DNA of 64,000 nucleotides from Apus apus (lineage: Eukaryota; Chordata; Aves; Apodiformes; Apodidae), in assembly GCF_020740795.1 (NCBI RefSeq), contig NC_067290.1, forward strand, positions 12,444,001 through 12,508,000. The letters run 5' to 3'. This document shows positions 1 through 64,000 of this stretch, one piece after another; the first letter of the stretch is position 1, and each line of letters opens with the position of its first letter. Both the position numbers and the translations under genes were made by a program. Below the pieces are notes generated by a model that saw nothing but the letters and a program-made list of their open reading frames with translations, had not been told where the DNA came from and did no database searches.

Positions 1-3000
1 TGAGTCTGATGTAGCAGCTGTATGCTGGAGCTACTGTGCACATCAGAACTAAATGGGTGGGTCTGGATGCATTGGCCTTTGCTGTGTATGTGTAGCTTGA
101 CTGTACTGATTACATGCAATAAATCCAATGCTTCGGGTGCTTGGTGGAGGATCCTGGATAGAAATAAGCCTGGTGTGCTGCTCTGCCACCTTCATCTCTG
201 CTGGCTGGAGGAAGGGCAAGCTCCTGGCAGTGCTGAGAAGGGAGGTGGCATGGCACAACCTTGGGAACGGATGAGTCCCTTCCCTGCCCTACTTACTGAG
301 TCTTCCTGTCCTAGCCAGAAGCCTGACCCTGGCTCTGTGAGTGTCCCACTGTTCACCTCTTGCTGAGCTCCTCCGCCTGTGTGAGACTGCGTTTGATTTG
401 ACTGGAGGGCTCTGCCTTGCAGACTCCACATCCACCTTGCTGCTCCATCTGTTGGCTTAGCTGCACAGTTAGCTAGGGGCTTCCTCCTCGGCTGCAAAGT
501 GCTTTGTTGCCTGTTGAGCCTCTCTGTTGTTTTGCCATGTGGTTAAGCCTCCACTAATTCGCTCTCTGCTTACGCCTTTGCCTTTAGATTCTGCTCTTCA
601 GTCTCTCTGGGTTGGTTCTTTCCCTTGCAGCAGCCTCACAGCCTTCTTCTCTGCTGGGATAATCCTAAGATCATTCCGTCCTATGCTGACACCCACCTCT
701 TGGTTGGGCTTTGCTGCAGCTCTGCCTGTGCTTCCATGGCCTCTGCCTGCCTCCTCATCTTCTTTGGTATGATTCCAAGGGTGATCTCCCTTGCACCCCC
801 TTTGGTAGAGCCCCTTGTCCATTTTTTTGGATGATCTTATCCACTGTTGTGGGGAAGCCTCCCCACTTCATCACCTCTGCCCTTTCCTCAAGTCTTTATG
901 CAGCCTCATCCCTTTGGTCCCAGCCTGGACAGGGGAAAGTATTCCCAGCTCCCAGCTCCCTGCTCCTTCTTGTAGATGTTGTCCTCTCCTGAGCCCGGCT
1001 GCCAGTGCTGAGCTCTGCAGCAGTCCTGCTGGGAGCTGGGTTGACCCAGGAAGAAGCACAGAAGCAGAGGCCAGCTTTCCAGCCCAGTTCCCAACTTGAT
1101 TTGTACAGGCATCAATTAGGACCACCAGGGTCTGGTTTCCCTCTGTTTCCTTTTGAGGAAACCCCTGGATGAATTGGGACTAAGCCAAATTTTAAGCATC
1201 CTTGCAGCTGCCTGTGAGGAGATGGGTGTTGGTATTGGCAGTGAGTGTCCAGCCATTTCAGCATCATCCCACTGACCTGGTCCATGGCCATGGGCTGTAG
1301 CTGCAGGGCACCGGGGCTGTTCTGGCTTTGGGGAGACAAAGCTGCTTCCCACCCTGGCATGGTGGAGCATCCTAGTCTCTCTCATAGGATAGTCCTTGAC
1401 TGTGAAGCAGCATTTGTCTCAAGAGCCAGTCCTACTCTTCATACAGCTGTGCATTTTTATCCTTCGAAAGCCGCAATTCCCACATTTCATGTGCCTGGAA
1501 GAGGCATTGTTTGTGCTTTGGGGGAGTCACTGCTATGGCTGTGTAATTGGAAAGGGAGTTGTAGCAGCCTAGATAAATTGTAGGGAGAGAGTCTGTCCCA
1601 GATCCACTCTTTAATAATGCCAGGATGGCCTTTGCAAAGTCAGCTTGGGGTCTTGGAGGCTGGACTGGAACCCTGAGGTTTTAGACTGGTTAGAGACCTC
1701 ATATGAAATCAGTGAAGGTGTCTCTGCTCTAAGATCCTTTGAGTTGTCCCCATCTCCATTAAGTGGTGGAGGGCCAGCTAGATGCATCCAAAAAAACCCT
1801 GCAAACCTTGGAGATACCCATCTCTGGTATGTGTTGCAGTAACCTAAAATAAGGAATGAGCAAGATTGGCTGATGAGCTTGTGCTTGGTAGAGCAAGGGG
1901 CAAAGCAGTGGGGAGTCTGCGTTGTTGCTGAAAAAGCGGGAGTGCTATGAGCCGCCTCTGCTCTGCTGCTAAAAACAGCCTGGCTTGTTTTTATTTGATA
2001 CAGTTTTGATCTGTGTGTGTTAGTGTTTCACCTGCCTGCGAGTGGGAACTCCGGGCTCCAAGCGCCTTGGAAGCCCGCCTGCATCCCTGCGCATCCCTGC
2101 AGCACCAGGCTCGAAACTGTGGGTCTTCCTTGGATAGAGGAGAGACTCTGCTGAAATTCAGGCTTGGAGGCGTTGGGATGGGGTGGGTAAATGTTCTGCT
2201 GGGGTTTGGTGGTGCTGCTGTGTAAACTGGGGCTCCAGCTCGTGTGGGTTTTCCTGGGAAGATAGACCCAAAAACAGCTCACGTGGGGTTTTCTCCCTGT
2301 CTCGCTTCCCCAGCATGCTGCCAGCATGGAGGTGGCTCTCCAAATGGCCTTGCTGCCAGTGCTGGGTAGAGGGTTGGCATTGGCTTCCCTCTGTTGTGGA
2401 TTCTGCCCAGTCCCAGGAATTTACTGCGAAATAAGTGATTGAAAATGAGCTCAGTCCATCCCCAGGGACAAAAGGGGTTTGGGAATGGACAGGTTTTTGT
2501 ATAGTCACAATTGATGTGTCCATAGATCTTGTCCTTGGAGAGGGGCCAACCAGGGCTTCGGAGAGCCCCAGAGGGGCAGGACCCTGCCCAAGGATACAGA
2601 CATCGAGGGCAAACTGTGCCAGGGGGAACATGTCAGGGAGGAGGAGGAGAATAGCTGAGGCAGGGAGGAGGATAATCCAGGGTGGTTGCAGGGTTAAATA
2701 AAAGCTGTCAGTGATTTGAAAAGGGGAAAGAAAGGAGAAAACCCACTGAAGAGACTCTCTGCCTTCTCACCCGGCTTGTAATCAGCCGCCCCCTCTGCCA
2801 GCGAGCAGCTGGCGGGCGGGCGGGCGAGGAGGGGGTGGCAAGAGGGGTCCAGCTGCTCCTCGGCCTGGCCCCAGCACCCCAAGAGTCCCTGCAGCCCCTG
2901 CTTGGTGTGGGCCAGGGCATAGCTGGGGGAGATGTGTCCCCCTCAGGGGTCCCTGGCTGGCTTGGGGCCTGAGGTCTATGAAGTTTGATGCTGTGGGGAG

Positions 3001-3516
3001 GTGAGATGAGGAAGAGGAGAAGGGGGAGTTGTCTGAAATGCCAGGGTTTCATCTTCCACTCCCCCTGCCCTCAGTGTTCTGAAAAGAGCTGCTTGAGCTG
3101 TCGGCTCTGGATTATATTAATTAGCAGAGAAGTGCTACGCCTGCTCGAGGGGCTGTGCTGCCAGGAGGGACCTGAGACTTGGCAGGTCTGTGCGAAGCAG
3201 CTGCTGGGCTCCCCAAAACCCCTCACTCCAGCCTAAAATGGACACATCAAAACCAAGGCTAAGCCAAGGGAGCCAAGTCTCCCTGGGGCTTCAGCATCTC
3301 CTCCTGGAGCCCGTCTGGCACTTGGAGGGCTCTTTTGATAGGGAATGTGGCCCTGTGGTTTCAGGAGAGGACCCACCACACCTTGCTGGGCCCGCATGGC
3401 TGTGGCCAAAGTGGGTTGGTTGGTGATGCTGCCAAGCCAGCAGGACCATGTGGAGGGTGCTGCTGGGGTGGGGGGTGAGGCACATCCCTGACCTGCAGTG
3501 CCCTGCTGTCTTTCAG
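1..3516 (+). other. TEX264: TEX264 intron (upstream part, start outside window)
   Basis: No reading frame here matches the membrane anchor or GyrI-like domain of TEX264 or any other family I know. The stretch ends in a pyrimidine-rich acceptor (tttcag at 3511-3516) directly before a TEX264 coding exon, so it is read as intron. The only local oddity is a short GGGC run near 2810-2830. Confidence 0.6.
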
Positions 3517-6500
3517 GAGAGGAAGCTGTGTGCCCACCCCCGAATCGAGATCTACAAGGAGGACCGCATCTACTTTGTGTGTCCCCTCGCCCGCCAAGGG
3601 GACTTCTACGTGCCTGAAATGAAAGAGCTGGAGAGGAAGAGCAGGGCTGCTGCAGCTGAGGCTGAGGATGCCCAGACAGACATCACAGGTACCCATGGCT
3701 TGTGCACAGGCTCCATCTGTGATTGGCATCAGCTCTCCCAAAGGTGGGGGTCCTGTTGTCCCTGGTGCTGCCACCTGAGCAGACAGAGAGGGGACAATCT
3801 GTGCCCACCTAGTGCCCAACCACTGAGTCTCAGCAGACCTTTTACCCTCACTCCAGGCTGAGATAGAATCTTGCCCTCAAGCTGTCACGCTGTGCCTCAG
3901 GGAGCACTCAGGCACCCCTGTGGCATCAGGGTGAGGGCCAAGCTGCCTCCGAGCCACCGACTCACTGCTGGCAGAGCAGAGCTAGATCTCGCAGCTTTTG
4001 GTTGCAGCTGGGCTTGTTTTTCTCCTTGTCGTATACATCTTCCTTGATCTCATCTTCATCTGTTACATGTTGGGATTGCGAAGAGCTTAAATACCAGGTT
4101 GCTGTAGCTGGTGGTGGAGTTGCCCGATAGCATCTGCTCAGCAAGATCTGTTGGAGCCTGGGTGTATTCATACAGGAAGGGACCACAATGGCTGTAGGCG
4201 CAGAACGGCAGTGCTATAGTAACCCAAAATGCTAGTTGCTGTCTCCAGCCCACGTGCTCACATGTCTGCGAGATGCAGGAGCCTGGAGCCGACTATCCGA
4301 GCATTCCCGACTGCTGGACAGCACGGCCCAGCCAGCCACAGGCAGGGGAGCTGCCTCCTCCTGCCCCACTGCTCACCTGCACTTGTGTAATGGGCATGAA
4401 AAAACCATGACGGCTCTCCTTGCCTCCTGGGAGTTTGGTCATTTGTTTGAACACAGCTTCAGGTTTGGGTTGCTTTAATTCTTAATCGTGTGCAGCATAA
4501 AAGCAAGCCTGGGAATTGCTTTCCGAGACCTCTGTCCATTTAGCCGCGCAATGAAGAGTCTAATCGGAGCTGTTTCCCGACACTTCCAGGTCCCGTGTTT
4601 TCATGGTGCTCATTCAGCTCTTCACTTTTTTGTCCGCCTTGTGCCAGGGTGGCTGACACACCAGTCCCCTCGCTCTGGCACTTTCCCAAGTTTGCCCTGC
4701 AGTTTCAGAGAGGAACAGCAGCTCCCGCGTGAGCAGAAGCTGGTTCAGGTTGGTGCCTTCAGCAGCTGCGTGTGCTCCTTTCTGCCCCGCTTGGAGCTGC
4801 ACGGCCCCACAGCACCATGGGTGCAGGGGGTGCTTAGTGCAGCTGCTGCCCAGCACTCTGGCTATATCCATGCTTCCCCTGGAATGCCACTACCAGCACA
4901 CCCACAGTGTGGATGTCCCCTGCCCTGCTGAAAGAAGGGCTAAGAAAGTATTCCTGATTTTAAACAGCAAATGATGTTGGAGTTTATCATGTGGGTTGGG
5001 CTCCCCAGCAGCAGCTCTGGGCTGGCTCATCCACCAGCCCTCCCCTTCCAGTCACATAGGTGGGCTTTTGTTGGTGGAATCTGTAACCTGCAGCAGAATC
5101 AAAGCGGGGAGGTGAGGTGGGAGGGGGCAGCTGCTCTGGTCAGGCTCTGCATCTTGCTGCTGAAGTCCTGCATGGGTTTTTTGAGCCCTGGTGCAAGAGG
5201 AGATCCCCTGGGAGGGAGAAGCTGACGGGTCGTCCCCTCTGCCCAGCCACTTGCTGGAGACACATTGTTTTGAGACTGGTCCTCCCTTCCCAAGTATTTC
5301 TTGTCCTGGGATCTGTGCAACCACCTCTAGGTTGGGGGCAGAGAAAACCCCAATCTCTTTTCACATCTTTTTAACACCCTTCTTCCCAGGGAGATGCTCA
5401 AGGAGCAAGCTCCTTAGTCACAGCCCCTTCAACAGGCATGATGGCCATAAGATCTTCATGACCCAGCAGATCCTGGGGTGTCTGTGAAAGCTTTTGAGCT
5501 TTCCTCTGCCAGCTGGAGGTGAGCACAACGATGTCTTCACCTGCTTTTCAGTGCAGTCCCCCTCAACCCCAGTTCATGGATCTGGATTATTTCTTGATCC
5601 ACCTCAACTCTGTCAATATTTTAAGTGGTCTTGCCCTGATGGAATCTCAGGCAGCCTTGGGAAGCTCCTGGGAAGGTGAGAGAGGATGATGGTCCCCACT
5701 TGGCTGTGCCTGAGCAGTACAAATCCAGGTGTGAGGCCCTGACACCCTGCTTTGTGTGGACACAGCAGCTTTCGGTCATGACTCACAGAACTCCCTGCCA
5801 GCAGCTGTGTTACACTTTCCTCAAATTAAAGACTTTGGGAGTTCCCAGCAGAAGGTGCTGCCATTTCTCCTGGCTTGTTGTCATGGGTGGTGCCAGGTGA
5901 TACCAAGTGACTTGGATGTGTACAAAAACCTTGGATTTGTTTTCTTGAGCCTCCTGACCTTGGAGCATGTCTCTCCATTTAGGCTGTTGTCTACTGTCCT
6001 TGCTCCCGAGCTCGCCCAGCAAGGTGCTGCGGCTCTGAGAGAAGCAGGTGGCCACAAAGGCTGCAGGACATAGTCCAGGGACTCTGCTTTCTGCTGCTGC
6101 TTTGCACAGAGCAGGGCTGGCAGCTCCGCTGAGGATGAACACACTTGGCACACAAGGAAGGGGCCGGAGGCTGCAGCTTCTTCCTCACCAATTCTGTTCC
6201 TTCTTCACCATCATTAGGATCATCGGAAAGACATGAAGCATTTTCAGAAGGCGGCTGACGGGTCTCCAGGGGGCCAGTGTCAATCACGATTAGTATTTGT
6301 GTACTTAATTATTTTCCAGGGCTTTGGCATCCGTGCAGCGCTCAGCGGGCCCTCCCGGCTCTCTCTCAGCAGCGTGACCCCGCTGCAGCGTGCGGAAGGT
6401 GAAAGCAAACAAAAGAAGCCCTTGGCTGTGTGGGTGTGCTGGCATGAACACAGATGGGTTCTAAGCACGTGGCTCTGCCCAGAGTCTCAGGTGCTCATTT

Positions 6501-9500
6501 TCCTGAAGATGAGTTTGTCCAGCGGCATCTGGGTGCAACCAATGCCATCACCTGCTGAGCCCCCGTACCACGGGGGGCAGCCTCCCTGCTGTGCTCTGCC
6601 TCATCCCCATTGCTTCCGTCCTCCAAAGAGCCCTGCCTGCTCTGCCTGGCCGTATGTCCTGAGAAGGGTCTCAGCAGGCAGCTCCTGCCATGCCTTCCTG
6701 CTGGCCTGCCTGCCCCAGCTCCTATCCTGGAGGCTGTGTGAGCTTCAGCAGGAGGAGCTGGGCACCCCCAGCACTGCACTGATCTATTATTTAGCGGCAG
6801 AGACAATGAATATTTGATTGAAGAGGGGGAAAGTGAGGACCTGGGTGCTCCAAGAGGAGAGCGACACTCAGGCATCAGTGTCCCGCTGGAGCAATGCAGG
6901 AGGGAAAGTGACCCTCCCTCCTGGGAAGATTTGGGGATGCTGGTACCCAGGGTGGCACAGGGCTGAGCTGCCTGGGGGGCTGGCTCATTACCAGTGCGGG
7001 CTGAGTGGTTCTTGTTGCACCCATCCCTGGCAGACATCTTGGCGTTGGCTGCTTGGCTTTCCTTCTTCTTCGGTGGCCCTGGCCTTTAAGGGGGCTTCTC
7101 AACACCCCAGCAGGGCTTCACCCCGGGCTTTGCCTCTTTTTCCCGTATCAGAACTTTCCAAGTTCTGCATTCCTGATGAGTGAACATGCAGTGGGATGGC
7201 TACACTGTCCGTGGGGGAGCGGGGCAGAAAGGATGTGTTTCCACAGGATGGCTGGCACCTCACTGAGTGCCAGAGGGAAAAGCTGTGCTGAATCTGGGTT
7301 CTGGGCTGGCTCCTGGTGCAGGAACCAACCCTGGAAAGTGGGATGCAGGGGATGGGCAGCAGCAAGATGCTGGGGACCAAGCAAGGTGCCTGGGGCAGGA
7401 TGGAGAAGTGGGTGTGAGGACTGCCAGAAGACTTCATGCCCGTGAGAGGAGAGCTGAACCCCTGCTCGCCCACAAGGCACCTTCCAGTGAGGCTGTGGCT
7501 GCCCTCTTGGAGCCCTGATGTACTCCCTGCCTGGCCTCTCAGGGCTGTTCTGGGATAACTAGGGGTTTCTGCCATGTCCCCCTGACCCCACATTGTCCCA
7601 AGCAGCAGTGGCTCCATCTCTCAGCCCTGTCTGCCACGGCCATCCATCCCCAGCCAGGCGAGGTGGCCATGGCACAGCAAGCATAGCTTGTCCTGCTAAA
7701 ATGGGTGAATTTGCCAGCTGAGGCTGCTCAAATGTGATCAGAAATGACAGACCAGTGAAAAAGTGTCTGGCTTAAAGGAAACAGGACTCGGTTTATTGTC
7801 ACCCTTGGAGTGAGGGAGAGGGAGGTGGCTGCCGGGGGTGAGGACAGCAGTGCTTTCTTGTGGTGGCAGCTTGGAGCTGGGCTTGGGTAGGTTTCACCCC
7901 CATCTTCCCCTTCCTGAGCTGCTGCTCCTCTCCTCACAAGCTTCTTTCCTTTGTGGCACGGGTTTATGTGACTGCTTCCCAGCCGGAGGGACACAGAAGG
8001 GAGGAGTGCTGCACATGCAGGGAATGGCCTTGGGGTCAAGATCACTCTTCTACCAGGTTTCAGAGGGATGCAAGATGACCACGAATGGTGTGAGCTGTCA
8101 TGAAGCCATAGTGCGGAAGTGTCCATGTCACCTGAGGCCACTAATTTGGCCAAAATGTTTTGTTGGGTTTTTTTTGAGATCCCCAGTAGAGACCTTGTAA
8201 ACCCTTGGCTGGCTTCAAGGTTCAGGGGCCGCATGCTCCCCTCCATTCCCCACAGCTCTCCATCTTCCTGGAGGCTGCCTGCTGACCCACTGCCCTGCCA
8301 AGGTCCTGCCAGATGGGACAGCATCTCCTCCTGCCTTTCTGCCACCTGATCTGTGGCTGCCATCCCCTTTGGCAAGCGCCTCACCAGCAGCCTGCAGAAC
8401 ATCCTTTTTAACTTAGAGTAAATGTAGTTTCCATGTTGAGGAGCTCCCTGCTGCTGCAGCAAGGGCGGTGCATGTCAGCGCGTGATGGTTCCTTCCTCCC
8501 TTTCATGTGAGGGTCACCAGGCATCACTTGGGTGGGCAGCCCAGGGCTTGGCTCATGCCAGCTGCCGAAGGGGCTGCATGCCATGGCCAAGGACAGAGGG
8601 TGGAGGGCAGGCTCCTCTCCAGGTGCTTGCTGGGCAGGATGAAGCCCATGCACCATCCAGGTGGGATAAAGCGGTGGCCGTGCTGTGTCTGTGGGTCTTT
8701 CCCGGCTGCTCCTTGTCCTGCTACTGCTGCTTGGTCTTCTCCAAGCAGCCATCTCTCAGCAGGCAGGACTGTGGGATGATGCGGCTCTGAAGGCAGAGAA
8801 CTGCCATTTGCAAGCAGTTCTGCTGGCAGCTGCCCAGGCTGGGAAGAAAAACAGCAAAAAAAAAAAGGGATTTAAGGAAAGTTCCCTCCCTGGTGGGTCT
8901 CCTCCAGGAGATCAGTGGCTGCCGGGAAGCTGGAGGAGGTTGAGCAGCCCAGCTCTGGGCAGCCTGGCTGCAGGAGCTTGGGGAGGCTGAAGATGGCTCT
9001 GGGGTCCTGGTGCAGCCCCGTGTCATGGCTGGGGATGGAGCTGTGCTGGCAGGAGCCAGCCTGAAGGAAAGGGCTCTCCTTTCCTACCCAGAGCCCTTCT
9101 GCAGTTGTCACCACCCTCTTTGCCATTTCCCAGCCCTGCTGGTGGCAAGCCACAATCCTCCACCAGTGCCACCACTGAGCAGAGCTCCTCCTGGTTTCCC
9201 TTGTGGTGCAGGGCATGATCCTCAGCAGGGCTGCCTAGCCCGGCATGGATGGAGTCCCTGGAGCAGAGGTGCTGGGAAGTGGCCAAGCCTGGCAGGAGCT
9301 TCCCACCAGTGTGATTCAGGCAGGAGGGCAAAGCAGGGAGGACCAGGATGGAGGAGCCTACCCAGTGTTTGCTGCTGTTTTTAAAATTGCCAACATGGAT
9401 ATGTGATGTAATGATCAGCGATGTGGATCTATGATGTCATAATTAACCACGTGGATCTGTGATGTCATAATTAACAATGATTAATGTTTTACAGGAGGGT

Positions 9501-10322
9501 TTTGTCTCCTGGATTGTTGCTCCAGCAACAGCACCGAGCTGCTGGTCCCAATCTGACGTGCTCGTCTTGTTGACTCCTAAATTGCATTGTAAACTGAGCT
9601 AATGAGGCAGGGATCCTGAGAGGGGGTGGTGAGACCAGGGCTCTGCTGGCAGGGGAAGCCTCCTCGTGGGCTTGGCTGCAAGAGGGGTTCTGGGCATTCT
9701 CCCAAAGGAGGGGCTTGCCAGGTCCTCAAGGTGGGCAGAGAGAGCAGCTGTGGGGCCAGGATATGCCTGGGAGGCTGGGGATTGGGCTGGCTTGGGGATG
9801 CCCTGATTTCATGGAGCTGTTTGAGTCCAGCTCATGGTTGTCTTGGCCCCGTCACTTCTCAAAGGCACAGGAGGTGACAAGAGATAGGAGCTGGTCTCCA
9901 CTGTGGCCTGACATCTATGAGGTTTCTGGTGGCTTTGAAGACTGGCACCCTGTTCCCATCACTTCCTTCCCTCAGCATTCACTCCCTCCTGTTCTCTCTC
10001 CATCCCAGGGGCTGACACCATGAGTGAGACTAGCTCCATCAGCATAGAGGCCACAACTGACAGCAGAGACACCTCAGTGGCTACCTCCATCCTGCTGCCC
10101 TTCCCAGCCAGCCGTGGCCGGGAGGAAGTGGACAACCGCAGTGAGCACAGCTACAGTGAGTCAGGAGCCAGCGGCTCCTCCTTCGAGGAGCTGGACCTGG
10201 AGGTGACCGGGGACGGGGAGGGAGCCCCAGGCCTGCTGTCTGACATGGGCTATGCAGGCAACCAGGAAGTCACAGACAAGTGGACCAAGGAGCCCATTGC
10301 TGCTGAGAGAGGAGAAGAGTGA
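3517..10322 (+). CDS. TEX264: TEX264, 3' part (two terminal coding exons): ER-phagy receptor
   Basis: TEX264 is a single-pass ER membrane protein that binds LC3/GABARAP and drives ER-phagy, and also helps VCP/SPRTN repair topoisomerase-1 adducts. Coding exons are 3517-3688 and 10009-10322 (stop TGA 10320-10322). The first reads ERKLCAHPRIEIYKED and ARQGDFYVPEMKE, matching the end of the GyrI-like domain. It ends in phase 1 and the next exon supplies the other two bases of a Gly codon, so the frame is continuous. The second exon encodes the acidic, Ser-rich tail with SEHSYSESGASGSSFEELDLE. The Phe-Glu-Glu-Leu at 10182-10193 is the LC3-interacting motif known from the human protein. Exons for the membrane anchor and most of the GyrI-like fold lie left of the window. 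The match comes from memory of human TEX264 and is strong over both exons. Confidence 0.93.
3689..10008 (+). other. TEX264: TEX264 last intron
   Basis: The intron has a GT donor at 3689-3690 and a pyrimidine-rich acceptor ending at 10008. Its 6.3 kb are mostly unremarkable. I found no exon, RNA gene or recognisable transposon. An A-run lies near 8855-8868 and a three-unit repeat at 9394-9478 is listed separately. Confidence 0.7.
9394..9478. repeat. Three-unit 28-29 bp tandem repeat carrying TGATGTCA/TAATTA
   Basis: Three direct units begin near 9394, 9423 and 9451, each starting like GTGGATCT(A/G)TGATG. Units two and three share TGATGTCATAATTAA, which places a CRE/ATF-like octamer (one base from TGACGTCA) directly beside a homeobox-type TAATTA core. 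The first unit is more diverged. It lies about 530 bp upstream of the last TEX264 exon. It could be an intronic enhancer or a decaying minisatellite; sequence alone cannot decide. Confidence 0.6.
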
Positions 10323-10839
10323 AGCAGGGGCCTGGCTGCCTCGCCTCCCACCAGGGTCTGAGTTACTGGCAACTGGTCACCTTCCCCACCTCCTTCTTCT
10401 CCAGCCAAGAGATTTTGGTTGCTGATTCCCCCTGGGACCTGCTCTTCTTTGTAGAAAGGGTGCTAGACTGTTTTGAGGATGCCAGGAAGCAGTGTGGGGG
10501 GGGTCTCCTGCAGCACTCAGTGGCATGGGGTAGGTGTAGGCTGGGGTGGGGCAGCAAAATCCATTTGCTGTTTGTATGTCTCTAGATGTGTCGCAAATTC
10601 CTCACAGAGGTCTCGGGGGAGAGGTGGTGGATGGCAGAGGTGTTCCCCCTAGTCTCTGCTGGTGCCCCTCTCACCCACAGCTTCTCTGTGCTGCACTGCC
10701 ACGTGTTTTCTAGCACCAAAGAGCCGTGAGTAGGGTTGGTTGGGTTTGTTCCCCTCTTCTCTTCCCCTCGCTGAAAAATGGAAACATCCTGTGTACACTT
10801 GGTCCTCCTGGCACTGCCATGGATGCTTTTGGGGTCTGT

Positions 10840-10845
10840 AATAAA
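10840..10845 (+). terminator. TEX264: TEX264 poly(A) signal (AATAAA)
   Basis: A canonical AATAAA lies 518 bp after the TEX264 stop codon. It gives a 3' UTR of about 540 bases. No coding similarity follows it until GRM2. Confidence 0.7.
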
Positions 10846-10859
10846 GTGGATGCTTTTCC

Positions 10860-12635
10860 TCCCTGGTGGCCATGGTGTTGCTGACTGCCTCTTGGCTGAC
10901 TGCGCCGTCCTGCCCCATGGTGGGGAGTGGGCTGTGGATGGGGGCTGCTGGTGGCCCCCAAACACACTCTGCAGGCTGTGGGGGGAGTGGAAAGGGGTCC
11001 CGGTTGCCCTGCTGAGCTGGAGACAGGTGACATCCCCGCTTCTGTTGGGAACCTGATGGATGTAAAACCAGTAAAGCCAGGTCCCTGTGCTGCTGGTGGG
11101 ACTGGCACCACTTGTGCTCCTCCTGTGGCAGTGCCTGGTCCCACAGCCCTGGGAGTGCAGGCAGGGAGGGCACCCGTGCTGTCCCAGTTCCCTGTTCACC
11201 AGCTGGGGATGAGTGAGCAGCCTGGACATCACCACCACCATGCCCTGGGGCAATGCAGGGTGCAGGAGCACATCACTCAGCTGGCAGAGGTCAGCCCCTA
11301 CCCTGTCCCAGTGCCCCTGGTGCCTCCAACAGCCCAGGGTTTGTTCCACAGTGTCTGGGCTTGGGGTGGGGGCAAGGTACAGGGGACCATGGCTGTCCCT
11401 CCATGGTGGGGACATGTCCTCTCTGGCTTGGAAAGGTCACGATTAGTCCTCAGCCAGTGATTGACAGGAGATTGTTCATAAATATTTTGTGCTCTGAGTG
11501 ATAAAATATTAAACTCCTCCAGCCCACATGGAAAAATATTGCTCTTCCCAGTGTTTATCTTTGTTGCTGGTTATTACAGAACTGCCAAGCCCCCTGAAAT
11601 ATTTATGCCTGGCTGAGACTCTGGAGGGGTTGGAGCCAGGCAGTGGATCCTAATGCCATTTGTCCCCTAACCTCACAGAAGATGGGGACCAGGGAGGCTT
11701 CGCCATCATCCTCCTGCTGTCAGTGGTGCCAAATCAGCAGCTGGCGGGATGCAGCTGGTGTCGGGCATGTGCCAGGTCTGTGCCAGTCCCGTCTGCTTGG
11801 GGGGCAAGCAGGAGTTTGGTGGTGCCAGCATCCATCAGCACGGCATGTCTCCAGCCCTCCCTAGCAATCTGTCACCCTAGGTCCCCCGGCCCAGGCATCC
11901 TCCTCTCCCAGGTGCCCCACTCTGTCTGTGCTAACAGTCATGAAAGGAGACGGGCTGGTGGGGCCCAGCATCCTGGTCTCCTTGCCACAGAGGTCCTGGG
12001 CTATTCCCCCCACCCTCAAATCAGGAGCGTTGGGGCAGGGCAGGGACAGAGCAGGTCTGACTCTTGCTGTAATGCCCTAACCCAGGGCTTGCAAGCACAG
12101 CAGCTGATAGTGGGGAAACTGAGGCACCCCCGGACTGAGCCTGTCCCTGTGAGTCCTTGTCATCTCCTGTCCCTAATTTACATAACTGTCCAGGAATGCT
12201 GGGAGCCAGCATCAGACTGATGGGGACTCAGCACAGTGGGATCCTAGATGGCCAAACAGCTCCAGAAAGGGTCTGGGCAAGCAGTGATGACCTGGAATGC
12301 TAAATCCAGTGCTGCCTCTGCCTTTGGAGAAGTCAGCTCAGGGAGCATCAGCGAAAGCTTTCCCCCAGCTTGGTGCTTGTGCTGACCTGCAGGGGCCAGC
12401 ACAGTGATGCTGGGCCCCTGGGTGCCCCCCAAGGGCTAGGGGAGCAGTGGGCAGGCTGGGTGGGGGCTGTGTTGAGCATGGGAACAGCCCCAGGGGTGCC
12501 AGGGTGCAGCGTTTGAGTTGGAGCTGGGGCTGGGACCTCTCTTGCAGAGTTGGGGCTGAGATGGGGGCTCTGGGGCCGGGGGAGTAGGCGCAGAGCTGTG
12601 CCCTGTCAGGTCTGCAGAGGGATCTGCTCCTGCCT
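10860..12635. other. Intergenic region between TEX264 and GRM2
   Basis: No gene is recognised. A relatively AT-rich patch at about 11460-11610 (several AATATT and ATAAAT words) stands out from the GC-rich surroundings and could be a conserved non-coding element, but conservation cannot be seen from one sequence. Confidence 0.5.
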
Positions 12636-12905
12636 GCTCTGGCTGTGTCCTACCTCTGCCCAGCCTGGATTTGGCTGTCCCCACAGCATCTGGCTGATCC
12701 TTGCCTGTATCCTGCATTCTCTGGCTGTGTCCTGCCTGTGCCCTAGCTCTGTCTCACCATGCCTTGCCTGGCTCTGTCTGTGTTCTGCCTTCTCTGGACA
12801 TATCCTACCTTCCCTGGCTGTCTCCTGGCTGTGGGTTGGTTCGCTCTGACCGTGTCTTGCCCACATGTGGCCCTGTCCTGCCCGTGCCCTGCCTGGATCC
12901 GGCCA
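12636..12905. repeat. Degenerate pyrimidine-rich tandem repeat upstream of GRM2
   Basis: Variants of CTGGCTGTGTCCTGCCT recur about ten times at irregular spacing of 20-35 bases, on the left edge of the GRM2 CpG island. This is a diverged minisatellite with no coding interpretation. Confidence 0.55.
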
Positions 12906-12939
12906 TGCCTTCCCTAGCTTTGCTCCAGCCCCGCCAAGC

Positions 12940-13640
12940 CCCGGCCCTGCGGTGCCGGCAACGGGTGGGGGGCAGGCGGGGGGACCCTGCGGTGCCGCTG
13001 CCCGGGGCCGGGGCCGGGGCGGGGGCCGGGCCGGGCGGGGGGCGGAGCGGCTCCGCTCAGCTGGGGCTGGCGGAGAGTCAGAGGCGGCGGCGGGAGGCGG
13101 CGGCAGCCGCAGCTCCGAGGCAGTCGCTGCACCGGCACCGGCTCCCGGCAGTGTCCGCCGGGCCCAGGTAAGGGCTGCGCTCCCACCCCGGCTCCCTCGG
13201 CCGCGCCCGTCCCCGTGGCCTCGGGCCGCGCCGTGCCCCTGCGTCCCCAGAGCCCCGGTGCCCGAGGCGGCGGGAAGCGGGGACCGGCGATTCCCCGCAG
13301 CCGTCGGGGCCACGGCTTGCCGTGGCTCGGCGGCCGGTGTCGGGGCTCCCGGGGCAGGGAGCTGGGCCGGGGGCGGCGTGCGGGGCGGGGTGCACCGGGC
13401 CGGTCCCACGGGCTTTCCCCTGCCCGGCGCAGGACGCCGGGGAGCAGGGCTCCGGGAAAAGGGCTCGGGGGGAGTCCCTGTTCCCCCGGTGTCCCGGCAG
13501 CACCGACCCCCGCAGCCGGTACTCAGCGGGACCCTGCCGCTGCAGCCCCCGGCCACGGGCAGGAGCTGCCCGCAGTCACCGGGGCAGAGAAACGGCGGAG
13601 ACGGACCCCCTGTCCGGCTCTCCCCTCCCCGGGTTCTCTC
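12940..13640 (+). promoter_or_regulatory. GRM2: CpG island: presumed GRM2 promoter and non-coding first exon
   Basis: CpG-dense sequence with several GC boxes (GGGGCGG and GCCCCGCC types). A consensus donor, cccag then gtaaggg, at 13167/13168 fits the end of a non-coding first exon spliced to the acceptor at 15948-15949 before the GRM2 start-codon exon. The island is 2.5-3 kb upstream of the coding start on the + strand, and no other gene lies between. The transcription start cannot be placed exactly. Confidence 0.6.
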
Positions 13641-15949
13641 CTCTGGCTATCCCGAGCCAGGGGGAGCAGTGGCTTTAGGGGGCTGCCGGACAGCCAGACC
13701 CCAGGGCGGGTTTGGGCTGGAATTTGGGTTGGTTCTGCCAAGCCTGTGACTCCAGCCCCCCAGGGAGCTGCACGGGGTGGGCACCCTCCTCCTGGTTAAC
13801 CTTGCTGCAGGGCACGGGGCCAGGGCTGTGCCAGCTCCTCTCGCTTTCGCTTCCCTGGCCCCCTCTGCTCCCACCAGGCTGGGCAGGAGCTGCTGAGTGG
13901 CCGTGATGGCAGGGGGCGATGGGCTGAGCACCTGGGGGAGGCACTTTGGCTCCACGGGGCACTGGGACTCGCAGACCATGGGGCAGAATGGGGGTGCGGG
14001 GGTCCCAGCAGAGCTCGGTGGTCGTAGGACCTCTGGGCACCCCAAGGGAAGGTGACGATGGCAGCTGGTGCAAGCTGGGCTCATACTGTGCCCTCCCAGC
14101 ATGGCTCCTCTCAAAAGCAACCTGTGCCACCTCTAAGGGTGTTGGTGTTGGAGGGGGTCAGGTGTCCCAGCAGAGGATGGGTGGGAAGTGCTTGGGGCAT
14201 GTAGGAGATACAGCACCTTCTCACCCATCCTACTTGCAGAGGGTTTTGGGATGGGAGGCTGCCAGCTGCCAGCAGATTTCCTGCTGCACCATGGCTATCA
14301 AGCTAGACTTGGCTCTGCCCTGCCAGGTGCTTCACTTCCACAGTTGTTCTCCAGATATTCACATAGGGCTGTCCTCCCCCCAGCACCATGCCAACCCAGC
14401 TGAGCACCTGTGAGGATGGCTGCAGCCCTGCTCAGTGTCCTTCCATGCTCAGTGCATGGTGGGTGGTTTGCCCTTTCAGGAGAGCTTTGCCTGAAGGTGC
14501 CCTTCATCTGACAGGTCCCAGCAGCTACCCCAGAACAGCTGGACCCCAAAGAGCTGGGCTCTCAGTGCTGCTCAACCCCTCTGGCCAGGCTCAGCCTGCC
14601 TCTAATGGGCTCCATCAATCCATGTGCCTGCAGCCTCTTTCCTGCTTGAGGAAACCCTGGCTTCCCAAGAGGCATTCATTGCCTGAAATGAGGCAGGGAC
14701 CTTTTTTCGGCCTCTTCCCAAAACTTCAAATTTGAGAAGTCACAGAAGAGATGTTTCAAGGTGGCTGGAGGCTTGTGACAGGCACGACCTAGGGACAGGC
14801 ACCATGGGGCACAGAGGAGGAGGAGGTCAGCATGCACCCTCAGCATCCTCCAGCATCAACCTCCCACCCTGTGTGCCCCCACAAGCACCCTGCTCTGCAG
14901 GGCTGCGGGAGAGCCCTGGGACCTGCTGTGGCACCGGCAGCTTCCCATGCCAGAGCAGCCTGTGGTTTCTGGGCTCTCAGGGGATCTCCTGCTCCCATGG
15001 CCCCCAGAACACTGGCCCTGTGGGATTTCAGTAGTCAGCTTCAAATGGGAAACAAATCTCTCCCGTGATTTGGGAAAAGACAGCTGATCTCCGAAAGGAC
15101 TGCATCTCCTGCCAAAGGAAAGGCCTGTCTGCTGCAAAAGCCTTTGATTCCCCAGTGCCTCCGTGCTTTCTGCAGAGGGAGTCAGCAAACCTGGCTCTTA
15201 CTTTTACTGAAATCTCTGAATTTAGTATACGGGGAAGGAAGGGGCGGTGGTGAGAGAACAGGCTCTGAAGCACCATGGCTGCTGGAGCCTGCTCCACGTG
15301 TCGCTGCGGGAGGGTGAAGACACTGATGTGTCCCTGTGTCCCTGCTCCAGCCCCAGTGCCACAGGCAGTGGCAGGGGCAATGGCAGGGCAAATGGGCTCT
15401 GGGTAGGTTTGGGATGGGGATTAAATATAGTGGCACTGTGGGCATGGTGGGCTCAGGGCTGTCTGGTTTTGGCAGCACTCTTGGCTGGAGGTCAGGAGCC
15501 ATTGGCACCCCTGATGCCACTGCCTTGGTCAGGGGCTCGGCTCAGAGCTGGCATTGGCTTTGCCAGCCCAGCCCAGGCTCCCTGCCCTGGGTGATCTCAC
15601 TGGTTCCTTTTTGACCCCAGATGTTTTAGGGCTGCCCCCCAAGCAGGCTACTCTGCCCAGCACTGCCAGTTCTATGCTATCCCTGCCTGTGCCAGTGCAT
15701 CCTGGGGAGCTCTGTGGGGGCACTGGACCCTGCACCCATTTGTCTCGCAGGATCCATGTCACTTGTTGGCATCCTGGTGGTTCCAGGTCGCTTCTGGAGC
15801 TGTCACAGCTCACCCTTCTGTGGGAGCTCCTTTGTACAGGCACCACAGGGTGTGTTGGGGCAGAGGGCGCAGGCAGGCTCATGCCCCTGCTCGTCCGTGG
15901 CTCACCTGGCTGCCCACAGACTCAGCAGCTTTTCTCTTCACACTTCCAG
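13168..15949 (+). other. GRM2: GRM2 5' intron (inferred)
   Basis: Its limits are the donor after the CpG-island exon and the acceptor tctcttcacacttccag. Long open frames in the GC-rich left part (for example 12865-13749) have low-complexity Pro/Gly/Ala/Arg content and look like composition artefacts. Nothing else is recognised. Confidence 0.5.
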
Positions 15950-16069
15950 GTGCTGAGGGCTCTGCTGGAGCAGCACAACCCCCCTCCTGCCAACACCGTA
16001 CTGTGCCACCCCCTGCCACCCAATGCCTGGGAACTGCCTGCCCTTGCCTTGACGGGTGGCAGCAGGTGA

Positions 16070-22592
<6,523 letters not shown>

Positions 22593-23620
22593 AGGGCTCC
22601 TGCCCGTGGCTGCGCTGCACTCTGGGAGCAGCACCCATGGCTGTGTGGGGCCAGAGGAAGACAGCAGGCTCAGCCCCAGCCCTGCACGAGCCACGTGTCC
22701 CATGCGCTGTGTCATTGTACGTGTCACCCTTCCCTTGCACTGAGTACCGTGACACGTCCCTTGTCCCCTGCACTGATGAGCCCTGGTGAACATCCCCCCA
22801 CTCCCTTGAACTGAGCTGTAGTGCACATCCCCTGTGTCCCCTGCCCTGAGCCCTGGTGAACACCCCCTCATCTCTTGCACCAAGCCCTGGTGCACATCCC
22901 CTGTCCCCTGCCCTGAGCCACTGAGCCGCATGTCCCCCCAGCCCTTGCAGCGAGCCATGGGGCAGGTGTCCGGTGTCACCTGCACCGAGCCATGGTGCAC
23001 ATTCCCCCCATCCCCTGCAGGGAGCCCTGGCCCATCTCTGCCTGTCCCTTGCACCAAGCCGTGGTCCAAACCTCCCTGGCCCCTGCACAGACGCAGCTCA
23101 TCTCTCCCGCCCCGCCCCGAGCCACAGTGGATGTCCCCCCAGCCCTCGCACTGCAGCCCCCGGCCCTTCACCTGAGCCATGCTGCACGTGCCCCATCCCC
23201 TGCCCCAGCCGCGGTGCCAGGCCCCTCTCCCTCTCCCCAAGCTGGGCTCCACACCCCAACTCCCTCTTGCCGAGCTCCCCAAGTCCCGCCTGGCTCGCAC
23301 GGCTCCAGCTGCACCTCCCGCTCCCTCCACGCCCAGCCCTGAGCTGGCACACGCTGTCCTCGCCCCTGGCACCCACCTGCCACCCTCGCCCTATTGCCCG
23401 CCCCGCTCCCCTGCTGCAGGGCCTTTCACGTCCCCCCCTGTGCCAAGCTCTGCCCCACGTCCCCCTCCCCGGGTCACTGGAGCTCCCCCCGGGCGCTCTG
23501 CAGAGTTTCATGTTTTTCTCCTCATTTTCAGCTCATTTTTTAGTATTTATTATTCCCAGCCTTCCCTCAACTAGCTCCATAGACTTTTAAAACTCTAGAT
23601 TTATGTAGAAACAAGGAACA

Positions 23621-23626
23621 TTTATT
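23621..23626 (-). terminator. RRP9: Possible RRP9 poly(A) signal (AATAAA on minus strand)
   Basis: TTTATT on the + strand gives AATAAA on the minus strand, about 525 bases after the RRP9 stop codon. If used, RRP9 and GRM2 transcripts overlap tail to tail by roughly 300-350 bases. Another minus-strand AATAAA occurs near 23545. Confidence 0.45.
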
Positions 23627-23930
23627 TTTATTTGTAAAATCCAAAACTTCCGAATTTCGGAAGGAATTTTAACAGATAGTAACAGATAAATAACAACAGA
23701 TAACAAAATATTGCTCCCTCCCTTCCCTTGCTGTGCCCAGAGCTTCTCAGTCCTGCCTGGGACACCGGGCATGAGTGGGGACCAACACCCACTGCCCCCC
23801 TGCAGAACCTGCACGGGCTGAGGGTGAGTAACAGGACCCAGGTACTTGAGTCCAAACAAGTTTTTAAGAGTAGATTTTTTTTCTGCCAGCAAATGTGTGG
23901 ATTATTTTTTTTTTTTTTGTAATTTATGTA

Positions 23931-23936
23931 AATAAA
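23931..23936 (+). terminator. GRM2: GRM2 poly(A) signal (AATAAA)
   Basis: Canonical AATAAA followed by a GT/T-rich stretch (gtggtttgggttttg), the usual form of a vertebrate cleavage site. It lies 1.34 kb after the GRM2 stop. Confidence 0.7.
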
Positions 23937-24149
23937 GTGGTTTGGGTTTTGTTTTTTACAAATGGACTCTTCCAGAGCTCAGGTGCAGCCAAATCTGCAG
24001 GAAGGGGGCAGGCCTTGCAGAAGGCAGAGCCACATCACAATTCAGAGCCCAGCAGGGTCCAGGGGGGTCACACGACACCCCCCACTTGTGTCACCAGCTC
24101 CAAGAGCCTGGTGACAGCAGGATGCCGGGCACAGCTGCAGGGCCAGGGG

Positions 24150-27100
24150 CTACAAGGTATCGGTGGCTTCAGGACTGGGAACCGTGGTCCTGCGCTTCAG
24201 GGGGATGATGCAAATGCTGTTCTTGGCTTCTTTGAGCCTCCACCACCGGCCCAGCCTGTAGATAAGAGAGATGGGGGTCACCCTCAGCTAAGCCCCAGAG
24301 GAAGGGGCTGTGCCCCAGGGCAGTACTGGGGAGGGGGAATGGTACCTGTGCTCCTGCCCAAGGCCGGCCACCAGGAAGTCACCAGCTGCTGAGAACTTGA
24401 GGCTGTTGACAAAACCCACCTGGAGGGAACAGAGCAGGGTGAGGGGCTCCTGCAGCCTCCTCCTCTTGCCCAGGGAGAGGAGTCCCCACCAAACCCCACT
24501 CCCAGCCCCGCTCCAACATCCCCAACCTCCCCATCTATACCAAGGGGATGTCCCACAGAGGCTCCAGCTTCCGAAATCCCTCGCCACACTTCCAGAGCTT
24601 CACGCTGCCACTGTGGGAGCCTGGAGCAGAAAGAGAAGGCTGCCATGCACCCTGACCTGTGGAAGGGAGAACCCCAAGCACCCCCCAAGCCGGCTCTGAA
24701 GCTGCTCCACAGACCTGTAGCCAGGAGGTCACTGTTGCGCAGAGGGGCCACTGCCGAGATCCAGTATGGCTGCTGCAGGCCCTGGGCCTCCTGCAGGCCA
24801 TGCGCCTGCCGGGCCAGCGCCAGCGGCTTCTTCTTCGTCAGCCCCCACAGGGCCACAGACCTGCCAGGGAAGGGGGGGTGAAGGGGCTGAGGGGGGCACT
24901 GCCTGCCCACCCCAGGCACTGCTCTAGCCCCGCACTCACCCGTCATCAGCGCCCGACACCATGTGCTCCTCGTTGATGAGCTGGATACAGTCGATGGAGC
25001 CCCTGTGGAGAGAAGGGGCAACTCCTGTCAGTTATGGGTGTGCTTTGGGAATCCTACTTAGGGAACAAAGGATCACTGGGGCATCAGTGTCCTCACAGTG
25101 CCAGCAGGCTCCTGAGGATGCTTGGCACTTTCACATCACTGCCCCAGCCAGACCCACCTGCCCGCAGCCCCCTCTCCCACCCCAGACCTACTGGTGTCCA
25201 CAGAACACAAGCTGTGACTCCTCAGGGATCTTCCAGAGCCGCACGGTGCCATCACGTCCCCCTGATGTCACACAGCACTCCCGGCTCAGGCTGTCCAGCC
25301 CTGTGATGATGTCCTGGTGCCCAAATCTGGAGGTGGAGATGGCAAAGAGCTGCAATGGGCACAGCCCTCGGCCACATGGCCTCCCTCAGGTAGGAAGGGT
25401 CAGTGAGGTCCCCCCCAGCTCTTACAGGGTCTCCATGTATGCGTTCTCCGCCACGTTCCAGACCTTGACACAACGGTCATGGGAGGCACTGTACAGCTGG
25501 TGTGTGCCCTTCTGGAAGGACAGGCCCTGCAGACAGACAGACAGATGGACACAGGGGCAGTGATGAGGGACACCAGGGAGGACAGTGCTGCCTGGCCCCA
25601 CAGGCATCATAGACTATGCCCCTGACTCACCGAAACGGCATCACGGTGCCCCGTGAAGATGTGCAGGCGCTTGCATGTGGCTGCATCCCAGATCATGATC
25701 AGTTTGTTCCTGTCTCCTGTAGCCTGTCAGAACACAGAGGATACTGGAGACCTGCCCTCAGGGACCCGCAGCCCACCCCATGTGCCCCAAGGACCCGTTC
25801 TTGACTCCAGTGGAGGCAGAGGCTGCTTTAAAACAGCAAAGTACACCTGGGCATGAAACACTGCCCCCCAGCTCCCCAAGAGGAGATCACAGAATCACAG
25901 AGCAGTCAGAGTCGGAAGGGACCTATGGAGATCATCTAGTCAAGCCCCCCTGCTAGAGCAAGATCCTCTAGAGCAGACTACACAGGAACATGTCTAGGCA
26001 GGTTCTGAATGCCTCCAGGGATGGAGGCTCCACAGTCTCCTTGGGCAATATTTTCAAGTGCTCTGTTACCCTCAGAGATGCATTCTCCCACCACTTCTCC
26101 ACCCCATGAGCCAGGCTCTCTCCCATACCAGGTACTTGCCATCCGACGAGATGGCCATGCAGAGGACTTGGGACGCGTGCCCCATGTGCCGCTCCTCGGT
26201 GCCCTTCTTCCCCCCTGGCACCACACACAGCCTCTTCCCGCTCTCCACCTCCCCTGTGGGAAATACATTGCTGTCATCCCCTGGGAGACCCCACCACCCT
26301 GGAAAGCACCAAAGAGCCTCCCACAGAGCATGGAACATGTATGTACATGCACATCCCCGGAGGGGCTGGGGACCAGGCACCCACGGTCCTCCTGCTGCGG
26401 GGTCCCTGCAGGGTTCCAGCCACTTATGATCCCAAGGGAACACTTACATTTGATGAGGGAGCCATCTTTGGAAGCAGAAAAGATGAACATGTCATCTGGA
26501 GAGATGACCAGGCAGGTGACCGGCAGCTGGTGTCCCCGCAACACGCGGATGCTGGCTGGATCCGGAGGCTGCACCTGTGGGGAGAGTGGGACATGAGCTT
26601 GGTCACCTCGGTCCATTCCCCAGGCACAGGGGTACCCAAGCACAGCACCCCCCTTCTCCAGGGCGCCATCAGCCAGCATTCCAGGTGGGAGAAGGGCCCT
26701 GGTGCTGAAACCAACATGTCAACTCGGGGTGCCGGCCGTGGCCATGGCCGAGTGTCCCCCAAAGCCGGCACGTACAGCCCCCCAGCACTTACATCTTTGG
26801 CGACCAGGCGCTGCAGCCGCCCCTTCTGCTCGAGCTGGGGAAGAAGCGGGAGGTTCAGCGGAGACGGCGCCCTGCCCGGGGCGGGGCAGCACCCGCCGCC
26901 ACCGGGGCGCCGCGCCCGCGGCTCTGCTCACCACGTCCTCCTTCAGCCGGTCCCCGATCAGATCCACCGGCCCGGCCTCCTCTTCCTCGTCTGCCGCCCG
27001 CTCCTCCTCTGCGGTGAACACCGGGGGTAAGCGCCGGCCCGGGCAGCGGGAGCTGCTGGCAGCGGGGCTGCTGGCCCCGGCGCGGGCCGCGGGCGGCACT

Positions 27101-27549
27101 CACCGTAGCGCCGGAGCTCCTCCAAGTACTGCTTGGCCAGGCGCAGCTTCTTCTCCTGCGGCGTCTCCTCCAGCTCCTCCTCCGCCGTCACCTCCTGCCG
27201 CCGCCGCAGCGCCGGGCTGCGGGGACACGCGTCAGGACCGGCACCGGGCCCCAGCAGCCCGACCCGCACGGCCGCTCCCGGCCGAAGCCTTTACCTTTCC
27301 GGCTCGGACTCGCTGGACACCTCCTCATCTGCCGCCCGCCCGCCCGCCGCCCGCCGCCTTCCCTCGGCGCCCGGGACCTGCACAACACACCGGAATGATC
27401 AACGGCACGGGGCGCAACCTCGGCCGGAGCGATCCCCGGCAAGCAGCTCCTCCCGCCGCCCTGCCCGCCCCCCTCACCGCCGCCCGCGGCCGCCGCCGTC
27501 CCGGAGCCCCGCGCGGGGCCTTGGCCCTACGGCTGCCCGCAGCCGCCAT
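24150..27549 (-). CDS. RRP9: RRP9 / U3-55K, U3 snoRNP WD40 protein
   Basis: RRP9 is a nucleolar WD40 protein that binds the box B/C motif of U3 snoRNA in the SSU processome for 18S rRNA maturation. Exons (minus, 5' to 3'): 27549-27478, 27377-27295, 27216-27104, 27008-26932, 26834-26793, 26574-26448, 26253-26129, 25723-25631, 25526-25426, 25326-25192, 25002-24940, 24860-24715, 24620-24541, 24419-24346, 24255-24150. Phases agree throughout and give 478 aa (human 475). The basic/acidic N-terminus has the EELEETPQEKKLRLAKQYLEEL helix region. A seven-blade propeller follows, with recognisable blades such as RVLRGHQLPVTCLVISPDD, HDRCVKVWNVAEN and GGRDGTVRLWKIPEESQL. The C-terminus RLGRWWRLKEAKNSICIIPL is the family's conserved end. 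The gene is single copy and intact here; only its last exon is echoed in the neighbouring array. Confidence 0.96.
25884..26085 (-). mobile_element. CR1 LINE 3'-end fragment
   Basis: The + strand reads as the reverse complement of a CR1 3' end: an AGAATCACAGA start (the CR1 tail repeat ATTCT), then GGAAGGGACCT, GGAGATCATCTAGTC and a GATGGAGGCTCCACAG block. Only about 200 bp remain and no reverse-transcriptase coding region is present. It sits in the RRP9 intron between the exons at 26253-26129 and 25723-25631, ending about 45 bp from the former. Divergence from the CR1 core as I recall it suggests an old, inactive insertion. Confidence 0.85.
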
Positions 27550-27653
27550 CTTGCCGCACGTGTTGCCCGCCCCGCCCCCGCCGCCCCGGGCACCGCCCCG
27601 GGCACCGCCCCTTCCTGTGCGGGCCCCGCCCCGCGCCCCGCCCCGGGTGCCGC
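27478..27653 (-). promoter_or_regulatory. RRP9: RRP9 CpG promoter with E-box and YY1-type start
   Basis: A CpG-rich block surrounds the start codon. On the minus strand CAAGATGGCGGC overlaps the ATG (27549-27547), a YY1-type element common at housekeeping genes. A perfect E-box CACGTG lies at 27557-27562, in keeping with MYC-responsive ribosome-biogenesis genes. The duplicated array begins abruptly at 27654, so less than about 105 bp of single-copy upstream sequence remains. Confidence 0.6.
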
Positions 27654-28172
27654 GCGCTCTGCACAGGTTCACGTTTTTCTCCTCATTTTCAGCCCCAGGA
27701 AAAGCCACCGAGCGCTTCTCCCTGCCCCCACTTTCACCGTTGCTTTAGTATTTAGTGTTCCCAGTTTTTCTCAACTAGTTCCATAGACTTTTCAAAACTC
27801 TAGATTTGTGTAGAAACAAGGAACTTTCATTTTAATTCGAAACTACAAAACATCTTTTGGGAGAAATGTTAACCAACAGATAACTTTAACCAACAGATAT
27901 CTTTTAACAACAGATAACAATAGATAAAAACAGATAACAATAGATAACAACAGATCGATAACAACAGGTAACAACAGATATCCCTCCCTCCCACAATCCC
28001 TCATCACTTCCCTCCCTCACTGCTTTCCCCATTACCTCCCTCCTTCCTTGCCTCCCTCCTTCTGTTCCTCCCTCCTTCCCTTCCCTTGCTATGCCCTGGG
28101 AGACAGGGCAGCAGTGGGGGCAAACACCCACTGCCTTCCTCGCCCCTGCACAGCCCCGAGGGCAGGAGGCAG
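27654..28172. repeat. Unit 1 left part: diverged GRM2/RRP9 UTR-junction copy with (AACAGAT)n
   Basis: Words shared with the parental junction at 23497-24000 include TTTTTCTCCTCATTTTCAG, CCATAGACTTTT and AAACTCTAGATTT, interrupted by substitutions and indels. A simple repeat of AACAGATA type (about 27883-27980) is longer than its parental counterpart (23670-23705) and yields many GATA-type AGATAA words. A CCCTCC/CCTTCC pyrimidine tract follows (27981-28085). The minus strand carries ATTAAA near 27833, a possible MROH poly(A) signal. Confidence 0.7.
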
Positions 28173-28422
28173 GCCTTGCAGAGGGCAGACCCCCATGTGG
28201 GGGTCAGCAGGGTCCAAGGGGGCACACGACACCCCCCGCTGGTGTCCTGCCAGCTCTAGGAGCCTGGTGGCAGGCAGGGTGCAGGGCACAGCTGCAGGCC
28301 TTGCAGAGGGCAGACCCCCATGCGGGGGTCAGCAGGGTCCAAGGGGGCACACGACACCCCCCGCTAGTGGCCTGCCAGCTCTAGGAGCCTGGTGGCAGGC
28401 AGGGTGCAGGGCACAGCTGCAG
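28173..28422. repeat. 125-bp minisatellite, 2 copies (unit 1)
   Basis: Units start at 28173 and 28298 with GCCTTGCAGAGGGCAGACCC and contain CACACGACACCCCCCGCT. The single-copy counterpart lies in the RRP9 3' UTR at about 24014-24140, so the repeat arose by tandem expansion of RRP9-derived sequence. Confidence 0.85.
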
Positions 28423-28446
28423 GGCCAGGGGCTCCAGAGCCAGGGT

Positions 28447-28540
28447 CTACAATCTGTCGGGGGCTTCAGGGCTGGGGGCTGTGGTCCTGTGCTTCTGGGG
28501 AAATGCTGTTCTTGGCTTGTGTGAGCCTCCACAACCAGCC
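28447..28540 (-). pseudogene. Decayed copy of the RRP9 last exon (unit 1)
   Basis: On the minus strand it reads WLWRLTQAKNSI where RRP9 has RWWRLKEAKNSI, and then loses the ICIIPLKRR region through a small deletion before an aligned TAG at 28447-28449. The AG acceptor of the parent exon is not preserved. It is a non-functional exon fragment lying about 220 bp downstream of the MROH stop in the same orientation, so it would be part of any long MROH 3' UTR. Confidence 0.8.
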
Positions 28541-28699
28541 AAGTGTCACTCTGCCCCTCAGGGACCCTCAAGCAGGGCATGGACTCCGTCTCTGACTTGG
28601 TCTCTCCCAGCCCAGCAGAGCAGCTGGTGCTTCATGGCTGGGCTGAAGCGTGGGCAGGTGTTGCCCTGCGCCTGCTGCTCGCCCCAGGATGGCGGCTGA

Positions 28700-28740
28700 G
28701 GTGTCTTCTTTTCTCTTGGGCTTGGGGAAAAGAAGACACC
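28700..28740. other. 14-bp perfect inverted repeat just after the MROH stop (unit 1)
   Basis: GGTGTCTTCTTTTC (28700-28713) is followed after 13 bases by its exact complement GAAAAGAAGACACC (28727-28740). The nearer arm begins 18 bases after the MROH stop codon (28760-28758), so in the transcript it would form a hairpin at the start of the 3' UTR. The same structure is present in all three units. Confidence 0.7.
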
Positions 28741-28757
28741 CCAGCCTGCAAAGCATC

Positions 28758-31700
28758 CTAGGGTTGGGGCTGCAGGGCTGACTGTGCCCCAGCAGAGTCA
28801 TCAACGCGGTTGGAGTGCCGCACCCTCCTCCATGCCCTCAGCAGTGGCAGTGGGAAGATGGATCTAGACTTTGGCCGCACTGCTTGGAGGACGTGGAGGG
28901 TCTGTAGTGCTAGGGAGGAGACGAGGGCACTGCCATCTTCCTGTGCGCCTTGGAGGACTGTGGAGACAAAGCAGCAGAGGTGAGGTGGCAGCCAGGAGGG
29001 AGCCAAGGGACAGGTAGCTTGGCTGGAGGCTGCTGGTCAGGAATATCCCCCTGCAGAAACAGCCCCCTCCCCATAAGCGTGCTGGGAGGGGAAGCCGGCC
29101 CAGGCTTGGGGGGAGCTCCGTGCCAGGGTCCTTCCTCCTGGCTGCCCTCACTCACCCCCTTTGATGTGCTCCACCTCCTTCTCCTGCATCCGCCGGCCGA
29201 TGAGCCCTGGGGGGACACGATGTGTCAGGGACCCTGCCACCCATCCCGACCTGCTGGGGAGGGCTTACCCCAGCCAGGGTGCAGCATTGGGGAGCCTTGT
29301 GCCAGCCCCACAGCCGAGGGGTGGGGGTGAAGAGGTGCCCTGCGGGTCCTGTGCTGGGACACAGGGACCCCAGGAGAGGGAGGGACCCAGGACCGGTGGC
29401 TCACCAATGACCCGAACAGCCTCACAGCGCAGGAGCTCCTGGGGGCTCTGCAGGTACCCCTGGCACTGGAGCAGGAACTGCTTGATCTTGGTCTTCTTCC
29501 TGGCCAGCTGCAGAGAGGAGAAGAGTGCAGGCCTGGTGCAGAGCTGACCCCGAACCCAGGGCCACCCTTCTGCCCCCCAGCAAGACAGGACAGTCCTGGC
29601 TTCCCGCCGTGTGGCATCAGGATTTGGAGGGAGGAGAGGGCTCCCTGAGGATGCTGGGGTGCCATCAGGGTGGCAGGGTCCCCTTTGGGGCCCCGAGGGT
29701 GAGGACAGCCTGGAGCAGAGCCTGCTCTGGGAGGCTGTGTGCAGCCACGGGGGCACAGCCATCTGTCCCCCCACTGGGCACGGGGCAGGGGGGCTCCCAG
29801 GGGGGTCGGGGCTGTGCTTACCAGGCACCCCCAGATCAGCTGCGCCTGCGCCTGCTCTGCCAGCTGCTCCAGCTGCCCCCATTTCAGGAGCCGTCCAGCG
29901 CTGCGGAGGGCTTCCTGGGCAGCCTGGGGAGCAGCAGAGATGTCACCACCACTGCTGGTGGCACAGGGCCCCGTGTCCCCCCTCTTGGCAGGGCTTGGAG
30001 CCTGTCCCGGCCCATGCAGGGAAGATGTACAAGCTGGGGCTTGGTGCTGCCACCAGGTTCAGCACCCCAGGGAAGAGAAGGGTGGTCATGTCCTCTGGCT
30101 GGAAGCCTGCTGGGGCTTCAGTGTTTTGACCTTGGTAGCCCCAGACTGCTACAGAGCCATAGCCCAGTCTCTGGGGCTGCAGGGACCCTGCCAGGGGCTG
30201 TGTAGGGGGAGCTGGCTGGGAAAGGGACCCACTTCCTCATCCATCTATCCGGGCAGCAGGAGGAGAAAGGCAGCAGCTGGCAGGGAAGGGGAGCTCTGCC
30301 TGGTCCGAGGGCCTTGGCAAGCTGTACGCCCGGTGACACACGTTGGAAGGGTTTGCTGTTGGCACTGCCCTGCCTAAAGGGCCACTCGGGCAGAGAATCC
30401 CACCTTGGTCACAGTCTTCTCCTGGTCAAGCAGGTGAAAGGTCAGGGGGATCAGGCTGTTCCACACCTCCTTCTTAATTTTTTTCCTTTCACCTTTCATC
30501 AACCCCATCAGATGACCAAAGAGTTGAATGGAGCCCCTCCGCACGGTGTCCAGGTCCTGAGGGAAGAGGGGAGGAGGATCTCAGCCCCAACACCACGGTG
30601 AGCAGGGGGCTGATGTGGAGATGGATGTCTCCCAGATGGCCTCAGCCAGCCCTGCTCCAAAAGGGAGTGGGCTGCTGCGTGCTGGGGTCCCTGGGGCTGG
30701 GGTCCGGAGAGGGAGACCCTGAGGAGGGCTGGGGGTTGGTCACTGGTGGGCTCAGCATGACCGCAGCCACCCTGCCGCCAGTGTCCCCGCGTGGCAGGGG
30801 GACCAAGTCGGGGCCCGTTCATGCGGGGTGTTTGGAGCCACGGAGGGCAGGGACGGGGTCTGGGGGCCGTGGGGCGAAGCAGAGGGGGGGGAGGCAAACG
30901 GATGAACCCAGTGAGGGGGGCACAGGGCTCTCTCCCAGCCTCACGTCATCAAAGAAGGTCGAGAGCTTCGCTGCGACGTCCAGGGCGGTCAGGCTGCCCT
31001 CCTCCCCCTCCAGCAGCGGCAGCATGGCATCCAGCACGGGCAGGGCCGCGGCACGGGTGTCACTGCCGCCACCCTGCAGCAGCTCCACAATGCGTGGCAG
31101 CAGGGTCAGGGTTTTCTTTGCCTGTGTGAGACACGACGCCTCCTTTGTGTCAAGCAGCCCCCGACGGCAGGGCTGAAACCCCCCTCCACCAGCCCCGGCC
31201 TCACGGGGCTGACAGGGCAAGGTCCCAGCAGACATGGCTCCCCAGCAGGGCCATGGGAAGAGCGAGGCCCGGGGGGGCAGGCAGCACTGGCTCCCTGCAG
31301 CCCCTCGGCTGTCCCCATCCCCACCAGGGGCCCAGGGCAAGCTGGTGGCCACTGGCACTGCCTGGGCAGCTGCCCCACCTGCCAGCAGCCCCCAGCGAGG
31401 CCGCTGCGTTTCAGCCCGGGGCTCAGCACCCCACGGCCTGGCTCTGCAGGCCCCGTGCTCCGGGCTGGGGGCTTTGGGCTGGCAGCAGGAGCCTGTTCCT
31501 CTCCGCACTGCTGCCTCCCTCCTGGCACGGCACAGCCGTGGGGCGGAGGGCCACGGGGGCAGGAGAGCTGGCAGCAGCCGGCACAGCTCCCAGGGCCCAG
31601 CAAAGCCCCAGCCACCGCGGCACCCGCCACCCACAGCTGCACCCTGGGCTGTGTCCCAGCTGTCCCCTGCTCACTGTGTCAGGCCTTCTAGTGAGCTTCA

Positions 31701-34700
31701 GGATGCCCCCGAGCACCAGGCTGGGCATCCCCGGGCACTGACTCTCCAGATATGCCGCAAAGATCTTCAGGGCAAAGTCCAGAACAAAATGAAGTCTGGG
31801 GCAGTCCAGCATCTGAAACACAGGCAGCAGGGGCTGGCTCCAGCCATCAGCCCAGGGAGAGGATGCCGGGGAGAGACCAAGCCCAGATGGGGGTAGCAGG
31901 GATTGTGGAGAGCCCCCGTGTCCCACAGCACATGGGTTGCTTGCCTGCTCCTCCATGGTCCCAAGCACAGCCCACCCACTGCCTCAGCTCCCCCCACAGC
32001 AGTGGGCACAGGAGAGCTGAGCGTTGGAGGGGCTTGGAGCAGTGTCGTCAGGCTCACCTCGACGAGGAAGACCATGGCGGTCATCTCCCAGGGGGGGCTG
32101 TCCACAGTGAGGAGCTCTACCAGAGAGCAGAAGAAGATGATGCACAAATCTCTGGAGTATTCTGCTATCTCCCTGGCAGGAGGAAGGAGGCACCGTCAGG
32201 CCTGAGCCAGCTGGGCACTCGTCTTTGGGGTTTGCAGCAGTCTGGACATCACCAGGCTGCAGCACTTGGATCTCCGCGTGCCATCAGCACCCAGGGAGGG
32301 AGTGGTGCCCAGTCCCTGAGGTGTGAGGAGAAGGGGCTCTCACCTGGCGATGACCTGTATCCCTGTGAGGCGGGTCTGGGCGCTGAGCAGGGCATCCCAG
32401 CCCCCCTGCTCCTCGATGGCCTCCACATGTCTCTCACCCCCCATCTCGCAGAGTAACAGTCTCATAGACTGCACTGCAGCCCTGCACAGGGAGAAGTGCT
32501 CAGCTCCCACCAGGACCTCTGGCTTGGCTCTGGGTGGCTTGCAGGGATGAAAGGATAAGGATGGAGTACCTGGTGTAATAGAGCTGATCCTCCTGGAGCT
32601 CCATACAGATTTCCTCCTCGTGTAGTGCCAGCTCCGTGGTGAAAGCCACTTGAAAAAGCAGCCCCAGGAAAAGCTTGGGGAGAATCTTCCTCTTCAACTC
32701 GTACTCGCCGACGGCCTGCAGAGCGTCTTCCCGCAGGAGGATCTCCCTTATTGCCTCGGTTGCCTGCAGAAGCCACCCAGACATTGAGATATCCCTGGTG
32801 CCCCTAGGGAGGTCAAGGCTTTGGGTGCGACCAGAAGGGGTGTGGGAGCCTGGAACCACTGAGAACAGCCATAGAGGTCAGAGAGGCCTCATCAAGCAAC
32901 TCACAGCCAGGGAGAGGAAGAGTGGGTCATCTTTGGTGGAGGTCTTGGGCAGCAAGTAGTTGAGAAGCTTGCGGAGCAGGTCCCGCAGCACCTTCTCTGC
33001 CAGTTGGGGTTCAGGGAGCATCACCCTACACATGATCACTGAGCCACTGTGGGGAGACAAGAGTTCTGTCAGAGGGGACATCCAAGAGGACGGCCAGGCT
33101 GAAGTCTCTCAGGAGAGTCTTGGGTCGCCTTTCCGTGTGAGAGGAGCCCCAAAGACTGTTGGGCCCTGCACCTGGCGTACGTCGGGGCGCACTGCAGCAG
33201 GCTGGTCACCACCTCGCTGACGTATTTCAGGGTCATCCTCTTGAGAGTGTTCTCCAGGTTTCTGAGGGCTGACACTGACGTGATGGAGGGCCCGTTTCTA
33301 TAGATGGCCCACACGATGTTCCGCACCTAGAGGGGAGACATGGGTGGGAATGGGAATGTCAGCAGGGGGAGCGCAACCGCGTCCCCAGCTCCCGCTGGGA
33401 GCCGCTCCCATTCCCGTTGCGCTACGATGGCTTGAGATGGCGTCAGTGCTGGCCAGGCAGGGAGCCAGGGGAGGAACTGTCCCCCAGTGGGGTGGAATTC
33501 AGCTGTGCCACCCATGGGCTACTCACATGCTCCTCCTGGAAGACTGTTTTCTCCACAAGGATGTTGACCATGTAGACAGCCATCTGGATGCTGTCTGGGT
33601 TGGAGTCTTCCATGTTTGTGATGGCCATGAGGACGAGATCTGCCCTGTCAGAAGGCTGCAGGTATTGCATCAGTATCTGTGGGATGAAAGAGAAGGGAGA
33701 TGTGTCACCTAGAGAGAAGCTTGCCGGAGGCCTTTGCCTAGCCCTTGCTCAGGAGCAGCACGGGTCCCCACCATCCCTGTGCATCGGGTGTCCCTGCGCT
33801 CAGGCTGAGCCCCCTGACCAGCAGCCAAAGGCACTTCTTACCGAGAACATGTTGCAGACATGTTTGACTTTCAGGCTGCGCCAGGCCTGCAACATTTCCC
33901 ATTGACACTGGAGCTGCAGCATCTCTTCGTCACCCCGCCCGGAACACCTGCCTGAGGAGGAGCAAAACCGGGGTGCTCAGAGGGAGAGTGAGGAGCTGGA
34001 GGTGCAGTCTGAGGACACCAGGCAGAAAAGTTGCTGGCAAAGAAAGAGGGCAGCCAGGCAGGGGAGGAGCAGATCCCCAGCGAGGGTCCAGGGCTCTTGC
34101 GAGCAGGGGCGAGGGGAAGTGGCTGTTCAGCCTGCAGGCAGGCAGCTTGGATCAGGTTCTCCCTCGCTAAGGAGGGTGGTCCCTGGCTGCCCGTTTCTAG
34201 GGGGACCCAGCCCGACACGGTGTCTCTTACTTCTCTGCTGCAGGAGGAAGACGTGCAGCTGAGACAGGGCTTCTGCGGCCTGCTGGCGGATCAGCTGGTT
34301 GCTGCAGACGCAGCAGAAGGTGAGCTGCCCCACCAGCATCCCCAGCACGTCAAACCGGTGTGTTTCGGAGCGCTCGTGCCCGAAGTGCACGGCTTGTGCA
34401 AAGCAGGGGCAGACCTGGGGAGAGAGAGGCAGGGCAGGCACAGGGTGAGCCCGGGCACACAGTGAGCCCTGGCTGCTCCCAGAGCAGCAGCTCAGGGCAG
34501 GGCTGCCAGACCCAGGCTCCTGCCTGTGGCCGTGACAGCCCTGGGAGAGAGCCCGGACAAGACAGGGCAAAGAGCCCTGCTCCCAGCCTCCTGCTGGCTG
34601 GGTGCCCAGCTTCCCTGGGAGGTGCTGGGGGCTCAGGGGCACCGGGGCTGCCCAGGCCAGGAGCTCAGTACCTGCAGCCCAGGGTAGGTGGTGATGAAGC

Positions 34701-37168
34701 CGATCACCTGGGCAATCCGTGCCACGGCCCTCTCCCGCACCTCTTCTGGCTGGGACGTGGTGAAGTGCAGCAGGAGCTGGGAGGAGAAAAGCTGGTGATG
34801 TGGCCTGGAGGTGACAGGCCACAGCATGGCAGGGCCAGGCTCGCTGCAGGGCAGTGCCTGGGGTGGGCCACGTGTCCTCCTTGCCCCCTCGCAGCCACCT
34901 GCTGCGGCCAGGCAGGTCACTGCATCCTGCTCCTGCAGCTGCCTCTGCCGCCTTCCACTCCCTCCTCCCCCCAGAACATCCCTCAGCTCCCCAGCCAAGG
35001 CTCTGGGCTGGCCACCTCCCTCGGGATCTGTGGTAGGGGCCTCTGGGATATGGCCCAGAAGGGGCTCGGGCAGCAGTCAGAAGGCAGGGGCCTGGTGGGG
35101 GGAAGGAGGGACATTCTCTGTCCCCCTCCTCACACCAGGAGCTGGGGGGGGGCGGGGAGCAGGCACTGCTCAAGCCAGAGCTCACTGCCTGTGAGGACCC
35201 CTGTGCCAAGGACAGACCTGAAAGATGTTCTGCAGATCCTGGGCAGCAGCATCACCACCGCTGCGTATCAGCTCCTGCAGCATTCTGTCCATCACAGCCA
35301 GGGTCTGCAAAGGGGACAGAGGCTTGGGAGCAGTCCTTGAAGCCTCAGCTGTGACCCTGCGGTGCCCAGGAAGGGGCCTTGGGCCGAGGGAGCTCTTTGC
35401 GGCTCCCCCCATCACGGTTTCAAGCTGGTCCAGCAATTAAACAAATGACAGATGCTCTCTCTTAATCCCTCTCCCCCCCAGGAAAGGGAAAGGAAAGAGG
35501 TGGACAAGCCCACGGCATACCTTGGAGTAAGCCTGGGCGCCCTCCTGCTCCTCCAGCCGAGGCACGCAGAAGACGCTGGAGAAGCAGGTGTAGAGGAGGC
35601 TGGTCAGCCTCTCCCGCGGCAGGAGCCCCACTCTGCTGCAGGGACAGAGAATTGCTCTTGGGAGCCGGCACGGAGGAGGCAGAGCCCAGGGTTGGAGATC
35701 TGGACTGACTCCACGCCGTGGGTGACCTCTCAAGCCCCGTGACACTGCCAGTGATGTCCGGAGGGAAACCCTGGTGGCACCCCCTGGCCCTGCTGTCTCT
35801 CTCCCTCTTGGGTCAAGGACTGGGGATGCCCTCGCCTGGGACCTGTGCTCCTGGGGCCACTGGGCACCAGGGAGGCCCAACTGGGGGCTGGGGCAGGTAC
35901 CTCAGCGAGGTGATAGCCAGCATGACTTGGCATTGAACTGCGGTGTCCAGGTGGTCAGTGGGCTCATCGTTCAGCAGTCCCTGGGAAGCACAGCAGGGTG
36001 GGACAGGTCAGGACAGGGCAGTCTCCCTTGCCCAGCAAGGGCCTGCGGGGCTGGCAGAGCCCACGTGCTCCCACCCTGGCCCCCCCTCCCCACTCAGCAC
36101 CCAGAGGTCCCAAGCTCCGTGGCAGGAAGGGCTGTGCCCATCACAGAGCCACAGGCTGGCCGAGGGACCTGCAGACGGTGTTGATTCCAAGTCCTGGCTC
36201 CAGCCGGGCCACCCAGGTGTCTCTGGAGCACCTCCGAGGATGGAGCGCTGGAGCAGCCTTCATTGGTGCCCTGCCCTAACCGGCCAAGCCCTCTCCTGCC
36301 CCCAGGGCTGTGCTGCTGCCCCTGCTCCTGCCGCAGCCTTCCTGCTCACCCCCTCACCTCGATGGTCTCCAGCACCTCCTCCTGGCAGAAGGAAAACAAC
36401 TGCCACTCAATGGAGTGCCCACTGATGCTGGAGCAGGTGGTGCAGATGTTGTCCAGAAACTCCAGCTTCTCATCCTTTTGCTGCCAGCCGGAGAGGGGAC
36501 AGATGGACAGACGGTGTCAAGGGGGAGAGAGAGTCGGGGGAGCCCAGCTCAGCACCTTCTGAGCATGGGATAGGGGCAGAAAGACCGGCCAGGTGACACA
36601 GGCACAGCCTCGTGGAAGTGGCCACGGATACCTCTGGTCTCTTCCCAAAGATGAAGACTCCGATGGTGTTCAGGAGGAAGAGAACTGACTGAAGGACTCC
36701 GAGCAGAGCTAGGGGGCAGGCAAGAGGAGAAACTTGAGCCGTCTGCCCAGCTCCTGGAGATGTCAGCAGCCCTGGCTCAAGGCTGGGAAGCTGCTGTCCC
36801 GTATGCACGCCAGGGATGAGGGTGCAGTGCTGGCGGGCAGCACAGGGAGGGGGCCCTGGCACGCCCAGGGATGCGCTGGCACCAGGGGCAGGGCGGGTCC
36901 CTGTGCAGGGATACAGCTGTGATGGGGCTGTGCCCCTGGGTCCCTGGCCGCTGCTCCCTGGGAGTCCTGGTGCCAGCCTGGCTGGAAGGTGTGAGCCTGG
37001 GACAGGGCAGGGCGGGCAGCCCCTGCCCCCCGTGCCCACACACTCACCCGCCCGCAGTGCCTGGACCTGGGTCTCCATGCAGGGCTCGGGCTCGGAGCTG
37101 GCGGCCGGGGGATCCCCGGGCTGCATCGAAACCTCCTTGGGCTGCCCGATGGCTTGATTGTCCTCCAT
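28758..37168 (-). CDS. MROH (maestro heat-like repeat) family protein, copy 1
   Basis: HEAT-repeat helical protein of the Maestro/MROH family; molecular function unknown. There are 22 coding exons (minus): 37168-37048, 36708-36632, 36480-36358, 35980-35901, 35635-35521, 35304-35218, 34776-34672, 34414-34231, 33951-33842, 33676-33527, 33326-33172, 33046-32905, 32763-32570, 32481-32344, 32172-32058, 31812-31675, 31121-30945, 30556-30404, 29923-29822, 29507-29405, 29206-29156, 28957-28758. All have GT/AG sites and compatible phases, giving 939 aa with no disruption. Typical blocks are RFDVLGMLVGQLTFCCVCSNQ, SGGDAAAQDLQNIF and ITSVSALRNLENTLKRMTL. A hydrophobic stretch (LLGVLQSVLFLLNTIGVFIFG, about residues 42-62) might be a membrane segment or a buried helix. 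The start ATG is three bases downstream of a CAG acceptor region. Copy-specific residues: Ala6, Ile7, Leu467. Which MROH subfamily it belongs to I cannot decide; bird relatives are often labelled MROH7- or MROH2B-like. Confidence 0.85.
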
Positions 37169-37554
37169 CCTGTGGGAGGCAGGACGTGAAGGGTGAGGGA
37201 GACCCCTCGCCTGCCGGGCTGCCCTGCCATGGGATGGTGAGGCAGGGGTGGCCAAACTCAGGGGGCTTTTTGCTCCCACCCTGTCCCAACACCGTCCTCT
37301 TAGACACTACGGGGGCAAAGCTGGGTGACACAGGGTGCATCCAAAGCACCTCTCAAGCCCCTGATTGTCCCTTCCCCAGGTCCTCTCTGGCTGGCCCAGA
37401 GACCCACGGACCCCTCCTTGTCCCGGGGGGACGGGACTGACTCCCTCCTCCTCCTCCTCCCGCTATGGGGCTGGGGCTCATCTGTCCCGGGAGCATCTCC
37501 CCGTGCTGCGGGGACCCGTCTGTCCCCTGTGCCGGCTCCTGGTGCTGCCCCCAC

Positions 37555-37942
37555 CTGGAAGCCAGGGCGTGCCGGGGTGCAGCCTCCAACCTCTCAGCGC
37601 TTCGAGCCTCTTTTCTCATAATAAACCAGTCCCGGGACAAAGGATTCCCTCTCTCTCGAGCTGCGAGCCAGAGAGCGCCCTGCCGAGCGCTCATCCGCGG
37701 GCACCGCAACCGTTGAGTGCCCCGAACCTGTTGCCAGGACGCACGTTACAATGCCCCGAAGGTTCCAAAGAACGTTCCAAGGAACGGGACGTTCCAAGGA
37801 ACGTTCCAACGCTGGAACCAGTTCTTGGGGGGGGCCTCGGAACCATGGAACGGGGGAGGGTTCCATCCCCCTCTGCGGGGTGCGCGGACCCGCTGTTCAA
37901 AGTGCGGGCCGTACCGGGGGAGCGGGAGCCCCGCCCGGGCAG
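37555..37942 (-). promoter_or_regulatory. MROH copy 1 promoter and non-coding first exon
   Basis: A minus-strand donor, TTCCAG then GTGGGG, at 37555/37554 fits a non-coding first exon spliced to the acceptor before the ATG exon. Upstream, 37761-37824 is a cluster of TTCC/GGAA half sites: GAAcgTTC twice (37770-37777, 37799-37806) and TTC-N4-GAA three times (37763, 37775 and 37792). The half sites resemble HSF or STAT6 elements. CpG-rich sequence continues to 37942, where GRM2-like sequence begins. The promoter role is inferred from position. Confidence 0.5.
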
Positions 37943-38531
37943 TGTCCCCTGCCCTGAGCCACTGAGCCGCATGTCCCCCCAGCCCTTGCAGCGAGCCATG
38001 GGGCAGGTGTCCGGTGTCACCTGCACCGAGCCATGGTGCACATTCCCCCCATCCCCTGCAGGGAGCCCTGGCCCATCTCTGCCTGTCCCTTGCACCAAGC
38101 CGTGGTCCAAACCTCCCTGGCCCCTGCACAGACGCAGCTCATCTCTCCCGCCCCGCCCCGAGCCACAGTGGATGTCCCCCCAGCCCTCGCACTGCAGCCC
38201 CCGGCCCTTCACCTGAGCCATGCTGCACGTGCCCCATCCCCTGCCCCAGCCGCGGTGCCAGGCCCCTCTCCCTCTCCCCAAGCTGGGCTCCACACCCCAA
38301 CTCCCTCTTGCCGAGCTCCCCAAGTCCCGCCTGGCTCGCACGGCTCCAGCTGCACCTCCCGCTCCCTCCACGCCCAGCCCTGAGCTGGCACACGCTGTCC
38401 TCGCCCCTGGCACCCACCTGCCACCCTCGCCCTATTGCCCGCCCCGCTCCCCTGCTGCAGGGCCTTTCACGTCCCCCCTGTGCCAAGCTCTGCCCCACGT
38501 CCCCCTCCCCGGGCCACTGGAGCTCCCCCGG
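37943..38531 (+). repeat. Near-identical copy of GRM2 3' UTR segment (unit 1)
   Basis: Matches 22902-23496 almost base for base over about 590 bp; I saw one C-run length change, one T/C change near the end and a few others at most. It has the same orientation as in GRM2. It contains open frames (for example 38014-38664) that are only shadows of GC-rich repetitive UTR. Confidence 0.9.
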
Positions 38532-39050
38532 GCGCTCTGCACAGGTTCACGTTTTTCTCCTCATTTTCAGCCCCAGGAAAAGCCACCGAGCGCTTCTCCC
38601 TGCCCCCACTTTCACCGTTGCTTTAGTATTTAGTGTTCCCAGTTTTTCTCAACTAGTTCCATAGACTTTTCAAAACTCTAGATTTGTGTAGAAACAAGGA
38701 ACTTTCATTTTAATTCGAAACTACAAAACATCTTTTGGGAGAAATGTTAACCAACAGATAACTTTAACCAACAGATATCTTTTAACAACAGATAACAATA
38801 GATAAAAACAGATAACAATAGATAACAACAGATCGATAACAACAGGTAACAACAGATATCCCTCCCTCCCACAATCCCTCATCACTTCCCTCCCTCACTG
38901 CTTTCCCCATTACCTCCCTCCTTCCTTGCCTCCCTCCTTCTGTTCCTCCCTCCTTCCCTTCCCTTGCTATGCCCTGGGAGACAGGGCAGCAGTGGGGGCA
39001 AACACCCACTGCCTTCCTCGCCCCTGCACAGCCCCGAGGGCAGGAGGCAG
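38532..39050. repeat. Unit 2 left part: diverged GRM2/RRP9 UTR-junction copy with (AACAGAT)n
   Basis: Same content as 27654-28172 with almost no change, now directly preceded by the near-identical GRM2 segment. It includes the AACAGATA simple repeat (about 38761-38858) and pyrimidine tract. Confidence 0.7.
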
Positions 39051-39425
39051 GCCTTGCAGAGGGCAGACCCCCATGCGGGGGTCAGCAGGGTCCAAGGGGG
39101 CACACGACACCCCCCGCTGGTGTCCTGCCAGCTCTAGGAGCCTGGTGGCAGGCAGGGTGCAGGGCACAGCTGCAGGCCTTGCAGAGGGCAGACCCCCATG
39201 CGGGGGTCAGCAGGGTCCAAGGGGGCACACGACACCCCCCGCTAGTGGCCTGCCAGCTCTAAAAGCCTGGTGGCAGGCAGGGTGCAGGGCACAGCTGCAG
39301 GCCTTGCAGAGGGCAGACCCCCATGTGGGGGTCAGCAGGGTCCAAGGGGGCACACGACACCCCCCGCTAGTGGCCTGCCAGCTCTAGGAGCCTGGTGGCA
39401 GGCAGGGTGCAGGGCACAGCTGCAG
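39051..39425. repeat. 125-bp minisatellite, 3 copies (unit 2)
   Basis: Units start at 39051, 39176 and 39301. One more copy than in unit 1 accounts for most of the 128-bp difference between the first and second array periods. Confidence 0.88.
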
Positions 39426-39449
39426 GGCCAGGGGCTCCAGAGCCAGGGT

Positions 39450-39543
39450 CTACAATCTGTCGGGGGCTTCAGGGCTGGGGGCTGTGGTCCTGTGCTTCTG
39501 GGGAAATGCTGTTCTTGGCTTGTGTGAGCCTCCACAACCAGCC
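39450..39543 (-). pseudogene. Decayed copy of the RRP9 last exon (unit 2)
   Basis: Same sequence and same defects as the fragment in unit 1, so decay happened before the array was amplified. Confidence 0.8.
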
Positions 39544-39702
39544 AAGTGTCACTCTGCCCCTCAGGGACCCTCAAGCAGGGCATGGACTCCGTCTCTGACT
39601 TGGTCTCTCCCAGCCCAGCAGAGCAGCTGGTGCTTCATGGCTGGGCTGAAGCGTGGGCAGGTGTTGCCCTGCGCCTGCTGCTCGCCCCAGGATGGCGGCT
39701 GA

Positions 39703-39743
39703 GGTGTCTTCTTTTCTCTTGGGCTTGGGGAAAAGAAGACACC
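39703..39743. other. 14-bp perfect inverted repeat after the MROH stop (unit 2)
   Basis: Same stem and 13-base loop as in unit 1, with no change. Confidence 0.7.
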
Positions 39744-39760
39744 CCAGCCTGCAAAGCATC

Positions 39761-42700
39761 CTAGGGTTGGGGCTGCAGGGCTGACTGTGCCCCAGCAGAG
39801 TCATCAACGCGGTTGGAGTGCCGCACCCTCCTCCATGCCCTCAGCAGTGGCAGTGGGAAGATGGATCTAGACTTTGGCCGCACTGCTTGGAGGACGTGGA
39901 GGGTCTGTAGTGCTAGGGAGGAGACGAGGGCACTGCCATCTTCCTGTGCGCCTTGGAGGACTGTGGAGACAAAGCAGCAGAGGTGAGGTGGCAGCCAGGA
40001 GGGAGCCAAGGGACAGGTAGCTTGGCTGGAGGCTGCTGGTCAGGAATATCCCCCTGCAGAAACAGCCCCCTCCCCATAAGCGTGCTGGGAGGGGAAGCCG
40101 GCCCGGGCTTGGGGGGAGCTCCGTGCCAGGGTCCTTCCTCCTGGCTGCCCTCACTCACCCCCTTTGATGTGCTCCACCTCCTTCTCCTGCATCCGCCGGC
40201 CGATGAGCCCTGGGGGGACACGATGTGTCAGGGACCCTGCCACCCATCCCGACCTGCTGGGGAGGGCTTACCCCAGCCAGGGTGCAGCATTGGGGAGCCT
40301 TGTGCCAGCCCCACAGCCGAGGGGTGAGGGTGAAGAGGTGCCCTGCGGGTCCTGTGCTGGGACACAGGGACCCCAGGAGAGGGAGGGACCCAGGACCGGT
40401 GGCTCACCAATGACCCGAACAGCCTCACAGCGCAGGATCTCCTGGGGGCTCTGCAGGTACCCCTGGCACTGGAGCAGGAACTGCTCGATCTTGGTCTTCT
40501 TCCTGGCCAGCTGCAGAGAGGAGAAGAGTGCAGGCCTGGTGCAGAGCTGACCCCGAACCCAGGGCCACCCTTCTGCCCCCCAGCAAGACAGGACAGTCCT
40601 GGCTTCCCGCCGTGTGGCATCAGGATTTGGAGGGAGGAGAGGGCTCCCTGAGGATGCTGGGGTGCCATCAGGGTGGCAGGGTCCCCTTTGGGGCCCCGAG
40701 GGTGAGGACAGCCTGGAGCAGAGCCTGCTCTGGGAGGCTGTGTGCAGCCACGGGGGCACAGCCATCTGTCCCCCCACTGGGCACGGGGCAGGGGGGCTCC
40801 CAGGGGGGTCGGGGCTGTGCTTACCAGGCACCCCCAGATCAGCTGCGCCTGCGCCTGCTCTGCCAGCTGCTCCAGCTGCCCCCATTTCAGGAGCCGTCCA
40901 GCGCTGCGGAGGGCTTCCTGGGCGGCCTGGGGAGCAGCAGAGATGTCACCACCACTGCTGGTGGCACAGGGCCCCGTGTCCCCCCTCTTGGCAGGGCTTG
41001 GAGCCTGTCCCAGCCCATGCAGGGAAGATGTACAAGCTGGGGCTTGGTGCTGCCACCAGGTTCAGCACCCCAGGGAAGAGAAGGGTGGTCATGTCCTCTG
41101 GCTGGAAGCCTGCTGGGGCTTCAGTGTTTTGACCTTGGTAGCCCCAGACTGCTACAGAGCCATAGCCCAGTCTCTGGGGCTGCAGGGACCCTGCCAGGGG
41201 CTGTGTAGGGGGAGCTGGCTGGGAAAGGGACCCACTTCCTCATCCATCTATCCGGGCAGCAGGAGGAGAAAGGCAGCAGCTGGCAGGGAAGGGGAGCTCT
41301 GCCTGGTCCGAGGGCCTTGGCAAGCTGTACGCCCGGTGACACACGTTGGAAGGGTTTGCTGTTGGCACTGCCCTGCCTAAAGGGCCACTCGGGCAGAGAA
41401 TCCCACCTTGGTCACAGTCTTCTCCTGGTCAAGCAGGTGAAAGGTCAGGGGGATCAGGCTGTTCCACACCTCCTTCTTAATTTTTTTCCTTTCACCTTTC
41501 ATCAACCCCATCAGATGACCAAAGAGTTGAATGGAGCCCCTCCGCACGGTGTCCAGGTCCTGAGGGAAGAGGGGAGGAGGATCTCAGCCCCAACACCACG
41601 GTGAGCAGGGGGCTGATGTGGAGATGGATGTCTCCCAGATGGCCTCAGCCAGCCCTGCTCCAAAAGGGAGTGGGCTGCTGCGTGCTGGGGTCCCTGGGGC
41701 TGGGGTCCGGAGAGGGAGACCCTGAGGAGGGCTGGGGGTTGGTCACTGGTGGGCTCAGCATGACCGCAGCCACCCTGCCGCCAGTGTCCCCGCGTGGCAG
41801 GGGGACCAAGTCGGGGCCCGTTCATGCGGGGTGTTTGGAGCCACGGAGGGCAGGGACGGGGTCTGGGGGCCGTGGGGCGAAGCAGAGGGGGGGGGAGGCA
41901 AACGGATGAACCCAGTGAGGGGGGCACAGGGCTCTCTCCCAGCCTCACGTCATCAAAGAAGGTCGAGAGCTTCGCTGCGACGTCCAGGGCGGTCAGGCTG
42001 CCCTCCTCCCCCTCCAGCAGCGGCAGCATGGCATCCAGCACGGGCAGGGCCGCGGCACGGGTGTCACTGCCGCCACCCTGCAGCAGCTCCACAATGCGTG
42101 GCAGCAGGGTCAGGGTTTTCTTTGCCTGTGTGAGACACGACGCCTCCTTTGTGTCAAGCAGCCCCCGACGGCAGGGCTGAAACCCCCTCCACCAGCCCCG
42201 GCCTCACGGGGCTGACAGGGCAAGGTCCCAGCAGACATGGCTCCCCAGCAGGGCCATGGGAAGAGCGAGGCCCGGGGGGGCAGGCAGCACTGGCTCCCTG
42301 CAGCCCCTCGGCTGTCCCCATCCCCACCAGGGCCCAGGGCAAGCTGGTGGCCACTGGCACTGCCTGGGCAGCTGCCCCACCTGCCAGCAGCCCCCAGCGA
42401 GGCCGCTGCGTTTCAGCCCGGGGCTCAGCACCCCACGGCCTGGCTCTGCAGGCCCCGTGCTCCGGGCTGGGGGCTTTGGGCTGGCAGCAGGAGCCTGTTC
42501 CTCTCCGCACTGCTGCCTCCCTCCTGGCACGGCACAGCCGTGGGGCGGAGGGCCACGGGGGCAGGAGAGCTGGCAGCAGCCGGCACAGCTCCCAGGGCCC
42601 AGCAAAGCCCCAGCCACCGCGGCACCCGCCACCCACAGCTGCACCCTGGGCTGTGTCCCAGCTGTCCCCTGCTCACTGTGTCAGGCCTTCTAGTGAGCTT

Positions 42701-45700
42701 CAGGATGCCCCCGAGCACCAGGCTGGGCATCCCCGGGCACTGACTCTCCAGATATGCCGCAAAGATCTTCAGGGCAAAGTCCAGAACAAAATGAAGTCTG
42801 GGGCAGTCCAGCATCTGAAACACAGGCAGCAGGGGCTGGCTCCAGCCATCAGCCCAGGGAGAGGATGCCGGGGAGAGACCAAGCCCAGATGGGGGTAGCA
42901 GGGATTGTGGAGAGCCCCCGTGTCCCACAGCACATGGGTTGCTTGCCTGCTCCTCCATGGTCCCAAGCACAGCCCACCCACTGCCTCAGCTCCCCCCACA
43001 GCAGTGGGCACAGGAGAGCTGAGCGTTGGAGGGGCTTGGAGCAGTGTCGTCAGGCTCACCTCGACGAGGAAGACCATGGCGGTCATCTCCCAGGGGGGGC
43101 TGTCCACAGTGAGGAGCTCTACCAGAGAGCAGAAGAAGATGATGCACAAATCTCTGGAGTATTCTGCTATCTCCCTGGCAGGAGGAAGGAGGCACCGTCA
43201 GGCCTGAGCCAGCTGGGCACTCGTCTTTGGGGTTTGCAGCAGTCTGGACATCACCAGGCTGCAGCACTTGGATCTCCGCGTGCCATCAGCACCCAGGGAG
43301 GGAGTGGTGCCCAGTCCCTGAGGTGTGAGGAGAAGGGGCTCTCACCTGGCGATGACCTGTATCCCTGTGAGGCGGGTCTGGGCGCTGAGCAGGGCATCCC
43401 AGCCCCCCTGCTCCTCGATGGCCTCCACATGTCTCTCACCCCCCATCTCGCAGAGTAACAGTCTCATAGACTGCACTGCAGCCCTGCACAGGGAGAAGTG
43501 CTCAGCTCCCACCAGGACCTCTGGCTTGGCTCTGGGTGGCTTGCAGGGATGAAAGGATAAGGATGGAGTACCTGGTGTAATAGAGCTGATCCTCCTGGAG
43601 CTCCATACAGATTTCCTCCTCGTGTAGTGCCAGCTCCGTGGTGAAAGCCACTTGAAAAAGCAGCCCCAGGAAAAGCTTGGGGAGAATCTTCCTCTTCAAC
43701 TCGTACTCGCCGACGGCCTGCAGAGCGTCTTCCCGCAGGAGGATCTCCCTTATTGCCTCGGTTGCCTGCAGAAGCCACCCAGACATTGAGATATCCCTGG
43801 TGCCCCTAGGGAGGTCAAGGCTTTGGGTGCGACCAGAAGGGGTGTGGGAGCCTGGAACCACTGAGAACAGCCATAGAGGTCAGAGAGGCCTCATCAAGCA
43901 ACTCACAGCCAGGGAGAGGAAGAGTGGGTCATCTTTGGTGGAGGTCTTGGGCAGCGAGTAGTTGAGAAGCTTGCGGAGCAGGTCCCGCAGCACCTTCTCT
44001 GCCAGTTGGGGTTCAGGGAGCATCACCCTACACATGATCACTGAGCCACTGTGGGGAGACAAGGGTTCTGTCAGAGGGGACATCCAAGAGGACGGCCAGG
44101 CTGAAGTCTCTCAGGAGAGTCTTGGGTCGCCTTTCCGTGTGAGAGGAGCCCCAAAGACTGTTGGGCCCTGCACCTGGCGTACGTCGGGGCGCACTGCAGC
44201 AGGCTGGTCACCACCTCGCTGACGTATTTCAGGGTCATCCTCTTGAGAGTGTTCTCCAGGTTTCTGAGGGCTGACACTGACGTGATGGAGGGCCCGTTTC
44301 TATAGATGGCCCACACGATGTTCCGCACCTAGAGGGGAGACATGGGTGGGAATGGGAATGTCAGCAGGGGGAGCGCAACCGCGTCCCCAGCTCCCGCTGG
44401 GAGCCGCTCCCATTCCCGTTGCGCTACGATGGCTTGAGATGGCGTCAGTGCTGGCCAGGCAGGGAGCCAGGGGAGGAACTGTCCCCCAGTGGGGTGGAAT
44501 TCAGCTGTGCCACCCATGGGCTACTCACATGCTCCTCCTGGAAGACTGTTTTCTCCACAAGGATGTTGACCATGTAGACAGCCATCTGGATGCTGTCTGG
44601 GTTGGAGTCTTCCATGTTTGTGATGGCCATGAGGACGAGATCTGCCCTGTCAGAAGGCTGCAGGTATTGCATCAGTATCTGTGGGATGAAAGAGAAGGGA
44701 GATGTGTCACCTAGAGAGAAGCTTGCCGGAGGCCCTTTGCCTAGCCCTTGCTCAGGAGCAGCACGGGTCCCCACCATCCCTGTGCATCGGGTGTCCCTGC
44801 GCTCAGGCTGAGCCCCCTGACCAGCAGCCAAAGGCACTTCTTACCGAGAACATGTTGCAGACATGTTTGACTTTCAGGCTGCGCCAGGCCTGCAACATTT
44901 CCCATTGACACTGGAGCTGCAGCATCTCTTCGTCACCCCGCCCGGAACACCTGCCTGAGGAGGAGCAAAACCGGGGTGCTCAGAGGGAGAGTGAGGAGCT
45001 GGAGGTGCAGTCTGAGGACACCAGGCAGAAAAGTTGCTGGCAAAGAAAGAGGGCAGCCAGGCAGGGGAGGAGCAGATCCCCAGCGAGGGTCCAGGGCTCT
45101 TGCGAGCAGGGGCGAGGGGAAGTGGCTGTTCAGCCTGCAGGCAGGCAGCTTGGATCAGGTTCTCCCTCGCTAAGGAGGGTGGTCCCTGGCTGCCCGTTTC
45201 TAGGGGGACCCAGCCCGACACGGTGTCTCTTACTTCTCTGCTGCAGGAGGAAGACGTGCAGCTGAGACAGGGCTTCTGCGGCCTGCTGGCGGATCAGCTG
45301 GTTGCTGCAGACGCAGCAGAAGGTGAGCTGCCCCACCAGCATCCCCAGCACGTCAAACCGGTGTGTTTCGGAGCGCTCGTGCCCGAAGTGCACGGCTTGT
45401 GCAAAGCAGGGGCAGACCTGGGGAGAGAGAGGCAGGGCAGGCACAGGGTGAGCCCGGGCACACAGTGAGCCCTGGCTGCTCCCAGAGCAGCAGCTCAGGG
45501 CAGGGCTGCCAGACCCAGGCTCCTGCCTGTGGCCGTGACAGCCCTGGGAGAGAGCCCGGACAAGACAGGGCAAAGAGCCCTGCTCCCAGCCTCCTGCTGG
45601 CTGGGTGCCCAGCTTCCCTGGGAGGTGCTGGGGGCTCAGGGGCACCGGGGCTGCCCAGGCCAGGAGCTCAGTACCTGCAGCCCAGGGTAGGTGGTGATGA

Positions 45701-48173
45701 AGCCGATCACCTGGGCAATCCGTGCCACGGCCCTCTCCCGCACCTCTTCTGGCTGGGACGTGGTGAAGTGCAGCAGGAGCTGGGAGGAGAAAAGCTGGTG
45801 ATGTGGCCTGGAGGTGACAGGCCACAGCATGGCAGGGCCAGGCTCGCTGCAGGGCAGTGCCTGGGGTGGGCCACGTGTCCTCCTTGCCCCCTCGCAGCCA
45901 CCTGCTGCGGCCAGGCAGGTCACTGCATCCTGCTCCTGCAGCTGCCTCTGCCGCCTTCCACTCCCTCCTCCCCCCAGAACATCCCTCAGCTCCCCAGCCA
46001 AGGCTCTGGGCTGGCCACCTCCCTCGGGATCTGTGGTAGGGGCCTCTGGGATATGGCCCAGAAGGGGCTCGGGCAGCAGTCAGAAGGCAGGGGCCTGGTG
46101 GGGGGAAGGAGGGACATTCTCTGTCCCCCTCCTCACACCAGGAGCTGGGGGGGGGGGGGGCGGGCAGGCACTGCTCAAGCCAGGGCTCACTGCCTGTGAG
46201 GACCCCTGTGCCAAGGACAGACCTGAAAGATGTTCTGCAGATCCTGGGCAGCAGCATCACCACCGCTGCGTATCAGCTCCTGCAGCATTCTGTCCATCAC
46301 AGCCAGGGTCTGCAAAGGGGACAGAGGCTTGGGAGCAGTCCTTGAAGCCTCAGCTGTGACCCTGCGGTGCCCAGGAAGGGGCCTTGGGCCGAGGGAGCTC
46401 TTTGCGGCTCCCCCCATCACGGTTTCAAGCTGGTCCAGCAATTAAACAAATGACAGATGCTCTCTCTTAATCCCTCTCCCCCCCAGGAAAGGGAAAGGAA
46501 AGAGGTGGACAAGCCCACGGCATACCTTGGAGTAAGCCTGGGCGCCCTCCTGCTCCTCCAGCCGAGGCACGCAGAAGACGCTGGAGAAGCAGGTGTAGAG
46601 GAGGCTGGTCAGCCTCTCCCGCGGCAGGAGCCCCACTCTGCTGCAGGGACAGAGAATTGCTCTTGGGAGCCGGCACGGAGGAGGCAGAGCCCAGGGTTGG
46701 AGATCTGGACTGACTCCACGCCGTGGGTGACCTCTCAAGCCCCGTGACACTGCCAGTGATGTCCGGAGGGAAACCCTGGTGGCACCCCCTGGCCCTGCTG
46801 TCTCTCTCCCTCTTGGGTCAAGGACTGGGGATGCCCTCGCCTGGGACCTGTGCTCCTGGGGCCACTGGGCACCAGGGAGGCCCAGCTGGGGGCTGGGGCA
46901 GGTACCTCAGCGAGGTGATAGCCAGCATGACTTGGCATTGAACTGCGGTGTCCAGGTGGTCAGTGGGCTCATCGTTCAGCAGTCCCTGGGAAGCACAGCA
47001 GGGTGGGACAGGTCAGGACAGGGCAGTCTCCCTTGCCCAGCAAGGGCCTGCGGGGCTGGCAGAGCCCACGTGCTCCCACCCTGGCCCCCCCTCCCCACTC
47101 AGCACCCAGAGGTCCCAAGCTCCGTGGCAGGAAGGGCTGTGCCCATCACAGAGCCACAGGCTGGCCGAGGGACCTGCAGACGGTGTTGATTCCAAGTCCT
47201 GGCTCCAGCCGGGCCACCCAGGTGTCTCTGGAGCACCTCCGAGGATGGAGCGCTGGAGCAGCCTTCATTGGTGCCCTGCCCTAACCGGCCAAGCCCTCTC
47301 CTGCCCCCAGGGCTGTGCTGCTGCCCCTGCTCCTGCCGCAGCCTTCCTGCTCACCCCCTCACCTCGATGGTCTCCAGCACCTCCTCCTGGCAGAAGGAAA
47401 ACAACTGCCACTCAATGGAGTGCCCACTGATGCTGGAGCAGGTGGTGCAGATGTTGTCCAGAAACTCCAGCTTCTCATCCTTTTGCTGCCAGCCGGAGAG
47501 GGGACAGATGGACAGACGGTGTCAAGGGGGAGAGAGAGCCGGGGGAGCCCAGCTCAGCACCTTCTGAGCATGGGATAGGGGCAGAAAGACCGGCCAGGTG
47601 ACACAGGCACAGCCTCGTGGAAGTGGCCACGGATACCTCTGGTCTCTTCCCAAAGATGAAGACTCCGATGGTGTTCAGGAGGAAGAGAACTGACTGAAGG
47701 ACTCCGAGCAGAGCTAGGGGGCAGGCAAGAGGAGAAACTTGAGCCGTCTGCCCAGCTCCTGGAGATGTCAGCAGCCCTGGCTCAAGGCTGGGAAGCTGCT
47801 GTCCCGTATGCACGCCAGGGATGAGGGTGCAGTGCTGGCGGGCAGCACAGGGAGGGGGCCCTGGCACGCCCAGGGATGCGCTGGCACCAGGGGCAGGGCG
47901 GGTCCCTGTCCAGGGATACAGCTGTGATGGGGCTGTGCCCCTGGGTCCCTGGCCGCTGCTCCCTGGGAGTCCTGGTGCCAGCCTGGCTGGAAGGTGTGAG
48001 CCTGGGACAGGGCAGGGCGGGCAGCCCCTGCCCCCCGTGCCCACACACTCACCCGCCCGCAGTGCCTGGACCTGGGTCTCCATGCAGGGCTCGGGCTCGG
48101 AGCTGGCGGCCGGGGGATCCCCGGGCTGCATCGAAACCTCCTTGGGCTGCCCGACGGGTTGATTGTCCTCCAT
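39761..48173 (-). CDS. MROH (maestro heat-like repeat) family protein, copy 2
   Basis: The 22 exons have the same lengths as in copy 1, shifted by 11002-11005 bp; the shifts change only inside introns (for example a longer G run near 46150). Predicted product 939 aa, open throughout. Against copy 1 it has Pro6, Val7 and Ser467 (shared with copy 3), and its own Glu831 and Ile847 in the exon at 40508-40408 (IEQFLLQCQG and PQEILR). First coding exon 48173-48053, last exon 39960-39761. Function as for copy 1 is unknown; nothing in the sequence suggests a pseudogene. Confidence 0.85.
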
Positions 48174-48559
48174 CCTGTGGGAGGCAGGACGTGAAGGGTG
48201 AGGGAGACCCCTCGCCTGCCGGGCTGCCCTGCCATGGGATGGTGAGGCAGGGGTGGCCAAACTCAGGGGGCTTTTTGCTCCCACCCTGTCCCAACACCGT
48301 CCTCTTAGACACTACGGGGGCAAAGCTGGGTGACACAGGGTGCATCCAAAGCACCTCTCAAGCCCCTGATTGTCCCTTCCCCAGGTCCTCTCTGGCTGGC
48401 CCAGAGACCCACGGACCCCTCCTTGTCCCGGGGGGACGGGACTGACTCCCTCCTCCTCCTCCTCCCGCTATGAGGCTGAGGCTCATCTGTCCCGGGAGCA
48501 TCTCCCCGTGCTGCGGGGACCCGTCTGTCCCCTGTGCCGGCTCCTGGTGCTGCCCCCAC

Positions 48560-48947
48560 CTGGAAGCCAGGGCGTGCCGGGGTGCAGCCTCCAACCTCTC
48601 AGCGCTTCGAGCCTCTTTTCTCATAATAAACCAGTCCCGGGACAAAGGATTCCCTCTCTCTCGAGCTGCGAGCCAGAGAGCGCCCTGCCGAGCGCTCATC
48701 CGCGGGCACCGCAACCGTTGAGTGCCCCGAACCTGTTGCCAGGACGCACGTTACAATGCCCCGAAGGTTCCAAAGAACGTTCCAAGGAACGGGACGTTCC
48801 AAGGAACGTTCCAACGCTGGAACCAGTTCTTGGGGGGGGCCTCGGAACCATGGAACGGGGGAGGGTTCCATCCCCCTCTGCGGGGTGCGCGGACCCGCTG
48901 TTCAAAGTGCGGGCCGTACCGGGGGAGCGGGAGCCCCGCCCGGGCAG
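48560..48947 (-). promoter_or_regulatory. MROH copy 2 promoter and non-coding first exon
   Basis: Same donor and same TTCC/GGAA half-site cluster (48766-48829) as upstream of copy 1, apparently unchanged. Confidence 0.5.
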
Positions 48948-49537
48948 TGTCCCCTGCCCTGAGCCACTGAGCCGCATGTCCCCCCAGCCCTTGCAGCGAG
49001 CCATGGGGCAGGTGTCCGGTGTCACCTGCACCGAGCCATGGTGCACATTCCCCCCATCCCCTGCAGGGAGCCCTGGCCCATCTCTGCCTGTCCCTTGCAC
49101 CAAGCCGTGGTCCAAACCTCCCTGGCCCCTGCACAGACGCAGCTCATCTCTCCCGCCCCGCCCCGAGCCACAGTGGATGTCCCCCCAGCCCTCGCACTGC
49201 AGCCCCCGGCCCTTCACCTGAGCCACGCTGCACGTGCCCCATCCCCTGCCCCAGCCGCGGTGCCAGGCCCCTCTCCCTCTCCCCAAGCTGGGCTCCACAC
49301 CCCAACTCCCTCTTGCCGAGCTCCCCAAGTCCCGCCTGGCTCGCACGGCTCCAGCTGCACCTCCCGCTCCCTCCACGCCCAGCCCTGAGCTGGCACACGC
49401 TGTCCTCGCCCCTGGCACCCACCTGCCACCCTCGCCCTATTGCCCGCCCCGCTCCCCTGCTGCAGGGCCTTTCACGTCCCCCCTGTGCCAAGCTCTGCCC
49501 CACGTCCCCCTCCCCGGGCCACTGGAGCTCCCCCCGG
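48948..49537 (+). repeat. Near-identical copy of GRM2 3' UTR segment (unit 2)
   Basis: Same segment as 22902-23496. It shares the longer C run before GGGCGCTCTGC with the parental GRM2 sequence, unlike the copies in units 1 and 3, and has a private T-to-C change (GCCACGCTGC near 49224). Confidence 0.9.
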
Positions 49538-50052
49538 GCGCTCTGCACAGGTTCACGTTTTTCTCCTCATTTTCAGCCCCAGGAAAAGCCACCGAGCGCT
49601 TCTCCCTGCCCCCACTTTCACCGTTGCTTTAGTATTTAGTGTTCCCAGTTTTTCTCAACTAGTTCCATAGACTTTTCAAAACTCTAGATTTGTGTAGAAA
49701 CAAGGAACTTTCATTTTAATTCGAAACTACAAAACATCTTTTGGGAGAAATGTTAACCAACAGATAACTTTAACCAACAGATATCTTTTAACAACAGATA
49801 ACAATAGATAAAAACAGATAACAATAGATAACAACAGATCGATAACAACAGGTAACAACAGATATCCCTCCCACAATCCCTCATCACTTCCCTCCCTCAC
49901 TGCTTTCCCCATTACCTCCCTCCTTCCTTGCCTCCCTCCTTCTGTTCCTCCCTCCTTCCCTTCCCTTGCTATGCCCTGGGAGACAGGGCAGCAGTGGGGG
50001 CAAACACCCACTGCCTTCCTCGCCCCTGCACAGCCCCGAGGGCAGGAGGCAG
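49538..50052. repeat. Unit 3 left part: diverged GRM2/RRP9 UTR-junction copy with (AACAGAT)n
   Basis: As in unit 1 but one CCCT repeat shorter after AACAGATAT near 49865. Confidence 0.7.
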
Positions 50053-50427
50053 GCCTTGCAGAGGGCAGACCCCCATGCGGGGGTCAGCAGGGTCCAAGGG
50101 GGCACACGACACCCCCCGCTGGTGTCCTGCCAGCTCTAGGAGCCTGGTGGCAGGCAGGGTGCAGGGCACAGCTGCAGGCCTTGCAGAGGGCAGACCCCCA
50201 TGCGGGGGTCAGCAGGGTCCAAGGGGGCACACGACACCCCCCGCTGGTGTCCTGCCAGCTCTAGGAGCCTGGTGGCAGGCAGGGTGCAGGGCACAGCTGC
50301 AGGCCTTGCAGAGGGCAGACCCCCATGTGGGGGTCAGCAGGGTCCAAGGGGGCACACGACACCCCCCGCTAGTGGCCTGCCAGCTCTAGGAGCCTGGTGG
50401 CAGGCAGGGTGCAGGGCACAGCTGCAG
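50053..50427. repeat. 125-bp minisatellite, 3 copies (unit 3)
   Basis: Units start at 50053, 50178 and 50303. The middle unit carries the CTGGTGTCC variant at a place where the second unit in array unit 2 has CTAGTGGCC, so repeats have been shuffled between units. Confidence 0.88.
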
Positions 50428-50451
50428 GGCCAGGGGCTCCAGAGCCAGGGT

Positions 50452-50545
50452 CTACAATCTGTCGGGGGCTTCAGGGCTGGGGGCTGTGGTCCTGTGCTTC
50501 TGGGGAAATGCTGTTCTTGGCTTGTGTGAGCCTCCACAACCAGCC
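50452..50545 (-). pseudogene. Decayed copy of the RRP9 last exon (unit 3)
   Basis: Identical by eye to the fragments in units 1 and 2. Confidence 0.8.
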
Positions 50546-50704
50546 AAGTGTCACTCTGCCCCTCAGGGACCCTCAAGCAGGGCATGGACTCCGTCTCTGA
50601 CTTGGTCTCTCCCAGCCCAGCAGAGCAGCTGGTGCTTCATGGCTGGGCTGAAGCGTGGGCAGGTGTTGCCCTGCGCCTGCTGCTCGCCCCAGGATGGCGG
50701 CTGA

Positions 50705-50745
50705 GGTGTCTTCTTTTCTCTTGGGCTTGGGGAAAAGAAGACACC
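50705..50745. other. 14-bp perfect inverted repeat after the MROH stop (unit 3)
   Basis: Same stem and loop as in units 1 and 2. Confidence 0.7.
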
Positions 50746-50762
50746 CCAGCCTGCAAAGCATC

Positions 50763-53700
50763 CTAGGGTTGGGGCTGCAGGGCTGACTGTGCCCCAGCAG
50801 AGTCATCAACGCGGTTGGAGTGCCGCACCCTCCTCCATGCCCTCAGCAGTGGCAGTGGGAAGATGGATCTAGACTTTGGCCGCACTGCTTGGAGGACGTG
50901 GAGGGTCTGTAGTGCTAGGGAGGAGACGAGGGCACTGCCATCTTCCTGTGCGCCTTGGAGGACTGTGGAGACAAAGCAGCAGAGGTGAGGTGGCAGCCAG
51001 GAGGGAGCCAAGGGACAGGTAGCTTGGCTGGAGGCTGCTGGTCAGGAATATCCCCCTGCAGAAACAGCCCCCTCCCCATAAGCGTGCTGGGAGGGGAAGC
51101 CGGCCCGGGGCTTGGGGGGAGCTCCGTGCCAGGGTCCTTCCTCCTGGCTGCCCTCACTCACCCCCTTTGATGTGCTCCACCTCCTTCTCCTGCATCCGCC
51201 GGCCGATGAGCCCTGGGGGGACACGATGTGTCAGGGACCCTGCCACCCATCCCGACCTGCTGGGGAGGGCTTACCCCAGCCAGGGTGCAGCATTGGGGAG
51301 CCTTGTGCCAGCCCCACAGCCGAGGGGTGGGGGTGAAGAGGTGCCCTGCGGGTCCTGTGCTGGGACACAGGGACCCCAGGAGAGGGAGGGACCCAGGACC
51401 GGTGGCTCACCAATGACCCGAACAGCCTCACAGCGCAGGAGCTCCTGGGGGCTCTGCAGGTACCCCTGGCACTGGAGCAGGAACTGCTTGATCTTGGTCT
51501 TCTTCCTGGCCAGCTGCAGAGAGGAGAAGAGTGCAGGCCTGGTGCAGAGCTGACCCCGAACCCAGGGCCACCCTTCTGCCCCCCAGCAAGACAGGACAGT
51601 CCCTGGCTTCCCGCCGTGTGGCATCAGGATTTGGAGGGAGGAGAGGGCTCCCTGAGGATGCTGGGGTGCCATCAGGGTGGCAGGGTCCCCTTTGGGGCCC
51701 CGAGGGTGAGGACAGCCTGGAGCAGAGCCTGCTCTGGGAGGCTGTGTGCAGCCACGGGGGCACAGCCCTCTGTCCCCCCACTGGGCACGGGGCAGGGGGG
51801 CTCCCAGGGGGGTCGGGGCTGTGCTTACCAGGCACCCCCAGATCAGCTGCGCCTGCGCCTGCTCTGCCAGCTGCTCCAGCTGCCCCCATTTCAGGAGCCG
51901 TCCAGCGCTGCGGAGGGCTTCCTGGGCGGCCTGGGGAGCAGCAGAGATGTCACCACCACTGCTGGTGGCACAGGGCCCCGTGTCCCCCCTCTTGGCAGGG
52001 CTTGGAGCCTGTCCCAGCCCATGCAGGGAAGATGTACAAGCTGGGGCTTGATGCTGCCACCAGGTTCAGCACCCCAGGGAAGAGAAGGGTGGTCATGTCC
52101 TCTGGCTGGAAGCCTGCTGGGGCTTCAGTGTTTTGACCTTGGTAGCCCCAGACTGCTACAGAGCCATAGCCCAGTCTCTGGGGCTGCAGGGACCCTGCCA
52201 GGGGCTGTGTAGGGGGAGCTGGCTGGGAAAGGGACCCACTTCCTCATCCATCTATCCGGGCAGCAGGAGGAGAAAGGCAGCAGCTGGCAGGGAAGGGGAG
52301 CTCTGCCTGGTCCGAGGGCCTTGGCAAGCTGTACACCCAGTGACACACGTTGGAAGGGTTTGCTGTTGGCACTGCCCTGCCTAAAGGGCCACTCGGGCAG
52401 AGAATCCCACCTTGGTCACAGTCTTCTCCTGGTCAAGCAGGTGAAAGGTCAGGGGGATCAGGCTGTTCCACACCTCCTTCTTAATTTTTTTCCTTTCACC
52501 TTTCATCAACCCCATCAGATGACCAAAGAGTTGAATGGAGCCCCTCCGCACGGTGTCCAGGTCCTGAGGGAAGAGGGGAGGAGGATCTCAGCCCCAACAC
52601 CACGGTGAGCAGGGGGCTGATGTGGAGATGGATGTCTCCCAGATGGCCTCAGCCAGCCCTGCTCCAAAAGGGAGTGGGCTGCTGCGTGCTGGGGTCCCTG
52701 GGGCTGGGGTCCGGAGAGGGAGACCCTGAGGAGGGCTGGGGGTTGCTCACTGGTGGGCTCAGCATGACCGCAGCCACCCTGCCGCCAGTGTCCCCGCGTG
52801 GCAGGGGGACCAAGTCGGGGCCCGTTCATGCGGGGTGTTTGGAGCCACGGAGGGCAGGGACGGGGTCTGGGGGCCGTGGGGCGAAGCAGAGGGGGGGGAG
52901 GCAAACGGATGAACCCAGTGAGGGGGGCACAGGGCTCTCTCCCAGCCTCACGTCATCAAAGAAGGTCCAGAGCTTCGCTGCGACGTCCAGGGCGGTCAGG
53001 CTGCCCTCCTCCCCCTCCAGCAGCGGCAGCATGGCATCCAGCACGGGCAGGGCCGCGGCACGGGTGTCACTGCCGCCACCCTGCAGCAGCTCCACAATGC
53101 GTGGCAGCAGGGTCAGGGTTTTCTTTGCCTGTGTGAGACACGACGCCTCCTTTGTGTCAAGCAGCCCCCGACGGCAGGGCTTGAAACCCCCCTCCACCAG
53201 CCCCGGCCTCACGGGGCTGACAGGGCAAGGTCCCAGCAGACATGGCTCCCCAGCAGGGCCATGGGAAGAGCGAGGCCCGGGGGGGCAGGCAGCACTGGCT
53301 CCCTGCAGCCCCTCGGCTGTCCCCATCCCCACCGGGGCCCAGGGCAAGCTGGTGGCCACTGGCACTGCCTGGGCAGCTGCCCCACCTGCCAGCAGCCCCC
53401 AGCGAGGCCGCTGCGTTTCAGCCCGGGGCTCAGCACCCCACGGCCTGGCTCTGCAGGCCCCGTGCTCCGGGCTGGGGGCTTTGGGCTGGCAGCAGGAGCC
53501 TGTTCCTCTCCGCACTGCTGCCTCCCTCCTGGCACGGCACAGCCGTGGGGCGGAGGGCCACGGGGGCAGGAGAGCTGGCAGCAGCCGGCACAGCTCCCAG
53601 GGCCCAGCAAAGCCCCAGCCACCGCGGCACCCGCCACCCACAGCTGCACCCTGGGCTGTGTCCCAGCTGTCCCCTGCTCACTGTGTCAGGCCTTCTAGTG

Positions 53701-56700
53701 AGCTTCAGGATGCCCCCGAGCACCAGGCTGGGCATCCCCGGGCACTGACTCTCCAGATATGCCGCAAAGATCTTCAGGGCAAAGTCCAGAACAAAATGAA
53801 GTCTGGGGCAGTCCAGCATCTGAAACACAGGCAGCAGGGGCTGGCTCCAGCCATCAGCCCAGGGAGAGGATGCCGGGGAGAGACCAAGCCCAGATGGGGG
53901 TAGCAGGGATTGTGGAGAGCCCCCGTGTCCCACAGCACATGGGTTGCTTGCCTGCTCCTCCATGGTCCCAAGCACAGCCCACCCACTGCCTCAGCTCCCC
54001 CCACAGCAGTGGGCACAGGAGAGCTGAGCGTTGGAGGGGCTTGGAGCAGTGTCGTCAGGCTCACCTCGACGAGGAAGACCATGGCGGTCATCTCCCAGGG
54101 GGGGCTGTCCACAGTGAGGAGCTCTACCAGAGAGCAGAAGAAGATGATGCACAAATCTCTGGAGTATTCTGCTATCTCCCTGGCAGGAGGAAGGAGGCAC
54201 CGTCAGGCCTGAGCCAGCTGGGCACTCGTCTTTGGGGTTTGCAGCAGTCTGGACATCACCAGGCTGCAGCACTTGGATCTCCGCGTGCCATCAGCACCCA
54301 GGGAGGGAGTGGTGCCCAGTCCCTGAGGTGTGAGGAGAAGGGGCTCTCACCTGGCGATGACCTGTATCCCTGTGAGGCGGGTCTGGGCGCTGAGCAGGGC
54401 ATCCCAGCCCCCCTGCTCCTCGATGGCCTCCACATGTCTCTCACCCCCCATCTCGCAGAGTAACAGTCTCATAGACTGCACTGCAGCCCTGCACAGGGAG
54501 AAGTGCTCAGCTCCCACCAGGACCTCTGGCTTGGCTCTGGGTGGCTTGCAGGGATGAAAGGATAAGGATGGAGTACCTGGTGTAATAGAGCTGATCCTCC
54601 TGGAGCTCCATACAGATTTCCTCCTCGTGTAGTGCCAGCTCCGTGGTGAAAGCCACTTGAAAAAGCAGCCCCAGGAAAAGCTTGGGGAGAATCTTCCTCT
54701 TCAACTCGTACTCGCCGACGGCCTGCAGAGCGTCTTCCCGCAGGAGGATCTCCCTTATTGCCTCGGTTGCCTGCAGAAGCCACCCAGACATTGAGATATC
54801 CCTGGTGCCCCTAGGGAGGTCAAGGCTTTGGGTGCGACCAGAAGGGGTGTGGGAGCCTGGAACCACTGAGAACAGCCATAGAGGTCAGAGAGGCCTCATC
54901 AAGCAACTCACAGCCAGGGAGAGGAAGAGTGGGTCATCTTTGGTGGAGGTCTTGGGCAGCGAGTAGTTGAGAAGCTTGCGGAGCAGGTCCCGCAGCACCT
55001 TCTCTGCCAGTTGGGGTTCAGGGAGCATCACCCTACACATGATCACTGAGCCACTGTGGGGAGACAAGGGTTCTGTCAGAGGGGACATCCAAGAGGACGG
55101 CCAGGCTGAAGTCTCTCAGGAGAGTCTTGGGTCGCCTTTCCGTGTGAGAGGAGCCCCAAAGACTGTTGGGCCCTGCACCTGGCGTACGTCGGGGCGCACT
55201 GCAGCAGGCTGGTCACCACCTCGCTGACGTATTTCAGGGTCATCCTCTTGAGAGTGTTCTCCAGGTTTCTGAGGGCTGACACTGACGTGATGGAGGGCCC
55301 GTTTCTATAGATGGCCCACACGATGTTCCGCACCTAGAGGGGAGACATGGGTGGGAATGGGAATGTCAGCAGGGGGAGCGCAACCGCGTCCCCAGCTCCC
55401 GCTGGGAGCCGCTCCCATTCCCGTTGCGCTACGATGGCTTGAGATGGCGTCAGTGCTGGCCAGGCAGGGAGCCAGGGGAGGAACTGTCCCCCAGTGGGGT
55501 GGAATTCAGCTGTGCCACCCATGGGCTACTCACATGCTCCTCCTGGAAGACTGTTTTCTCCACAAGGATGTTGACCATGTAGACAGCCATCTGGATGCTG
55601 TCTGGGTCGGAGTCTTCCATGTTTGTGATGGCCATGAGGACGAGATCTGCCCTGTCAGAAGGCTGCAGGTATTGCATCAGTATCTGTGGGATGAAAGAGA
55701 AGGGAGATGTGTCACCTAGAGAGAAGCTTGCCGGAGGCCCTTGCCTAGCCCTTGCTCAGGAGCAGCACGGGTCCCCACCATCCCTGTGCATCGGGTGTCC
55801 CTGCGCTCAGGCTGAGCCCCCTGACCAGCAGCCAAAGGCACTTCTTACCGAGAACATGTTGCAGACATGTTTGACTTTCAGGCTGCGCCAGGCCTGCAAC
55901 ATTTCCCATTGACACTGGAGCTGCAGCATCTCTTCGTCACCCCGCCCGGAACACCTGCCTGAGGAGGAGCAAAACCGGGGTGCTCAGAGGGAGAGTGAGG
56001 AGCTGGAGGTGCAGTCTGAGGACACCAGGCAGAAAAGTTGCTGGCAAAGAAAGAGGGCAGCCAGGCAGGGGAGGAGCAGATCCCCAGCGAGGGTCCAGGG
56101 CTCTTGCGAGCAGGGGCGAGGGGAAGTGGCTGTTCAGCCTGCAGGCAGGCAGCTTGGATCAGGTTCTCCCTCGCTAAGGAGGGTGGTCCCTGGCTGCCCG
56201 TTTCTAGGGGGACCCAGCCCGACACGGTGTCTCTTACTTCTCTGCTGCAGGAGGAAGACGTGCAGCTGAGACAGGGCTTCTGCGGCCTGCTGGCGGATCA
56301 GCTGGTTGCTGCAGACGCAGCAGAAGGTGAGCTGCCCCACCAGCATCCCCAGCACGTCAAACCGGTGTGTTTCGGAGCGCTCGTGCCCGAAGTGCACGGC
56401 TTGTGCAAAGCAGGGACAGACCTGGGGAGAGAGAGGCAGGGCAGGCACAGGGTGAGCCCGGGCACACAGTGAGCCCTGGCTGCTCCCAGAGCAGCAGCTC
56501 AGGGCAGGGCTGCCAGACCCAGGCTCCTGCCTGTGGCCGTGACAGCCCTGGGAGAGAGCCCGGACAAGACAGGGCAAAGAGCCCTGCTCCCAGCCTCCTG
56601 CTGGCTGGGTGCCCAGCTTCCCTGGGAGGTGCTGGGGGCTCAGGGGCACCGGGGCTGCCCAGGCCAGGAGCTCAGTACCTGCAGCCCAGGGTAGGTGGTG

Positions 56701-59178
56701 ATGAAGCCGATCACCTGGGCAATCCGTGCCACGGCCCTCTCCCGCACCTCTTCTGCCTGGGACGTGGTGAAGTGCAGCAGGAGCTGGGAGGAGAAAAGCT
56801 GGTGATGTGGCCTGGAGGTGACAGGCCACAGCATGGCAGGGCCAGGCTCGCTGCAGGGCAGTGCCTGGGGTGGGCCACGTGTCCTCCTTGCCCCCTCGCA
56901 GCCACCTGCTGCGGCCAGGCAGGTCACTGCATCCTGCTCCTGCAGCTGCCTCTGCCGCCTTCCACTCCCTCCTCCCCCCAGAACATCCCTCAGCTCCCCA
57001 GCCAAGGCTCTGGGCTGGCCACCTCCCTCGGGATCTGTGGTAGGGGCCTCTGGGATATGGCCCAGAAGGGGCTCGGGCAGCAGTCAGAAGGCAGGGGCCT
57101 GGTGGGGGGAAGGAGGGACATTCTCTGTCCCCCTCCTCACACCAGGAGCTGGGGGGGGGGGGGGGCGGGCAGGCACTGCTCAAGCCAGGGCTCACTGCCT
57201 GTGAGGACCCCTGTGCCAAGGACAGACCTGAAAGATGTTCTGCAGATCCTGGGCAGCAGCATCACCACCGCTGCGTATCAGCTCCTGCAGCATTCTGTCC
57301 ATCACAGCCAGGGTCTGCAAAGGGGACAGAGGCTTGGGAGCAGTCCTTGAAGCCTCAGCTGTGACCCTGCGGTGCCCAGGAAGGGGCCTTGGGCCGAGGG
57401 AGCTCTTTGCGGCTCCCCCCATCACGGTTTCAAGCTGGTCCAGCAATTAAACAAATGACAGATGCTCTCTCTTAATCCCTCTCCCCCCCAGGAAAGGGAA
57501 AGGAAAGAGGTGGACAAGCCCACGGCATACCTTGGAGTAAGCCTGGGCGCCCTCCTGCTCCTCCAGCCGAGGCACGCAGAAGACGCTGGAGAAGCAGGTG
57601 TAGAGGAGGCTGGTCAGCCTCTCCCGCGGCAGGAGCCCCACTCTGCTGCAGGGACAGAGAATTGCTCTTGGGAGCCGGCACGGAGGAGGCAGAGCCCAGG
57701 GTTGGAGATCTGGACTGACTCCACGCCGTGGGTGACCTCTCAAGCCCCGTGACACTGCCAGTGATGTCCGGAGGGAAACCCTGGTGGCACCCCCTGGCCC
57801 TGCTGTCTCTCTCCCTCTTGGGTCAAGGACTGGGGATGCCCTCGCCTGGGACCTGTGCTCCTGGGGCCACTGGGCACCAGGGAGGCCCAACTGGGGGCTG
57901 GGGCAGGTACCTCAGCGAGGTGATGGCCAGCATGACTTGGCATTGAACTGCGGTGTCCAGGTGGTCAGTGGGCTCATCGTTCAGCAGTCCCTGGGAAGCA
58001 CAGCAGGGTGGGACAGGTCAGGACAGGGCAGTCTCCCTTGCCCAGCAAGGGCCTGCGGGGCTGGCAGAGCCCACGTGCTCCCACCCTGGCCCCCCCTCCC
58101 CACTCAGCACCCAGAGGTCCCAAGCTCCGTGGCAGGAAGGGCTGTGCCCATCACAGAGCCACAGGCTGGCCGAGGGACCTGCAGACGGTGTTGATTCCAA
58201 GTCCTGGCTCCAGCCGGGCCACCCAGGTGTCTCTGGAGCACCTCCGAGGATGGAGCGCTGGAGCAGCCTTCATTGGTGCCCTGCCCTAACCGGCCAAGCC
58301 CTCTCCTGCCCCCAGGGCTGTGCTGCTGCCCCTGCTCCTGCCGCAGCCTTCCTGCTCACCCCCTCACCTCGATGGTCTCCAGCACCTCCTCCTGGCAGAA
58401 GGAAAACAACTGCCACTCAATGGAGTGCCCACTGATGCTGGAGCAGGTGGTGCAGATGTTGTCCAGAAACTCCAGCTTCTCATCCTTTTGCTGCCAGCCG
58501 GAGAGGGGACAGATGGACAGACGGTGTCAAGGGGGAGAGAGAGTCGGGGGAGCCCAGCTCAGCACCTTCTGAGCATGGGATAGGAGCAGAAAGACCGGCC
58601 AGGTGACACAGGCACAGCCTCGTGGAAGTGGCCACGGATACCTCTGGTCTCTTCCCAAAGATGAAGACTCCGATGGTGTTCAGGAGGAAGAGAACTGACT
58701 GAAGGACTCCGAGCAGAGCTAGGGGGCAGGCAAGAGGAGAAACTTGAGCCGTCTGCCCAGCTCCTGGAGATGTCAGCAGCCCTGGCTCAAGGCTGGGAAG
58801 CTGCTGTCCCGTATGCACGCCAGGGATGAGGGTGCAGTGCTGGCGGGCAGCACAGGGAGGGGGCCCTGGCACGCCCAGGGATGCGCTGGCACCAGGGGCA
58901 GGGCGGGTCCCTGTCCAGGGATACAGCTGTGATGGGGCTGTGCCCCTGGGTCCCTGGCCGCTGCTCCCTGGGAGTCCTGGTGCCAGCCTGGCTGGAAGGT
59001 GTGAGCCTGGGACAGGGCAGGGCGGGCAGCCCCTGCCCCCCGTGCCCACACACTCACCCGCCCGCAGTGCCTGGACCTGGGTCTCCATGCAGGGCTCGGG
59101 CTCGGAGCTGGCGGCCGGGGGATCCCCGGGCTGCATCGAAACCTCCTTGGGCTGCCCGACGGGTTGATTGTCCTCCAT
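50763..59178 (-). CDS. MROH (maestro heat-like repeat) family protein, copy 3
   Basis: The 22 exons have the same lengths as in copies 1 and 2, shifted by 22005-22010 bp from copy 1, with shift changes only in introns. Predicted product 939 aa, intact. It shares Pro6, Val7 and Ser467 with copy 2, keeps Lys831 and Leu847 like copy 1, and has its own Ala211 (TSQAEEV), Asp360 (MEDSDPDS) and Trp732 (AAKLWTFFDD). First coding exon 59178-59058, last exon 50962-50763. Family assignment as for copy 1. Confidence 0.85.
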
Positions 59179-59564
59179 CCTGTGGGAGGCAGGACGTGAA
59201 GGGTGAGGGAGACCCCTCGCCTGCCGGGCTGCCCTGCCATGGGATGGTGAGGCAGGGGTGGCCAAACTCAGGGGGCTTTTTGCTCCCACCCTGTCCCAAC
59301 ACTGTCCTCTTAGACACTACGGGGGCAAAGCTGGGTGACACAGGGTGCATCCAAAGCACCTCTCAAGCCCCTGATTGTCCCTTCCCCAGGTCCTCTCTGG
59401 CTGGCCCAGAGACCCACGGACCCCTCCTTGTCCCGGGGGGACGGGACTGACTCCCTCCTCCTCCTCCTCCCGCTATGGGGCTGAGGCTCATCTGTCCCGG
59501 GAGCATCTCCCCGTGCTGCGGGGACCCGTCTGTCCCCTGTGCCGGCTCCTGGTGCTGCCCCCAC

Positions 59565-59952
59565 CTGGAAGCCAGGGCGTGCCGGGGTGCAGCCTCCAAC
59601 CTCTCAGCGCTTCGAGCCTCTTTTCTCATAATAAACCAGTCCCGGGACAAAGGATTCCCTCTCTCTCGAGCTGCGAGCCAGAGAGCGCCCTGCCGAGCGC
59701 TCATCCGCGGGCACCGCAACCGTTGAGTGCCCCGAACCTGTTGCCAGGACGCACGTTACAATGCCCCGAAGGTTCCAAAGAACGTTCCAAGGAACGGGAC
59801 GTTCCAAGGAACGTTCCAACGCTGGAACCAGTTCTTGGGGGGGGCCTCGGAACCATGGAACGGGGGAGGGTTCCATCCCCCTCTGCGGGGTGCGCGGACC
59901 CGCTGTTCAAAGTGCGGGCCGTACCGGGGGAGCGGGAGCCCCGCCCGGGCAG
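59565..59952 (-). promoter_or_regulatory. MROH copy 3 promoter and non-coding first exon
   Basis: Same donor and same half-site cluster (59771-59834) as in the other copies. Confidence 0.5.
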
Positions 59953-60541
59953 TGTCCCCTGCCCTGAGCCACTGAGCCGCATGTCCCCCCAGCCCTTGCA
60001 GCGAGCCATGGGGCAGGTGTCCGGTGTCACCTGCACCGAGCCATGGTGCACATTCCCCCCATCCCCTGCAGGGAGCCCTGGCCCATCTCTGCCTGTCCCT
60101 TGCACCAAGCCGTGGTCCAAACCTCCCTGGCCCCTGCACAGACGCAGCTCATCTCTCCCGCCCCGCCCCGAGCCACAGTGGATGTCCCCCCAGCCCTCGC
60201 ACTGCAGCCCCCGGCCCTTCACCTGAGCCATGCTGCACGTGCCCCATCCCCTGCCCCAGCCGCGGTGCCAGGCCCCTCTCCCTCTCCCCAAGCTGGGCTC
60301 CACACCCCAACTCCCTCTTGCCGAGCTCCCCAAGTCCCGCCTGGCTCGCACGGCTCCAGCTGCACCTCCCGCTCCCTCCACGCCCAGCCCTGAGCTGGCA
60401 CACGCTGTCCTCGCCCCTGGCACCCACCTGCCACCCTCGCCCTATTGCCCGCCCCGCTCCCCTGCTGCAGGGCCTTTCACGTCCCCCCTGTGCCAAGCTC
60501 TGCCCCACGTCCCCCTCCCCGGGCCACTGGAGCTCCCCCGG
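59953..60541 (+). repeat. Near-identical copy of GRM2 3' UTR segment (unit 3)
   Basis: Same segment as 22902-23496, with the shorter C run before GGGCGCTCTGC seen in unit 1. Confidence 0.9.
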
Positions 60542-61229
60542 GCGCTCTGCACAGGTTCACGTTTTTCTCCTCATTTTCAGCCCCAGGAAAAGCCACCGAG
60601 CGCTTCTCCCTGCCCCCACTTTCACCGTTGCTTTAGTATTTAGTGTTCCCAGTTTTTCTCAACTAGTTCCATAGACTTTTCAAAACTCTAGATTTGTGTA
60701 GAAACAAGGAACTTTCATTTTAATTCGAAACTACAAAACATCTTTTGGGAGAAATGTTAACCAACAGATAACTTTAACCAACAGATATCTTTTAACAACA
60801 GATAACAATAGATAAAAACAGATAACAATAGATAACAACAGATCGATAACAACAGGTAACAACAGATATCCCTCCCTCCCACAATCCCTCATCACTTCCC
60901 TCCCTCACTGCTTTCCCCATTACCTCCCTCCTTCCTTGCCTCCCTCCTTCTGTTCCTCCCTCCTTCCCTTCCCTTGCTATGCCCTGGGAGACAGGGCAGC
61001 AGTGGGGGCAAACACCCACTGCCTTCCTCGCCCCTGCACAGCCCCGAGGGCAGGAGGCAGGCCTTGCAGAGGGCAGACCCCCATGTGGGGGTCAGCAGGG
61101 TCCAAGGGGGCACACGACACCCCCCGCTGGTGTCCTGCCAGCTCTAGGAGCCTGGTGGCAGGCAGGGTGCAGGGGACAGCTGCAGGCCTTGCAGAGGGCA
61201 GACCCCCATGCGGGGGTCAGCAGGGTCCA
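60542..61229. repeat. Truncated fourth array unit
   Basis: The first 688 bp of a unit: UTR-junction copy, AACAGATA repeat, pyrimidine tract, one full 125-bp repeat (61061) and 44 bp of a second (from 61186). It breaks off after CAGCAGGGTCCA. No RRP9 exon fragment or MROH sequence follows. Confidence 0.88.
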
Positions 61230-61283
61230 TTCATTTTAACTTGAAAAACCGAAAGCTTCCGAATTTTAACAGGTAACAACAGC
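61230..61283. repeat. Short independent copy of the GRM2/RRP9 junction tail
   Basis: TTCATTTTAACTTGAAAAACC, CTTCCGAA and TTTTAACAGGTAACAACAG resemble the parental junction (23620-23695: CTTCCGAATTTC and TTTTAACAGATAGTAACAG) more than the array version, which lacks CTTCCGAA. So an older, separate fragment of this sequence lies at the right edge of the array. Confidence 0.5.
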
Positions 61284-61289
61284 AGGAGA

Positions 61290-61524
61290 TGCTCCTTGCT
61301 CCCTCCCTGCCTGCCCCGCCCCGGCAGCTCCTGGCGACAGGCGCGCGGCCCCGGGCTGGCCCCGTCCCGCTGCGCATGCGCACCGGCTTTGCCGTGCGGG
61401 GCCGCGGCCTCCGAACGCCAGGGGGCGCGCTTCCGGCGTGGAGCCGCGAGGGCGGCGGAAGAGGCGTCTGCGCGGCGGAGATGGAGGAAGTGGCGGCAGC
61501 TGCGGGGCCCGCGGAGCGGTGCGG
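61290..61524 (+). promoter_or_regulatory. NAA80: NAA80 CpG promoter and first exon
   Basis: CpG-rich block with a palindromic NRF1-type site TGCGCATGCGCA (61371-61382) and an ETS-type CTTCCGG near 61430. A donor (GTGCGG then GTAGGA) at 61524/61525 fits a first exon spliced to the acceptor at 62858-62859. The array ends about 60 bp upstream. Confidence 0.6.
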
Positions 61525-62941
61525 GTAGGACGGGACGGGGAGAGGGGAGGTCGGTGATCCCTCAGTGATGGGGTCGTTGATGGGTGGTTGGTGGGAGAGT
61601 GGCTGGTGGGTGGGCGCCGTGTGTCTGGAGGTGCAGCGTGGCGATCAGCTCGGGGTGCCGTGTGAGGCTGAGCCCCGTGCGGGCGCGATGGGTTTGGCGG
61701 GACGGGGCGGTGCCCGGTGTGGGGGTGCCGCGGCGGGGCCCTGGGCAGGCGTGTCAGTCGTGCGGGGAAGCAGAACTAGGTGCTGCGGTTGGCCACGAGC
61801 TGGGCTGCTTCCTGCCGCGCTGCCGGGCTGGCACCGAGGACACGGGAGCCGGCGGCAGCGGGCAGGGTGAGCAGAGGGTGAGCCCAGGGTGAGCAGCCCT
61901 GCTCTGCTGGGTAGGGGCTGGAGAGGGGCAGGCATGGGAGGGGAGCTGGGCACTGGGGCTGGGAGAACTTGGCGGCGTGCTGCAGGCAGAAGCAGGCAGG
62001 AGGGCAGGCCCGGGTGTGGGGGGCTTTGCCTCTCACTCAAGGCCCCCCAGATGCTGGCAGTCCTAGTGAGGGGGTTCTGGGGAGATGGAAGGAAAACCAT
62101 CATCCACCCGAGGGTGCCAGCATGGCCCTGGGGCGCTGCTTGGCCTCCAAAGTGGGGAGTGCAGGCTGGGCTGGGAGCAGGGGGTTCCTGGAACTTTGGG
62201 GGCACCCTGAGGGTCTTGGAGTTAGGGGTAACCTTGGTGAGCCCCTGAGGGTGTGGAAAGGCCTTCCCTACCCCCCACAGTGGGAAGTGGGGCAGTTTGC
62301 TCAACCCCAGCTCATGAGTCAGCGTGGCAGTTCCTCCCAGCCGCTGCCTGCGGCTTCTCCTTTGCAAGGGGAATGGCCACCAGGCCGGGAGAAAGGACCC
62401 TGCCACTCAGCAGTTGTGGCAGGGGATTCCTGGTCACCTGGGGGCTGCCTGGGCCCTCCTGAGTGCCTGTACCAGTGTGGTGTGGCTAGGGTCTGCTCAA
62501 CTCCATGGTTCTGTAGTCCTCTCGCTGCTAGGGAAACATGTGTGATGAGCTGGCTGGTCTCAGGCAGGTGCTCAGGTGGCAGGAGCTGGTGGCAGGGCTG
62601 TGGAGGGGACAAGGCTAGCCCTGTCCCTCCTGCCCTGCCCCTCTGCCTGCTCAGCAGTGCCTGCAAGTCTCATGGCATGGTTGCCTGGAGCTGGCACCAG
62701 GCACCACTTCCCTGCTCTGGTGCTGTCCTGTGACCTCAGACCTGCTGCAAACCCACCGGGCTGCATCATGGGGAAGCTGTGCCTGCTCTGGGGCTGGGAG
62801 ACACACACAGGATCTGTCCCCTGTCGCTCTAAGCTGTGGCCTCCTTGGTCTCCCGCCAGTGAGAAGAATGGGTTCCATGTCGGAGGATCTCAGCCTGGTC
62901 CCCCTGCACCGGAGGCCAGAGCTGCTGGAGGCCTGTGCTGA
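61481..62941 (+). other. Possible upstream ORF overlapping the NAA80 start (spliced)
   Basis: ATG at 61481 in the first exon (61481-61524) reads MEEVAAAAGPAERC. After splicing to 62860 it continues in the +1 frame relative to NAA80 and stops at 62939-62941, after the NAA80 ATG at 62868. It depends on the inferred splice and may reflect a different first exon in vivo. Confidence 0.35.
61525..62859 (+). other. NAA80: NAA80 5' intron (inferred)
   Basis: Intron between the CpG-island exon and the coding exon, with a pyrimidine-rich acceptor (ttggtctcccgccag). No recognisable exon, RNA gene or transposon. Confidence 0.5.
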
Positions 62942-63587
62942 GCTGCTGGGCGAGGAGTGGGGGAAGAGCCGGGCATCGCGGCTCCACACGCTGCAGCGCT
63001 CCTCGGATGCCTTCCCTGCCTGCCTGCTGCTGCTGCGGAGCCGGGGCCCTGCTGAGGCCCCCGGGACCCCAGAGGTTCCCTGTCAGCTCGTGGGCCACAT
63101 CCGGCTCTCCCGTGTGGTCGGCCGGCCCCACGACCTTTTTGTAGAGAGCGTGGTGGTGGCCCGGGCGCTGCGGGGCCAGGGCTATGGGCGGCAGCTGATG
63201 GAGGCTACCGAGCGCTGGGCGCGGGCCCGGGGCTTTGGCTGCTTGCACCTCACCACCCATGACAAGCAGCACTTCTATGCCCACCTGGGCTTTGTCCTGA
63301 GTGAGCCAGTGCAGAGCGTGGCATTCCTCAGCCCCGCCATACCTGCCGAGGTGCTGAGGCTCTTCTCTGCCCCTCCTGGCACTGCTACCACCATTGCCAC
63401 AAGGCCAAGGGTGCCTCCCACCCCCCCGCCGCCCCTCCCACCTCCCGCTGCCCCCCCGCCACCCCCTCCATCATCTGTCATCTGGGCAAGGGGTGTGCTG
63501 GCCGAGGACAGTGGGCACAGCCTCCTGGAGACCCCCCACCGTGACGCCAAAGGGCTCCCCATCTTCTGGATGAAGAAGGACATCTGA
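62868..63587 (+). CDS. NAA80: N-alpha-acetyltransferase 80 (actin N-terminal acetyltransferase)
   Basis: NAA80 is a cytosolic GNAT enzyme that acetylates the processed acidic N-terminus of actin, working with profilin. The coding region is one exon, 239 aa from ATG 62868 (a second Met follows at 62877). The start follows an acceptor at 62858-62859. VPLHRRPELLEACAELL opens the domain; the acetyl-CoA loop is RGQGYG (63171-63188) after VESVVVARAL, followed by LHLTTHDKQHFYAHLGF. A Pro-rich loop (63414-63473) corresponds to the profilin-binding segment. The end, LLETPHRDAKGLPIFWMKKDI, matches the human C-terminus. Human NAA80 is longer at the N-terminus, but that extension is poorly conserved and no equivalent is visible here. 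Confidence 0.95.
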   Translation: MGSMSEDLSLVPLHRRPELLEACAELLGEEWGKSRASRLHTLQRSSDAFPACLLLLRSRGPAEAPGTPEVPCQLVGHIRLSRVVGRPHDLFVESVVVARALRGQGYGRQLMEATERWARARGFGCLHLTTHDKQHFYAHLGFVLSEPVQSVAFLSPAIPAEVLRLFSAPPGTATTIATRPRVPPTPPPPLPPPAAPPPPPPSSVIWARGVLAEDSGHSLLETPHRDAKGLPIFWMKKDI

Positions 63588-63610
63588 GGGGCCAGGGCCT
63601 CAAGCTGGTG

Positions 63611-63616
63611 ATTAAA
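63611..63616 (+). terminator. NAA80: NAA80 poly(A) signal (ATTAAA variant)
   Basis: ATTAAA lies 24 bases after the stop codon, which would give a very short 3' UTR. No AATAAA is seen before the window ends. Confidence 0.5.
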
Positions 63617-63639
63617 AGCGAATGCGGGCAGGAGCTGCC

Positions 63640-64000
63640 TGTTCTGGTCCTGCCTGCCTGCCTGCCATTTTTCAGGGCTGGCACCAGCTTCCCCAGCCTT
63701 CCCGGTTTGCCCTGCTGCCATTACCAGGATGGGTAGTGGGGAGGTGGTCCCCACCCTAGCCCCCAGCTCACCGGGCTGGGGTGCTGGGACCAGAAGTGTG
63801 GCAGAGAGCCAAGCTTTACATCAGGCACTGGGAGGGGGACAGGTCCCAGGAGCACTGCCAAGTCCCACCAGTGTCTCCTCCAGCCATTGGACTCTGGTGC
63901 TGATGCGTGGCTGCCGGTGTGGCTGCCACTGTCCCCACTGAGCAGCTTGGGGAAACTGAGGCACACAATGGCCGGAGGGGCACTGGGGAATAGGGCAGGG
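63640..64000. other. Downstream of NAA80, nothing recognised
   Basis: GC-rich sequence without a supported exon. The next gene is beyond the window. Confidence 0.5.

Follow-up and report, generated by a model that had tools for sequence, protein, structure and literature searches.

Segmental duplications are long, high-identity copies of non-transposon DNA, defined as segments of at least 1 kb that occur at more than one site with at least 90% identity. Core duplicons are recognized among such sequences by a shared core gene, by confinement to a single chromosome, by copy-number variation within the species and by positive selection, the last in half or more of the human families. LCR16a/NPIP, as two reports describe it (PMC7419210, PMC6920530), is a fast-evolving gene with a kept open reading frame in blocks that carry flanking passengers to new sites, part in tandem and part dispersed. 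Exon evolution is accelerated in primate segmental duplications according to a genome-wide comparison of coding exons with flanking introns from human and macaque reads (PMC3906575). In birds, interchromosomal duplications with a subtelomeric bias have been reported (PMC13431229), and the main text of that report contains neither MROH nor maestro. A chicken paper names a gene MROH2BL23 (PMC12192435), implying that the chicken annotation contains several MROH2B-like genes, and a penguin paper places MROH2B among spermatogenesis genes (PMC11371425). Our literature search, mostly outside subscription journals, returned no paper joining MROH with GRM2 or RRP9 sequence among the matches listed and none naming both MROH and RRP9.

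We have found an array of MROH genes joined to pieces of GRM2 and RRP9 in a 64,000-nucleotide stretch of the Apus apus genome (the window; C10:12444001-12508000 of the searched assembly, which comprises 1.10 Gb in 110 contigs). We consider it likely that the array belongs to an MROH-centred segmental duplication (a duplicon) with the history proposed below. The segmental-duplication definition applies, in that the 11-kb units are ~99.67% identical and copies at another site reach 99% over 7 kb. As in the accounts of LCR16a/NPIP, a fast-evolving gene with a kept frame sits in blocks that are part tandem and part dispersed and carry flanking passengers to new sites. Unlike LCR16a/NPIP, the gene is another one and the genome is that of a bird, pairwise dN/dS is below 1, and some MROH places lack the module of GRM2- and RRP9-derived sequence. 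With regard to core duplicons, the module is found near 14 of the 20 MROH places among the matches listed, not all; dN/dS is 0.60-0.90 over ten copy pairs with dS raised too; and copies occur on C10, C4, C36, C3, C21, C28, C15 and other contigs instead of one chromosome. We therefore describe the MROH system as core-duplicon-like and do not count it among the core duplicons.

From left to right, the window contains GRM2 on the plus strand, segment A, segment B, the RRP9 body on the minus strand, the MROH array up to 61229 and NAA80 on the plus strand (62868-63587; E 1.2e-65). The 3' coding exons of GRM2 occupy 19952-22592, with the final exons and the TGA stop (22590-22592) read by eye; residues 68-424 of the frame at 19952-21226 match metabotropic glutamate receptor 2 (E 5.3e-203). 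Segment A (22902-23532, plus strand) is the GRM2 3' flank and a probable 3' UTR segment that recurs in the array. Segment B (23489-24255, minus strand) is the parental RRP9 3' UTR and last exon, of which 24153-24254 matches U3 snoRNA-interacting protein 2 (E 1e-8). The 3' UTR designations of A and B are putative, being drawn from position and from poly(A) signals, namely a plus-strand AATAAA at 23931 and minus-strand AATAAA at 23621 and 23627. RRP9 continues on the minus strand through approximately 24256-27600, delimited by the body match and a GC-rich 5' end (27300-27650; GC 0.81, CpG o/e 1.02). A degenerate minisatellite at 22731-23150 lies downstream of the GRM2 stop, and the A of one class of dispersed copies (class i, below) starts within it.

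Three tandem units of 11.0 kb each (28169-39219, 39172-50221 and 50174-61229; ~99.67% identity by self-BLAST) make up the array. Each contains a minus-strand MROH, a 630-bp stretch from the GRM2 3' flank (A) and a diverged RRP9 piece (B'), in the parental order. This composition, claimed in the first-pass annotation, was confirmed by self-BLAST and by a more sensitive scan, and the claimed order and orientation hold as well, in collinear matches to 22902-23702 and 24008-24254. The module series needs amendment at both ends, and MROH has to be placed on the minus strand of the unit. Copy 0, the first module (27650-28543, minus strand, from the sensitive self-scan), is only the last 44 bp of A followed by B', the diverged RRP9 3' UTR and last exon. 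It is followed by MROH copy 1 with its 5' flank (28544-37942, minus strand), A of unit 1 (37943-38571, plus strand) and B' of unit 1 (38528-39546, minus strand), the last with three 125-bp tandem pieces. MROH copy 2 (39547-48947, minus strand; C10:12483547-12492947), A (48948-49577, plus strand) and B' (49534-50548, minus strand) form unit 2. MROH copy 3 (50549-59952, minus strand; C10:12494549-12503952) precedes the terminal module, in which A (59953-60581, plus strand) is complete and B' (60538-61229, minus strand) is cut at 61229 with no MROH after it. MROH copies 2 and 3 were delimited by genome match, the A segments and the terminal B' by self-BLAST, and B' of units 1 and 2 by self-BLAST with the sensitive scan. 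Sequence matches identify an older B-type fragment on the minus strand abutting the right end (61228-61282), which is 82% identical to 23619-23657 over 61228-61266 and 87% identical to B' of two C4 loci (L006, L029).

Segment A is 99.05% identical to its three full-length array copies by self-BLAST, and B' is 75-80% identical to parental B. With the more sensitive scan, 22902-23702 continues collinearly into 37943-38777 as a single match (89.6%), and parental 24008-24254 matches 28294-28543, 39297-39546 and 50299-50548 at ~75-76%. Homology of B' ends at 24254/24255, the boundary of the RRP9 last exon with its intron (splice site read by eye); in copy 0, 28543 corresponds to parental 24254. A 125-bp tandem repeat derived from RRP9 3' sequence is present in B' (28169-28423, 39047-39426, 50049-50428); its copy number varies among modules and is larger in L008.

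The ~99.67% identity of the units is what a false duplication would give, and an assembly artefact was considered as a source of the array. We regard this as very improbable, because the units differ pairwise at 15-19 of ~7055 noncoding sites and at 4-7 coding sites and because related clusters at 80-90% identity occur on other contigs.

When 22902-24255 was searched against its own genome, at least 76 matches were returned. Module matches (A, B or an RRP9 remnant) were grouped by hand into 21 loci; only the best candidates were scored, making both module and MROH place counts lower bounds. Among the matches listed, MROH lies within 20 kb of 14 of the 21 counted module places and a module lies within 20 kb of 14 of the 20 MROH places. 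Three further module places (C28:2193010, C28:2338663 and C65:243255) were left out of the 21 and have no MROH within 20 kb, which would make the former count 14 of 24. The counted module loci without MROH are C10:14.843, where MROH 5' flank sequence is present, C10:3.09, C65:207822, where an MROH fragment lies 37.7 kb off, C105, C74, C97 and C93. MROH loci without a module within 20 kb are C3:156.57, C19, C22, C30, C21:8.383 (45 kb) and C65:169251 (37.7 kb). Copies of the MROH unit elsewhere are most similar at C10:10.53 (two copies, 95-99% identity), followed by C4:13.19 (two copies), C4:4.91, C36:52.6 and C3:61.3 (main pieces 83-90%) and by copies on C21, C28, C15, C64 and C82 (class ii, below; main pieces 77-80%). 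Tandem clusters occur at three sites, C10:12.47, C10:10.53 and C4:13.19.

The breadth of this distribution, with 21 counted places on many contigs and 7 of them lacking MROH within 20 kb, is the argument for regarding A-B as a dispersed repeat family unrelated to GRM2 and RRP9 that was inserted by chance between them and beside MROH. Such an origin is improbable, since B contains the last coding exon of RRP9, class-ii copies run on into RRP9 introns and upstream exons, and one copy has a GRM2 exon region beside A-B'. That copy, at C10:14.841-14.846 Mb (L015/L027), is a succession of matches to 61749-62088 (the right flank of the array, on the NAA80 side), 8 bp, GRM2 21361-22541, A-B' and 37347-37726 (MROH 5' flank). 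The presence of GRM2 21361-22541 beside A-B' is consistent with A belonging next to GRM2, and the end-to-start mosaic is what would be expected had the whole locus been duplicated in tandem or as a circle. Proximity of 14 of 21 places to MROH, together with the RRP9 coding sequence in many, argues for dispersed duplication of this block and not for an unrelated repeat. Wide dispersal had been named in the first-pass annotation as grounds for giving up the GRM2/RRP9 origin; the module is literally dispersed, yet its RRP9 origin stands, as the copies carry RRP9 exons and introns.

Two classes of copies were distinguished. Class i (C10:10.53-10.55, C4:4.91, C4:13.19, C36:52.6 and C3:61.3) has the layout MROH 5' flank, A, B'. 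Alignments span the junction of MROH with A (37942/37943; parental 22902) at six loci (L002, L006, L007, L011, L018, L031) that lie on C10, C4, C36 and C3; at C4:13.19 the junction itself falls outside the aligned loci. Class ii is found on C28, C21, C15, C64, C65, C82 and C105, and its A begins at ~22848 in the copies on C28, C21, C15, C65 and C105. At six places (C28 twice, C21, C15, C64 and C82), RRP9 24139/24184-24748 is joined to 26758-27320 with introns included; the join of 24748 to 26758 is identical in all six places with this longer remnant, and identity including introns is 81-82% over 24139/24184-24748. The MROH 3' flank adjoins the longer remnant in five of the six, and the sixth, at C28:2193010 (L012), has no MROH flank in the sequence examined. 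A block at C28:2.29-2.31 Mb consists of A-B, ~6 kb with no window match, an RRP9 remnant, a full-length MROH and, past it, A-B in inverted orientation. The class-ii copies of C28, C21 and C15 are found no more than ~25-65 kb from contig ends, and this contig-end, multi-contig placement matches the subtelomeric bias as given in PMC13431229, unlike the class-i copies, which are interstitial, the window included.

The class-ii introns indicate copying at the DNA level that covered more than two 3' ends, and introns in all six remnants with MROH beside five suggest that a larger block was copied and that RRP9 was later eroded. The claim that convergent 3' ends were copied and became fixed in the unit therefore stands for the fixed unit, given the junction of MROH with A common to six loci, and is too narrow as to what was copied. 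Arrival through RNA, as retrocopies of GRM2 or RRP9 transcripts, would explain why unit homology stops at the exon boundary 24255. It fails to account for two convergent genes joined as in the genome, for the RRP9 introns kept in class ii, and for upstream RRP9 exons having no match in the units in the sensitive scan; we hold it to be extremely improbable. A processed retrocopy was rejected, the absence of introns expected of one being contradicted by class ii.

Under the segmental duplication that we favor, the duplicated block would have held the GRM2 3' flank (A), RRP9 and, next to it on the same strand, MROH, as the class-ii copies suggest. In the proposed order, RRP9 would then have been deleted from the copies; the observed deletions leave class ii with a remnant that lacks one internal stretch and class i with the last exon. 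Sharing one junction of MROH and A, the class-i unit A-B'-MROH would have spread to C10, C4, C36 and C3, where it is now placed. Tandem amplification, presumably by unequal crossing-over, would have produced the copies at C10:12.47, C10:10.53 and C4:13.19. MROH may be regarded as the payload, with frames that stay open and exons that diverge faster than introns, and the GRM2 and RRP9 pieces as passengers that mark descent and may give homology for recombination. We infer the ancestral MROH-RRP9 adjacency, the direction of the first copy and the timing from one genome.

Segment A also carries a later event. Over 22902-23488, parental A differs from unit 1 at 1/585 sites and two 1-bp gaps, from unit 2 at 2/586 and from unit 3 at 1/585; over 23533-23702, parental B differs from unit 1 at 44/169, and the change-over lies near 23503. 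The same discordance is present in the C10:10.54 copy (L002; A 3/584, B' 31/252). Between the unit and a C4 copy (L006), A differs at 28/578 and B' at 44/251. The ratio of A to B divergence is ~0.3 for the unit with L006 and with L007, 0.7 for the unit with the class-ii copy L020, and 0.007 for the parent with unit 1. In all pairs compared, B is the faster-evolving of the two, and this rate difference accounts for part of the discordance and not for a 150-fold one. Strong constraint on A was ruled out, as A of the unit and of class ii (L020) differ at 117/558. Parental A falls within class i and the neighboring B does not. From these discordant divergences, a recent exchange of A between the GRM2 flank and the C10 units is probable, with gene conversion as the likeliest mechanism. 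It is this exchange that the identity of 99% in A reflects, and the identity does not date the copying.

Without conversion, class-i A might have been copied late from GRM2 and joined to an older B', and each of the six pairs of unit and class-i copy indeed has A closer than B'. A late copy is rather unlikely, given that the MROH-A-B' order and its junction are common to C10, C4 and C36 copies, and that parental A is ~5% from the A of C4 and C36 and nearly identical to that of unit 1, which a single late copy cannot give together. Returning to exchange, the parental base at 23474 is unlike all 12 other aligned sequences; the change therefore arose in the parental copy and does not fix the direction. 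Transfer from unit to parent would be the simpler direction, as it needs one event.

The MROH family domain HEAT_Maestro (PF21047) was found by Pfam search above the curated cut-off in two of 8 MROH-region open reading frames and below it in a third, the other five having no match; all three window copies pass in a further search. From the reading frames, 18 coding-exon cores (~800 codons, between 36477 and 28761 in copy 1) were picked by eye, and this set probably lacks 5' exons that lie upstream of 36477. These cores are free of frameshifts and stops in units 1-3 and in single copies at C4:4.91, C4:13.20, C36 and C28 (five loci), the C36 copy lacking ~35 of the ~800 codons. The loci underlying these exon observations are window 28761-36477, units 2 and 3, and L033, L035, L036 and L037.

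Exons of the unit diverge faster than its introns. Against C4:4.91, 401/2397 exon sites and 304/4743 intron sites differ (Fisher 8.7e-41); the counts are 393/2373 and 264/4731 against C4:13.20, 401/2298 and 262/4135 against C36, and 471/2397 and 718/4555 against class ii on C28 (p 5e-5), with these Fisher tests treating sites as independent. Exon divergence is 2.6-3 times that of introns against the copies on C4 and C36, a strong contrast, which for C28 is modest. Internal exons exceed their flanking introns in 15/16 cases for C4:4.91, 15/16 for C4:13.20, 15/15 for C36 and 12/16 for C28. This resembles the excess of coding-exon over intron difference in primate segmental duplications as PMC3906575 presents it, and differs in that, between the unit and C4:4.91, 15 of the 16 internal exons within a single gene are concerned and the excess extends to synonymous sites.

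In five-copy trees, the unit and C28 are separated from C4:4.91, C4:13.20 and C36 by a branch of 0.068 on exons and 0.009 on introns, and the C28 branch is 0.173 on exons and introns alike, which makes the exon excess a class-i feature. NG86 estimates of dN/dS are 0.73-0.90 for the four unit pairs and 0.60-0.84 for the remaining six. Relative to intron divergence, dN is 2.6-3.0x and dS 3.2-3.8x between the unit and three class-i copies, and dN/K(intron) is 1.18 against class ii. Since dS is raised too, positive selection alone does not explain the excess. Homogenized introns with protected exons would explain it, and the excess suggests either that MROH proteins are pressed to differ or that exons escape homogenization. 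CpG hypermutability was rejected as the cause, the excess remaining when CpG sites are removed (unit-C4 exon 0.135, intron 0.047). A search for a paralogue that donated exons, using 1.4 kb of the C4:4.91 copy, found none closer than the C4, C3 and C36 sisters (85-86%) among 21 candidates listed. Between the unit and C28, no 20-codon window gave purifying selection by codon position at p 0.003, and of the reading frames with 30 codons or more, two reached a nominal p <0.05, in line with chance.

The passengers provide a barcode, comprising the MROH-A junction (37942/37943), the class-ii join (24748/26758) and the class-i stop (24255), that orders MROH copies by descent without recourse to the fast-evolving exons. 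As a bird counterpart to primate core duplicons, the system bears on the question of whether a rapidly evolving core gene is a requirement for such duplications. We tentatively suggest, as a reading somewhat short of probable, a bird core duplicon in which MROH blocks seeded at GRM2-RRP9 spread between chromosomes, conversion homogenizes introns and A, and diversifying selection separates exons, in a process that overwrites the GRM2 3' flank and has flanked RRP9 with near-identical direct repeats at a spacing of 15 kb. Because the A repeats at 22902 and 37943 lie on either side of RRP9, RRP9 would be lost together with one MROH copy if the two repeats crossed over.

Use of the RRP9 poly(A) signal by MROH was also considered and was dropped: among 13 sequences, ATTAAA stands at the aligned place only in units 1-3 and L008. 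In the array modules, this ATTAAA is at 27831, 38709, 49715 and 60719. AATAAA takes its place in the parental copy and in class ii (L020, L026), and L002, L006, L007, L010, L015 and L029 have neither hexamer there. Clustered GGAACGTTCC-like palindromes were seen by eye at 37720-37860, in the MROH 5' flank directly ahead of A; matches of the C28 copy to this flank break off at 37706 and resume at 37828. Within RRP9, a ~200-bp element at 25874-26077, possibly a transposon, has 83-85% matches on C1, C4, C5 and C33 and a 74% match on C64.
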